Origin: Prosapia bicincta
Lineage: Eukaryota > Arthropoda > Insecta > Hemiptera > Cercopidae
DNA length: 64,000 nt
Reading direction: 5' to 3'
NCBI GenBank assembly: GCA_036971475.1
Contig: JBAIZL010000002.1
Span: forward strand, 45,389,229-45,453,228
Made by a program: the position numbers and the translations under genes. The notes beneath the pieces were generated by a model, which was given only the letters and a program-made list of their open reading frames with translations, had not been told where the DNA came from and did no database searches. This document shows, one piece after another, positions 1 to 64,000 of the stretch (position 1 is the first letter of the stretch; each line of letters begins with the position of its first letter).

Positions 1-947
1 TTTATTGTAATAAGGTATTTGTTAGTTGGGTCTGGGATTTGTTCGTATTTATTTTCTTTTATGTAGTTAGTCATTGAATCGATATATTTGGTATTTTCTA
101 TTATTACTGGAGTATTTGTTTTATCTGATTTTAATATTAAGTAATCGTTGTTTTCTATTTTTTCTCTGAGTTTTATAATTTCTTTTTTATTAATATATTG
201 TTCTGTTATTTTTGTTTTTTCCGTTTTTATTAGGTTAATTTTATTATTAATGTTATTTCTTATGTGTTCAGTATTTTGGTGGGTAATTTTGTGGATGTTA
301 GATTCTGTGTCAACTATTAGGTTTTTTATTATTTGTTTTTTGTTGAAGTTAGGTAGGTTATATTTGAAGGAATTTGTTATTATTATTTTTTCTTTTTCAG
401 TAAATTCTGTTTTAGTTAAGTTTATGAATTTATTATTGTTAGAAGTGTGGGTTGGTTCTAGGCTATTTTTTAGGTTATGTTGTTGTTTTGATGTGTGGAT
501 TGGTGCTAGGCTATTTTTTAGGTTAAGTTGTTTTGATAAATTTTCGATTTTTTTGTTTTGTCTGTTAATAGTGTTTGTTTTATGTTTTATTATAATTTGT
601 TGTATTTTTTCGTGAATAATAGGTGTGAGAGTGTCAAAAGTTTTCATTAATTCCAAATTGGTTGTGTATAATTGTAAATTGATTTGGCTTTTTTTATGGT
701 AGGCAGCTTTAATGTTTTGTTTAATAATGTGTGATTCTGCTATTTTTGTTGCTTTATTGATAATAGTGTTATGTTTATTTTTTATGTGTAATTTTGCGTA
801 TTTTGGTGTTATATTAAGAGTTAGGCATTTTTTATTAAATTGTATTTTGTTGATGCAATTCTGGAGTTTGATTTTGAGGTTAATATATTTACGGTACAGT
901 TGTTTACCTTGGTAGGTATTAAATTCTTGATATTTAATATTATCCAT
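1..947 (-). CDS. PLE RT/GIY-YIG protein, N-terminal part of a copy cut by the window edge
   Basis: N-terminal 315 codons of the family 1 protein, with the ATG at 945-947 on the minus strand. The RT motifs and GIY-YIG domain lie outside the window. It differs from its neighbour by an Ile replacing Leu in the REKLENN stretch. The same change occurs in the frameshifted plus-strand copy at 34820, so the variant is shared between arms or arose twice. No stop or frameshift is visible in the part present. Confidence 0.9.
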   Translation of the reverse strand, partial: MDNIKYQEFNTYQGKQLYRKYINLKIKLQNCINKIQFNKKCLTLNITPKYAKLHIKNKHNTIINKATKIAESHIIKQNIKAAYHKKSQINLQLYTTNLELMKTFDTLTPIIHEKIQQIIIKHKTNTINRQNKKIENLSKQLNLKNSLAPIHTSKQQHNLKNSLEPTHTSNNNKFINLTKTEFTEKEKIIITNSFKYNLPNFNKKQIIKNLIVDTESNIHKITHQNTEHIRNNINNKINLIKTEKTKITEQYINKKEIIKLREKIENNDYLILKSDKTNTPVIIENTKYIDSMTNYIKENKYEQIPDPTNKYLITI

Positions 948-1074
948 TGTTTTTCCGTTGCACTGACTTTATGAAGTTAATATATTACTATTTTTGAGTA
1001 ATTTTATCCACCATTAAGTACAATAATTTTACCTTGAGTGATGAGGCACCTTTCGGTCTTTGACCATTGTCGAA

Positions 1075-3648
1075 TCACTGATTGTTCTCTGCTGTGGATG
1101 CTACGTCCGTGAAGCCGGTGTTTGTTGAAGTTACGCGCACTATTTCTTGATCTGTGTGTATGAGGTTTCTGTATAGTATGTCTTCTGTATATGTTGTTTG
1201 TAAATTCATTAAGTTGTTGTGTATGTTTTTATAAATGTGGTATTTTTCTAGTGAGTTTAGTTCTATTGGGTTGTTATTTATTTCCAGTATGGTTAGGTTA
1301 TTTTCGTAATTTGTAATTTCGTGTTTATGGGAAATTAGGTGTGCTGCAACATTTGATACTTTAGAATTTTTATTTTTGAATGCTCTATAATGTTCTTCAA
1401 ATCTTATTTTAAATGTTCTGGATGTTTTTCCTATGTAAAAAGCGTTACAGTTGTTGCATGTGATTTTGTAGATTCCTGATAGGTTATGTTTTTCTGAATT
1501 TGTTATGTGGTTTTTGTTACTAAGATATTTTATTATTTTGTTGTTTGGTTTGTAAGTTGGAATGTAGTATTCTTTGTTGTATATATTTGTTATTTTTTCT
1601 ATTTTGTTATTGGTATATTTATATTTTAGGTAGATTTTTTTATTTTTATTGTTTTCGTGTTCCGGTTGTAGTGTTGTGTTGATGTTAGGTTTTTTTGTGA
1701 ATTTATTGTATATATTTTTTATAATGTGTTTGTTGTATCCATTTTCTATTGCTATTTTTGTAATGTTATCTAATTCTTCATTTAATTTTTGTTTGTTATC
1801 CTGTGTGTATTTTATTGCTTTATTTATCATGTTACTGTAAGTGTTAATTTTGTGTGTCCAGGGGTGGTTAGATTTGTAGTGTATTGTGGTGTTGTTGGAA
1901 GTAGGTTTCCTGTATACTGTAGTTTCTATTTTATTATCATTTATATTTAAAGTAATGTCGAGGAAGTTGATTGTTCTGTTTGTTTCTGTTTCAACGGTGA
2001 ATTGTATGTTTTCGTTGTATGTATTTAGTTTGTTTAATATTATGACGTGTTCGTTGTGAATGGTAGGTTGGTATATTACAAGTATATCGTCTACATATCT
2101 TGTCCATAGTGAGATATTGTGTGTGTTTATTATAGGTTTAATTATTATTTGTTCAAAGTGTTGTAAATATATTTCTGACATGACAGATGAGATGGGTGAA
2201 CCCATGGGGAGTCCTGTTGTTTGTTTATAATATTTATTGTTAAATTGGAAGTAATTTTGGTTACATATGTGTTTGGTTAGCGTAATGATACTATCTATTA
2301 TGTTTCTTTTTTCGTTATTGTGTATCAGTTTGTTTTTTATTATTTCTATGGTTTCTTCTATTGGGATACTAGGGTACATGTTAGTTATGTCATAACTTAT
2401 TATTTTTGTGTTGCTGTTTGTTTTTATCGTTTTTATTTTATTAATTAATTCGTATCCATTTTTTATATTGTATGTGTTGTTGATGTGTATTTTAGATCTT
2501 AGGATTTTGTCTAGAATTTTTGCGATTATGTAAGATGGTGCTGTTGTGAAATTTATTAGTGGTCTAAATGGTGTGTTTGGTTTATGGATTTTAGGTATCC
2601 CTGATAATACGGGCGCGCATGGTTTAAATGGGTATAATCTTGTGTGGTATTTTAATTTATTGTTATAGTTTAGGGTGTTACGGTGAGTGACTATTAAGTT
2701 TTTTATTGTAATAAGGTATTTGTTAGTTGGGTCTGGGATTTGTTCGTATTTATTTTCTTTTATGTAGTTAGTCATTGAATCGATATATTTGGTATTTTCT
2801 ATTATTACTGGAGTATTTGTTTTATCTGATTTTAATATTAAGTAATCGTTGTTTTCTAGTTTTTCTCTGAGTTTTATAATTTCTTTTTTATTAATATATT
2901 GTTCTGTTATTTTTGTTTTTTCCGTTTTTATTAGGTTAATTTTATTATTAATGTTATTTCTTATGTGTTCAGTATTTTGGTGGGTAATTTTGTGGATGTT
3001 AGATTCTGTGTCAACTATTAGGTTTTTTATTATTTGTTTTTTGTTGAAGTTAGGTAGGTTATATTTGAAGGAATTTGTTATTATTATTTTTTCTTTTTCA
3101 GTAAATTCTGTTTTAGTTAAGTTTATGAATTTATTATTGTTAGAAGTGTGGGTTGGTTCTAGGCTATTTTTTAGGTTATGTTGTTGTTTTGATGTGTGGA
3201 TTGGTGCTAGGCTATTTTTTAGGTTAAGTTGTTTTGATAAATTTTCGATTTTTTTGTTTTGTCTGTTAATAGTGTTTGTTTTATGTTTTATTATAATTTG
3301 TTGTATTTTTTCGTGAATAATAGGTGTGAGAGTGTCAAAAGTTTTCATTAATTCCAAATTGGTTGTGTATAATTGTAAATTGATTTGGCTTTTTTTATGG
3401 TAGGCAGCTTTAATGTTTTGTTTAATAATGTGTGATTCTGCTATTTTTGTTGCTTTATTGATAATAGTGTTATGTTTATTTTTTATGTGTAATTTTGCGT
3501 ATTTTGGTGTTATATTAAGAGTTAGGCATTTTTTATTAAATTGTATTTTGTTGATGCAATTCTGGAGTTTGATTTTGAGGTTAATATATTTACGGTACAG
3601 TTGTTTACCTTGGTAGGTATTAAATTCTTGATATTTAATATTATCCAT
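1075..3648 (-). CDS. PLE reverse transcriptase-GIY-YIG endonuclease, full-length copy L1
   Basis: 857 residues, single exon, with the ATG in context aacaATGG. Expected role: RNA-dependent DNA synthesis primed at a nick made by the element's own endonuclease. Visible landmarks: a basic Asn/Lys/Ile-rich N-terminus; a 16-residue-period duplication (N142-S153 and N158-S169); GIPKIHKP at 350-357; RT motif A SYDITNMYPSIP at 418-429 with D420; motif B TTGLPMGSPISS at 477-488; motif C YVDD at 518-521 (D520, D521); FLDI near 562-565; then the C-terminal nuclease with GIY 725-727, YIG 738-740, R744/R749, H753 and a candidate catalytic Glu at E801. Cysteines C731 and C734 lie between GIY and YIG. This RT-then-GIY-YIG order is diagnostic of endonuclease-bearing PLEs. 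The subfamily was not assigned. Variant state: NYIKEN, HNEHV, PNINTT. Confidence 0.95.
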   Translation of the reverse strand: MDNIKYQEFNTYQGKQLYRKYINLKIKLQNCINKIQFNKKCLTLNITPKYAKLHIKNKHNTIINKATKIAESHIIKQNIKAAYHKKSQINLQLYTTNLELMKTFDTLTPIIHEKIQQIIIKHKTNTINRQNKKIENLSKQLNLKNSLAPIHTSKQQHNLKNSLEPTHTSNNNKFINLTKTEFTEKEKIIITNSFKYNLPNFNKKQIIKNLIVDTESNIHKITHQNTEHIRNNINNKINLIKTEKTKITEQYINKKEIIKLREKLENNDYLILKSDKTNTPVIIENTKYIDSMTNYIKENKYEQIPDPTNKYLITIKNLIVTHRNTLNYNNKLKYHTRLYPFKPCAPVLSGIPKIHKPNTPFRPLINFTTAPSYIIAKILDKILRSKIHINNTYNIKNGYELINKIKTIKTNSNTKIISYDITNMYPSIPIEETIEIIKNKLIHNNEKRNIIDSIITLTKHICNQNYFQFNNKYYKQTTGLPMGSPISSVMSEIYLQHFEQIIIKPIINTHNISLWTRYVDDILVIYQPTIHNEHVIILNKLNTYNENIQFTVETETNRTINFLDITLNINDNKIETTVYRKPTSNNTTIHYKSNHPWTHKINTYSNMINKAIKYTQDNKQKLNEELDNITKIAIENGYNKHIIKNIYNKFTKKPNINTTLQPEHENNKNKKIYLKYKYTNNKIEKITNIYNKEYYIPTYKPNNKIIKYLSNKNHITNSEKHNLSGIYKITCNNCNAFYIGKTSRTFKIRFEEHYRAFKNKNSKVSNVAAHLISHKHEITNYENNLTILEINNNPIELNSLEKYHIYKNIHNNLMNLQTTYTEDILYRNLIHTDQEIVRVTSTNTGFTDVASTAENNQ

Positions 3649-3775
3649 TGTTTTTCCGTTGCACTGACTTTATGAAGTTAATATATTACTATTTTTGAGT
3701 AATTTTATCCACCATTAAGTACAATAATTTTACCTTGAGTGATGAGGCACCTTTCGGTCTTTGACCATTGTCGAA

Positions 3776-6349
3776 TCACTGATTGTTCTCTGCTGTGGAT
3801 GCTACGTCCGTGAAGCCGGTGTTTGTTGAAGTTACGCGCACTATTTCTTGATCTGTGTGTATGAGGTTTCTGTATAGTATGTCTTCTGTATATGTTGTTT
3901 GTAAATTCATTAAGTTGTTGTGTATGTTTTTATAAATGTGGTATTTTTCTAGTGAGTTTAGTTCTATTGGGTTGTTATTTATTTCCAGTATGGTTAGGTT
4001 ATTTTCGTAATTTGTAATTTCGTGTTTATGGGAAATTAGGTGTGCTGCAACATTTGATACTTTAGAATTTTTATTTTTGAATGCTCTATAATGTTCTTCA
4101 AATCTTATTTTAAATGTTCTGGATGTTTTTCCTATGTAAAAAGCGTTACAGTTGTTGCATGTGATTTTGTAGATTCCTGATAGGTTATGTTTTTCTGAAT
4201 TTGTTATGTGGTTTTTGTTACTAAGATATTTTATTATTTTGTTGTTTGGTTTGTAAGTTGGAATGTAGTATTCTTTGTTGTATATATTTGTTATTTTTTC
4301 TATTTTGTTATTGGTATATTTATATTTTAGGTAGATTTTTTTATTTTTATTGTTTTCGTGTTCCGGTTGTAGTGTTGTGTTGATGTTAGGTTTTTTTGTG
4401 AATTTATTGTATATATTTTTTATAATGTGTTTGTTGTATCCATTTTCTATTGCTATTTTTGTAATGTTATCTAATTCTTCATTTAATTTTTGTTTGTTAT
4501 CCTGTGTGTATTTTATTGCTTTATTTATCATGTTACTGTAAGTGTTAATTTTGTGTGTCCAGGGGTGGTTAGATTTGTAGTGTATTGTGGTGTTGTTGGA
4601 AGTAGGTTTCCTGTATACTGTAGTTTCTATTTTATTATCATTTATATTTAAAGTAATGTCGAGGAAGTTGATTGTTCTGTTTGTTTCTGTTTCAACGGTG
4701 AATTGTATGTTTTCGTTGTATGTATTTAGTTTGTTTAATATTATGACGTGTTCGTTGTGAATGGTAGGTTGGTATATTACAAGTATATCGTCTACATATC
4801 TTGTCCATAGTGAGATATTGTGTGTGTTTATTATAGGTTTAATTATTATTTGTTCAAAGTGTTGTAAATATATTTCTGACATGACAGATGAGATGGGTGA
4901 ACCCATGGGGAGTCCTGTTGTTTGTTTATAATATTTATTGTTAAATTGGAAGTAATTTTGGTTACATATGTGTTTGGTTAGCGTAATGATACTATCTATT
5001 ATGTTTCTTTTTTCGTTATTGTGTATCAGTTTGTTTTTTATTATTTCTATGGTTTCTTCTATTGGGATACTAGGGTACATGTTAGTTATGTCATAACTTA
5101 TTATTTTTGTGTTGCTGTTTGTTTTTATCGTTTTTATTTTATTAATTAATTCGTATCCATTTTTTATATTGTATGTGTTGTTGATGTGTATTTTAGATCT
5201 TAGGATTTTGTCTAGAATTTTTGCGATTATGTAAGATGGTGCTGTTGTGAAATTTATTAGTGGTCTAAATGGTGTGTTTGGTTTATGGATTTTAGGTATC
5301 CCTGATAATACGGGCGCGCATGGTTTAAATGGGTATAATCTTGTGTGGTATTTTAATTTATTGTTATAGTTTAGGGTGTTACGGTGAGTGACTATTAAGT
5401 TTTTTATTGTAATAAGGTATTTGTTAGTTGGGTCTGGGATTTGTTCGTATTTATTTTCTTTTATGTAGTTAGTCATTGAATCGATATATTTGGTATTTTC
5501 TATTATTACTGGAGTATTTGTTTTATCTGATTTTAATATTAAGTAATCGTTGTTTTCTAGTTTTTCTCTGAGTTTTATAATTTCTTTTTTATTAATATAT
5601 TGTTCTGTTATTTTTGTTTTTTCCGTTTTTATTAGGTTAATTTTATTATTAATGTTATTTCTTATGTGTTCAGTATTTTGGTGGGTAATTTTGTGGATGT
5701 TAGATTCTGTGTCAACTATTAGGTTTTTTATTATTTGTTTTTTGTTGAAGTTAGGTAGGTTATATTTGAAGGAATTTGTTATTATTATTTTTTCTTTTTC
5801 AGTAAATTCTGTTTTAGTTAAGTTTATGAATTTATTATTGTTAGAAGTGTGGGTTGGTTCTAGGCTATTTTTTAGGTTATGTTGTTGTTTTGATGTGTGG
5901 ATTGGTGCTAGGCTATTTTTTAGGTTAAGTTGTTTTGATAAATTTTCGATTTTTTTGTTTTGTCTGTTAATAGTGTTTGTTTTATGTTTTATTATAATTT
6001 GTTGTATTTTTTCGTGAATAATAGGTGTGAGAGTGTCAAAAGTTTTCATTAATTCCAAATTGGTTGTGTATAATTGTAAATTGATTTGGCTTTTTTTATG
6101 GTAGGCAGCTTTAATGTTTTGTTTAATAATGTGTGATTCTGCTATTTTTGTTGCTTTATTGATAATAGTGTTATGTTTATTTTTTATGTGTAATTTTGCG
6201 TATTTTGGTGTTATATTAAGAGTTAGGCATTTTTTATTAAATTGTATTTTGTTGATGCAATTCTGGAGTTTGATTTTGAGGTTAATATATTTACGGTACA
6301 GTTGTTTACCTTGGTAGGTATTAAATTCTTGATATTTAATATTATCCAT
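3776..6349 (-). CDS. PLE reverse transcriptase-GIY-YIG endonuclease, copy L2
   Basis: Full 857-codon ORF with the same predicted protein as copy L1 (NYIKEN, HNEHV, PNINTT). All RT and GIY-YIG landmark residues are kept. It lies 127 bp from each neighbouring CDS, and its stop codon overlaps the conserved three-way-junction fold. Identical adjacent copies suggest recent local duplication or conversion. Confidence 0.95.
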   Translation of the reverse strand: MDNIKYQEFNTYQGKQLYRKYINLKIKLQNCINKIQFNKKCLTLNITPKYAKLHIKNKHNTIINKATKIAESHIIKQNIKAAYHKKSQINLQLYTTNLELMKTFDTLTPIIHEKIQQIIIKHKTNTINRQNKKIENLSKQLNLKNSLAPIHTSKQQHNLKNSLEPTHTSNNNKFINLTKTEFTEKEKIIITNSFKYNLPNFNKKQIIKNLIVDTESNIHKITHQNTEHIRNNINNKINLIKTEKTKITEQYINKKEIIKLREKLENNDYLILKSDKTNTPVIIENTKYIDSMTNYIKENKYEQIPDPTNKYLITIKNLIVTHRNTLNYNNKLKYHTRLYPFKPCAPVLSGIPKIHKPNTPFRPLINFTTAPSYIIAKILDKILRSKIHINNTYNIKNGYELINKIKTIKTNSNTKIISYDITNMYPSIPIEETIEIIKNKLIHNNEKRNIIDSIITLTKHICNQNYFQFNNKYYKQTTGLPMGSPISSVMSEIYLQHFEQIIIKPIINTHNISLWTRYVDDILVIYQPTIHNEHVIILNKLNTYNENIQFTVETETNRTINFLDITLNINDNKIETTVYRKPTSNNTTIHYKSNHPWTHKINTYSNMINKAIKYTQDNKQKLNEELDNITKIAIENGYNKHIIKNIYNKFTKKPNINTTLQPEHENNKNKKIYLKYKYTNNKIEKITNIYNKEYYIPTYKPNNKIIKYLSNKNHITNSEKHNLSGIYKITCNNCNAFYIGKTSRTFKIRFEEHYRAFKNKNSKVSNVAAHLISHKHEITNYENNLTILEINNNPIELNSLEKYHIYKNIHNNLMNLQTTYTEDILYRNLIHTDQEIVRVTSTNTGFTDVASTAENNQ

Positions 6350-6476
6350 TGTTTTTCCGTTGCACTGACTTTATGAAGTTAATATATTACTATTTTTGAG
6401 TAATTTTATCCACCATTAAGTACAATAATTTTACCTTGAGTGATGAGGCACCTTTCGGTCTTTGACCATTGTCGAA

Positions 6477-9050
6477 TCACTGATTGTTCTCTGCTGTGGA
6501 TGCTACGTCCGTGAAGCCGGTGTTTGTTGAAGTTACGCGCACTATTTCTTGATCTGTGTGTATGAGGTTTCTGTATAGTATGTCTTCTGTATATGTTGTT
6601 TGTAAATTCATTAAGTTGTTGTGTATGTTTTTATAAATGTGGTATTTTTCTAGTGAGTTTAGTTCTATTGGGTTGTTATTTATTTCCAGTATGGTTAGGT
6701 TATTTTCGTAATTTGTAATTTCGTGTTTATGGGAAATTAGGTGTGCTGCAACATTTGATACTTTAGAATTTTTATTTTTGAATGCTCTATAATGTTCTTC
6801 AAATCTTATTTTAAATGTTCTGGATGTTTTTCCTATGTAAAAAGCGTTACAGTTGTTGCATGTGATTTTGTAGATTCCTGATAGGTTATGTTTTTCTGAA
6901 TTTGTTATGTGGTTTTTGTTACTAAGATATTTTATTATTTTGTTGTTTGGTTTGTAAGTTGGAATGTAGTATTCTTTGTTGTATATATTTGTTATTTTTT
7001 CTATTTTGTTATTGGTATATTTATATTTTAGGTAGATTTTTTTATTTTTATTGTTTTCGTGTTCCGGTTGTAGTGTTGTGTTGATGTTAGGTTTTTTTGT
7101 GAATTTATTGTATATATTTTTTATAATGTGTTTGTTGTATCCATTTTCTATTGCTATTTTTGTAATGTTATCTAATTCTTCATTTAATTTTTGTTTGTTA
7201 TCCTGTGTGTATTTTATTGCTTTATTTATCATGTTACTGTAAGTGTTAATTTTGTGTGTCCAGGGGTGGTTAGATTTGTAGTGTATTGTGGTGTTGTTGG
7301 AAGTAGGTTTCCTGTATACTGTAGTTTCTATTTTATTATCATTTATATTTAAAGTAATGTCGAGGAAGTTGATTGTTCTGTTTGTTTCTGTTTCAACGGT
7401 GAATTGTATGTTTTCGTTGTATGTATTTAGTTTGTTTAATATTATGACGTGTTCGTTGTGAATGGTAGGTTGGTATATTACAAGTATATCGTCTACATAT
7501 CTTGTCCATAGTGAGATATTGTGTGTGTTTATTATAGGTTTAATTATTATTTGTTCAAAGTGTTGTAAATATATTTCTGACATGACAGATGAGATGGGTG
7601 AACCCATGGGGAGTCCTGTTGTTTGTTTATAATATTTATTGTTAAATTGGAAGTAATTTTGGTTACATATGTGTTTGGTTAGCGTAATGATACTATCTAT
7701 TATGTTTCTTTTTTCGTTATTGTGTATCAGTTTGTTTTTTATTATTTCTATGGTTTCTTCTATTGGGATACTAGGGTACATGTTAGTTATGTCATAACTT
7801 ATTATTTTTGTGTTGCTGTTTGTTTTTATCGTTTTTATTTTATTAATTAATTCGTATCCATTTTTTATATTGTATGTGTTGTTGATGTGTATTTTAGATC
7901 TTAGGATTTTGTCTAGAATTTTTGCGATTATGTAAGATGGTGCTGTTGTGAAATTTATTAGTGGTCTAAATGGTGTGTTTGGTTTATGGATTTTAGGTAT
8001 CCCTGATAATACGGGCGCGCATGGTTTAAATGGGTATAATCTTGTGTGGTATTTTAATTTATTGTTATAGTTTAGGGTGTTACGGTGAGTGACTATTAAG
8101 TTTTTTATTGTAATAAGGTATTTGTTAGTTGGGTCTGGGATTTGTTCGTATTTATTTTCTTTTATGTAGTTAGTCATTGAATCGATATATTTGGTATTTT
8201 CTATTATTACTGGAGTATTTGTTTTATCTGATTTTAATATTAAGTAATCGTTGTTTTCTAGTTTTTCTCTGAGTTTTATAATTTCTTTTTTATTAATATA
8301 TTGTTCTGTTATTTTTGTTTTTTCCGTTTTTATTAGGTTAATTTTATTATTAATGTTATTTCTTATGTGTTCAGTATTTTGGTGGGTAATTTTGTGGATG
8401 TTAGATTCTGTGTCAACTATTAGGTTTTTTATTATTTGTTTTTTGTTGAAGTTAGGTAGGTTATATTTGAAGGAATTTGTTATTATTATTTTTTCTTTTT
8501 CAGTAAATTCTGTTTTAGTTAAGTTTATGAATTTATTATTGTTAGAAGTGTGGGTTGGTTCTAGGCTATTTTTTAGGTTATGTTGTTGTTTTGATGTGTG
8601 GATTGGTGCTAGGCTATTTTTTAGGTTAAGTTGTTTTGATAAATTTTCGATTTTTTTGTTTTGTCTGTTAATAGTGTTTGTTTTATGTTTTATTATAATT
8701 TGTTGTATTTTTTCGTGAATAATAGGTGTGAGAGTGTCAAAAGTTTTCATTAATTCCAAATTGGTTGTGTATAATTGTAAATTGATTTGGCTTTTTTTAT
8801 GGTAGGCAGCTTTAATGTTTTGTTTAATAATGTGTGATTCTGCTATTTTTGTTGCTTTATTGATAATAGTGTTATGTTTATTTTTTATGTGTAATTTTGC
8901 GTATTTTGGTGTTATATTAAGAGTTAGGCATTTTTTATTAAATTGTATTTTGTTGATGCAATTCTGGAGTTTGATTTTGAGGTTAATATATTTACGGTAC
9001 AGTTGTTTACCTTGGTAGGTATTAAATTCTTGATATTTAATATTATCCAT
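6477..9050 (-). CDS. PLE reverse transcriptase-GIY-YIG endonuclease, copy L3
   Basis: Full 857-codon ORF with the same predicted protein as copies L1 and L2, making three successive identical proteins. All catalytic landmarks are intact: D420, D520/D521, GIY-YIG and E801. This block is the most homogenised part of the left arm. Confidence 0.95.
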   Translation of the reverse strand: MDNIKYQEFNTYQGKQLYRKYINLKIKLQNCINKIQFNKKCLTLNITPKYAKLHIKNKHNTIINKATKIAESHIIKQNIKAAYHKKSQINLQLYTTNLELMKTFDTLTPIIHEKIQQIIIKHKTNTINRQNKKIENLSKQLNLKNSLAPIHTSKQQHNLKNSLEPTHTSNNNKFINLTKTEFTEKEKIIITNSFKYNLPNFNKKQIIKNLIVDTESNIHKITHQNTEHIRNNINNKINLIKTEKTKITEQYINKKEIIKLREKLENNDYLILKSDKTNTPVIIENTKYIDSMTNYIKENKYEQIPDPTNKYLITIKNLIVTHRNTLNYNNKLKYHTRLYPFKPCAPVLSGIPKIHKPNTPFRPLINFTTAPSYIIAKILDKILRSKIHINNTYNIKNGYELINKIKTIKTNSNTKIISYDITNMYPSIPIEETIEIIKNKLIHNNEKRNIIDSIITLTKHICNQNYFQFNNKYYKQTTGLPMGSPISSVMSEIYLQHFEQIIIKPIINTHNISLWTRYVDDILVIYQPTIHNEHVIILNKLNTYNENIQFTVETETNRTINFLDITLNINDNKIETTVYRKPTSNNTTIHYKSNHPWTHKINTYSNMINKAIKYTQDNKQKLNEELDNITKIAIENGYNKHIIKNIYNKFTKKPNINTTLQPEHENNKNKKIYLKYKYTNNKIEKITNIYNKEYYIPTYKPNNKIIKYLSNKNHITNSEKHNLSGIYKITCNNCNAFYIGKTSRTFKIRFEEHYRAFKNKNSKVSNVAAHLISHKHEITNYENNLTILEINNNPIELNSLEKYHIYKNIHNNLMNLQTTYTEDILYRNLIHTDQEIVRVTSTNTGFTDVASTAENNQ

Positions 9051-9177
9051 TGTTTTTCCGTTGCACTGACTTTATGAAGTTAATATATTACTATTTTTGA
9101 GTAATTTTATCCACCATTAAGTACAATAATTTTACCTTGAGTGATGAGGCACCTTTCGGTCTTTGACCATTGTCGAA

Positions 9178-11751
9178 TCACTGATTGTTCTCTGCTGTGG
9201 ATGCTACGTCCGTGAAGCCGGTGTTTGTTGAAGTTACGCGCACTATTTCTTGATCTGTGTGTATGAGGTTTCTGTATAGTATGTCTTCTGTATATGTTGT
9301 TTGTAAATTCATTAAGTTGTTGTGTATGTTTTTATAAATGTGGTATTTTTCTAGTGAGTTTAGTTCTATTGGGTTGTTATTTATTTCCAGTATGGTTAGG
9401 TTATTTTCGTAATTTGTAATTTCGTGTTTATGGGAAATTAGGTGTGCTGCAACATTTGATACTTTAGAATTTTTATTTTTGAATGCTCTATAATGTTCTT
9501 CAAATCTTATTTTAAATGTTCTGGATGTTTTTCCTATGTAAAAAGCGTTACAGTTGTTGCATGTGATTTTGTAGATTCCTGATAGGTTATGTTTTTCTGA
9601 ATTTGTTATGTGGTTTTTGTTACTAAGATATTTTATTATTTTGTTGTTTGGTTTGTAAGTTGGAATGTAGTATTCTTTGTTGTATATATTTGTTATTTTT
9701 TCTATTTTGTTATTGGTATATTTATATTTTAGGTAGATTTTTTTATTTTTATTGTTTTCGTGTTCCGGTTGTAGTGTTGTGTTGATGTTAGGTTTTTTTG
9801 TGAATTTATTGTATATATTTTTTATAATGTGTTTGTTGTATCCATTTTCTATTGCTATTTTTGTAATGTTATCTAATTCTTCATTTAATTTTTGTTTGTT
9901 ATCCTGTGTGTATTTTATTGCTTTATTTATCATGTTACTGTAAGTGTTAATTTTGTGTGTCCAGGGGTGGTTAGATTTGTAGTGTATTGTGGTGTTGTTG
10001 GAAGTAGGTTTCCTGTATACTGTAGTTTCTATTTTATTATCATTTATATTTAAAGTAATGTCGAGGAAGTTGATTGTTCTGTTTGTTTCTGTTTCAACGG
10101 TGAATTGTATGTTTTCGTTGTATGTATTTAGTTTGTTTAATATTATGACGTGTTTGTTGTGAATGGTAGGTTGGTATATTACAAGTATATCGTCTACATA
10201 TCTTGTCCATAGTGAGATATTGTGTGTGTTTATTATAGGTTTAATTATTATTTGTTCAAAGTGTTGTAAATATATTTCTGACATGACAGATGAGATGGGT
10301 GAACCCATGGGGAGTCCTGTTGTTTGTTTATAATATTTATTGTTAAATTGGAAGTAATTTTGGTTACATATGTGTTTGGTTAGCGTAATGATACTATCTA
10401 TTATGTTTCTTTTTTCGTTATTGTGTATCAGTTTGTTTTTTATTATTTCTATGGTTTCTTCTATTGGGATACTAGGGTACATGTTAGTTATGTCATAACT
10501 TATTATTTTTGTGTTGCTGTTTGTTTTTATCGTTTTTATTTTATTAATTAATTCGTATCCATTTTTTATATTGTATGTGTTGTTGATGTGTATTTTAGAT
10601 CTTAGGATTTTGTCTAGAATTTTTGCGATTATGTAAGATGGTGCTGTTGTGAAATTTATTAGTGGTCTAAATGGTGTGTTTGGTTTATGGATTTTAGGTA
10701 TCCCTGATAATACGGGCGCGCATGGTTTAAATGGGTATAATCTTGTGTGGTATTTTAATTTATTGTTATAGTTTAGGGTGTTACGGTGAGTGACTATTAA
10801 GTTTTTTATTGTAATAAGGTATTTGTTAGTTGGGTCTGGGATTTGTTCGTATTTATTTTCTTTTATGTAGTTAGTCATTGAATCGATATATTTGGTATTT
10901 TCTATTATTACTGGAGTATTTGTTTTATCTGATTTTAATATTAAGTAATCGTTGTTTTCTAGTTTTTCTCTGAGTTTTATAATTTCTTTTTTATTAATAT
11001 ATTGTTCTGTTATTTTTGTTTTTTCCGTTTTTATTAGGTTAATTTTATTATTAATGTTATTTCTTATGTGTTCAGTATTTTGGTGGGTAATTTTGTGGAT
11101 GTTAGATTCTGTGTCAACTATTAGGTTTTTTATTATTTGTTTTTTGTTGAAGTTAGGTAGGTTATATTTGAAGGAATTTGTTATTATTATTTTTTCTTTT
11201 TCAGTAAATTCTGTTTTAGTTAAGTTTATGAATTTATTATTGTTAGAAGTGTGGGTTGGTTCTAGGCTATTTTTTAGGTTATGTTGTTGTTTTGATGTGT
11301 GGATTGGTGCTAGGCTATTTTTTAGGTTAAGTTGTTTTGATAAATTTTCGATTTTTTTGTTTTGTCTGTTAATAGTGTTTGTTTTATGTTTTATTATAAT
11401 TTGTTGTATTTTTTCGTGAATAATAGGTGTGAGAGTGTCAAAAGTTTTCATTAATTCCAAATTGGTTGTGTATAATTGTAAATTGATTTGGCTTTTTTTA
11501 TGGTAGGCAGCTTTAATGTTTTGTTTAATAATGTGTGATTCTGCTATTTTTGTTGCTTTATTGATAATAGTGTTATGTTTATTTTTTATGTGTAATTTTG
11601 CGTATTTTGGTGTTATATTAAGAGTTAGGCATTTTTTATTAAATTGTATTTTGTTGATGCAATTCTGGAGTTTGATTTTGAGGTTAATATATTTACGGTA
11701 CAGTTGTTTACCTTGGTAGGTATTAAATTCTTGATATTTAATATTATCCAT
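9178..11751 (-). CDS. PLE reverse transcriptase-GIY-YIG endonuclease, copy L4
   Basis: Full 857-codon ORF. It differs from L1-L3 by Glu to Lys in the HNEHV stretch just after motif C (tgttcgttg becomes tgtttgttg near 10153 on the plus strand, a G to A change on the sense strand). It keeps PNINTT. No catalytic residue is affected. Confidence 0.95.
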   Translation of the reverse strand: MDNIKYQEFNTYQGKQLYRKYINLKIKLQNCINKIQFNKKCLTLNITPKYAKLHIKNKHNTIINKATKIAESHIIKQNIKAAYHKKSQINLQLYTTNLELMKTFDTLTPIIHEKIQQIIIKHKTNTINRQNKKIENLSKQLNLKNSLAPIHTSKQQHNLKNSLEPTHTSNNNKFINLTKTEFTEKEKIIITNSFKYNLPNFNKKQIIKNLIVDTESNIHKITHQNTEHIRNNINNKINLIKTEKTKITEQYINKKEIIKLREKLENNDYLILKSDKTNTPVIIENTKYIDSMTNYIKENKYEQIPDPTNKYLITIKNLIVTHRNTLNYNNKLKYHTRLYPFKPCAPVLSGIPKIHKPNTPFRPLINFTTAPSYIIAKILDKILRSKIHINNTYNIKNGYELINKIKTIKTNSNTKIISYDITNMYPSIPIEETIEIIKNKLIHNNEKRNIIDSIITLTKHICNQNYFQFNNKYYKQTTGLPMGSPISSVMSEIYLQHFEQIIIKPIINTHNISLWTRYVDDILVIYQPTIHNKHVIILNKLNTYNENIQFTVETETNRTINFLDITLNINDNKIETTVYRKPTSNNTTIHYKSNHPWTHKINTYSNMINKAIKYTQDNKQKLNEELDNITKIAIENGYNKHIIKNIYNKFTKKPNINTTLQPEHENNKNKKIYLKYKYTNNKIEKITNIYNKEYYIPTYKPNNKIIKYLSNKNHITNSEKHNLSGIYKITCNNCNAFYIGKTSRTFKIRFEEHYRAFKNKNSKVSNVAAHLISHKHEITNYENNLTILEINNNPIELNSLEKYHIYKNIHNNLMNLQTTYTEDILYRNLIHTDQEIVRVTSTNTGFTDVASTAENNQ

Positions 11752-11878
11752 TGTTTTTCCGTTGCACTGACTTTATGAAGTTAATATATTACTATTTTTG
11801 AGTAATTTTATCCACCATTAAGTACAATAATTTTACCTTGAGTGATGAGGCACCTTTCGGTCTTTGACCATTGTCGAA

Positions 11879-14452
11879 TCACTGATTGTTCTCTGCTGTG
11901 GATGCTACGTCCGTGAAGCCGGTGTTTGTTGAAGTTACGCGCACTATTTCTTGATCTGTGTGTATGAGGTTTCTGTATAGTATGTCTTCTGTATATGTTG
12001 TTTGTAAATTCATTAAGTTGTTGTGTATGTTTTTATAAATGTGGTATTTTTCTAGTGAGTTTAGTTCTATTGGGTTGTTATTTATTTCCAGTATGGTTAG
12101 GTTATTTTCGTAATTTGTAATTTCGTGTTTATGGGAAATTAGGTGTGCTGCAACATTTGATACTTTAGAATTTTTATTTTTGAATGCTCTATAATGTTCT
12201 TCAAATCTTATTTTAAATGTTCTGGATGTTTTTCCTATGTAAAAAGCGTTACAGTTGTTGCATGTGATTTTGTAGATTCCTGATAGGTTATGTTTTTCTG
12301 AATTTGTTATGTGGTTTTTGTTACTAAGATATTTTATTATTTTGTTGTTTGGTTTGTAAGTTGGAATGTAGTATTCTTTGTTGTATATATTTGTTATTTT
12401 TTCTATTTTGTTATTGGTATATTTATATTTTAGGTAGATTTTTTTATTTTTATTGTTTTCGTGTTCCGGTTGTAGTGTTGTGTTGAGGTTAGGTTTTTTT
12501 GTGAATTTATTGTATATATTTTTTATAATGTGTTTGTTGTATCCATTTTCTATTGCTATTTTTGTAATGTTATCTAATTCTTCATTTAATTTTTGTTTGT
12601 TATCCTGTGTGTATTTTATTGCTTTATTTATCATGTTACTGTAAGTGTTAATTTTGTGTGTCCAGGGGTGGTTAGATTTGTAGTGTATTGTGGTGTTGTT
12701 GGAAGTAGGTTTCCTGTATACTGTAGTTTCTATTTTATTATCATTTATATTTAAAGTAATGTCGAGGAAGTTGATTGTTCTGTTTGTTTCTGTTTCAACG
12801 GTGAATTGTATGTTTTCGTTGTATGTATTTAGTTTGTTTAATATTATGACGTGTTTGTTGTGAATGGTAGGTTGGTATATTACAAGTATATCGTCTACAT
12901 ATCTTGTCCATAGTGAGATATTGTGTGTGTTTATTATAGGTTTAATTATTATTTGTTCAAAGTGTTGTAAATATATTTCTGACATGACAGATGAGATGGG
13001 TGAACCCATGGGGAGTCCTGTTGTTTGTTTATAATATTTATTGTTAAATTGGAAGTAATTTTGGTTACATATGTGTTTGGTTAGCGTAATGATACTATCT
13101 ATTATGTTTCTTTTTTCGTTATTGTGTATCAGTTTGTTTTTTATTATTTCTATGGTTTCTTCTATTGGGATACTAGGGTACATGTTAGTTATGTCATAAC
13201 TTATTATTTTTGTGTTGCTGTTTGTTTTTATCGTTTTTATTTTATTAATTAATTCGTATCCATTTTTTATATTGTATGTGTTGTTGATGTGTATTTTAGA
13301 TCTTAGGATTTTGTCTAGAATTTTTGCGATTATGTAAGATGGTGCTGTTGTGAAATTTATTAGTGGTCTAAATGGTGTGTTTGGTTTATGGATTTTAGGT
13401 ATCCCTGATAATACGGGCGCGCATGGTTTAAATGGGTATAATCTTGTGTGGTATTTTAATTTATTGTTATAGTTTAGGGTGTTACGGTGAGTGACTATTA
13501 AGTTTTTTATTGTAATAAGGTATTTGTTAGTTGGGTCTGGGATTTGTTCGTATTTATTTTCTTTTATGTAGTTAGTCATTGAATCGATATATTTGGTATT
13601 TTCTATTATTACTGGAGTATTTGTTTTATCTGATTTTAATATTAAGTAATCGTTGTTTTCTAGTTTTTCTCTGAGTTTTATAATTTCTTTTTTATTAATA
13701 TATTGTTCTGTTATTTTTGTTTTTTCCGTTTTTATTAGGTTAATTTTATTATTAATGTTATTTCTTATGTGTTCAGTATTTTGGTGGGTAATTTTGTGGA
13801 TGTTAGATTCTGTGTCAACTATTAGGTTTTTTATTATTTGTTTTTTGTTGAAGTTAGGTAGGTTATATTTGAAGGAATTTGTTATTATTATTTTTTCTTT
13901 TTCAGTAAATTCTGTTTTAGTTAAGTTTATGAATTTATTATTGTTAGAAGTGTGGGTTGGTTCTAGGCTATTTTTTAGGTTATGTTGTTGTTTTGATGTG
14001 TGGATTGGTGCTAGGCTATTTTTTAGGTTAAGTTGTTTTGATAAATTTTCGATTTTTTTGTTTTGTCTGTTAATAGTGTTTGTTTTATGTTTTATTATAA
14101 TTTGTTGTATTTTTTCGTGAATAATAGGTGTGAGAGTGTCAAAAGTTTTCATTAATTCCAAATTGGTTGTGTATAATTGTAAATTGATTTGGCTTTTTTT
14201 ATGGTAGGCAGCTTTAATGTTTTGTTTAATAATGTGTGATTCTGCTATTTTTGTTGCTTTATTGATAATAGTGTTATGTTTATTTTTTATGTGTAATTTT
14301 GCGTATTTTGGTGTTATATTAAGAGTTAGGCATTTTTTATTAAATTGTATTTTGTTGATGCAATTCTGGAGTTTGATTTTGAGGTTAATATATTTACGGT
14401 ACAGTTGTTTACCTTGGTAGGTATTAAATTCTTGATATTTAATATTATCCAT
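11879..14452 (-). CDS. PLE reverse transcriptase-GIY-YIG endonuclease, copy L5
   Basis: Full 857-codon ORF carrying HNKHV and PNLNTT (Ile to Leu between the RT and GIY-YIG domains). The Leu state is universal in the right arm, so L5 is the outermost left-arm copy to carry it. Catalytic motifs are intact. Confidence 0.95.
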   Translation of the reverse strand: MDNIKYQEFNTYQGKQLYRKYINLKIKLQNCINKIQFNKKCLTLNITPKYAKLHIKNKHNTIINKATKIAESHIIKQNIKAAYHKKSQINLQLYTTNLELMKTFDTLTPIIHEKIQQIIIKHKTNTINRQNKKIENLSKQLNLKNSLAPIHTSKQQHNLKNSLEPTHTSNNNKFINLTKTEFTEKEKIIITNSFKYNLPNFNKKQIIKNLIVDTESNIHKITHQNTEHIRNNINNKINLIKTEKTKITEQYINKKEIIKLREKLENNDYLILKSDKTNTPVIIENTKYIDSMTNYIKENKYEQIPDPTNKYLITIKNLIVTHRNTLNYNNKLKYHTRLYPFKPCAPVLSGIPKIHKPNTPFRPLINFTTAPSYIIAKILDKILRSKIHINNTYNIKNGYELINKIKTIKTNSNTKIISYDITNMYPSIPIEETIEIIKNKLIHNNEKRNIIDSIITLTKHICNQNYFQFNNKYYKQTTGLPMGSPISSVMSEIYLQHFEQIIIKPIINTHNISLWTRYVDDILVIYQPTIHNKHVIILNKLNTYNENIQFTVETETNRTINFLDITLNINDNKIETTVYRKPTSNNTTIHYKSNHPWTHKINTYSNMINKAIKYTQDNKQKLNEELDNITKIAIENGYNKHIIKNIYNKFTKKPNLNTTLQPEHENNKNKKIYLKYKYTNNKIEKITNIYNKEYYIPTYKPNNKIIKYLSNKNHITNSEKHNLSGIYKITCNNCNAFYIGKTSRTFKIRFEEHYRAFKNKNSKVSNVAAHLISHKHEITNYENNLTILEINNNPIELNSLEKYHIYKNIHNNLMNLQTTYTEDILYRNLIHTDQEIVRVTSTNTGFTDVASTAENNQ

Positions 14453-14579
14453 TGTTTTTCCGTTGCACTGACTTTATGAAGTTAATATATTACTATTTTT
14501 GAGTAATTTTATCCACCATTAAGTACAATAATTTTACCTTGAGTGATGAGGCACCTTTCGGTCTTTGACCATTGTCGAA

Positions 14580-17153
14580 TCACTGATTGTTCTCTGCTGT
14601 GGATGCTACGTCCGTGAAGCCGGTGTTTGTTGAAGTTACGCGCACTATTTCTTGATCTGTGTGTATGAGGTTTCTGTATAGTATGTCTTCTGTATATGTT
14701 GTTTGTAAATTCATTAAGTTGTTGTGTATGTTTTTATAAATGTGGTATTTTTCTAGTGAGTTTAGTTCTATTGGGTTGTTATTTATTTCCAGTATGGTTA
14801 GGTTATTTTCGTAATTTGTAATTTCGTGTTTATGGGAAATTAGGTGTGCTGCAACATTTGATACTTTAGAATTTTTATTTTTGAATGCTCTATAATGTTC
14901 TTCAAATCTTATTTTAAATGTTCTGGATGTTTTTCCTATGTAAAAAGCGTTACAGTTGTTGCATGTGATTTTGTAGATTCCTGATAGGTTATGTTTTTCT
15001 GAATTTGTTATGTGGTTTTTGTTACTAAGATATTTTATTATTTTGTTGTTTGGTTTGTAAGTTGGAATGTAGTATTCTTTGTTGTATATATTTGTTATTT
15101 TTTCTATTTTGTTATTGGTATATTTATATTTTAGGTAGATTTTTTTATTTTTATTGTTTTCGTGTTCCGGTTGTAGTGTTGTGTTGATGTTAGGTTTTTT
15201 TGTGAATTTATTGTATATATTTTTTATAATGTGTTTGTTGTATCCATTTTCTATTGCTATTTTTGTAATGTTATCTAATTCTTCATTTAATTTTTGTTTG
15301 TTATCCTGTGTGTATTTTATTGCTTTATTTATCATGTTACTGTAAGTGTTAATTTTGTGTGTCCAGGGGTGGTTAGATTTGTAGTGTATTGTGGTGTTGT
15401 TGGAAGTAGGTTTCCTGTATACTGTAGTTTCTATTTTATTATCATTTATATTTAAAGTAATGTCGAGGAAGTTGATTGTTCTGTTTGTTTCTGTTTCAAC
15501 GGTGAATTGTATGTTTTCGTTGTATGTATTTAGTTTGTTTAATATTATGACGTGTTTGTTGTGAATGGTAGGTTGGTATATTACAAGTATATCGTCTACA
15601 TATCTTGTCCATAGTGAGATATTGTGTGTGTTTATTATAGGTTTAATTATTATTTGTTCAAAGTGTTGTAAATATATTTCTGACATGACAGATGAGATGG
15701 GTGAACCCATGGGGAGTCCTGTTGTTTGTTTATAATATTTATTGTTAAATTGGAAGTAATTTTGGTTACATATGTGTTTGGTTAGCGTAATGATACTATC
15801 TATTATGTTTCTTTTTTCGTTATTGTGTATCAGTTTGTTTTTTATTATTTCTATGGTTTCTTCTATTGGGATACTAGGGTACATGTTAGTTATGTCATAA
15901 CTTATTATTTTTGTGTTGCTGTTTGTTTTTATCGTTTTTATTTTATTAATTAATTCGTATCCATTTTTTATATTGTATGTGTTGTTGATGTGTATTTTAG
16001 ATCTTAGGATTTTGTCTAGAATTTTTGCGATTATGTAAGATGGTGCTGTTGTGAAATTTATTAGTGGTCTAAATGGTGTGTTTGGTTTATGGATTTTAGG
16101 TATCCCTGATAATACGGGCGCGCATGGTTTAAATGGGTATAATCTTGTGTGGTATTTTAATTTATTGTTATAGTTTAGGGTGTTACGGTGAGTGACTATT
16201 AAGTTTTTTATTGTAATAAGGTATTTGTTAGTTGGGTCTGGGATTTGTTCGTATTTATTTTCTTTTATGTAGTTAGTCATTGAATCGATATATTTGGTAT
16301 TTTCTATTATTACTGGAGTATTTGTTTTATCTGATTTTAATATTAAGTAATCGTTGTTTTCTAGTTTTTCTCTGAGTTTTATAATTTCTTTTTTATTAAT
16401 ATATTGTTCTGTTATTTTTGTTTTTTCCGTTTTTATTAGGTTAATTTTATTATTAATGTTATTTCTTATGTGTTCAGTATTTTGGTGGGTAATTTTGTGG
16501 ATGTTAGATTCTGTGTCAACTATTAGGTTTTTTATTATTTGTTTTTTGTTGAAGTTAGGTAGGTTATATTTGAAGGAATTTGTTATTATTATTTTTTCTT
16601 TTTCAGTAAATTCTGTTTTAGTTAAGTTTATGAATTTATTATTGTTAGAAGTGTGGGTTGGTTCTAGGCTATTTTTTAGGTTATGTTGTTGTTTTGATGT
16701 GTGGATTGGTGCTAGGCTATTTTTTAGGTTAAGTTGTTTTGATAAATTTTCGATTTTTTTGTTTTGTCTGTTAATAGTGTTTGTTTTATGTTTTATTATA
16801 ATTTGTTGTATTTTTTCGTGAATAATAGGTGTGAGAGTGTCAAAAGTTTTCATTAATTCCAAATTGGTTGTGTATAATTGTAAATTGATTTGGCTTTTTT
16901 TATGGTAGGCAGCTTTAATGTTTTGTTTAATAATGTGTGATTCTGCTATTTTTGTTGCTTTATTGATAATAGTGTTATGTTTATTTTTTATGTGTAATTT
17001 TGCGTATTTTGGTGTTATATTAAGAGTTAGGCATTTTTTATTAAATTGTATTTTGTTGATGCAATTCTGGAGTTTGATTTTGAGGTTAATATATTTACGG
17101 TACAGTTGTTTACCTTGGTAGGTATTAAATTCTTGATATTTAATATTATCCAT
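14580..17153 (-). CDS. PLE reverse transcriptase-GIY-YIG endonuclease, copy L6
   Basis: Full 857-codon ORF with HNKHV and PNINTT. It sits between two PNLNTT copies, so the Ile/Leu marker alternates here. Such a mosaic is expected from gene conversion or shuffling of units. Catalytic motifs are intact. Confidence 0.95.
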   Translation of the reverse strand: MDNIKYQEFNTYQGKQLYRKYINLKIKLQNCINKIQFNKKCLTLNITPKYAKLHIKNKHNTIINKATKIAESHIIKQNIKAAYHKKSQINLQLYTTNLELMKTFDTLTPIIHEKIQQIIIKHKTNTINRQNKKIENLSKQLNLKNSLAPIHTSKQQHNLKNSLEPTHTSNNNKFINLTKTEFTEKEKIIITNSFKYNLPNFNKKQIIKNLIVDTESNIHKITHQNTEHIRNNINNKINLIKTEKTKITEQYINKKEIIKLREKLENNDYLILKSDKTNTPVIIENTKYIDSMTNYIKENKYEQIPDPTNKYLITIKNLIVTHRNTLNYNNKLKYHTRLYPFKPCAPVLSGIPKIHKPNTPFRPLINFTTAPSYIIAKILDKILRSKIHINNTYNIKNGYELINKIKTIKTNSNTKIISYDITNMYPSIPIEETIEIIKNKLIHNNEKRNIIDSIITLTKHICNQNYFQFNNKYYKQTTGLPMGSPISSVMSEIYLQHFEQIIIKPIINTHNISLWTRYVDDILVIYQPTIHNKHVIILNKLNTYNENIQFTVETETNRTINFLDITLNINDNKIETTVYRKPTSNNTTIHYKSNHPWTHKINTYSNMINKAIKYTQDNKQKLNEELDNITKIAIENGYNKHIIKNIYNKFTKKPNINTTLQPEHENNKNKKIYLKYKYTNNKIEKITNIYNKEYYIPTYKPNNKIIKYLSNKNHITNSEKHNLSGIYKITCNNCNAFYIGKTSRTFKIRFEEHYRAFKNKNSKVSNVAAHLISHKHEITNYENNLTILEINNNPIELNSLEKYHIYKNIHNNLMNLQTTYTEDILYRNLIHTDQEIVRVTSTNTGFTDVASTAENNQ

Positions 17154-17280
17154 TGTTTTTCCGTTGCACTGACTTTATGAAGTTAATATATTACTATTTT
17201 TGAGTAATTTTATCCACCATTAAGTACAATAATTTTACCTTGAGTGATGAGGCACCTTTCGGTCTTTGACCATTGTCGAA

Positions 17281-19854
17281 TCACTGATTGTTCTCTGCTG
17301 TGGATGCTACGTCCGTGAAGCCGGTGTTTGTTGAAGTTACGCGCACTATTTCTTGATCTGTGTGTATGAGGTTTCTGTATAGTATGTCTTCTGTATATGT
17401 TGTTTGTAAATTCATTAAGTTGTTGTGTATGTTTTTATAAATGTGGTATTTTTCTAGTGAGTTTAGTTCTATTGGGTTGTTATTTATTTCCAGTATGGTT
17501 AGGTTATTTTCGTAATTTGTAATTTCGTGTTTATGGGAAATTAGGTGTGCTGCAACATTTGATACTTTAGAATTTTTATTTTTGAATGCTCTATAATGTT
17601 CTTCAAATCTTATTTTAAATGTTCTGGATGTTTTTCCTATGTAAAAAGCGTTACAGTTGTTGCATGTGATTTTGTAGATTCCTGATAGGTTATGTTTTTC
17701 TGAATTTGTTATGTGGTTTTTGTTACTAAGATATTTTATTATTTTGTTGTTTGGTTTGTAAGTTGGAATGTAGTATTCTTTGTTGTATATATTTGTTATT
17801 TTTTCTATTTTGTTATTGGTATATTTATATTTTAGGTAGATTTTTTTATTTTTATTGTTTTCGTGTTCCGGTTGTAGTGTTGTGTTGAGGTTAGGTTTTT
17901 TTGTGAATTTATTGTATATATTTTTTATAATGTGTTTGTTGTATCCATTTTCTATTGCTATTTTTGTAATGTTATCTAATTCTTCATTTAATTTTTGTTT
18001 GTTATCCTGTGTGTATTTTATTGCTTTATTTATCATGTTACTGTAAGTGTTAATTTTGTGTGTCCAGGGGTGGTTAGATTTGTAGTGTATTGTGGTGTTG
18101 TTGGAAGTAGGTTTCCTGTATACTGTAGTTTCTATTTTATTATCATTTATATTTAAAGTAATGTCGAGGAAGTTGATTGTTCTGTTTGTTTCTGTTTCAA
18201 CGGTGAATTGTATGTTTTCGTTGTATGTATTTAGTTTGTTTAATATTATGACGTGTTCGTTGTGAATGGTAGGTTGGTATATTACAAGTATATCGTCTAC
18301 ATATCTTGTCCATAGTGAGATATTGTGTGTGTTTATTATAGGTTTAATTATTATTTGTTCAAAGTGTTGTAAATATATTTCTGACATGACAGATGAGATG
18401 GGTGAACCCATGGGGAGTCCTGTTGTTTGTTTATAATATTTATTGTTAAATTGGAAGTAATTTTGGTTACATATGTGTTTGGTTAGCGTAATGATACTAT
18501 CTATTATGTTTCTTTTTTCGTTATTGTGTATCAGTTTGTTTTTTATTATTTCTATGGTTTCTTCTATTGGGATACTAGGGTACATGTTAGTTATGTCATA
18601 ACTTATTATTTTTGTGTTGCTGTTTGTTTTTATCGTTTTTATTTTATTAATTAATTCGTATCCATTTTTTATATTGTATGTGTTGTTGATGTGTATTTTA
18701 GATCTTAGGATTTTGTCTAGAATTTTTGCGATTATGTAAGATGGTGCTGTTGTGAAATTTATTAGTGGTCTAAATGGTGTGTTTGGTTTATGGATTTTAG
18801 GTATCCCTGATAATACGGGCGCGCATGGTTTAAATGGGTATAATCTTGTGTGGTATTTTAATTTATTGTTATAGTTTAGGGTGTTACGGTGAGTGACTAT
18901 TAAGTTTTTTATTGTAATAAGGTATTTGTTAGTTGGGTCTGGGATTTGTTCGTATTTATTTTCTTTTGTGTAGTTAGTCATTGAATCGATATATTTGGTA
19001 TTTTCTATTATTACTGGAGTATTTGTTTTATCTGATTTTAATATTAAGTAATCGTTGTTTTCTAGTTTTTCTCTGAGTTTTATAATTTCTTTTTTATTAA
19101 TATATTGTTCTGTTATTTTTGTTTTTTCCGTTTTTATTAGGTTAATTTTATTATTAATGTTATTTCTTATGTGTTCAGTATTTTGGTGGGTAATTTTGTG
19201 GATGTTAGATTCTGTGTCAACTATTAGGTTTTTTATTATTTGTTTTTTGTTGAAGTTAGGTAGGTTATATTTGAAGGAATTTGTTATTATTATTTTTTCT
19301 TTTTCAGTAAATTCTGTTTTAGTTAAGTTTATGAATTTATTATTGTTAGAAGTTTGGGTTGGTTCTAGGCTATTTTTTAGGTTATGTTGTTGTTTTGATG
19401 TGTGGATTGGTGCTAGGCTATTTTTTAGGTTAAGTTGTTTTGATAAATTTTCGATTTTTTTGTTTTGTCTGTTAATAGTGTTTGTTTTATGTTTTATTAT
19501 AATTTGTTGTATTTTTTCATGAATAATAGGTGTGAGAGTGTCAAAAGTTTTCATTAATTCCAAATTGGTTGTGTATAATTGTAAATTGATTTGGCTTTTT
19601 TTATGGTAGGCAGCTTTAATGTTTTGTTTAATAATGTGTGATTCTGCTATTTTTGTTGCTTTATTGATAATAGTGTTATGTTTATTTTTTATGTGTAATT
19701 TTGCGTATTTTGGTGTTATATTAAGAGTTAGGCATTTTTTATTAAATTGTATTTTGTTGATGCAATTCTGGAGTTTGATTTTGAGGTTAATATATTTACG
19801 GTACAGTTGTTTACCTTGGTAGGTATTAAATTCTTGATATTTAATATTATCCAT
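17281..19854 (-). CDS. PLE reverse transcriptase-GIY-YIG endonuclease, copy L7
   Basis: Full 857-codon ORF and the most distinctive left-arm copy. It has NYTKEN instead of NYIKEN, HNEHV, PNLNTT, and a private His to Gln change in the second half of the N-terminal duplication (PTQTS). The NYTKEN allele otherwise occurs only in right-arm copies R1, R4, R7 and R9, so this unit links the two arms. Catalytic motifs are intact. Confidence 0.95.
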   Translation of the reverse strand: MDNIKYQEFNTYQGKQLYRKYINLKIKLQNCINKIQFNKKCLTLNITPKYAKLHIKNKHNTIINKATKIAESHIIKQNIKAAYHKKSQINLQLYTTNLELMKTFDTLTPIIHEKIQQIIIKHKTNTINRQNKKIENLSKQLNLKNSLAPIHTSKQQHNLKNSLEPTQTSNNNKFINLTKTEFTEKEKIIITNSFKYNLPNFNKKQIIKNLIVDTESNIHKITHQNTEHIRNNINNKINLIKTEKTKITEQYINKKEIIKLREKLENNDYLILKSDKTNTPVIIENTKYIDSMTNYTKENKYEQIPDPTNKYLITIKNLIVTHRNTLNYNNKLKYHTRLYPFKPCAPVLSGIPKIHKPNTPFRPLINFTTAPSYIIAKILDKILRSKIHINNTYNIKNGYELINKIKTIKTNSNTKIISYDITNMYPSIPIEETIEIIKNKLIHNNEKRNIIDSIITLTKHICNQNYFQFNNKYYKQTTGLPMGSPISSVMSEIYLQHFEQIIIKPIINTHNISLWTRYVDDILVIYQPTIHNEHVIILNKLNTYNENIQFTVETETNRTINFLDITLNINDNKIETTVYRKPTSNNTTIHYKSNHPWTHKINTYSNMINKAIKYTQDNKQKLNEELDNITKIAIENGYNKHIIKNIYNKFTKKPNLNTTLQPEHENNKNKKIYLKYKYTNNKIEKITNIYNKEYYIPTYKPNNKIIKYLSNKNHITNSEKHNLSGIYKITCNNCNAFYIGKTSRTFKIRFEEHYRAFKNKNSKVSNVAAHLISHKHEITNYENNLTILEINNNPIELNSLEKYHIYKNIHNNLMNLQTTYTEDILYRNLIHTDQEIVRVTSTNTGFTDVASTAENNQ

Positions 19855-19981
19855 TGTTTTTCCGTTGCACTGACTTTATGAAGTTAATATATTACTATTT
19901 TTGAGTAATTTTATCCACCATTAAGTACAATAATTTTACCTTGAGTGATGAGGCACCTTTCGGTCTTTGACCATTGTCGAA

Positions 19982-22555
19982 TCACTGATTGTTCTCTGCT
20001 GTGGATGCTACGTCCGTGAAGCCGGTGTTTGTTGAAGTTACGCGCACTATTTCTTGATCTGTGTGTATGAGGTTTCTGTATAGTATGTCTTCTGTATATG
20101 TTGTTTGTAAATTCATTAAGTTGTTGTGTATGTTTTTATAAATGTGGTATTTTTCTAGTGAGTTTAGTTCTATTGGGTTGTTATTTATTTCCAGTATGGT
20201 TAGGTTATTTTCGTAATTTGTAATTTCGTGTTTATGGGAAATTAGGTGTGCTGCAACATTTGATACTTTAGAATTTTTATTTTTGAATGCTCTATAATGT
20301 TCTTCAAATCTTATTTTAAATGTTCTGGATGTTTTTCCTATGTAAAAAGCGTTACAGTTGTTGCATGTGATTTTGTAGATTCCTGATAGGTTATGTTTTT
20401 CTGAATTTGTTATGTGGTTTTTGTTACTAAGATATTTTATTATTTTGTTGTTTGGTTTGTAAGTTGGAATGTAGTATTCTTTGTTGTATATATTTGTTAT
20501 TTTTTCTATTTTGTTATTGGTATATTTATATTTTAGGTAGATTTTTTTATTTTTATTGTTTTCGTGTTCCGGTTGTAGTGTTGTGTTGAGGTTAGGTTTT
20601 TTTGTGAATTTATTGTATATATTTTTTATAATGTGTTTGTTGTATCCATTTTCTATTGCTATTTTTGTAATGTTATCTAATTCTTCATTTAATTTTTGTT
20701 TGTTATCCTGTGTGTATTTTATTGCTTTATTTATCATGTTACTGTAAGTGTTAATTTTGTGTGTCCAGGGGTGGTTAGATTTGTAGTGTATTGTGGTGTT
20801 GTTGGAAGTAGGTTTCCTGTATACTGTAGTTTCTATTTTATTATCATTTATATTTAAAGTAATGTCGAGGAAGTTGATTGTTCTGTTTGTTTCTGTTTCA
20901 ACGGTGAATTGTATGTTTTCGTTGTATGTATTTAGTTTGTTTAATATTATGACGTGTTTGTTGTGAATGGTAGGTTGGTATATTACAAGTATATCGTCTA
21001 CATATCTTGTCCATAGTGAGATATTGTGTGTGTTTATTATAGGTTTAATTATTATTTGTTCAAAGTGTTGTAAATATATTTCTGACATGACAGATGAGAT
21101 GGGTGAACCCATGGGGAGTCCTGTTGTTTGTTTATAATATTTATTGTTAAATTGGAAGTAATTTTGGTTACATATGTGTTTGGTTAGCGTAATGATACTA
21201 TCTATTATGTTTCTTTTTTCGTTATTGTGTATCAGTTTGTTTTTTATTATTTCTATGGTTTCTTCTATTGGGATACTAGGGTACATGTTAGTTATGTCAT
21301 AACTTATTATTTTTGTGTTGCTGTTTGTTTTTATCGTTTTTATTTTATTAATTAATTCGTATCCATTTTTTATATTGTATGTGTTGTTGATGTGTATTTT
21401 AGATCTTAGGATTTTGTCTAGAATTTTTGCGATTATGTAAGATGGTGCTGTTGTGAAATTTATTAGTGGTCTAAATGGTGTGTTTGGTTTATGGATTTTA
21501 GGTATCCCTGATAATACGGGCGCGCATGGTTTAAATGGGTATAATCTTGTGTGGTATTTTAATTTATTGTTATAGTTTAGGGTGTTACGGTGAGTGACTA
21601 TTAAGTTTTTTATTGTAATAAGGTATTTGTTAGTTGGGTCTGGGATTTGTTCGTATTTATTTTCTTTTATGTAGTTAGTCATTGAATCGATATATTTGGT
21701 ATTTTCTATTATTACTGGAGTATTTGTTTTATCTGATTTTAATATTAAGTAATCGTTGTTTTCTAGTTTTTCTCTGAGTTTTATAATTTCTTTTTTATTA
21801 ATATATTGTTCTGTTATTTTTGTTTTTTCCGTTTTTATTAGGTTAATTTTATTATTAATGTTATTTCTTATGTGTTCAGTATTTTGGTGGGTAATTTTGT
21901 GGATGTTAGATTCTGTGTCAACTATTAGGTTTTTTATTATTTGTTTTTTGTTGAAGTTAGGTAGGTTATATTTGAAGGAATTTGTTATTATTATTTTTTC
22001 TTTTTCAGTAAATTCTGTTTTAGTTAAGTTTATGAATTTATTATTGTTAGAAGTGTGGGTTGGTTCTAGGCTATTTTTTAGGTTATGTTGTTGTTTTGAT
22101 GTGTGGATTGGTGCTAGGCTATTTTTTAGGTTAAGTTGTTTTGATAAATTTTCGATTTTTTTGTTTTGTCTGTTAATAGTGTTTGTTTTATGTTTTATTA
22201 TAATTTGTTGTATTTTTTCGTGAATAATAGGTGTGAGAGTGTCAAAAGTTTTCATTAATTCCAAATTGGTTGTGTATAATTGTAAATTGATTTGGCTTTT
22301 TTTATGGTAGGCAGCTTTAATGTTTTGTTTAATAATGTGTGATTCTGCTATTTTTGTTGCTTTATTGATAATAGTGTTATGTTTATTTTTTATGTGTAAT
22401 TTTGCGTATTTTGGTGTTATATTAAGAGTTAGGCATTTTTTATTAAATTGTATTTTGTTGATGCAATTCTGGAGTTTGATTTTGAGGTTAATATATTTAC
22501 GGTACAGTTGTTTACCTTGGTAGGTATTAAATTCTTGATATTTAATATTATCCAT
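19982..22555 (-). CDS. PLE reverse transcriptase-GIY-YIG endonuclease, copy L8
   Basis: Full 857-codon ORF, the last complete copy before the inverted centre. It carries NYIKEN, HNKHV and PNLNTT, the same marker set as L5. All RT and GIY-YIG landmarks are present. Confidence 0.95.
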   Translation of the reverse strand: MDNIKYQEFNTYQGKQLYRKYINLKIKLQNCINKIQFNKKCLTLNITPKYAKLHIKNKHNTIINKATKIAESHIIKQNIKAAYHKKSQINLQLYTTNLELMKTFDTLTPIIHEKIQQIIIKHKTNTINRQNKKIENLSKQLNLKNSLAPIHTSKQQHNLKNSLEPTHTSNNNKFINLTKTEFTEKEKIIITNSFKYNLPNFNKKQIIKNLIVDTESNIHKITHQNTEHIRNNINNKINLIKTEKTKITEQYINKKEIIKLREKLENNDYLILKSDKTNTPVIIENTKYIDSMTNYIKENKYEQIPDPTNKYLITIKNLIVTHRNTLNYNNKLKYHTRLYPFKPCAPVLSGIPKIHKPNTPFRPLINFTTAPSYIIAKILDKILRSKIHINNTYNIKNGYELINKIKTIKTNSNTKIISYDITNMYPSIPIEETIEIIKNKLIHNNEKRNIIDSIITLTKHICNQNYFQFNNKYYKQTTGLPMGSPISSVMSEIYLQHFEQIIIKPIINTHNISLWTRYVDDILVIYQPTIHNKHVIILNKLNTYNENIQFTVETETNRTINFLDITLNINDNKIETTVYRKPTSNNTTIHYKSNHPWTHKINTYSNMINKAIKYTQDNKQKLNEELDNITKIAIENGYNKHIIKNIYNKFTKKPNLNTTLQPEHENNKNKKIYLKYKYTNNKIEKITNIYNKEYYIPTYKPNNKIIKYLSNKNHITNSEKHNLSGIYKITCNNCNAFYIGKTSRTFKIRFEEHYRAFKNKNSKVSNVAAHLISHKHEITNYENNLTILEINNNPIELNSLEKYHIYKNIHNNLMNLQTTYTEDILYRNLIHTDQEIVRVTSTNTGFTDVASTAENNQ

Positions 22556-22682
22556 TGTTTTTCCGTTGCACTGACTTTATGAAGTTAATATATTACTATT
22601 TTTGAGTAATTTTATCCACCATTAAGTACAATAATTTTACCTTGAGTGATGAGGCACCTTTCGGTCTTTGACCATTGTCGAA

Positions 22683-22945
22683 TCACTGATTGTTCTCTGC
22701 TGTGGATGCTACGTCCGTGAAGCCGGTGTTTGTTGAAGTTACGCGCACTATTTCTTGATCTGTGTGTATGAGGTTTCTGTATAGTATGTCTTCTGTATAT
22801 GTTGTTTGTAAATTCATTAAGTTGTTGTGTATGTTTTTATAAATGTGGTATTTTTCTAGTGAATTTAGTTCTATTGGGTTGTTATTTATTTCCAGTATGG
22901 TTAGGTTATTTTCGTAATTTGTAATTTCGTGTTTATGGGAAATTA
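22683..22945 (-). pseudogene. 5'-truncated PLE copy L9: C-terminal 86 codons at the inverted junction
   Basis: Only residues 772-857 and the stop remain, covering the last part of the GIY-YIG domain including E801, plus the 3' tail. At 22945 the minus-strand copy breaks and an inverted plus-strand copy begins. One substitution is visible (gagtttag to gaatttag near 22863). An ORF runs a few codons into the antisense of the right arm, but it lacks the RT and the GIY and YIG motifs and cannot be a functional PLE protein. Confidence 0.92.
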
Positions 22946-22950
22946 CAACG
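22938..22950. other. Head-to-head inversion junction at the array centre
   Basis: Left-arm homology runs through gggaaatta (to 22945) and right-arm homology starts at tacaacg (from 22944), leaving a 2-bp TA overlap. The junction joins codon 771 of a minus-strand copy to codon 544 of a plus-strand copy. It looks like non-homologous joining or 5' inversion during retrotransposition rather than recombination at homologous positions. Confidence 0.9.
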
Positions 22951-23888
22951 AAAACATACAATTCACCGTTGAAACAGAAACAAACAGAACAATCAACTTC
23001 CTCGACATTACTTTAAATATAAATGATAATAAAATAGAAACTACAGTATACAGGAAACCTACTTCCAACAACACCACAATACACTACAAATCTAACCACC
23101 CCTGGACACACAAAATTAACACTTACAGTAACATGATAAATAAAGCAATAAAATACACACAGGATAACAAACAAAAATTAAATGAAGAATTAGATAACAT
23201 TACAAAAATAGCAATAGAAAATGGATACAACAAACACATTATAAAAAATATATACAATAAATTCACAAAAAAACCTAACCTCAACACAACACTACAACCG
23301 GAACACGAAAACAATAAAAATAAAAAAATCTACCTAAAATATAAATATACCAATAACAAAATAGAAAAAATAACAAATATATACAACAAAGAATACTACA
23401 TTCCAACTTACAAACCAAACAACAAAATAATAAAATATCTTAGTAACAAAAACCACATAACAAATTCAGAAAAACATAACCTATCAGGAATCTACAAAAT
23501 CACATGCAACAACTGTAACGCTTTTTACATAGGAAAAACATCCAGAACATTTAAAATAAGATTTGAAGAACATTATAGAGCATTCAAAAATAAAAATTCT
23601 AAAGTATCAAATGTTGCAGCACACCTAATTTCCCATAAACACGAAATTACAAATTACGAAAATAACCTAACCATACTGGAAATAAATAACAACCCAATAG
23701 AACTAAACTCACTAGAAAAATACCACATTTATAAAAACATACACAACAACTTAATGAATTTACAAACAACATATACAGAAGACATACTATACAGAAACCT
23801 CATACACACAGATCAAGAAATAGTGCGCGTAACTTCAACAAACACCGGCTTCACGGACGTAGCATCCACAGCAGAGAACAATCAGTGA
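22944..23888 (+). pseudogene. 5'-truncated PLE copy R0: residues 544-857, plus strand
   Basis: Starts at Tyr544, after RT motif C, and reads cleanly through FLDI and the whole GIY-YIG domain to the stop. An in-frame ATG at 22935, contributed by the left-arm antisense sequence, would give a short fused reading frame of about 317 residues with a complete GIY-YIG nuclease but no RT palm. Whether it is expressed is unknown. It carries PNLNTT. Confidence 0.92.
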
Positions 23889-24015
23889 TTCGACAATGGT
23901 CAAAGACCGAAAGGTGCCTCATCACTCAAGGTAAAATTATTGTACTTAATGGTGGATAAAATTACTCAAAAATAGTAATATATTAACTTCATAAAGTCAG
24001 TGCAACGGAAAAACA

Positions 24016-26589
24016 ATGGATAATATTAAATATCAAGAATTTAATACCTACCAAGGTAAACAACTGTACCGTAAATATATTAACCTCAAAATCAAACTCC
24101 AGAATTGCATCAACAAAATACAATTTAATAAAAAATGCCTAACTCTTAATATAACACCAAAATACGCAAAATTACACATAAAAAATAAACATAACACTAT
24201 TATCAATAAAGCAACAAAAATAGCAGAATCACACATTATTAAACAAAACATTAAAGCTGCCTACCATAAAAAAAGCCAAATCAATTTACAATTATACACA
24301 ACCAATTTGGAATTAATGAAAACTTTTGACACTCTCACACCTATTATTCACGAAAAAATACAACAAATTATAATAAAACATAAAACAAACACTATTAACA
24401 GACAAAACAAAAAAATCGAAAATTTATCAAAACAACTTAACCTAAAAAATAGCCTAGCACCAATCCACACATCAAAACAACAACATAACCTAAAAAATAG
24501 CCTAGAACCAACCCACACTTCTAACAATAATAAATTCATAAACTTAACTAAAACAGAATTTACTGAAAAAGAAAAAATAATAATAACAAATTCCTTCAAA
24601 TATAACCTACCTAACTTCAACAAAAAACAAATAATAAAAAACCTAATAGTTGACACAGAATCTAACATCCACAAAATTACCCACCAAAATACTGAACACA
24701 TAAGAAATAACATTAATAATAAAATTAACCTAATAAAAACGGAAAAAACAAAAATAACAGAACAATATATTAATAAAAAAGAAATTATAAAACTCAGAGA
24801 AAAACTAGAAAACAACGATTACTTAATATTAAAATCAGATAAAACAAATACTCCAGTAATAATAGAAAATACCAAATATATCGATTCAATGACTAACTAC
24901 ACAAAAGAAAATAAATACGAACAAATCCCAGACCCAACTAACAAATACCTTATTACAATAAAAAACTTAATAGTCACTCACCGTAACACCCTAAACTATA
25001 ACAATAAATTAAAATACCACACAAGATTATACCCATTTAAACCATGCGCGCCCGTATTATCAGGGATACCTAAAATCCATAAACCAAACACACCATTTAG
25101 ACCACTAATAAATTTCACAACAGCACCATCTTACATAATCGCAAAAATTCTAGACAAAATCCTAAGATCTAAAATACACATCAACAACACATACAATATA
25201 AAAAATGGATACGAATTAATTAATAAAATAAAAACGATAAAAACAAACAGCAACACAAAAATAATAAGTTATGACATAACTAACATGTACCCTAGTATCC
25301 CAATAGAAGAAACCATAGAAATAATAAAAAACAAACTGATACACAATAACGAAAAAAGAAACATAATAGATAGTATCATTACGCTAACCAAACACATATG
25401 TAACCAAAATTACTTCCAATTTAACAGTAAATATTATAAACAAACAACAGGACTCCCCATGGGTACACCCATCTCATCTGTCATGTCAGAAATATATTTA
25501 CAACACTTTGAACAAATAATAATTAAACCTATAATAAACACACACAATATCTCACTATGGACAAGATATGTAGACGATATACTTGTAATATACCAACCTA
25601 CCATTCACAACAAACACGTCATAATATTAAACAAACTAAATACATACAACGAAAACATACAATTCACCGTTGAAACAGAAACAAACAGAACAATCAACTT
25701 CCTCGACATTACTTTAAATATAAATGATAATAAAATAGAAACTACAGTATACAGGAAACCTACTTCCAACAACACCACAATACACTACAAATCTAACCAC
25801 CCCTGGACACACAAAATTAACACTTACAGTAACATGATAAATAAAGCAATAAAATACACACAGGATAACAAACAAAAATTAAATGAAGAATTAGATAACA
25901 TTACAAAAATAGCAATAGAAAATGGATACAACAAACACATTATAAAAAATATATACAATAAATTCACAAAAAAACCTAACCTCAACACAACACTACAACC
26001 GGAACACGAAAACAATAAAAATAAAAAAATCTACCTAAAATATAAATATACCAATAACAAAATAGAAAAAATAACAAATATATACAACAAAGAATACTAC
26101 ATTCCAACTTACAAACCAAACAACAAAATAATAAAATATCTTAGTAACAAAAACCACATAACAAATTCAGAAAAACATAACCTATCAGGAATCTACAAAA
26201 TCACATGCAACAACTGTAACGCTTTTTACATAGGAAAAACATCCAGAACATTTAAAATAAGATTTGAAGAACATTATAGAGCATTCAAAAATAAAAATTC
26301 TAAAGTATCAAATGTTGCAGCACACCTAATTTCCCATAAACACGAAATTACAAATTACGAAAATAACCTAACCATACTGGAAATAAATAACAACCCAATA
26401 GAACTAAACTCACTAGAAAAATACCACATTTATAAAAACATACACAACAACTTAATGAATTTACAAACAACATATACAGAAGACATACTATACAGAAACC
26501 TCATACACACAGATCAAGAAATAGTGCGCGTAACTTCAACAAACACCGGCTTCACGGACGTAGCATCCACAGCAGAGAACAATCAGTGA
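24016..26589 (+). CDS. PLE reverse transcriptase-GIY-YIG endonuclease, copy R1
   Basis: Full 857-codon ORF. Marker state: NYTKEN, FNSKYY, HNKHV, PNLNTT. It has a private Ser484 to Thr change inside RT motif B (PMGTPISS instead of PMGSPISS). Motif B contacts the template and incoming nucleotide, so this is the only substitution in the array inside a core RT motif. Thr may be tolerated. Motif A, motif C and all GIY-YIG landmarks are intact. Confidence 0.95.
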   Translation: MDNIKYQEFNTYQGKQLYRKYINLKIKLQNCINKIQFNKKCLTLNITPKYAKLHIKNKHNTIINKATKIAESHIIKQNIKAAYHKKSQINLQLYTTNLELMKTFDTLTPIIHEKIQQIIIKHKTNTINRQNKKIENLSKQLNLKNSLAPIHTSKQQHNLKNSLEPTHTSNNNKFINLTKTEFTEKEKIIITNSFKYNLPNFNKKQIIKNLIVDTESNIHKITHQNTEHIRNNINNKINLIKTEKTKITEQYINKKEIIKLREKLENNDYLILKSDKTNTPVIIENTKYIDSMTNYTKENKYEQIPDPTNKYLITIKNLIVTHRNTLNYNNKLKYHTRLYPFKPCAPVLSGIPKIHKPNTPFRPLINFTTAPSYIIAKILDKILRSKIHINNTYNIKNGYELINKIKTIKTNSNTKIISYDITNMYPSIPIEETIEIIKNKLIHNNEKRNIIDSIITLTKHICNQNYFQFNSKYYKQTTGLPMGTPISSVMSEIYLQHFEQIIIKPIINTHNISLWTRYVDDILVIYQPTIHNKHVIILNKLNTYNENIQFTVETETNRTINFLDITLNINDNKIETTVYRKPTSNNTTIHYKSNHPWTHKINTYSNMINKAIKYTQDNKQKLNEELDNITKIAIENGYNKHIIKNIYNKFTKKPNLNTTLQPEHENNKNKKIYLKYKYTNNKIEKITNIYNKEYYIPTYKPNNKIIKYLSNKNHITNSEKHNLSGIYKITCNNCNAFYIGKTSRTFKIRFEEHYRAFKNKNSKVSNVAAHLISHKHEITNYENNLTILEINNNPIELNSLEKYHIYKNIHNNLMNLQTTYTEDILYRNLIHTDQEIVRVTSTNTGFTDVASTAENNQ

Positions 26590-26627
26590 TTCGACAATGG
26601 TCAAAGACCGAAAGGTGCCTCATCACT
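26585..26627 (+). ncRNA. Hammerhead-ribozyme-like three-way junction at the PLE unit boundary (representative)
   Basis: A type I hammerhead layout can be drawn. Stem I is AGTGAT (26585-26590) with ATCACT (26622-26627). Stem II is GGTC, loop AAA, GACC (26599-26609). Then comes the GAAA box (26610-26613). Stem III is AGG, loop TG, CCT (26613-26620), followed by C at 26621 in the cleavage position. The strand joining stems I and II is TCGACAAT, not the canonical CTGATGA: G5, A6 and A9 match, G8 is A, and there is one extra base. Activity is therefore doubtful. The TGA stop lies inside stem I. The same element occurs 19 times: minus strand 1037-1079, 3738-3780, 6439-6481, 9140-9182, 11841-11883, 14542-14584, 17243-17285, 19944-19986 and 22645-22687; plus strand 23884-23926, this copy, 29286-29328, 31987-32029, 34688-34730, 37390-37432, 40091-40133, 42792-42834, 45493-45535 and 48194-48236. 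Hammerheads are known in PLE terminal repeats. Confidence 0.5.
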
Positions 26628-26716
26628 CAAGGTAAAATTATTGTACTTAATGGTGGATAAAATTACTCAAAAATAGTAATATATTAACTTCATAAAGTCA
26701 GTGCAACGGAAAAACA

Positions 26717-29290
26717 ATGGATAATATTAAATATCAAGAATTTAATACCTACCAAGGTAAACAACTGTACCGTAAATATATTAACCTCAAAATCAAACTC
26801 CAGAATTGCATCAACAAAATACAATTTAATAAAAAATGCCTAACTCTTAATATAACACCAAAATACGCAAAATTACACATAAAAAATAAACATAACACTA
26901 TTATCAATAAAGCAACAAAAATAGCAGAATCACACATTATTAAACAAAACATTAAAGCTGCCTACCATAAAAAAAGCCAAATCAATTTACAATTATACAC
27001 AACCAATTTGGAATTAATGAAAACTTTTGACACTCTCACACCTATTATTCACGAAAAAATACAACAAATTATAATAAAACATAAAACAAACACTATTAAA
27101 AGACAAAACAAAAAAATCGAAAATTTATCAAAACAACTTAACCTAAAAAATAGCCTAGCACCAATCCACACATCAAAACAACAACATAACCTAAAAAATA
27201 GCCTAGAACCAACCCACACTTCTAACAATAATAAATTCATAAACTTAACTAAAACAGAATTTACTGAAAAAGAAAAAATAATAATAACAAATTCCTTCAA
27301 ATATAACCTACCTAACTTCAACAAAAAACAAATAATAAAAAACCTAATAGTTGACACAGAATCTAACATCCACAAAATTACCCACCAAAATACTGAACAC
27401 ATAAGAAATAACATTAATAATAAAATTAACCTAATAAAAACGGAAAAAACAAAAATAACAGAACAATATATTAATAAAAAAGAAATTATAAAACTCAGAG
27501 AAAAACTAGAAAACAACGATTACTTAATATTAAAATCAGATAAAACAAATACTCCAGTAATAATAGAAAATACCAAATATATCGATTCAATGACTAACTA
27601 CATAAAAGAAAATAAATACGAACAAATCCCAGACCCAACTAACAAATACCTTATTACAATAAAAAACTTAATAGTCACTCACCGTAACACCCTAAACTAT
27701 AACAATAAATTAAAATACCACACAAGATTATACCCATTTAAACCATGCGCGCCCGTATTATCAGGGATACCTAAAATCCATAAACCAAACACACCATTTA
27801 GACCACTAATAAATTTCACAACAGCACCATCTTACATAATCGCAAAAATTCTAGACAAAATCCTAAGATCTAAAATACACATCAACAACACATACAATAT
27901 AAAAAATGGATACGAATTAATTAATAAAATAAAAACGATAAAAACAAACAGCAACACAAAAATAATAAGTTATGACATAACTAACATGTACCCTAGTATC
28001 CCAATAGAAGAAACCATAGAAATAATAAAAAACAAACTGATACACAATAACGAAAAAAGAAACATAATAGATAGTATCATTACGCTAACCAAACACATAT
28101 GTAACCAAAATTACTTCCAATTTAACAATAAATATTATAAACAAACAACAGGACTCCCCATGGGTTCACCCATCTCATCTGTCATGTCAGAAATATATTT
28201 ACAACACTTTGAACAAATAATAATTAAACCTATAATAAACACACACAATATCTCACTATGGACAAGATATGTAGACGATATACTTGTAATATACCAACCT
28301 ACCATTCACAACGAACACATCATAATATTAAACAAACTAAATACATACAACGAAAACATACAATTCACCGTTGAAACAGAAACAAACAGAACAATCAACT
28401 TCCTCGACATTACTTTAAATATAAATGATAATAAAATAGAAACTACAGTATACAGGAAACCTACTTCCAACAACACCACAATACACTACAAATCTAACCA
28501 CCCCTGGACACACAAAATTAACACTTACAGTAACATGATAAATAAAGCAATAAAATACACACAGGATAACAAACAAAAATTAAATGAAGAATTAGATAAC
28601 ATTACAAAAATAGCAATAGAAAATGGATACAACAAACACATTATAAAAAATATATACAATAAATTCACAAAAAAACCTAACCTCAACACAACACTACAAC
28701 CGGAACACGAAAACAATAAAAATAAAAAAATCTACCTAAAATATAAATATACCAATAACAAAATAGAAAAAATAACAAATATATACAACAAAGAATACTA
28801 CATTCCAACTTACAAACCAAACAACAAAATAATAAAATATCTTAGTAACAAAAACCACATAACAAATTCAGAAAAACATAACCTATCAGGAATCTACAAA
28901 ATCACATGCAACAACTGTAACGCTTTTTACATAGGAAAAACATCCAGAACATTTAAAATAAGATTTGAAGAACATTATAGAGCATTCAAAAATAAAAATT
29001 CTAAAGTATCAAATGTTGCAGCACACCTAATTTCCCATAAACACGAAATTACAAATTACGAAAATAACCTAACCATACTGGAAATAAATAACAACCCAAT
29101 AGAACTAAACTCACTAGAAAAATACCACATTTATAAAAACATACACAACAACTTAATGAATTTACAAACAACATATACAGAAGACATACTATACAGAAAC
29201 CTCATACACACAGATCAAGAAATAGTGCGCGTAACTTCAACAAACACCGGCTTCACGGACGTAGCATCCACAGCAGAGAACAATCAGTGA
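26717..29290 (+). CDS. PLE reverse transcriptase-GIY-YIG endonuclease, copy R2
   Basis: Full 857-codon ORF. Private changes are Asn to Lys in the N-terminal linker (NTIKRQN) and Val to Ile after motif C (HNEHIII). It carries NYIKEN, FNNKYY and PNLNTT. Catalytic motifs are intact. With R5 it forms the second class of the three-unit pattern. Confidence 0.95.
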   Translation: MDNIKYQEFNTYQGKQLYRKYINLKIKLQNCINKIQFNKKCLTLNITPKYAKLHIKNKHNTIINKATKIAESHIIKQNIKAAYHKKSQINLQLYTTNLELMKTFDTLTPIIHEKIQQIIIKHKTNTIKRQNKKIENLSKQLNLKNSLAPIHTSKQQHNLKNSLEPTHTSNNNKFINLTKTEFTEKEKIIITNSFKYNLPNFNKKQIIKNLIVDTESNIHKITHQNTEHIRNNINNKINLIKTEKTKITEQYINKKEIIKLREKLENNDYLILKSDKTNTPVIIENTKYIDSMTNYIKENKYEQIPDPTNKYLITIKNLIVTHRNTLNYNNKLKYHTRLYPFKPCAPVLSGIPKIHKPNTPFRPLINFTTAPSYIIAKILDKILRSKIHINNTYNIKNGYELINKIKTIKTNSNTKIISYDITNMYPSIPIEETIEIIKNKLIHNNEKRNIIDSIITLTKHICNQNYFQFNNKYYKQTTGLPMGSPISSVMSEIYLQHFEQIIIKPIINTHNISLWTRYVDDILVIYQPTIHNEHIIILNKLNTYNENIQFTVETETNRTINFLDITLNINDNKIETTVYRKPTSNNTTIHYKSNHPWTHKINTYSNMINKAIKYTQDNKQKLNEELDNITKIAIENGYNKHIIKNIYNKFTKKPNLNTTLQPEHENNKNKKIYLKYKYTNNKIEKITNIYNKEYYIPTYKPNNKIIKYLSNKNHITNSEKHNLSGIYKITCNNCNAFYIGKTSRTFKIRFEEHYRAFKNKNSKVSNVAAHLISHKHEITNYENNLTILEINNNPIELNSLEKYHIYKNIHNNLMNLQTTYTEDILYRNLIHTDQEIVRVTSTNTGFTDVASTAENNQ

Positions 29291-29417
29291 TTCGACAATG
29301 GTCAAAGACCGAAAGGTGCCTCATCACTCAAGGTAAAATTATTGTACTTAATGGTGGATAAAATTACTCAAAAATAGTAATATATTAACTTCATAAAGTC
29401 AGTGCAACGGAAAAACA

Positions 29418-31991
29418 ATGGATAATATTAAATATCAAGAATTTAATACCTACCAAGGTAAACAACTGTACCGTAAATATATTAACCTCAAAATCAAACT
29501 CCAGAATTGCATCAACAAAATACAATTTAATAAAAAATGCCTAACTCTTAATATAACACCAAAATACGCAAAATTACACATAAAAAATAAACATAACACT
29601 ATTATCAATAAAGCAACAAAAATAGCAGAATCACACATTATTAAACAAAACATTAAAGCTGCCTACCATAAAAAAAGCCAAATCAATTTACAATTATACA
29701 CAACCAATTTGGAATTAATGAAAACTTTTGACACTCTCACACCTATTATTCACGAAAAAATACAACAAATTATAATAAAACATAAAACAAACACTATTAA
29801 CAGACAAAACAAAAAAATCGAAAATTTATCAAAACAACTTAACCTAAAAAATAGCCTAGCACCAATCCACACATCAAAACAACAACATAACCTAAAAAAT
29901 AGCCTAGAACCAACCCACACTTCTAACAATAATAAATTCATAAACTTAACTAAAACAGAATTTACTGAAAAAGAAAAAATAATAATAACAAATTCCTTCA
30001 AATATAACCTACCTAACTTCAACAAAAAACAAATAATAAAAAACCTAATAGTTGACACAGAATCTAACATCCACAAAATTACCCATCAAAATACTGAACA
30101 CATAAGAAATAACATTAATAATAAAATTAACCTAATAAAAACGGAAAAAACAAAAATAACAGAACAATATATTAATAAAAAAGAAATTATAAAACTCAGA
30201 GAAAAACTAGAAAACAACGATTACTTAATATTAAAATCAGATAAAACAAATACTCCAGTAATAATAGAAAATACCAAATATATCGATTCAATGACTAACT
30301 ACATAAAAGAAAATAAATACGAACAAATCCCAGACCCAACTAACAAATACCTTATTACAATAAAAAACTTAATAGTCACTCACCGTAACACCCTAAACTA
30401 TAACAATAAATTAAAATACCACACAAGATTATACCCATTTAAACCATGCGCGCCCGTATTATCAGGGATACCTAAAATCCATAAACCAAACACACCATTT
30501 AGACCACTAATAAATTTCACAACAGCACCATCTTACATAATCGCAAAAATTCTAGACAAAATCCTAAGATCTAAAATACACATCAACAACACATACAATA
30601 TAAAAAATGGATACGAATTAATTAATAAAATAAAAACGATAAAAACAAACAGCAACACAAAAATAATAAGTTATGACATAACTAACATGTACCCTAGTAT
30701 CCCAATAGAAGAAACCATAGAAATAATAAAAAACAAACTGATACACAATAACGAAAAAAGAAACATAATAGATAGTATCATTACGCTAACCAAACACATA
30801 TGTAACCAAAATTACTTCCAATTTAACAATAAATATTATAAACAAACAACAGGACTCCCCATGGGTTCACCCATCTCATCTGTCATGTCAGAAATATATT
30901 TACAACACTTTGAACAAATAATAATTAAACCTATAATAAACACACACAATATCTCACTATGGACAAGATATGTAGACGATATACTTGTAATATACCAACC
31001 TACCATTCACAACGAACACGTCATAATATTAAACAAACTAAATACATACAACGAAAACATACAATTCACCGTTGAAACAGAAACAAACAGAACAATCAAC
31101 TTCCTCGACATTACTTTAAATATAAATGATAATAAAATAGAAACTACAGTATACAGGAAACCTACTTCCAACAACACCACAATACACTACAAATCTAACC
31201 ACCCCTGGACACACAAAATTAACACTTACAGTAACATGATAAATAAAGCAATAAAATACACACAGGATAACAAACAAAAATTAAATGAAGAATTAGATAA
31301 CATTACAAAAATAGCAATAGAAAATGGATACAACAAACACATTATAAAAAATATATACAATAAATTCACAAAAAAACCTAACCTCAACACAACACTACAA
31401 CCGGAACACGAAAACAATAAAAATAAAAAAATCTACCTAAAATATAAATATACCAATAACAAAATAGAAAAAATAACAAATATATACAACAAAGAATACT
31501 ACATTCCAACTTACAAACCAAACAACAAAATAATAAAATATCTTAGTAACAAAAACCACATAACAAATTCAGAAAAACATAACCTATCAGGAATCTACAA
31601 AATCACATGCAACAACTGTAACGCTTTTTACATAGGAAAAACATCCAGAACATTTAAAATAAGATTTGAAGAACATTATAGAGCATTCAAAAATAAAAAT
31701 TCTAAAGTATCAAATGTTGCAGCACACCTAATTTCCCATAAACACGAAATTACAAATTACGAAAATAACCTAACCATACTGGAAATAAATAACAACCCAA
31801 TAGAACTAAACTCACTAGAAAAATACCACATTTATAAAAACATACACAACAACTTAATGAATTTACAAACAACATATACAGAAGACATACTATACAGAAA
31901 CCTCATACACACAGATCAAGAAATAGTGCGCGTAACTTCAACAAACACCGGCTTCACGGACGTAGCATCCACAGCAGAGAACAATCAGTGA
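29418..31991 (+). CDS. PLE reverse transcriptase-GIY-YIG endonuclease, copy R3
   Basis: Full 857-codon ORF with NYIKEN, FNNKYY, HNEHV and PNLNTT. It carries a silent marker, acccatcaa instead of acccaccaa (near 30084), shared only with R6 and R8. Unlike those two it still has the ATG, so it probably represents their ancestral state. Confidence 0.95.
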   Translation: MDNIKYQEFNTYQGKQLYRKYINLKIKLQNCINKIQFNKKCLTLNITPKYAKLHIKNKHNTIINKATKIAESHIIKQNIKAAYHKKSQINLQLYTTNLELMKTFDTLTPIIHEKIQQIIIKHKTNTINRQNKKIENLSKQLNLKNSLAPIHTSKQQHNLKNSLEPTHTSNNNKFINLTKTEFTEKEKIIITNSFKYNLPNFNKKQIIKNLIVDTESNIHKITHQNTEHIRNNINNKINLIKTEKTKITEQYINKKEIIKLREKLENNDYLILKSDKTNTPVIIENTKYIDSMTNYIKENKYEQIPDPTNKYLITIKNLIVTHRNTLNYNNKLKYHTRLYPFKPCAPVLSGIPKIHKPNTPFRPLINFTTAPSYIIAKILDKILRSKIHINNTYNIKNGYELINKIKTIKTNSNTKIISYDITNMYPSIPIEETIEIIKNKLIHNNEKRNIIDSIITLTKHICNQNYFQFNNKYYKQTTGLPMGSPISSVMSEIYLQHFEQIIIKPIINTHNISLWTRYVDDILVIYQPTIHNEHVIILNKLNTYNENIQFTVETETNRTINFLDITLNINDNKIETTVYRKPTSNNTTIHYKSNHPWTHKINTYSNMINKAIKYTQDNKQKLNEELDNITKIAIENGYNKHIIKNIYNKFTKKPNLNTTLQPEHENNKNKKIYLKYKYTNNKIEKITNIYNKEYYIPTYKPNNKIIKYLSNKNHITNSEKHNLSGIYKITCNNCNAFYIGKTSRTFKIRFEEHYRAFKNKNSKVSNVAAHLISHKHEITNYENNLTILEINNNPIELNSLEKYHIYKNIHNNLMNLQTTYTEDILYRNLIHTDQEIVRVTSTNTGFTDVASTAENNQ

Positions 31992-32118
31992 TTCGACAAT
32001 GGTCAAAGACCGAAAGGTGCCTCATCACTCAAGGTAAAATTATTGTACTTAATGGTGGATAAAATTACTCAAAAATAGTAATATATTAACTTCATAAAGT
32101 CAGTGCAACGGAAAAACA

Positions 32119-34692
32119 ATGGATAATATTAAATATCAAGAATTTAATACCTACCAAGGTAAACAACTGTACCGTAAATATATTAACCTCAAAATCAAAC
32201 TCCAGAATTGCATCAACAAAATACAATTTAATAAAAAATGCCTAACTCTTAATATAACACCAAAATACGCAAAATTACACATAAAAAATAAACATAACAC
32301 TATTATCAATAAAGCAACAAAAATAGCAGAATCACACATTATTAAACAAAACATTAAAGCTGCCTACCATAAAAAAAGCCAAATCAATTTACAATTATAC
32401 ACAACCAATTTGGAATTAATGAAAACTTTTGACACTCTCACACCTATTATTCACGAAAAAATACAACAAATTATAATAAAACATAAAACAAACACTATTA
32501 ACAGACAAAACAAAAAAATCGAAAATTTATCAAAACAACTTAACCTAAAAAATAGCCTAGCACCAATCCACACATCAAAACAACAACATAACCTAAAAAA
32601 TAGCCTAGAACCAACCCACACTTCTAACAATAATAAATTCATAAACTTAACTAAAACAGAATTTACTGAAAAAGAAAAAATAATAATAACAAATTCCTTC
32701 AAATATAACCTACCTAACTTCAACAAAAAACAAATAATAAAAAACCTAATAGTTGACACAGAATCTAACATCCACAAAATTACCCACCAAAATACTGAAC
32801 ACATAAGAAATAACATTAATAATAAAATTAACCTAATAAAAACGGAAAAAACAAAAATAACAGAACAATATATTAATAAAAAAGAAATTATAAAACTCAG
32901 AGAAAAACTAGAAAACAACGATTACTTAATATTAAAATCAGATAAAACAAATACTCCAGTAATAATAGAAAATACCAAATATATCGATTCAATGACTAAC
33001 TACACAAAAGAAAATAAATACGAACAAATCCCAGACCCAACTAACAAATACCTTATTACAATAAAAAACTTAATAGTCACTCACCGTAACACCCTAAACT
33101 ATAACAATAAATTAAAATACCACACAAGATTATACCCATTTAAACCATGCGCGCCCGTATTATCAGGGATACCTAAAATCCATAAACCAAACACACCATT
33201 TAGACCACTAATAAATTTCACAACAGCACCATCTTACATAATCGCAAAAATTCTAGACAAAATCCTAAGATCTAAAATACACATCAACAACACATACAAT
33301 ATAAAAAATGGATACGAATTAATTAATAAAATAAAAACGATAAAAACAAACAGCAACACAAAAATAATAAGTTATGACATAACTAACATGTACCCTAGTA
33401 TCCCAATAGAAGAAACCATAGAAATAATAAAAAACAAACTGATACACAATAACGAAAAAAGAAACATAATAGATAGTATCATTACGCTAACCAAACACAT
33501 ATGTAACCAAAATTACTTCCAATTTAACAGTAAATATTATAAACAAACAACAGGACTCCCCATGGGTTCACCCATCTCATCTGTCATGTCAGAAATATAT
33601 TTACAACACTTTGAACAAATAATAATTAAACCTATAATAAACACACACAATATCTCACTATGGACAAGATATGTAGACGATATACTTGTAATATACCAAC
33701 CTACCATTCACAACAAACACGTCATAATATTAAACAAACTAAATACATACAACGAAAACTTACAATTCACCGTTGAAACAGAAACAAACAGAACAATCAA
33801 CTTCCTCGACATTACTTTAAATATAAATGATAATAAAATAGAAACTACAGTATACAGGAAACCTACTTCCAACAACACCACAATACACTACAAATCTAAC
33901 CACCCCTGGACACACAAAATTAACACTTACAGTAACATGATAAATAAAGCAATAAAATACACACAGGATAACAAACAAAAATTAAATGAAGAATTAGATA
34001 ACATTACAAAAATAGCAATAGAAAATGGATACAACAAACACATTATAAAAAATATATACAATAAATTCACAAAAAAACCTAACCTCAACACAACACTACA
34101 ACCGGAACACGAAAACAATAAAAATAAAAAAATCTACCTAAAATATAAATATACCAATAACAAAATAGAAAAAATAACAAATATATACAACAAAGAATAC
34201 TACATTCCAACTTACAAACCAAACAACAAAATAATAAAATATCTTAGTAACAAAAACCACATAACAAATTCAGAAAAACATAACCTATCAGGAATCTACA
34301 AAATCACATGCAACAACTGTAACGCTTTTTACATAGGAAAAACATCCAGAACATTTAAAATAAGATTTGAAGAACATTATAGAGCATTCAAAAATAAAAA
34401 TTCTAAAGTATCAAATGTTGCAGCACACCTAATTTCCCATAAACACGAAATTACAAATTACGAAAATAACCTAACCATACTGGAAATAAATAACAACCCA
34501 ATAGAACTAAACTCACTAGAAAAATACCACATTTATAAAAACATACACAACAACTTAATGAATTTACAAACAACATATACAGAAGACATACTATACAGAA
34601 ACCTCATACACACAGATCAAGAAATAGTGCGCGTAACTTCAACAAACACCGGCTTCACGGACGTAGCATCCACAGCAGAGAACAATCAGTGA
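32119..34692 (+). CDS. PLE reverse transcriptase-GIY-YIG endonuclease, copy R4
   Basis: Full 857-codon ORF with NYTKEN, FNSKYY, HNKHV and PNLNTT, the same class as R1 three units earlier, but with the normal Ser in motif B. A private Ile to Leu change gives ENLQFT. Catalytic motifs are intact. Confidence 0.95.
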   Translation: MDNIKYQEFNTYQGKQLYRKYINLKIKLQNCINKIQFNKKCLTLNITPKYAKLHIKNKHNTIINKATKIAESHIIKQNIKAAYHKKSQINLQLYTTNLELMKTFDTLTPIIHEKIQQIIIKHKTNTINRQNKKIENLSKQLNLKNSLAPIHTSKQQHNLKNSLEPTHTSNNNKFINLTKTEFTEKEKIIITNSFKYNLPNFNKKQIIKNLIVDTESNIHKITHQNTEHIRNNINNKINLIKTEKTKITEQYINKKEIIKLREKLENNDYLILKSDKTNTPVIIENTKYIDSMTNYTKENKYEQIPDPTNKYLITIKNLIVTHRNTLNYNNKLKYHTRLYPFKPCAPVLSGIPKIHKPNTPFRPLINFTTAPSYIIAKILDKILRSKIHINNTYNIKNGYELINKIKTIKTNSNTKIISYDITNMYPSIPIEETIEIIKNKLIHNNEKRNIIDSIITLTKHICNQNYFQFNSKYYKQTTGLPMGSPISSVMSEIYLQHFEQIIIKPIINTHNISLWTRYVDDILVIYQPTIHNKHVIILNKLNTYNENLQFTVETETNRTINFLDITLNINDNKIETTVYRKPTSNNTTIHYKSNHPWTHKINTYSNMINKAIKYTQDNKQKLNEELDNITKIAIENGYNKHIIKNIYNKFTKKPNLNTTLQPEHENNKNKKIYLKYKYTNNKIEKITNIYNKEYYIPTYKPNNKIIKYLSNKNHITNSEKHNLSGIYKITCNNCNAFYIGKTSRTFKIRFEEHYRAFKNKNSKVSNVAAHLISHKHEITNYENNLTILEINNNPIELNSLEKYHIYKNIHNNLMNLQTTYTEDILYRNLIHTDQEIVRVTSTNTGFTDVASTAENNQ

Positions 34693-34819
34693 TTCGACAA
34701 TGGTCAAAGACCGAAAGGTGCCTCATCACTCAAGGTAAAATTATTGTACTTAATGGTGGATAAAATTACTCAAAAATAGTAATATATTAACTTCATAAAG
34801 TCAGTGCAACGGAAAAACA

Positions 34820-37394
34820 ATGGATAATATTAAATATCAAGAATTTAATACCTACCAAGGTAAACAACTGTACCGTAAATATATTAACCTCAAAATCAAA
34901 CTCCAGAATTGCATCAACAAAATACAATTTAATAAAAAATGCCTAACTCTTAATATAACACCAAAATACGCAAAATTACACATAAAAAATAAACATAACA
35001 CTATTATCAATAAAGCAACAAAAATAGCAGAATCACACATTATTAAACAAAACATTAAAGCTGCCTACCATAAAAAAAGCCAAATCAATTTACAATTATA
35101 CACAACCAATTTGGAATTAATGAAAACTTTTGACACTCTCACACCTATTATTCACGAAAAAATACAACAAATTATAATAAAACATAAAACAAACACTATT
35201 AACAGACAAAACAAAAAAAATCGAAAATTTATCAAAACAACTTAACCTAAAAAATAGCCTAGCACCAATCCACACATCAAAACAACAACATAACCTAAAA
35301 AATAGCCTAGAACCAACCCACACTTCTAACAATAATAAATTCATAAACTTAACTAAAACAGAATTTACTGAAAAAGAAAAAATAATAATAACAAATTCCT
35401 TCAAATATAACCTACCTAACTTCAACAAAAAACAAATAATAAAAAACCTAATAGTTGACACAGAATCTAACATCCACAAAATTACCCACCAAAATACTGA
35501 ACACATAAGAAATAACATTAATAATAAAATTAACCTAATAAAAACGGAAAAAACAAAAATAACAGAACAATATATTAATAAAAAAGAAATTATAAAACTC
35601 AGAGAAAAAATAGAAAACAACGATTACTTAATATTAAAATCAGATAAAACAAATACTCCAGTAATAATAGAAAATACCAAATATATCGATTCAATGACTA
35701 ACTACATAAAAGAAAATAAATACGAACAAATCCCAGACCCAACTAACAAATACCTTATTACAATAAAAAACTTGATAGTCACTCACCGTAACACCCTAAA
35801 CTATAACAATAAATTAAAATACCACACAAGATTATACCCATTTAAACCATGCGCGCCCGTATTATCAGGGATACCTAAAATCCATAAACCAAACACACCA
35901 TTTAGACCACTAATAAATTTCACAACAGCACCATCTTACATAATCGCAAAAATTCTAGACAAAATCCTAAGATCTAAAATACACATCAACAACACATACA
36001 ATATAAAAAATGGATACGAATTAATTAATAAAATAAAAACGATAAAAACAAACAGCAACACAAAAATAATAAGTTATGACATAACTAACATGTACCCTAG
36101 TATCCCAATAGAAGAAACCATAGAAATAATAAAAAACAAACTGATACACAATAACGAAAAAAGAAACATAATAGATAGTATCATTACGCTAACCAAACAC
36201 ATATGTAACCAAAATTACTTCCAATTTAACAATAAATATTATAAACAAACAACAGGACTCCCCATGGGTTCACCCATCTCATCTGTCATGTCAGAAATAT
36301 ATTTACAACACTTTGAACAAATAATAATTAAACCTATAATAAACACACACAATATCTCACTATGGACAAGATATGTAGACGATATACTTGTAATATACCA
36401 ACCTACCATTCACAACGAACACGTCATAATATTAAACAAACTAAATACATACAACGAAAACATACAATTCACCGTTGAAACAGAAACAAACAGAACAATC
36501 AACTTCCTCGACATTACTTTAAATATAAATGATAATAAAATAGAAACTACAGTATACAGGAAACCTACTTCCAACAACACCACAATACACTACAAATCTA
36601 ACCACCCCTGGACACACAAAATTAACACTTACAGTAACATGATAAATAAAGCAATAAAATACACACAGGATAACAAACAAAAATTAAATGAAGAATTAGA
36701 TAACATTACAAAAATAGCAATAGAAAATGGATACAACAAACACATTATAAAAAATATATACAATAAATTCACAAAAAAACCTAACCTCAACACAACACTA
36801 CAACCGGAACACGAAAACAATAAAAATAAAAAAATCTACCTAAAATATAAATATACCAATAACAAAATAGAAAAAATAACAAATATATACAACAAAGAAT
36901 ACTACATTCCAACTTACAAACCAAACAACAAAATAATAAAATATCTTAGTAACAAAAACCACATAACAAATTCAGAAAAACATAACCTATCAGGAATCTA
37001 CAAAATCACATGCAACAACTGTAACGCTTTTTACATAGGAAAAACATCCAGAACATTTAAAATAAGATTTGAAGAACATTATAGAGCATTCAAAAATAAA
37101 AATTCTAAAGTATCAAATGTTGCAGCACACCTAATTTCCCATAAACACGAAATTACAAATTACGAAAATAACCTAACCATACTGGAAATAAATAACAACC
37201 CAATAGAACTAAACTCACTAGAAAAATACCACATTTATAAAAACATACACAACAACTTAATGAATTTACAAACAACATATACAGAAGACATACTATACAG
37301 AAACCTCATACACACAGATCAAGAAATAGTGCGCGTAACTTCAACAAACACCGGCTTCACGGACGTAGCATCCACAGCAGAGAACAATCAGTGA
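34820..37394 (+). pseudogene. PLE copy R5 with a +1 frameshift in an A run
   Basis: 2575 bp instead of 2574. The A run at 35213-35220 has eight A where other copies have seven, so the frame ends after 141 codons. The remaining codons are otherwise intact to the normal stop at 37394, including all RT and GIY-YIG motifs (an ORF of about 566 codons starts at the internal ATG at 35694). It also has Leu to Ile in REKIENN and a silent A to G near 35772. The frameshift could be real or a homopolymer error in the assembly. Confidence 0.9.
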
Positions 37395-37521
37395 TTCGAC
37401 AATGGTCAAAGACCGAAAGGTGCCTCATCACTCAAGGTAAAATTATTGTACTTAATGGTGGATAAAATTACTCAAAAATAGTAATATATTAACTTCATAA
37501 AGTCAGTGCAACGGAAAAACA

Positions 37522-40095
37522 ATAGATAATATTAAATATCAAGAATTTAATACCTACCAAGGTAAACAACTGTACCGTAAATATATTAACCTCAAAATCA
37601 AACTCCAGAATTGCATCAACAAAATACAATTTAATAAAAAATGCCTAACTCTTAATATAACACCAAAATACGCAAAATTACACATAAAAAATAAACATAA
37701 CACTATTATCAATAAAGCAACAAAAATAGCAGAATCACACATTATTAAACAAAACATTAAAGCTGCCTACCATAAAAAAAGCCAAATCAATTTACAATTA
37801 TACACAACCAATTTGGAATTAATGAAAACTTTTGACACTCTCACACCTATTATTCACGAAAAAATACAACAAATTATAATAAAACATAAAACAAACACTA
37901 TTAACAGACAAAACAAAAAAATCGAAAATTTATCAAAACAACTTAACCTAAAAAATAGCCTAGCACCAATCCACACATCAAAACAACAACATAACCTAAA
38001 AAATAGCCTAGAACCAACCCACACTTCTAACAATAATAAATTCATAAACTTAACTAAAACAGAATTTACTGAAAAAGAAAAAATAATAATAACAAATTCC
38101 TTCAAATATAACCTACCTAACTTCAACAAAAAACAAATAATAAAAAACCTAATAGTTGACACAGAATCTAACATCCACAAAATTACCCATCAAAATACTG
38201 AACACATAAGAAATAACATTAATAATAAAATTAACCTAATAAAAACGGAAAAAACAAAAATAACAGAACAATATATTAATAAAAAAGAAATTATAAAACT
38301 CAGAGAAAAACTAGAAAACAACGATTACTTAATATTAAAATCAGATAAAACAAATACTCCAGTAATAATAGAAAATACCAAATATATCGATTCAATGACT
38401 AACTACATAAAAGAAAATAAATACGAACAAATCCCAGACCCAACTAACAAATACCTTATTACAATAAAAAACTTAATAGTCACTCACCGTAACACCCTAA
38501 ACTATAACAATAAATTAAAATACCACACAAGATTATACCCATTTAAACCATGCGCGCCCGTATTATCAGGGATACCTAAAATCCATAAACCAAACACACC
38601 ATTTAGACCACTAATAAATTTCACAACAGCACCATCTTACATAATCGCAAAAATTCTAGACAAAATCCTAAGATCTAAAATACACATCAACAACACATAC
38701 AATATAAAAAATGGATACGAATTAATTAATAAAATAAAAACGATAAAAACAAACAGCAACACAAAAATAATAAGTTATGACATAACTAACATGTACCCTA
38801 GTATCCCAATAGAAGAAACCATAGAAATAATAAAAAACAAACTGATACACAATAACGAAAAAAGAAACATAATAGATAGTATCATTACGCTAACCAAACA
38901 CATATGTAACCAAAATTACTTCCAATTTAACAATAAATATTATAAACAAACAACAGGACTCCCCATGGGTTCACCCATCTCATCTGTCATGTCAGAAATA
39001 TATTTACAACACTTTGAACAAATAATAATTAAACCTATAATAAACACACACAATATCTCACTATGGACAAGATATGTAGACGATATACTTGTAATATACC
39101 AACCTACCATTCACAACGAACACGTCATAATATTAAACAAACTAAATACATACAACGAAAACATACAATTCACCGTTGAAACAGAAACAAACAGAACAAT
39201 CAACTTCCTCGACATTACTTTAAATATAAATGATAATAAAATAGAAACTACAGTATACAGGAAACCTACTTCCAACAACACCACAATACACTACAAATCT
39301 AACCACCCCTGGACACACAAAATTAACACTTACAGTAACATGATAAATAAAGCAATAAAATACACACAGGATAACAAACAAAAATTAAATGAAGAATTAG
39401 ATAACATTACAAAAATAGCAATAGAAAATGGATACAACAAACACATTATAAAAAATATATACAATAAATTCACAAAAAAACCTAACCTCAACACAACACT
39501 ACAACCGGAACACGAAAACAATAAAAATAAAAAAATCTACCTAAAATATAAATATACCAATAACAAAATAGAAAAAATAACAAATATATACAACAAAGAA
39601 TACTACATTCCAACTTACAAACCAAACAACAAAATAATAAAATATCTTAGTAACAAAAACCACATAACAAATTCAGAAAAACATAACCTATCAGGAATCT
39701 ACAAAATCACATGCAACAACTGTAACGCTTTTTACATAGGAAAAACATCCAGAACATTTAAAATAAGATTTGAAGAACATTATAGAGCATTCAAAAATAA
39801 AAATTCTAAAGTATCAAATGTTGCAGCACACCTAATTTCCCATAAACACGAAATTACAAATTACGAAAATAACCTAACCATACTGGAAATAAATAACAAC
39901 CCAATAGAACTAAACTCACTAGAAAAATACCACATTTATAAAAACATACACAACAACTTAATGAATTTACAAACAACATATACAGAAGACATACTATACA
40001 GAAACCTCATACACACAGATCAAGAAATAGTGCGCGTAACTTCAACAAACACCGGCTTCACGGACGTAGCATCCACAGCAGAGAACAATCAGTGA
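37522..40095 (+). pseudogene. PLE copy R6 with lost start codon (ATG to ATA)
   Basis: Unit-length with an uninterrupted frame, but the initiator is ATA (aacaatagataat at 37518-37530). The next in-frame ATG is codon 101 at 37822, which would give a 757-residue protein that keeps every RT and GIY-YIG motif and loses only the basic N-terminus. It shares the silent acccatcaa marker with R3 and R8, and the lost start with R8. Confidence 0.9.
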
Positions 40096-40222
40096 TTCGA
40101 CAATGGTCAAAGACCGAAAGGTGCCTCATCACTCAAGGTAAAATTATTGTACTTAATGGTGGATAAAATTACTCAAAAATAGTAATATATTAACTTCATA
40201 AAGTCAGTGCAACGGAAAAACA

Positions 40223-42796
40223 ATGGATAATATTAAATATCAAGAATTTAATACCTACCAAGGTAAACAACTGTACCGTAAATATATTAACCTCAAAATC
40301 AAACTCCAGAATTGCATCAACAAAATACAATTTAATAAAAAATGCCTAACTCTTAATATAACACCAAAATACGCAAAATTACACATAAAAAATAAACATA
40401 ACACTATTATCAATAAAGCAACAAAAATAGCAGAATCACACATTATTAAACAAAACATTAAAGCTGCCTACCATAAAAAAAGCCAAATCAATTTACAATT
40501 ATACACAACCAATTTGGAATTAATGAAAACTTTTGACACTCTCACACCTATTATTCACGAAAAAATACAACAAATTATAATAAAACATAAAACAAACACT
40601 ATTAACAGACAAAACAAAAAAATCGAAAATTTATCAAAACAACTTAACCTAAAAAATAGCCTAGCACCAATCCACACATCAAAACAACAACATAACCTAA
40701 AAAATAGCCTAGAACCAACCCACACTTCTAACAATAATAAATTCATAAACTTAACTAAAACAGAATTTACTGAAAAAGAAAAAATAATAATAACAAATTC
40801 CTTCAAATATAACCTACCTAACTTCAACAAAAAACAAATAATAAAAAACCTAATAGTTGACACAGAATCTAACATCCACAAAATTACCCACCAAAATACT
40901 GAACACATAAGAAATAACATTAATAATAAAATTAACCTAATAAAAACGGAAAAAACAAAAATAACAGAACAATATATTAATAAAAAAGAAATTATAAAAC
41001 TCAGAGAAAAACTAGAAAACAACGATTACTTAATATTAAAATCAGATAAAACAAATACTCCAGTAATAATAGAAAATACCAAATATATCGATTCAATGAC
41101 TAACTACACAAAAGAAAATAAATACGAACAAATCCCAGACCCAACTAACAAATACCTTATTACAATAAAAAACTTAATAGTCACTCACCGTAACACCCTA
41201 AACTATAACAATAAATTAAAATACCACACAAGATTATACCCATTTAAACCATGCGCGCCCGTATTATCAGGGATACCTAAAATCCATAAACCAAACACAC
41301 CATTTAGACCACTAATAAATTTCACAACAGCACCATCTTACATAATCGCAAAAATTCTAGACAAAATCCTAAGATCTAAAATACACATCAACAACACATA
41401 CAATATAAAAAATGGATACGAATTAATTAATAAAATAAAAACGATAAAAACAAACAGCAACACAAAAATAATAAGTTATGACATAACTAACATGTACCCT
41501 AGTATCCCAATAGAAGAAACCATAGAAATAATAAAAAACAAACTGATACACAATAACGAAAAAAGAAACATAATAGATAGTATCATTACGCTAACCAAAC
41601 ACATATGTAACCAAAATTACTTCCAATTTAACAGTAAATATTATAAACAAACAACAGGACTCCCCATGGGTTCACCCATCTCATCTGTCATGTCAGAAAT
41701 ATATTTACAACACTTTGAACAAATAATAATTAAACCTATAATAAACACACACAATATCTCACTATGGACAAGATATGTAGACGATATACTTGTAATATAC
41801 CAACCTACCATTCACAACGAACACGTCATAATATTAAACAAACTAAATACATACAACGAAAACATACAATTCACCGTTGAAACAGAAACAAACAGAACAA
41901 TCAACTTCCTCGACATTACTTTAAATATAAATGATAATAAAATAGAAACTACAGTATACAGGAAACCTACTTCCAACAACACCACAATACACTACAAATC
42001 TAACCACCCCTGGACACACAAAATTAACACTTACAGTAACATGATAAATAAAGCAATAAAATACACACAGGATAACAAACAAAAATTAAATGAAGAATTA
42101 GATAACATTACAAAAATAGCAATAGAAAATGGATACAACAAACACATTATAAAAAATATATACAATAAATTCACAAAAAAACCTAACCTCAACACAACAC
42201 TACAACCGGAACACGAAAACAATAAAAATAAAAAAATCTACCTAAAATATAAATATACCAATAACAAAATAGAAAAAATAACAAATATATACAACAAAGA
42301 ATACTACATTCCAACTTACAAACCAAACAACAAAATAATAAAATATCTTAGTAACAAAAACCACATAACAAATTCAGAAAAACATAACCTATCAGGAATC
42401 TACAAAATCACATGCAACAACTGTAACGCTTTTTACATAGGAAAAACATCCAGAACATTTAAAATAAGATTTGAAGAACATTATAGAGCATTCAAAAATA
42501 AAAATTCTAAAGTATCAAATGTTGCAGCACACCTAATTTCCCATAAACACGAAATTACAAATTACGAAAATAACCTAACCATACTGGAAATAAATAACAA
42601 CCCAATAGAACTAAACTCACTAGAAAAATACCACATTTATAAAAACATACACAACAACTTAATGAATTTACAAACAACATATACAGAAGACATACTATAC
42701 AGAAACCTCATACACACAGATCAAGAAATAGTGCGCGTAACTTCAACAAACACCGGCTTCACGGACGTAGCATCCACAGCAGAGAACAATCAGTGA
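40223..42796 (+). CDS. PLE reverse transcriptase-GIY-YIG endonuclease, copy R7
   Basis: Full 857-codon ORF with NYTKEN, FNSKYY, HNEHV and PNLNTT. It is the third member, after R1 and R4, of the Thr/Ser class, but with Glu rather than Lys after motif C. Catalytic motifs are intact. Confidence 0.95.
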   Translation: MDNIKYQEFNTYQGKQLYRKYINLKIKLQNCINKIQFNKKCLTLNITPKYAKLHIKNKHNTIINKATKIAESHIIKQNIKAAYHKKSQINLQLYTTNLELMKTFDTLTPIIHEKIQQIIIKHKTNTINRQNKKIENLSKQLNLKNSLAPIHTSKQQHNLKNSLEPTHTSNNNKFINLTKTEFTEKEKIIITNSFKYNLPNFNKKQIIKNLIVDTESNIHKITHQNTEHIRNNINNKINLIKTEKTKITEQYINKKEIIKLREKLENNDYLILKSDKTNTPVIIENTKYIDSMTNYTKENKYEQIPDPTNKYLITIKNLIVTHRNTLNYNNKLKYHTRLYPFKPCAPVLSGIPKIHKPNTPFRPLINFTTAPSYIIAKILDKILRSKIHINNTYNIKNGYELINKIKTIKTNSNTKIISYDITNMYPSIPIEETIEIIKNKLIHNNEKRNIIDSIITLTKHICNQNYFQFNSKYYKQTTGLPMGSPISSVMSEIYLQHFEQIIIKPIINTHNISLWTRYVDDILVIYQPTIHNEHVIILNKLNTYNENIQFTVETETNRTINFLDITLNINDNKIETTVYRKPTSNNTTIHYKSNHPWTHKINTYSNMINKAIKYTQDNKQKLNEELDNITKIAIENGYNKHIIKNIYNKFTKKPNLNTTLQPEHENNKNKKIYLKYKYTNNKIEKITNIYNKEYYIPTYKPNNKIIKYLSNKNHITNSEKHNLSGIYKITCNNCNAFYIGKTSRTFKIRFEEHYRAFKNKNSKVSNVAAHLISHKHEITNYENNLTILEINNNPIELNSLEKYHIYKNIHNNLMNLQTTYTEDILYRNLIHTDQEIVRVTSTNTGFTDVASTAENNQ

Positions 42797-42923
42797 TTCG
42801 ACAATGGTCAAAGACCGAAAGGTGCCTCATCACTCAAGGTAAAATTATTGTACTTAATGGTGGATAAAATTACTCAAAAATAGTAATATATTAACTTCAT
42901 AAAGTCAGTGCAACGGAAAAACA

Positions 42924-45497
42924 ATAGATAATATTAAATATCAAGAATTTAATACCTACCAAGGTAAACAACTGTACCGTAAATATATTAACCTCAAAAT
43001 CAAACTCCAGAATTGCATCAACAAAATACAATTTAATAAAAAATGCCTAACTCTTAATATAACACCAAAATACGCAAAATTACACATAAAAAATAAACAT
43101 AACACTATTATCAATAAAGCAACAAAAATAGCAGAATCACACATTATTAAACAAAACATTAAAGCTGCCTACCATAAAAAAAGCCAAATCAATTTACAAT
43201 TATACACAACCAATTTGGAATTAATGAAAACTTTTGACACTCTCACACCTATTATTCACGAAAAAATACAACAAATTATAATAAAACATAAAACAAACAC
43301 TATTAACAGACAAAACAAAAAAATCGAAAATTTATCAAAACAACTTAACCTAAAAAATAGCCTAGCACCAATCCACACATCAAAACAACAACATAACCTA
43401 AAAAATAGCCTAGAACCAACCCACACTTCTAACAATAATAAATTCATAAACTTAACTAAAACAGAATTTACTGAAAAAGAAAAAATAATAATAACAAATT
43501 CCTTCAAATATAACCTACCTAACTTCAACAAAAAACAAATAATAAAAAACCTAATAGTTGACACAGAATCTAACATCCACAAAATTACCCATCAAAATAC
43601 TGAACACATAAGAAATAACATTAATAATAAAATTAACCTAATAAAAACGGAAAAAACAAAAATAACAGAACAATATATTAATAAAAAAGAAATTATAAAA
43701 CTCAGAGAAAAACTAGAAAACAACGATTACTTAATATTAAAATCAGATAAAACAAATACTCCAGTAATAATAGAAAATACCAAATATATCGATTCAATGA
43801 CTAACTACATAAAAGAAAATAAATACGAACAAATCCCAGACCCAACTAACAAATACCTTATTACAATAAAAAACTTAATAGTCACTCACCGTAACACCCT
43901 AAACTATAACAATAAATTAAAATACCACACAAGATTATACCCATTTAAACCATGCGCGCCCGTATTATCAGGGATACCTAAAATCCATAAACCAAACACA
44001 CCATTTAGACCACTAATAAATTTCACAACAGCACCATCTTACATAATCGCAAAAATTCTAGACAAAATCCTAAGATCTAAAATACACATCAACAACACAT
44101 ACAATATAAAAAATGGATACGAATTAATTAATAAAATAAAAACGATAAAAACAAACAGCAACACAAAAATAATAAGTTATGACATAACTAACATGTACCC
44201 TAGTATCCCAATAGAAGAAACCATAGAAATAATAAAAAACAAACTGATACACAATAACGAAAAAAGAAACATAATAGATAGTATCATTACGCTAACCAAA
44301 CACATATGTAACCAAAATTACTTCCAATTTAACAATAAATATTATAAACAAACAACAGGACTCCCCATGGGTTCACCCATCTCATCTGTCATGTCAGAAA
44401 TATATTTACAACACTTTGAACAAATAATAATTAAACCTATAATAAACACACACAATATCTCACTATGGACAAGATATGTAGACGATATACTTGTAATATA
44501 CCAACCTACCATTCACAACGAACACGTCATAATATTAAACAAACTAAATACATACAACGAAAACATACAATTCACCGTTGAAACAGAAACAAACAGAACA
44601 ATCAACTTCCTCGACATTACTTTAAATATAAATGATAATAAAATAGAAACTACAGTATACAGGAAACCTACTTCCAACAACACCACAATACACTACAAAT
44701 CTAACCACCCCTGGACACACAAAATTAACACTTACAGTAACATGATAAATAAAGCAATAAAATACACACAGGATAACAAACAAAAATTAAATGAAGAATT
44801 AGATAACATTACAAAAATAGCAATAGAAAATGGATACAACAAACACATTATAAAAAATATATACAATAAATTCACAAAAAAACCTAACCTCAACACAACA
44901 CTACAACCGGAACACGAAAACAATAAAAATAAAAAAATCTACCTAAAATATAAATATACCAATAACAAAATAGAAAAAATAACAAATATATACAACAAAG
45001 AATACTACATTCCAACTTACAAACCAAACAACAAAATAATAAAATATCTTAGTAACAAAAACCACATAACAAATTCAGAAAAACATAACCTATCAGGAAT
45101 CTACAAAATCACATGCAACAACTGTAACGCTTTTTACATAGGAAAAACATCCAGAACATTTAAAATAAGATTTGAAGAACATTATAGAGCATTCAAAAAT
45201 AAAAATTCTAAAGTATCAAATGTTGCAGCACACCTAATTTCCCATAAACACGAAATTACAAATTACGAAAATAACCTAACCATACTGGAAATAAATAACA
45301 ACCCAATAGAACTAAACTCACTAGAAAAATACCACATTTATAAAAACATACACAACAACTTAATGAATTTACAAACAACATATACAGAAGACATACTATA
45401 CAGAAACCTCATACACACAGATCAAGAAATAGTGCGCGTAACTTCAACAAACACCGGCTTCACGGACGTAGCATCCACAGCAGAGAACAATCAGTGA
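42924..45497 (+). pseudogene. PLE copy R8 with lost start codon (ATG to ATA)
   Basis: Same ATA initiator and silent acccatcaa marker as R6, 5402 bp away, and the same predicted protein from codon 98 on. The two are clearly duplicates of one already-inactivated unit. This shows that unit amplification does not require the copied unit to have a normal start codon. Confidence 0.9.
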
Positions 45498-45624
45498 TTC
45501 GACAATGGTCAAAGACCGAAAGGTGCCTCATCACTCAAGGTAAAATTATTGTACTTAATGGTGGATAAAATTACTCAAAAATAGTAATATATTAACTTCA
45601 TAAAGTCAGTGCAACGGAAAAACA

Positions 45625-48198
45625 ATGGATAATATTAAATATCAAGAATTTAATACCTACCAAGGTAAACAACTGTACCGTAAATATATTAACCTCAAAA
45701 TCAAACTCCAGAATTGCATCAACAAAATACAATTTAATAAAAAATGCCTAACTCTTAATATAACACCAAAATACGCAAAATTACACATAAAAAATAAACA
45801 TAACACTATTATCAATAAAGCAACAAAAATAGCAGAATCACACATTATTAAACAAAACATTAAAGCTGCCTACCATAAAAAAAGCCAAATCAATTTACAA
45901 TTATACACAACCAATTTGGAATTAATGAAAACTTTTGACACTCTCACACCTATTATTCACGAAAAAATACAACAAATTATAATAAAACATAAAACAAACA
46001 CTATTAACAGACAAAACAAAAAAATCGAAAATTTATCAAAACAACTTAACCTAAAAAATAGCCTAGCACCAATCCACACATCAAAACAACAACATAACCT
46101 AAAAAATAGCCTAGAACCAACCCACACTTCTAACAATAATAAATTCATAAACTTAACTAAAACAGAATTTACTGAAAAAGAAAAAATAATAATAACAAAT
46201 TCCTTCAAATATAACCTACCTAACTTCAACAAAAAACAAATAATAAAAAACCTAATAGTTGACACAGAATCTAACATCCACAAAATTACCCACCAAAATA
46301 CTGAACACATAAGAAATAACATTAATAATAAAATTAACCTAATAAAAACGGAAAAAACAAAAATAACAGAACAATATATTAATAAAAAAGAAATTATAAA
46401 ACTCAGAGAAAAACTAGAAAACAACGATTACTTAATATTAAAATCAGATAAAACAAATACTCCAGTAATAATAGAAAATACCAAATATATCGATTCAATG
46501 ACTAACTACACAAAAGAAAATAAATACGAACAAATCCCAGACCCAACTAACAAATACCTTATTACAATAAAAAACTTAATAGTCACTCACCGTAACACCC
46601 TAAACTATAACAATAAATTAAAATACCACACAAGATTATACCCATTTAAACCATGCGCGCCCGTATTATCAGGGATACCTAAAATCCATAAGCCAAACAC
46701 ACCATTTAGACCACTAATAAATTTCACAACAGCACCATCTTACATAATCGCAAAAATTCTAGACAAAATCCTAAGATCTAAAATACACATCAACAACACA
46801 TACAATATAAAAAATGGATACGAATTAATTAATAAAATAAAAACGATAAAAACAAACAGCAACACAAAAATAATAAGTTATGACATAACTAACATGTACC
46901 CTAGTATCCCAATAGAAGAAACCATAGAAATAATAAAAAACAAACTGATACACAATAACGAAAAAAGAAACATAATAGATAGTATCATTACGCTAACCAA
47001 ACACATATGTAACCAAAATTACTTCCAATTTAACAATAAATATTATAAACAAACAACAGGACTCCCCATGGGTTCACCCATCTCATCTGTCATGTCAGAA
47101 ATATATTTACAACACTTTGAACAAATAATAATTAAACCTATAATAAACACACACAATATCTCACTATGGACAAGATATGTAGACGATATACTTGTAATAT
47201 ACCAACCTACCATTCACAACGAACACGTCATAATATTAAACAAACTAAATACATACAACGAAAACATACAATTCACCGTTGAAACAGAAACAAACAGAAC
47301 AATCAACTTCCTCGACATTACTTTAAATATAAATGATAATAAAATAGAAACTACAGTATACAGGAAACCTACTTCCAACAACACCACAATACACTACAAA
47401 TCTAACCACCCCTGGACACACAAAATTAACACTTACAGTAACATGATAAATAAAGCAATAAAATACACACAGGATAACAAACAAAAATTAAATGAAGAAT
47501 TAGATAACATTACAAAAATAGCAATAGAAAATGGATACAACAAACACATTATAAAAAATATATACAATAAATTCACAAAAAAACCTAACCTCAACACAAC
47601 ACTACAACCGGAACACGAAAACAATAAAAATAAAAAAATCTACCTAAAATATAAATATACCAATAACAAAATAGAAAAAATAACAAATATATACAACAAA
47701 GAATACTACATTCCAACTTACAAACCAAACAACAAAATAATAAAATATCTTAGTAACAAAAACCACATAACAAATTCAGAAAAACATAACCTATCAGGAA
47801 TCTACAAAATCACATGCAACAACTGTAACGCTTTTTACATAGGAAAAACATCCAGAACATTTAAAATAAGATTTGAAGAACATTATAGAGCATTCAAAAA
47901 TAAAAATTCTAAAGTATCAAATGTTGCAGCACACCTAATTTCCCATAAACACGAAATTACAAATTACGAAAATAACCTAACCATACTGGAAATAAATAAC
48001 AACCCAATAGAACTAAACTCACTAGAAAAATACCACATTTATAAAAACATACACAACAACTTAATGAATTTACAAACAACATATACAGAAGACATACTAT
48101 ACAGAAACCTCATACACACAGATCAAGAAATAGTGCGCGTAACTTCAACAAACACCGGCTTCACGGACGTAGCATCCACAGCAGAGAACAATCAGTGA
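45625..48198 (+). CDS. PLE reverse transcriptase-GIY-YIG endonuclease, terminal copy R9
   Basis: Full 857-codon ORF with NYTKEN, FNNKYY, HNEHV and PNLNTT, and one silent A to G near 46691 (cataagcc). It is the outermost right-arm copy. Its 3' tail is followed by (AT)n rather than another unit, which fixes the element's natural 3' end at about 48300. Confidence 0.95.
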   Translation: MDNIKYQEFNTYQGKQLYRKYINLKIKLQNCINKIQFNKKCLTLNITPKYAKLHIKNKHNTIINKATKIAESHIIKQNIKAAYHKKSQINLQLYTTNLELMKTFDTLTPIIHEKIQQIIIKHKTNTINRQNKKIENLSKQLNLKNSLAPIHTSKQQHNLKNSLEPTHTSNNNKFINLTKTEFTEKEKIIITNSFKYNLPNFNKKQIIKNLIVDTESNIHKITHQNTEHIRNNINNKINLIKTEKTKITEQYINKKEIIKLREKLENNDYLILKSDKTNTPVIIENTKYIDSMTNYTKENKYEQIPDPTNKYLITIKNLIVTHRNTLNYNNKLKYHTRLYPFKPCAPVLSGIPKIHKPNTPFRPLINFTTAPSYIIAKILDKILRSKIHINNTYNIKNGYELINKIKTIKTNSNTKIISYDITNMYPSIPIEETIEIIKNKLIHNNEKRNIIDSIITLTKHICNQNYFQFNNKYYKQTTGLPMGSPISSVMSEIYLQHFEQIIIKPIINTHNISLWTRYVDDILVIYQPTIHNEHVIILNKLNTYNENIQFTVETETNRTINFLDITLNINDNKIETTVYRKPTSNNTTIHYKSNHPWTHKINTYSNMINKAIKYTQDNKQKLNEELDNITKIAIENGYNKHIIKNIYNKFTKKPNLNTTLQPEHENNKNKKIYLKYKYTNNKIEKITNIYNKEYYIPTYKPNNKIIKYLSNKNHITNSEKHNLSGIYKITCNNCNAFYIGKTSRTFKIRFEEHYRAFKNKNSKVSNVAAHLISHKHEITNYENNLTILEINNNPIELNSLEKYHIYKNIHNNLMNLQTTYTEDILYRNLIHTDQEIVRVTSTNTGFTDVASTAENNQ

Positions 48199-48300
48199 TT
48201 CGACAATGGTCAAAGACCGAAAGGTGCCTCATCACTCAAGGTAAAATTATTGTACTTAATGGTGGATAAAATTACTCAAAAATAGTAATATATTAACTTC

Positions 48301-48333
<33 letters not shown>

Positions 48334-48336
48334 TAT
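48301..48336. repeat. (AT)n microsatellite at the right end of the PLE array
   Basis: Alternating AT, interrupted once by G, directly after the final ttaacttc of the last unit. The 3' tail of the element merges into it (cttcatatat). It is probably the pre-existing target of the original insertion, and it prevents recognition of any target-site duplication. Confidence 0.85.
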
Positions 48337-48463
48337 TGTTAGAATATAATACAAATTAGGTAATTTGTGAATATTATAATACATCACTGTGAACTAAATT
48401 TGAAATTTGTTTTCTACTGTGAGATGTATTGTCATCATTTAGTTTTAGCCTGTTTTTATATAT

Positions 48464-48565
48464 AGTGATCCCTCGTTATTCGCAGGGGCTATGTTCCCCG
48501 AACTTACTGCGAATACCGAAACCATTAATTTGGAAAGGGGAGGTTTACGTTCTGTTGTGGAGTGC
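48464..48565 (+). mobile_element. Possible pogo/Tigger-like DNA transposon fragment
   Basis: Starts after TATA with tagtgatccctcgttattcg and continues gcaggggctatgttccccg, then gcgaataccgaaacc. The pairing of CTCGTTATTCGC with GCGAATACCGAAA is typical of terminal regions of pogo/Tigger non-autonomous elements. It is only an end fragment with no coding capacity. It lies between the (AT)n tract and the TAF5 acceptor site. Assigned by recall of the general family pattern, not by a database search. Confidence 0.45.
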
Positions 48566-48604
48566 TTCCATTGGAGTGGTTGTAAACTGTGTTTTTTTTT
48601 ACAG

Positions 48605-48782
48605 GGTCCAATTTATTCATTATGTTTCTCAATTGAGGGCAGATTCTTGTCTTCAGCTGGTGCGGATTGCCGCATACTTTTGTGGGACTTGGCTCATGGA
48701 CATTTGCTGGCAGAACTATCTGGCCACACAGGATCCATACATAGTCTTGCTTTCAGTAGAGATGGTCATATCCTTACATCAG
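48605..48782 (+). CDS. TAF5: TAF5 (TFIID subunit 5), penultimate coding exon, WD40 repeats
   Basis: Encodes two successive WD40 blades. The first starts GPIYSLCFSIEGRFLSSAG and continues ADCRILLWDLAHGHL. The second starts GHTGSIHSLAFSRDGHILTSG. Wording and spacing match the last WD repeats of TAF5, the scaffold WD40 subunit of the general transcription factor TFIID. The paralogue TAF5L fits less well at the C-terminus. The acceptor is a T-rich tract ending ttacag before 48605 (phase 0), and the donor is tcag|gtaaca at 48782/48783 (phase 1). Upstream exons are not in the window. Because the PLE array fills everything to the left, the preceding intron must exceed 48 kb if the assembly is right. 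Confidence 0.85.
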
Positions 48783-48888
48783 GTAACATTTGTTCGTTAC
48801 ATATGTTTCCTTTGCATTTTCTGTCGAAATAATTTCTATTAAAAATGTGCTAAAGAAAGCTAAAAATAATTGTTTTGTTATTCTTCAG

Positions 48889-49106
48889 GCTCTCTAGATT
48901 GTACCATTAAATTGTGGGACTTTACAAGATTAACGGAAGAAATATCTCTTGAAGATGTTAATGTTTCTCATAATCCTGACATAAAAAAGAACAGTGATAA
49001 TTATCTACTGCGATCATATGCCACAAAAAGCTCACCACTTCTTTGTTTACATTTTTCAAGGAGGAATGTTCTTCTCTCTGTTTGTGTATATGATTCTTCT
49101 TCATAG
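48889..49106 (+). CDS. TAF5: TAF5, terminal coding exon
   Basis: Joined across a 106-bp GT-AG intron (48783-48888, acceptor ttcttcag). The split Gly codon completes the blade as GSLDCTIKLWDFTRLTEE. An acidic linker follows, then the conserved C-terminal strand YATKSSPLLCLHFSRRNVLL and a short tail ending at TAG (49104-49106). The K-S/T-P...HFxRRN...L pattern is a TAF5 C-terminal signature. It adds 71 residues after the split codon. Candidate poly(A) signals AATAAA follow at 49176-49181 and 49274-49279. Confidence 0.85.
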
Positions 49107-49300
49107 TAAATTAGTAACTTTTTTTGCTCATATATTTTTAAAAACTGATGTTAAACTTTTTAAGTATATTAAAAAAATAAAGCGATATTTCTTAGAGATG
49201 TTTTTCTGCTATACAGATTTGACTGCTATTTTGTTTTACCTTAAAATTGTTGAAATGAAGTCACATAGAAATTAATAAAACAAATGAAAAGGGCTACAAT
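49107..49300 (+). promoter_or_regulatory. TAF5 3' UTR with candidate poly(A) signals
   Basis: AT-rich non-coding sequence after the TAF5 stop, with AATAAA at 49176-49181 and 49274-49279. Either could direct cleavage. On the opposite strand an AATAAA (plus-strand tttatt at about 49311-49316) could end a transcript arriving from the PABIR side. These signals are common by chance in AT-rich DNA. Confidence 0.4.
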
Positions 49301-51350
49301 TACATCATTATCTTTATTCAGAATTTATAATGTTGACATTTGGTTTAGCTCATAATCAGAACTTTTGCCTTTCATCATAATAACACATTTAGGCAAAATG
49401 TCACTGAAGCTAAATTAATTATATTTTCAGATCAACACAATGAACAATATTTAGTATCTTGTAGTATTAATATTATATTAAGTAACTACTTAAAACAAAT
49501 ACAGCAAATTTATCAACAGAAGAGAGGAATTCTTTGGTTAAAATATAATCTTCCTCAAGCAATTGTGTTTTTATTCTGATTACCTTTATATTCATTTTAC
49601 ACTATCTTTGTACAAACACACATTATTTAACTTAAGAACAAAATCTTCATCATGTAATAGTTCGGTTATATATTTACAATGGTAACAATAATTTTAAATA
49701 AACAACTGAAGACTAGAGGCAGGTAGACTATTATAGTAAAATGCCTTGTACAATTTCAGGTCAAATAATTTGTAACCAATATGTTTAATTAGTTCAAACC
49801 TTTTTTTGTGATTATATTACAGAAGAGGAATGTATTAAAAACAATACTAAACTATACAATAAACAAAAAGCTGAACAAGATTCTAAAAAAAAACATTGCT
49901 TTTTCACTACAGTGAGCCCTTGGACTAATGGTTCTCTAAAAAAGTAGAAACCTTGTCTACACATATAAAGATTAATTATTGATTTCTAAAAAAATCAGTA
50001 ATTCCTCGCAATAAAAAAATGAAAAATTAAAACTTTACTTCCTCTCTTAGAAAATAAATTTATGTGTAAATATTAGGAAGCAAAATGCAGGTTTAATGAA
50101 TAAAACAAACTTTACTAACACAGTTTGTTTTCAGTAGAAAATTGATAAGCTATTACGGTTGCAAATATTTAATGAAATTAAATTATACTGGATGTGTATA
50201 AAGTAGATTTAATTCTGTTTTCAATAACAGGACTTGACAAAAGACATTTAAATAACAGTTAAGACAATGAATTAGTGATGGTACTGACTGACACTCTGTT
50301 TTTATGAAGAAATGGTTTTGATGGATAAATATGAGATGTTTTCCTTCCCTTTTGTATATGAGTAGATGTTTTCAATATTTCTTTTATTCTATATAAGCAT
50401 ATAAATCATACCTACAATCTTCAGGATAGGTCTTTATTTTGTAAATGAGACTAAACAATAGAAAAAACAAAGTTGGAAGCAGAGCATATTTCAAGGTCAG
50501 ATAGTCAAAGGGTGAATTATAAAAAAAGTACTTACCCTTGTTATGCCTGAACCTCTTACATTTGCCTCAGATTGTTCCAATTAAAAAATAAATATATTGT
50601 ATCATAATTTTTAACCAAACTGATTAATTTGATTTAAATACATATATTAACATTTTGTATTACATCGACTTCAAAAAGAAACACAATCTATATCTTTTTC
50701 TTACAACAGCACACAAATAAGTTCTAAACAAAATAAAAAATCAACTCCTAATGATTTATACTAGAACTTCTATGAATTACTGAGTTTGTGGATTATCCAC
50801 AAAATTGCTTAGTCAAGTTTGATATCTAGAAGGAAGTCCTAATATGTGTTTTATAGGTTTACTGAAATAAATAATCTACAAATTTAAACCATTTACAATG
50901 TATTTATACATTTTTTAGGTTTTACAAAAAGAAAATAATTTAGGTGTAGCTACATAAATTGTCATTTTCAATGTTTCTGCCCTACGTTTTCACTTTTACT
51001 AACAACAGATCTTAACACATGGTGACTAAATGAAAATTTATTACATTTTCTATTAATAATGAGAGTGCTAACAGGTTTGATACATGAGTGGTGCCAGTAT
51101 TGTTGACTTATACCTTATTGCTGCATCAGGAGCATATCTAGAATTTCAAATAAATAAATGCTTATTTATGTAATAGTGTCTGTTCCTAGTGATAAGCTGA
51201 TTGATTTTTTTATTTATGCTCTCTGAAATATTTATGAATTATATTTGTCCTCATATAAATAAGTATAACTTATATTATGACAGATGGACATTTAAAGAGA
51301 ATTGTTAGGAATTAATTACTATTTATTAGGAATATACTGTGGTTGAATTT
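49301..51350. other. Non-coding AT-rich stretch between TAF5 and PABIR
   Basis: No ORF with recognisable protein features on either strand, and no RNA gene or complete mobile element recognised. It could be intergenic or part of a long PABIR 3' UTR. The sequence does not decide. Confidence 0.5.
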
Positions 51351-51558
51351 AATAATAAATACACAAAAACCTCTTAACCACAAACTTTCTTTATTTTACC
51401 CTTATGTACATTTCAGTTACCAAGCAACCATCCTCAGAGGGATAAATGTTCAATCTTTGTACGTTATCCCTCTGAGGATGGTTACTTGTTAACTGAAATG
51501 TACATAAGGGTAAGATAAAGAAAGTTTGTGGTTAAGAGGTTTTTGTTTATTTATTATT
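51351..51558. repeat. Near-perfect palindrome (foldback element), 94-bp arms
   Basis: Left arm 51351-51444 and right arm 51465-51558 are inverted copies with few mismatches, around a 20-bp loop. Each arm contains the run from cctcttaaccacaaactttc to the cctcagaggg block. The right arm contains ctgaggatgg, then a short gtta...taac hairpin, then tgaaatg. That block-hairpin-gaaa order resembles the terminal hairpins of both PLE families in this window. It could be a PLE-derived foldback or a MITE. The arms carry no coding potential. Confidence 0.8.
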
Positions 51559-54500
51559 GATTACTTTGTTTTATGAACAACTTCCTAAAATGGGTCTAAT
51601 ATGAATAAATAATACAATTAGTATTTAAGACCTCTATGTCATATAAAATTTATTCCATTTGATTGAAGAATAAGAATAAATTCAACTTACTTCTATCTAC
51701 ACAAGAATTGTAGAAAAAATATAGAATGTCAGCCTGTACATCTTCAAAGAAAAACAACCATTTCTTGATCAATTTTTGTTTTTAATTAAAAATTTTAAAT
51801 TACACGAAACAAAATTTGTTTGTTATAGAATTAGTGTTAGTAACTAACAATAAAAGTACTATTACTACTACATTTTAATTTTGTACTCAACGTATTTTTG
51901 GGTATAATTATACATTTAAATATAACAATTGAAGGATATTTGTTAACAAAACTGTCGTTTTTAACAATAAAATGAAACATAGTAAATATATTAGTATGAG
52001 AAATTGATTTTTGTTCACAATATAAATCGGTTTTACAAAAATATACACAATTTTGATTAAAAACAAACATACAGAAATTAGTCACTTAATCAGTCAATTA
52101 AAACCTTGTCCTGATATATATATTCTAATGTAAGCCTTTGAATTTAAAAAACTACATATGTAATTTTTTATGATGCAGGCTGATCATTATTAATTGTAGT
52201 AACCTCATAACTACTTTTTACACAAAATTGTGCTACATAATAGTAAATATTTGAAGAAATAGTTGCTTTCAAGGGTTTTTGCTTTTAAGGTATGATTTTC
52301 ATAGATTCGTTCGAGTAATCCCTATCAAGAAAATTTTTTAAAAATAATACTTCTACATTTACAATTACCCAAATTTGCTAACAAAGTCTTTAAGTACATA
52401 AACAAATAAAGGATTCCATCCTTGACAGCAGCTACAAATTGCTAAGAGCGCCGTTTATATCCTCAGGCTATATGAGTTCACATTAGTTTGGTTTCTTGTG
52501 GCTCGTAAACCTGTTAAGGACATATACAAATATGTTTCTCCATTCAAACTTTATCATTGTAAGGTAAGCTAAATATTACTTGACATTTATATTATATACT
52601 CTAATTATATATACAAAAAACAAACTTCAGTTTAACTGAAAGTTTTGCTGCATGGAGGTTTTGATTTTGTATTTTTTTTTTTTCAGATATAAATATTTAT
52701 TTGTTGCTAAGTCACACAGTTAAGGACTATACCTGTAAAGGAGCCATATTTTATTATTCTGTTTAATGAAAAACAAGGATTTTTGATTAAAGTATGTGAT
52801 AAATATTATTTCATTATATTATTTTCCAGTTTTCTACACACACAAAAATTTAATATAATATATTTTATGTTTATGGTATATTTTTTATTTAAAAAAATTT
52901 TGTTCTACTAAACAGTCTAACAGATAAAACTTGTAGAGTTACAGTTTTCTTCCATACAACGTTTTTGTGTGTATGTGTATAGCTTTTTAATCCCATAAAC
53001 TTGAACATTTTACAAATAAAGGGAGGAAAAAATATTTTCCTATTTTTTCTTTTCAAATGAAACAAAGAGTTTATACAAAGATATTTTCAACACTTTACTT
53101 CATTCCCCAGTTTCTAACAAAAAAAATGTATATATACATAGTACAATATGTTTTACTTTCATGGAATATTTTTTTTTCATAAAAACTTGACAAAACATTC
53201 AGAATTGCTATTGCAGTTCGCCTTGCTCTGATCAGCACTTGTATGGGTAAATGCAAATTGAAGGTAGCTTCTATTTGCATTATATTATGTTCAATATTTT
53301 GAGAGATAACATTAAAGTTGTAATCATGCTGAGTGTTGACTCTCACTTTCACTTAAATGGATCAGTTAGTAAACAAAACTACCAATATTAGGCCACAGAG
53401 ATTCCAACCTAAAACAAATGCATGAATTGCAGACTCCTTGAGTGACAGTCTAGTGTGCAGTTGCTAAATGTGGCATAATCAGCTCTTACGATGAAATGAT
53501 CATCAACTTTCTGTTGGGGAAGGGGAACCACAGGGGAAGGGGACACATTGGAAGTGCAAGGTATCATCAAGATATAGAAAAAGGGCCTCAATGAGAGTTC
53601 ATTACATTTTCCATGAATAAATCATTTCATTTTCTGGCAATGTGCCTTGCCCATTAAATGTTTGTGATTTATTCTTGTAGGGTGTCCTCAGGCCCCAAAG
53701 AGAATTGAAGGGCATCAATTACATGAATTGCAGAAAATTAGTAAGGAAATGTCAGAAGGTGTGATGGGTGACTAACTTCGAACATAGACTTTAAATTTGC
53801 ACCATTGAAAGAGGTCATTTTTAAGTGATGTTATTTTCTATTCATAGTAAAATAAAACTTTATTATGTAAGAATTATTTTTGTGTGGTAATAAATTAGTA
53901 ATTTATGAAAAATCAACCGACTACTCATTAAAAAAAAAACATGTGATTCCTATAAATAACCATGTATTTACACATTCTAGTTTCCCTATCAACTAATTGT
54001 TCAGGGTCAAAGTAACAATGGTTATCGAAAAAATACATATAGATTGCAGGTACTTAAACATAATTCAGTTAAATCAACTAATTTTACAATAAAAGTTGAT
54101 AAAATGAAAATATATTTCAAAACTTTTTACTTAAAAAAAATCAAAACATAAATAGTTATAATGCTAAAACACTCCACTTATAGATATGTACTATCTTTAG
54201 ATCTAATCTTTTAAATATCATTTGAATGATATTAACACTTTGTATACTAAGCCAACATTTTTTTGCAGTGGATCAATTTACTGGGTTTTTTTAAGCGCTT
54301 ATTTGTAAATTTTGCTATTATTGTTCAAACAATATAAACAATTTTACTATTTTGTCTCTCAGACGCAATTGTCTATAATAAAACAAGTTTTTTTTAACAA
54401 GTCATGAATTGATTATTCTTAAGTGGTTAAAACAACTCTCTTTTTATTGTAAAATAAATCATATATTGAAATAAAGAGGATGAAATGAGTATTTATTAAT

Positions 54501-55123
54501 ATATACTTTAGTTGATTGAGAAATATTATACTATTTTTTTAAAAAGGGGAAAAAATAGGAAAAAGAAAAATTGTGTGGCATTATGTACACATTTCCTTTC
54601 TTATTTGTATACACTTTTTAATCACTTTGGAATATAATTATGAAAATGAATATTAATATAAACTAGCAAAAATATAACATTATTAAAATAAACTTATTGT
54701 AATAAGTTTAAAAAAAAGAATATGTTTATGAATTTTGATGGAATACTAACTCATGTCAAATTATGATCTTTATCATCGTTTCTTTTTCTTTTTACTATAA
54801 ACAAAAAAGTAATTAAATATAAGATCCTAACTATAATTGGACTTAATTAAAATTTAGTTGCACTTGAATCCAACTTGTACTTAAGCATTGTATACAAAGT
54901 GTTATTAATTATAATAGTTTAAATTATTCAAATTTTTTAAAAATTATTGAAAAGAATTAAAATATACATATTTAAATAATAACAAGGTTGTTGCGTTTAG
55001 ATGCCAGTAATTACTACTAGCTTCAATCATACAACTATGAGACTATGGACTAGGCTGATACATAAGCGTAAATACACTCAAGTTGTCATTTGGCAACAAA
55101 AGTTAAATAGCAACTAAATGAGG
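51559..55123. other. Non-coding AT-rich stretch downstream of the PABIR stop
   Basis: Immediately 3' of the PABIR stop on the minus strand, so at least part is probably its 3' UTR. Short ORFs at 51837-52085, 53095-53352 and 53409-53591 show no recognisable domain and have AT-rich, random-looking composition. The only distinct element is the G-quadruplex motif at 53516-53542. Confidence 0.5.
53516..53542 (+). other. G-quadruplex motif: four GGGG tracts
   Basis: Four runs of exactly four G on the plus strand, with loops of 2 (AA), 7 (AACCACA) and 2 (AA) bases. This fits the standard intramolecular G4 pattern and stands out strongly in AT-rich surroundings. If PABIR transcription extends this far, the motif lies on its template strand. 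Confidence 0.75.
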
Positions 55124-55298
55124 TTATGTTGGGCTGGGATCTGGTTTTGCTAAATCTTGCATGGGATGATCAGTCCCGGTATTAGGACTGTCTAATGAAC
55201 GAAAAGTGAATCCTCCTGGAGAATCGCCACTAGACACTGATTCTGGAGTTCCAACAGAACTCAAAGAACCAGCCAATGGGCTTGCTGTTATATCTAAC
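55124..55298 (-). CDS. PABIR: PABIR/FAM122 homologue, terminal coding exon
   Basis: On the minus strand the acceptor tttaatttcag precedes 55298, and the exon reads LDITASPLAG, later SSGDSPGGFTFRSLDSPN, to TAA at 55124-55126. It is a Ser/Pro/Thr-rich, low-complexity tail of 57 residues after the split Arg codon. The exon alone would not be assignable; its identity comes from splicing in phase to the exon at 57405-57524. The vertebrate proteins regulate protein phosphatase 2A. Confidence 0.7.
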
Positions 55299-55984
55299 CT
55301 GAAATTAAAAACAAATAACTTAAATATAGTGAAAATATAAATTTAAAATGTTGTGTGCACACACATTCATATACCTATAGTTTGATTCTAAATTATACTG
55401 TTTGAATGCCTCTAATTCAAAATTCAAAAAAGTGACGAATATGATACTTGTAACATCCAAACCTGTGAATCGCAATTGCTAATTTTAATGATCAAATAAT
55501 TAATCATAAAAAATATGGTTATCCTCTCAACCAAATTTTTACTTATTTGATCTTGTACCTCTTAATTAATATTTTTGGTTGTGATTAAGTAAAGGTAATA
55601 ACAATCTTTTTCTTCAAAACTGTTTATAATTGTAGTCTCTGTAATATTAGACTAAAATTTAGCATCTTTTTCCCTAAATTCTCTTGAATTTTCAATTTAC
55701 ATGCTTTTTTAACAATTTCTCTGAATCTTTTAGATAAAATATACTACTTTCAATACGAGCTACAATATCATCGACCCTATTTTAATTATTATTAATTATC
55801 AACAGAATGTTTCAAATCCTTACTTTAGAACATTAATTACATCAGAATTGAAAGTAACCTGAAGATTAAATAAATAGTTTGATTCATTTTTAACTAAAGA
55901 AGAAAAATTGTTATTGGATATAACGACTTTTTCTTTGCTGTAACATTAGTAAGAGCCAAGAACTTTTATTCAATTTCTCCAATT

Positions 55985-56128
55985 CCAATAGGTTTGTAAT
56001 CTATAATGTTACTTGCAAAACTAGTGACCAAGTGTATATTGGTCAGACAAGGAAGAAAAGCGATAACTAGGTTTAAAGAACATCTAACTCGAACATCTAA
56101 ATCGCAATGTGTCACAGGAAAAAAATGA
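55985..56128 (+). pseudogene. Decayed PLE GIY-YIG endonuclease fragment
   Basis: Plus-strand translation gives VIYNVTCKTSDQVYIGQTRK, matching the GIY...YIG core spacing (xIY, then a Cys, then VYIGQT) of PLE nucleases. After a frameshift near 56062 it continues ITRFKEHLTRT, the expected R-F-x-E-H helix. In-frame stops and the frameshift show it is dead. The residues differ from both PLE families in this window, so it may be a third family. Confidence 0.7.
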
Positions 56129-56404
56129 TGTTTTTTAGAGCTTTTAGACTTTACTCGAATCCCCTACGGAAGTTTTAAACTGCACAAACTATATTTTAAA
56201 ATAATTTCAAGCCAGCGCTTGCCTGGACAAGCGAGAGAGTGTTAGTTAGGTACCTATTTATTTATGCTTTTTTCTATCTCTCATTTTCTCTAACTCATTT
56301 TATTAATCAAACATCACTTTACAACTTAAAATGCAGTTGATTGCACACTAAACTGCATAACAACAGCACACTAAACAATAACATAACCTTAAACTAACTA
56401 TTTC

Positions 56405-56630
56405 AGCCAGTGAATAAGTAATAGCTGACATTCAGTAATGCCAACTGCCAAACAGTTGTGATGAAAATATCCTTTCATGTAGGCCTATTTAAATGGAAAA
56501 ACTTGTTAAAATGTAATAGCCAGTGAATAAGAAATAGCTGACATTCAGTAATGCCAACTGCCAAACAGTTGTGATGAAAATATCCTTTCATGTAGGCCTA
56601 TTTAAATGGAAAAACTTGTTAAAATGTAAT
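56405..56630. repeat. 113-bp direct tandem duplication
   Basis: Copy 1 is 56405-56517 and copy 2 is 56518-56630. Each begins agccagtgaataag and ends aaaatgtaat. The one visible difference is taatagc versus aaatagc near the start. The near-identity suggests a recent duplication. It has no coding content. Confidence 0.9.
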
Positions 56631-57404
56631 AACAATCATGGCAGTTTGTATGAAAACTATATGTATTAGGTGAAAACAGACTTTGTATTTGGATTTAGCT
56701 AGGGAAATATTTTTTTTAACACAAGTATTAAAACATAGAAAATGTTGCAGAATAGTGAATTCTTGGAATTCAATTCAAGTGACTAAGTACTTGTTTCGAA
56801 TAATAGTACCATTTTTAAAGTTTTTTTTTAAAACATCGACTTATGGGCCACCAATATAACTACAGATGTATCAATGCTCTACCCTACACCTGCCTAACAT
56901 ATGTGCTAAATATAACTTCAACAGGCCCATTGGTTCTTAAATTATAGTCAAACTAACACATAAAGAAAATTTGTATACTGAAAAGACAGAATTATTCCTG
57001 TCTTCACTAAAAATAATGTTATTCTTCTATTACATCAATGTACAGGTTTTGTAATGGATCACACATCTAACCATTGTTTCAATAATGTATTTAAATACAT
57101 TAATATTTTTAAAAATCCGTAAGTAAAATAATTTATTTGGGTTTTTTTTCTTAATTAGAGATGAATGCAAGTTCTAGGTTATGATGAATGTAAAGCACTC
57201 CAATTCTTTTAAAAGTGGCTCACTGATTAAAAATATATTCTTTGTATTTAACATTGCTTCTGGTTTATGATATAATAAAAAAAAAATTAATAATTCTGGT
57301 TTATTAGAAGATTTTCTATTGCAAAACAATAACTAAAGATCTATATAATTATTCACTTTAGAACAGATTCAATAATAATAATAAATATTATACAATATTG
57401 TTAC

Positions 57405-57524
57405 CTGGATTGTGCTATTAGAAGGCCACCTCTTTTCGCTGGTGGTTCGTTGTCATCCAATTCAAATTTTCGTTTTACAGGACCTAATGAAGATGGCCGC
57501 ATTGCAATAGGACTTAAACTCCTT
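57405..57524 (-). CDS. PABIR: PABIR/FAM122 homologue, internal coding exon with conserved core
   Basis: The minus strand reads RSLSPIAMRPSSLGPVKRK, then FELDDNEPPAKRGGLLIAQS. This matches the conserved block of PABIR/FAM122 proteins: a Ser-Pro motif, xRPSxLGPxKRK, an acidic segment, then PxKR. The KRK and AKR clusters look like nuclear-localisation sequence. The exon is 120 bp, with acceptor tttatttag and donor AG|GTAACA. The phases (2 in, 2 out) fit the next exon. Upstream exons were not found in the window and may lie beyond its right end or be too short to recognise. Confidence 0.75.
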
Positions 57525-58880
57525 CTAAATAAAGTTTTAATCAATATTAAAAGTTATCAATGATTAATAATATTAATAGTACAAACATTCTAATTGTTCA
57601 GTTAACAAAGTTATTACATCAACTGACAAATGACTAGTAATATAAATAACTGAATATATTAGGACAAATATTTGAATAATATTCAACTATCATTCTCCAA
57701 CATTAATTTTTTTTCATGTGAAGATTAATTTTTGACTCATAAACTAAACAATTGAACATTTTTACTCAACATACTAGCCATTTTTTAATGTATTTTTAGG
57801 TACTCTCTAGGACATATCTAGTAAGTGTAGCAACTTGTCTCTCCCTTGCAAACTAACAAGTTTTTTACGAAATTATGATTAACATGGGGGCATGAAATCC
57901 ATAACATGAAAACTTAACTACAAACCTAATCAAGTAAAATTTCACTAAATCTGACTTCCCCAAATTATATAAAAATTCTGAATTGAAGGAGTTTTACCTT
58001 GTATAAAAACTTTATTCAGAAAAAGAATCAAGTTTAATGATAAACAAGTACTTTGATATAGTAGGCCTAATGCTCATCTCCAACAAAAAATCAATTTTTT
58101 TAAATATTAGCCTAAGCAATAACACAAGAAAAATAAACAGAAATTACATACCTTACATAACCCTTTTTGTTTAACAATATATTTAATAACACGTAGGAAA
58201 AAACTGTATAGTCCAATAAAATATAGCTGTATTCAAAATATGGTACTGCAGGTACACAGGACTCTGTAAGATGGTGTTTTTGAACTCTGTAATAGTAGGA
58301 ATTAAGAAAAAAATCTACAATACAGTACATATTGCATTGTAAAGAAGATATGACCGAGATGATAAATCTACTGGAGCAAAGCAACAGGAGAGAGTGTGCC
58401 TCTTGTATTCCATGGCGATAACTTCTTGGCTCATTTCTCGTAGACACAAACAAAATTCTTGATAACTGCCAACAATAGTATATTAAACAAAAAAATTACC
58501 CCTCTTTGTAGCCATATCTAATTAGAGGGAAGTCCGAATTTGTTAAGTTTTACTGTAATGTTTGGTTGCAAATATTAACTACAGCCTAACTTGAGGTTAA
58601 AAGTACTATAGTAATGCTAAAAACAGCAACAATATACATACTGATTTCCTGCTGATATTTCATTACTCCTTCACATGTTAGAAAAAATCATAAATTGCTG
58701 TTTTCCTCGTCTGTAGTTTTAAATTATAAATAAATAATTTATATTAACGTTAACTATTGCATATAAAAAAGAAATTTTGTTTACAATTATATAAAAATTA
58801 AAGAACTGGTAAAGTTCAAGAAAACTTTATCTAAACTGTAAATAACGTATATGTCACATTTCTCAACAAAATCTAATCTG
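57525..58880. other. Non-coding stretch, presumed PABIR intron
   Basis: AT-rich and no exon recognised. The 113-codon minus-strand ORF at 58112-58453 has no similarity I can name, lacks a domain pattern and reads like translated intron. Left unannotated as a gene. Confidence 0.5.
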
Positions 58881-58883
58881 AAG

Positions 58884-58975
58884 TACATTAGAATGTCGAT
58901 AATTTGGACTAACTAGGGTCGGAGCTGATTCGGATTACCAAAAATCTACATTAACCAGAGAATGCCTATAATACA
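58884..58975. mobile_element. Possible Tigger/pogo-like terminal fragment
   Basis: The sequence gaatgtcgataatttggact followed by agggtcggagctgattcgga and a ccaaaaatctacattaacc block resembles terminal regions of pogo/Tigger elements, where a TCGATAAT-type end is followed by an imperfect internal inverted copy. No transposase is present. Assigned by pattern recall only. Confidence 0.4.
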
Positions 58976-59065
58976 GGAGAAAAACATATAATTACATAAA
59001 ATCACCTTTATGTAGTACGAATGATGTTGGACATATGTGGGTGACTGTGTATATATGTATGTGTA

Positions 59066-59089
59066 TTGAGACGGCCAAAACCGTCTCAA
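59066..59089. other. Perfect 9-bp hairpin
   Basis: TTGAGACGG and CCGTCTCAA flank a CCAAAA loop. A second imperfect hairpin follows at 59186-59216 (aacaaggccgatcc against gggtcgactttgtt, one mismatch plus G-T pairs). Both are GC-richer than their surroundings and may be parts of one unrecognised repeat. Confidence 0.5.
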
Positions 59090-61423
59090 AGAATAGATTT
59101 TGTTTTTAGGCCAAAATTTTTTTAAAATATTATTTTTGTAAAGTTTAAAAATTACATCGCTGCAAGTGCTTTATCTGTTTAAGTAAACAAGGCCGATCCA
59201 AAGGGTCGACTTTGTTCACGGAATAGAGCAACTATAAATACATTATTTTTTTTCTTCTAATATGTAATGTTAAAATAAAAAAGGTTCTTGTTATATATGA
59301 AAAACAAAATGCAAAATTAAAATAACAAAATAAAAGTAAAGAAAAACCACCAAAGTTTAAAAGAATTTTTTTTTAACTAATAAAAACAGATTATTGTAAA
59401 TTAAAAATTTATTATTAAATTTATTAACAAATATATTCACAAATTTATTTATGGTTAAATAAATGCTCTGAAAATTGGAAATGTGTCAAGTGCGGGAAGA
59501 AATAGTTTCGAGTACCATAATAGGGCAAGTTACGAACGGAGGGGGTTAGAACTGGCATTCAAATATGTAACAATTTGAAGGGTAAAGAAGACTATGGCGT
59601 TAAAAAATATCACCATATTACACCATAAGTAACATTTTCAAGTATCAGTGAAAAAACAATCAAAAATCTTCGAAAGAAAGTTAAAGAACACTATGTTACA
59701 AGTCAACAGAAAGTCTTGACGAATGGAAAAACCCGCTAGCAGAGAGACTCGCAATTTAGCTTTTGTTGGAGATGGACATGTTTCTGGAGATCCAGAAGGA
59801 AGTTCAGGATGCTGTTCTGTGGCTGAGAAAAACACCCAAGCCCAAGATGGAGACATGGAGATGATCTGCCTTTGACCGCTCGCGATATCGAACTTGAACT
59901 TTTTAACAATGTAAAAAAGTATTAAAACCGATCAGTGCCGATGGCTACAAGAACCAAGTGTCCAGGAAAACCACAGCCACCCAGTGAAAGTTTTTGGGGC
60001 AAGTCTAAATTTTAATTGAAATAAACCATTTATTAAAACTAGTAAAAATTTCTTAAATTCATGTAATAAAATTTCTTAAGTCATAAATTGAATCACTTGT
60101 TGAAAATAAATAATTAAAAAATATATAAACAAATGGCAATTTTTTTAAACAGTAAAAATATTGGTGGTGATAATTTAATAATTTGTTCAAATATTAAATC
60201 GAAAGTTCTAGAATCTTAAGATCAAGAAAAAATAAAGTTAACGTTTTTATAAAGTCAAATTCTATATATGTTCAAAATGAAGTCACAAAATTTATTTAGT
60301 CAATATCAGAAAATGAATAAAAAATTTATAAAGTAGTAATTATAATAAGTATAATTAGTAATTAAGTGAATAGAATTTATTTTATGTCCATACATACTAA
60401 ATCAAATAACAGGATCAAATAACTGTAAAAATGTGAATCCAGCAAATTTTTTGTTCTAAAATCCTTAAGATTTATGTTTGGGAACACAAATATGAATTAA
60501 ATCCACAGACACTAGGAAGTACTTTTGCAAGTTAGTTCTACACAAATTTATATGGACATAAAATAAATAAATATAAATTATTCTTCTGTTATATTTAAAT
60601 ATGTATGTGATTTTATGTGTGAAATTTTGAACTCTAAAAAACCAAAACGTCTTTGTTCTCACAAGGACTTCAAACATTAGAAACAGTTAAATAACACTAT
60701 TATCCAATTGACTATTGAATGTTATGCTAGGATTATAATAACATTTAAGAACTTTATAAAACACTCAAATATATTTAATGTCCAAAGAATTGTGTATAAT
60801 TAATGGAAAATATATAACAAAAATTTAATCACATGTTATTAAGAATTATATGATATTTTTGAAAAGCAAATTTTAATTTATATTTTAATTTTTCAAGTGA
60901 TTAAAACAAAATAAAACAAACAAAAAATGTTTCTATTTATTAAAATTAACCTATGGTAAAGCTAGTAAATAAAATTTTATGAAATTTTTCCAACCAGCAA
61001 CTATGAATAAAATTAAATAATTAGAATAAACTGGCAATAAGACTGTTAACAAATACTATTGCAATAAGAACTTAACAGATAAATTTACACTCAAACACAA
61101 ATTTTTAAGGTATAAATTATCACTTAAATGAGTTTTGAACATTTTGGTTGGTTTTTAAACAAAGTCCAGGGATTTATCCACTGCCAGATCACGCTCGACA
61201 CACCACAGGTACCAGGGTATGGTAAGTCAAGTGGGATCATATTTTGACCGCAGCTAAACTGTGCGTTTCAGCCCTACAGAGTCCATCATCACCAGGTATA
61301 ACTTACTCGAAAAACACGTAAATGTGGGTACTTTATTGGTAGGTTATGGAACACGAAATCAGGGACAGAAATTCTCCCTGAGAAGGTGCATACTTAGTAA
61401 GGTTTGGCCACGGCAGTATGTAA
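59090..61423. other. Non-coding stretch with a GC-richer unrecognised segment
   Basis: Mostly AT-rich with no gene. The segment at about 59700-60000 has higher GC and short open frames on both strands (for example minus strand 59638-59856), but no motif I recognise. Another GC-richer block lies at about 61150-61420. Either could be a repeat fragment. Confidence 0.4.
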
Positions 61424-61470
61424 ATATATATATATATATTTAGGTTAGTTTTGGTTGGTAAAGATTATTT

Positions 61471-62130
61471 AGATTTTTTGGACTAGGAGACTGACAGACT
61501 TACCTTGGTAAGAGTCCACTCTGTAGTCTAGAAATAGAAACACATAAAAGCACTTAACCAATGATATATTTCAACCACACAGTGGTCTTTGTCAATCAAA
61601 GAGAAAACACAAAAAGAAATATGAGAGAATGGAATAAAATAAATATAAGTTGTAATCACAGATTGTAATTTTAAAAAATAATTAAATCACTCCCCCCTGA
61701 TTGCAATCCCTCAGAACTGAGAAGATGGGAACTATCATACCAGTGATATACCAAGTCCAGAGAATCCCCAAACCTCAACATCAGATAAATCCATTCACTT
61801 TTTTTCCTAATAGCTTCATCAGACGTCTCCAATCTCTTTTATCCTGACAGACTTATATAAACTATAATCACTCATATGCTCATGGAAACAATACATATAT
61901 CTTTAATCTGTGCATCTGTGACATCTGATTTCTACACAATCTGTGATTACAACTTATATTTATTTTATTTCATTCTCTCATATTTCTTTTTGTGTTTTCT
62001 CTTAGATTGACAAAGACCACTGTGTGGTTGAAATATATCATTGGTTAAGTGCTTTTATGTGTTTCTATTTCAAGACTACAGAGTGGACTCTTACCAAGGT
62101 AAGTCTGTCAGTCTCCTAGTCCCCCAAAAA
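61471..62130 (+). mobile_element. Family 2 PLE deletion derivative flanked by inverted repeats
   Basis: Left arm 61471-61666 and right arm 61936-62130 are inverted copies starting and ending at the agattttttggactagg / cctagtcc...aaaaat motif. The 270-bp core keeps only the last 36 or so codons of the family 2 protein (PPDCNPSELRRW and so on), with Trp to stop at 61744-61746, plus 3' sequence. (TA)n tracts lie near both ends. It is a non-autonomous MITE-like remnant of the element at 62351-63940. Confidence 0.8.
61681..61785 (+). pseudogene. Family 2 PLE C-terminal remnant with premature stop
   Basis: Reads IKSLPPDCNPSELRRWELSY, then Q and TGA (61744-61746) where the longer copy has TGG, and continues in frame with YTKSRESPNLNIR to TAA. 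It is nearly identical to the C-terminus at 63440-63549, apart from this stop and a few silent changes. Confidence 0.8.
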
Positions 62131-62131
62131 T

Positions 62132-62137
62132 ATATAC

Positions 62138-62168
<31 letters not shown>

Positions 62169-62169
62169 T
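62132..62169. repeat. (TA)n microsatellite
   Basis: Alternating TA with minor interruptions, between the right end of the family 2 derivative and a family 1 tail fragment. A candidate insertion target shared by both PLE families. Confidence 0.85.
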
Positions 62170-62177
62170 TCTTGATT

Positions 62178-62259
62178 GACCGAAAGGTGCCTCATCACTC
62201 AAGGTAAAATTATTGCACTTAATGGTGGATAAAATTACTTACAATAGTAATATATTAAC

Positions 62260-62264
<5 letters not shown>
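62178..62264 (+). mobile_element. Diverged 3'-tail fragment of the family 1 PLE
   Basis: Begins at gaccgaaaggtgcctcatca and ends at ttaacttcat, matching the last 87 bp or so of the array unit. Differences include attgcactt for attgtactt and ttactt-aca for ttactcaaaa. It starts inside stem II of the hammerhead-like fold, so it is heavily 5'-truncated. Its divergence from the near-identical array copies shows that the family was active in this genome before the array homogenised. TA tracts lie on both sides. Confidence 0.85.

Positions 62265-62313
<49 letters not shown>
62261..62313. repeat. (TA)n microsatellite
   Basis: A long uninterrupted TA repeat directly following the cttcat end of the family 1 fragment, exactly as at the right end of the large array. 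Confidence 0.9.
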
Positions 62314-62316
<3 letters not shown>

Positions 62317-62469
62317 TTTTTAGGTTAGTTTTGGTTGGTAAAGATTATTTAGATTTTTTGGACTAGGAGACTGACAGACTTACCTTGGTAAGAGTCCACT
62401 CTGTAGTCTTGAAATAGTAACACATAAAGGCACTTAAACAATGATATATTTCGACCACACAGTGGTCTT

Positions 62470-63549
62470 TCATGTTGGTATAGATATATAGATGACATCT
62501 TCCTAATTTGGACACAGGGTGCTTCAACACTTGAGACATTTTTAGACAGCCTGACACAATTCTCCACACTTCAATTTACCTGGGAGAAATCTACATCAGC
62601 CATCACCTTTTTGGATGTAGAGGTAACACTCCAGAATGGAAATATCAACACAGGAATTCACATCAAACCTACAAACCACCTACAATATCTCCATTTCGAC
62701 AGCAACCACCCAATAAACATAAAACGATCCATTCCATACAGTCAAGCAATCAGGGGTAAGAGAATCTGTTCGAATGATAGGGAATTGGAAGATTTTAATA
62801 GAAAGATATCAACAGCCTTCCAGAGAAGAGGATACCCAAAAAAACTCATTGAAAACCAAATCCATTCAGCACAATCCTCGGTTCACCATAAACCACAAAC
62901 AGAACAAAATAAACTGTCTTTAATAACAGACTACCATCCTGGTCTACATAAACTCAACAAGATATTGAGAGATGGCTTCAAAATTCTTCAAGCTTCCGTC
63001 CACACCAAAAATCTTTTCACCGATCCACCACAAATTTGGTACAAGCAACCTCCCAACTTGAAAAACATCCTAGTACATCCTAAACTACCAGACCCTGATG
63101 CAGAGAAACCACACAAACTTCCTCATGGCTCCTTCCCATGTAATAGACCTAGATGCAAGACGTGTCCAATACACCCCTCAGCAAATAGTTTCAACAGCCA
63201 AACAACAAAAATGGTCTTCAAAATACAGGGTCATCATAATTGTACATCGAAAAATGTCATATACCAGCTACAATGTAAACTTTGCTCAGCACAGTACATA
63301 GGCCTGACCACGGATGGTCTGAATATCAGAATGAATGGCCACAGACATGATGTTAAAATTATGAATATGGATAGACCAACAGCTCAACATGCTGCGAGTC
63401 ACAACATCACAACTTTTGATGACTGCTATACCACAAAAATAATTAAATCACTCCCCCCTGATTGCAATCCCTCAGAACTGAGAAGGTGGGAACTATCATA
63501 CCAGTGGTATACCAAGTCCAGAGAATCCCCTAACCTCAACATCAGATAA
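62470..63549 (+). pseudogene. Family 2 PLE RT-GIY-YIG protein, 5'-truncated
   Basis: An open frame of 359 codons starting inside the RT at WYRYIDDIFLIW (motif C, DD of the active site), followed by ITFLDVEV. Next is a linker with the Cys-rich segment CNRPRCKTCPI, then the GIY-YIG domain: VIYQLQCKLCSAQYIGLTTD, with R and N/H residues in RMNGHRHD, and a C-terminal SELRRWELSY. The Cys cluster before the nuclease distinguishes it from family 1, which lacks it. RT motifs A and B and the N-terminus are missing, so it cannot act alone. No stop interrupts the remaining frame, suggesting a fairly recent insertion. The first in-frame ATG is at 62611. Confidence 0.85.
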
Positions 63550-63557
63550 ATCCATTC

Positions 63558-63559
<2 letters not shown>

Positions 63560-63620
<61 letters not shown>
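63560..63620. repeat. T61 homopolymer tract
   Basis: 61 consecutive T, ten bases after the family 2 stop codon. The deletion derivative has only seven T at the same place, so the tract expanded within the element. Its length may be inexact in the assembly. Confidence 0.9.
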
Positions 63621-63622
<2 letters not shown>

Positions 63623-63820
63623 TCCAACTAGCCTTATCTCTTTTCCCCTGACAGACTTATATAAACTATAATCACTCATATGTTCATGGAAACAATATAT
63701 ATATATCTTTAATCTGTGCATCTGTGACATCTGATTTCTACTCTACACAATCTGTGATTACAATTATTTTATTTTATTTCATTCTCTCATATTTCTTTTT
63801 GTGTTTTCTCTTCGATTGAT

Positions 63821-63854
63821 AAAGACCACTGTGTGGTCGAAATATATCATTGTT
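63821..63854 (+). ncRNA. Hairpin-GAAA motif in family 2 terminal repeat, hammerhead-like
   Basis: Just upstream is cgat-tgataaa. Then come GACCAC-TGT-GTGGTC, GAAA, a short self-pairing TATAT, C, and ATTG, which can pair with CGAT using one G-T pair. The order stem I, core, stem II, GAAA, short stem III, C, stem I matches the hammerhead plan, but the core differs from CTGATGA. The family 2 derivative carries a variant (tgacaaag...gtggttgaaa). Degenerate or non-ribozyme structures are possible. Confidence 0.35.
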
Positions 63855-63937
63855 TAAGTGCCTTTATGTGTTACTATTTCAAGACTACAGAGTGGACTCT
63901 TACCAAGGTAAGTCTGTCAGTCTCCTAGTCCAAAAAA

Positions 63938-63940
<3 letters not shown>

Positions 63941-63981
<41 letters not shown>
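63941..63981. repeat. (TA)n microsatellite at the right end of family 2 PLE
   Basis: Alternating AT immediately after the cctagtccaaaaaatct terminus. It is the fourth PLE end in this window that meets a TA repeat. Confidence 0.9.
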
Positions 63982-63982
<1 letters not shown>

Positions 63983-64000
63983 TTGAATTAAGGTAAAAGT

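What the first reader, a model, noticed from the sequence alone, without database searches (positions are those of the whole stretch)
1..48303. Satellite-like array of full-length, mostly intact Penelope-like retroelements
At least 17 unit-length copies of a 2701-bp PLE lie head-to-tail without spacers, 14 of them with an intact 857-codon RT/GIY-YIG ORF. PLEs usually show one or two tandem partial copies. Here a coding retroelement behaves like a satellite monomer. Intact ORFs across the array suggest very recent amplification or continued homogenisation. Either way, one locus could supply many transcripts of active enzyme.
Basis: partly seen in the sequence, partly recalled or inferred. Interest (0 to 1): 0.9.

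Follow-up and report, generated by a model that had tools for sequence, protein, structure and literature searches.

The report
Two-armed array of intact Penelope retroelements
An insect gene intron appears to hold at least 17 nearly identical, mostly intact full-length copies of a Penelope-type jumping element, arranged as two opposed tandem arrays meeting head to head, more than such elements are usually reported to stack.

Summary
The array is in the sequence: 17 full-length copies of a 2701-bp Penelope-like element (PLE), 14 with an intact 857-codon ORF. It is not one head-to-tail array: two arms meet head to head at 22944/22945, eight minus-strand units left, nine plus-strand units right. 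Both innermost copies are 5'-truncated, at different points. All 18 head-to-tail seams in the window are seamless. The right end stops in an (AT)n tract at a 3' terminus seen twice in the window, 301 bp before a TAF5 exon; that exon pair is closest to a spittlebug's TAF5. Head-to-head joins and AT-rich targets are reported PLE features; arms this long, homogeneous and intact I found in no passage read. Sixteen sites vary among 17 units (mean pairwise difference 0.125%). Shared variants, differing arms (p=0.0097) and four-gamete pairs suggest exchange among units or a mixed template pool; order within arms is weak. Variants show no clear purifying selection: intactness looks like youth. Best reading: one two-ended PLE insertion whose arms grew by unequal exchange. 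Copy number in the assembly is unverified: no reads were available and the genome search did not complete.

The parts
1..947 (-). Left arm: element copy cut by the window edge (unit positions 1-947)
   Evidence: blastn of a unit against the window
948..22555 (-). Left arm: 8 full-length 2701-bp units (unit position 1 at 3648, 6349, 9050, 11751, 14452, 17153, 19854, 22555), each with an intact 857-codon ORF
22556..22945 (-). Left arm inner end: 5'-truncated piece, from unit position 2312 on
22944..22945 (.). Head-to-head junction; the two truncated pieces overlap by 2 bp
22944..24015 (+). Right arm inner end: 5'-truncated piece, from unit position 1630 on
24016..34819 (+). Right arm: 4 units (24016, 26717, 29418, 32119), ORFs intact
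34820..37521 (+). Right arm unit with one extra A in an A run (2702 bp), frameshifted ORF
37522..40222 (+). Right arm unit with start codon ATG->ATA
40223..42923 (+). Right arm unit used as reference; intact ORF 40223-42796 (P0001)
42924..45624 (+). Right arm unit with start codon ATG->ATA, same variant haplotype as unit 37522
45625..48303 (+). Outermost right unit, intact ORF 45625-48198; ends at unit position 2679, taken as the element's 3' terminus
48301..48336 (.). (AT)18 microsatellite at the right end of the array (presumed target)
62178..62265 (+). Isolated 88-bp 3' fragment of the same or a related element (unit 2591-2679, 95.5%), ending at the same unit position, with (AT)n on both sides
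48605..49106 (+). Last two coding exons of TAF5 (48605-48782, 48889-49106; splice sites read by eye). The array lies upstream, presumably in the preceding intron, right arm in TAF5 sense
   Evidence: (human TAF5 residues 670-797 of 800)

Best explanation
This is one PLE insertion locus in a TAF5 intron of a hemipteran close to spittlebugs. Step 1 (inferred): the PLE protein cut an (AT)n tract and primed cDNA from both target ends; the two cDNAs, each 5'-truncated at a different point, were joined head to head, leaving the opposed partial tandems known from PLEs. Step 2 (inferred): each arm grew, to at least 8 and to 9 full units, by unequal exchange between its in-register units, which also shuffled variants. 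The expansion is recent, so most ORFs are still open without selection having to keep them. Shown: unit structure, opposed arms, truncated inner ends, the same 3' end in (AT)n at two places, seamless seams, variant sharing. Not shown: priming from both ends, the left outer end, the expansion itself.
For: Opposed arms and truncation points; 2-bp overlap at the junction. Same 3' end in two places, both in (AT)n. In vitro a PLE prefers to cut AT-rich DNA and extends both strands (PMC11167929, main text); head-to-head is called the most frequently observed inverted arrangement in Adineta PLEs (PMC3846280, passages). Six of 16 variable sites are shared by 2-6 units; arms differ (between minus within, p=0.0097); three four-gamete pairs imply exchange within units. 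Of five shared sites tested, 1967A clusters at the outer left (p=0.007) and 1598A around the junction (p=0.027). Three adjacent left units share one haplotype. Longest exact direct repeat 7295 bp. Coding variants 10 nonsynonymous to 4 synonymous, besides one start loss and one frameshift; sites in the ratio 4.2.
Against: Order within arms is weak: Mantel with arms kept p=0.146, left 0.069, right 0.68. The three-unit periodicity of the right arm is p=0.032 alone and 0.13 over five lags. The two clustering p values are uncorrected; the other three sites gave 0.19-0.30. Variants 888C and 1598A occur in both arms, which exchange inside each arm does not explain. For Adineta the authors prefer self-priming on an antisense template, with palindromes at the inverted junction, over two-ended priming; here I saw a 2-bp overlap and no palindrome, but the point is not tested. 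The left outer end and any target-site duplication lie outside the window.
Confidence: 0.5

Rival explanations
1. Single-event multimer: the PLE RT copied a multi-unit read-through transcript, a circular RNA, or hopped end to end over many RNAs, making both long arms at once; no later expansion is needed.
For: Seamless seams in a fixed register, 18 of 18. One head-to-head junction with truncated inner ends. Variants shared across arms and weak local order fit sampling from a mixed RNA pool. Multi-copy PLE mRNA is proposed in PMC11167929; tandem cDNA from circular RNA is proposed for retrozymes, found as tandem repeats up to 62-mers in a coral (PMC7229834, passages).
Against: Needs cDNA of more than 22 kb per arm. 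Arms differ (p=0.0097), unlike two draws from one pool. No hammerhead core found in the unit and no Rfam match at E<=10 in 37000-49000 or at a seam, so no known route to a circle. End-to-end hops by R2-type RT often leave extra bases at joins (recalled, no call); none here.
Confidence: 0.25
2. Assembly artefact: a real locus with a few PLE units was expanded, or separate PLE loci were mis-joined.
For: Units are 99.9% identical; three adjacent left units and three further pairs share haplotypes. The one indel is an extra A in an A run, a typical sequencing error. The window opens inside the array. No reads were available, and the genome search did not complete.
Against: 12 distinct haplotypes among 17 units. 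Longest exact repeat 7295 bp direct (at lags of 1-16 units, plus or minus one base) and 2700 bp inverted (among the diagonals kept), shorter than ordinary long reads (recalled). Arms are not mirror images (mirror distance 2.375, all cross pairs 2.47) and are truncated 682 bp apart, unlike a simple fold-back. Such arrays are more often collapsed than expanded in assembly (recalled).
Confidence: 0.22
3. Independent insertions: PLEs repeatedly inserted into resident PLE copies at the same site and built the arms one by one.
For: In vitro the Anolis PLE cuts a target made of its own ORF-pLTR junction (PMC11167929).
Against: Seams are exact and units inside the arms full length; independent insertions should leave target duplications, (AT)n remnants or 5' truncations inside the arms.
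Confidence: 0.03

Closest known systems
EN-containing Penelope-like element insertions (Penelope of Drosophila virilis, Adineta vaga Pen families, Poseidon of Anolis)
   Same: RT plus GIY-YIG in one ORF, tandem or partial-tandem copies, inverted partner mostly head to head, AT-rich target, defined 3' tail (PMC11167929 main text; PMC3846280 passages)
   Different: At least 8 and 9 full units per arm instead of a full plus a partial copy; 14 intact ORFs; no hammerhead found; the 3' end lies upstream of the ORF start, not inside it. Caution: the Adineta paper already notes a tendency to long tandem/inverted structures that could not be assembled whole
Bari1 h39 cluster of D. melanogaster
   Same: Many head-to-tail copies of a coding transposable element without spacers; a 2022 review knew no comparable described example (PMC8834629, passages)
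   Different: Bari1 is a Tc1-mariner DNA transposon in heterochromatin, roughly 80 copies head to tail; this is a retroelement beside TAF5 exons with two opposed arms
Metazoan retrozymes
   Same: Tandem multimers (dimers to 62-mers); PLEs are named a strong candidate for mobilising them (PMC7229834, passages)
   Different: Units of 150-450 bp with hammerhead ribozymes; here 2.7 kb, coding, no hammerhead found
Terminons of bdelloid telomeres
   Different: Endonuclease-deficient, telomere-associated, most copies 5'-truncated by short telomeric repeats

Membership tests
EN-containing Penelope-like element | Telomerase-like reverse transcriptase with catalytic aspartates | tested here: met
   D520 and D521 invariant among 12 aligned sequences; 22 of 27 homologs carry RVT_1; first six PDB fold matches are telomerase RT, best E 1.5e-09, TM 0.29/0.40. 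P0001 itself has no Pfam hit
EN-containing Penelope-like element | C-terminal GIY-YIG endonuclease | tested here: met
   Invariant Y727, Y738, G740, R749, E801 in the alignment with P0015, which has a GIY-YIG hit. By alignment only: P0001 has no Pfam hit and no GIY-YIG nuclease is among the 50 fold matches listed
EN-containing Penelope-like element | Tandem or partial-tandem copies with an inverted partner | tested here: met
EN-containing Penelope-like element | AT-rich target and defined 3' tail | tested here: met
   Array end and one solo fragment both end at unit 2679 in (AT)n; two cases only
EN-containing Penelope-like element | Minimal hammerhead ribozyme in the pseudo-LTR (common; whether universal not established here) | tested here: not met
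   No CTGANGA...GAAA core on either strand of the unit; Rfam 0 matches at E<=10 in two stretches
EN-containing Penelope-like element | Target-site duplication (optional) | not testable with these tools
   Left outer end lies outside the window
Satellite DNA | Long tandem array of near-identical monomers | tested here: met
   17 full units, 99.8-100% identity to the reference unit
Satellite DNA | Copy number evolving by unequal exchange | tested here: inconclusive
   Four-gamete pairs and arm differences favour exchange; order statistics are weak
Metazoan retrozyme | Short unit with type I hammerhead | tested here: not met
   2701-bp coding unit, no hammerhead found

The most novel reading that the evidence does not exclude
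Both arms were laid down by two-ended target-primed copying of multi-unit or re-used PLE templates in one event, giving a giant bidirectional concatemer of intact elements; lying in a TAF5 intron, it is now transcribed as a hairpin RNA with arms over 20 kb long that makes small RNAs against the whole family, so that a large stock of intact copies is also its silencer.
Probability: 0.12. Interest if true: 0.88.

Novelty: new variant of a known kind. Interest (0 to 1): 0.6.

Why it matters
How PLEs integrate, and why their copies come in tandem and head to head, is unsettled. A young locus with two long opposed arms, a clean junction and a clear 3' end gives a natural test: its ends, unit orders and copy-number variation would separate insertion plus unequal exchange from long-multimer reverse transcription. 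It would also be a retroelement counterpart of the Bari1 cluster, a possible path from an intact coding element to satellite-like DNA inside a gene.

Tried and rejected
Copying from a hammerhead-made RNA circle: looked for the ribozyme by core pattern and Rfam, none found; kept only within a rival. RNA structure at a seam: no unusual stability, z -0.20. Fold-back assembly artefact: arms are not mirror images. Three-unit higher-order repeat in the right arm: suggestive only, p=0.032 alone, 0.13 over five lags. Purifying selection as the cause of intact ORFs: 10 nonsynonymous and 4 synonymous variants against a site ratio of 4.2; no formal test was run.

Relatives in viral contigs: of 87 stretches matched, 33 loci at 23-41% identity over parts of the RT; not followed up. 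Relatives in genome contigs: none of 32 stretches confirmed. Homologs: 27 proteins, but only the 7992 candidates sharing most words were scored; 11 of the 27 were aligned. Clade within PLEs: not resolved. Papers not held, known to me only as references in other papers and from recall: PMC5785218 (Luense 2017), PMC4209133 (Cervera 2014), PMC8557442 (Craig 2021), PMC5932611 (McGurk 2018).

Searches for PLE tandem or satellite arrays: 13 of 13 listed; 2 of 2; 6 of 6; 7 of 7; 13 of 13; 9 listed of 10; 1 of 1; 12 listed of 21. From these I read the main text of PMC11167929 and passages of PMC3846280, PMC7229834, PMC6431247, PMC7761336, PMC3833285, PMC12910113 and PMC12477314; of the rest only the listing. 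From I read passages of PMC12628747, PMC10048060, PMC9659126 and PMC8834629.

Full report
What is there. The window holds a 2701-bp repeat from position 1 to 48303. There are 17 full-length copies: 15 of 2701 bp, one of 2702 bp (one extra A), and the outermost right one of 2679 bp, which stops at what I take as the element's 3' terminus. One further copy is cut by the window's left edge, and two truncated pieces lie inside. Fourteen of the 17 carry an open 857-codon frame. Three do not: unit 34820 is frameshifted, and units 37522 and 42924 have lost their start codon.

ORFs up to 22555 are on the minus strand and those from 24016 on are on the plus strand. The two arms meet head to head at 22944/22945. 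The left arm's inner copy starts at unit position 2312, the right arm's at 1630, with a 2-bp overlap at the join. All 18 head-to-tail seams in the window are identical over 400 bp, apart from one base in each of the two ATG->ATA units.

The protein. Pfam finds nothing in P0001 at E<=10, nor an RT in its closest homolog P0003, but does in P0007 and P0015. A protein search gives 27 relatives, the best 53% identical, 22 with a precomputed RVT_1 domain and 4 with GIY-YIG; named ones come from Onthophagus, Temnothorax, Eurosta and Liolophura. An alignment with 11 of them keeps the YVDD aspartates and GIY-YIG residues. A predicted structure (mean pLDDT 79.8, pTM 0.64) has telomerase RT as its first six PDB matches, with modest TM-scores (0.29 by query and 0.40 by target for the best); no GIY-YIG nuclease is among the 50 matches listed.

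Ends and setting. The array stops at unit position 2679 in an (AT)18 tract. An isolated 88-bp fragment at 62178-62265 ends at the same unit position, also in (AT)n, so this looks like a defined 3' end, on two cases. Two exons follow at 48605-49106 on the plus strand. Their spliced peptide matches human TAF5 residues 670-797 of 800 (E 2.3e-48 for 6f3t_A; among 623 WD40-type hits three repeat-rich chains scored higher by summed repeats). In the protein search (325 hits, 120 listed) it is 88% identical to TAF5 of Clastoptera arizonana, the highest identity listed, 83% to Lycorma and 79% to Nilaparvata; the first row by E-value is an unrelated WD40 repeat protein at 38%. Clastoptera is a cercopoid hemipteran; spittlebug is its common name (recalled). 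The host is thus probably a hemipteran near spittlebugs, and the array probably lies in a TAF5 intron, provided the earlier exons lie to the left, which the window does not show.

Variation. Sixteen alignment columns vary among the 17 units; 16 further columns differ only because the last copy ends at 2679 and were dropped. The mean pairwise difference is 3.38 sites, 0.125%, with 12 distinct haplotypes. Six sites are shared by two to six units. Arms differ more than expected (p=0.0097), yet two variants (888, 1598) occur in both. Three site pairs show all four combinations. Of five shared sites tested for clustering, 1967 gives p=0.007 and 1598 p=0.027; 888, 670 and 1413 give 0.19-0.30; none is corrected. 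A Mantel test over the array gives p=0.010, but 0.146 with arms kept, 0.069 in the left and 0.68 in the right arm. A three-unit periodicity in the right arm is p=0.032, or 0.13 over five lags. All 16 variable sites lie in the ORF: ten nonsynonymous, four synonymous, one start loss, one frameshift; nonsynonymous to synonymous sites are 4.2 to 1. So the frames look open because the copies are young; no formal selection test was run.

Mechanism. Two features are known for PLEs. In Adineta vaga, inverted partners are common and head-to-head is the most frequent form; the authors suggest self-priming on an antisense template, and note that long tandem/inverted structures resisted assembly (PMC3846280, passages). 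The Anolis element in vitro prefers AT-rich cuts, extends both strands and starts inside its RNA; hammerhead mutants did not affect insertion (PMC11167929, main text). A two-ended insertion explains the junction here; self-priming is not excluded. What is not ordinary is the growth of both arms. Unequal exchange is the simplest route, since units are in register and variants show exchange; copying of multi-unit RNA in one event is the main rival. No hammerhead was found, which removes the known route to RNA circles but not others.

Artefact. No reads or genome were available; the genome search failed ten times. Against a gross artefact: 12 haplotypes, longest exact repeat 7295 bp, arms that are not mirror images. 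Copy number could still be wrong.

Comparison. Bari1 of D. melanogaster, roughly 80 head-to-tail copies of a DNA transposon, was called without comparable described example in a 2022 review (PMC8834629, passages). Retrozymes form multimers of short units (PMC7229834, passages). Terminons can form telomeric arrays (PMC6431247, passages). I saw no report of a coding PLE array of this size in the listings and passages, in an open-access library only; four central papers were not held.

Verdict. A real and unusual variant of a known kind of locus, conditional on the assembly.

Noticed in passing
window 61417-63976: A second, different Penelope-like element by eye: a 312-codon ORF (62611-63549) whose only hint in Pfam is a sub-threshold GIY-YIG match (E 0.054), amid direct and inverted repeats of about 170-550 bp like pseudo-LTRs; the 88-bp fragment of the array's element sits in an (AT)n tract within it.
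   Followed up: partly
window 24016-48303 (sense strand): Strong strand bias of the element: sense strand 51% A and 7% G, third codon positions 49% A and 3% G; the right flank has GC skew of only about -0.19 to 0.05.
   Followed up: no
window about 51357-51560: Short inverted repeat with arms of roughly 90 bp, MITE-like by eye.
   Followed up: no
window 56405-56631: Two copies of a 113-bp tandem repeat, 99% matches.
   Followed up: no
window about 55170-57530: Minus-strand exon-like stretches of an unidentified gene downstream of TAF5, seen by eye.
   Followed up: no
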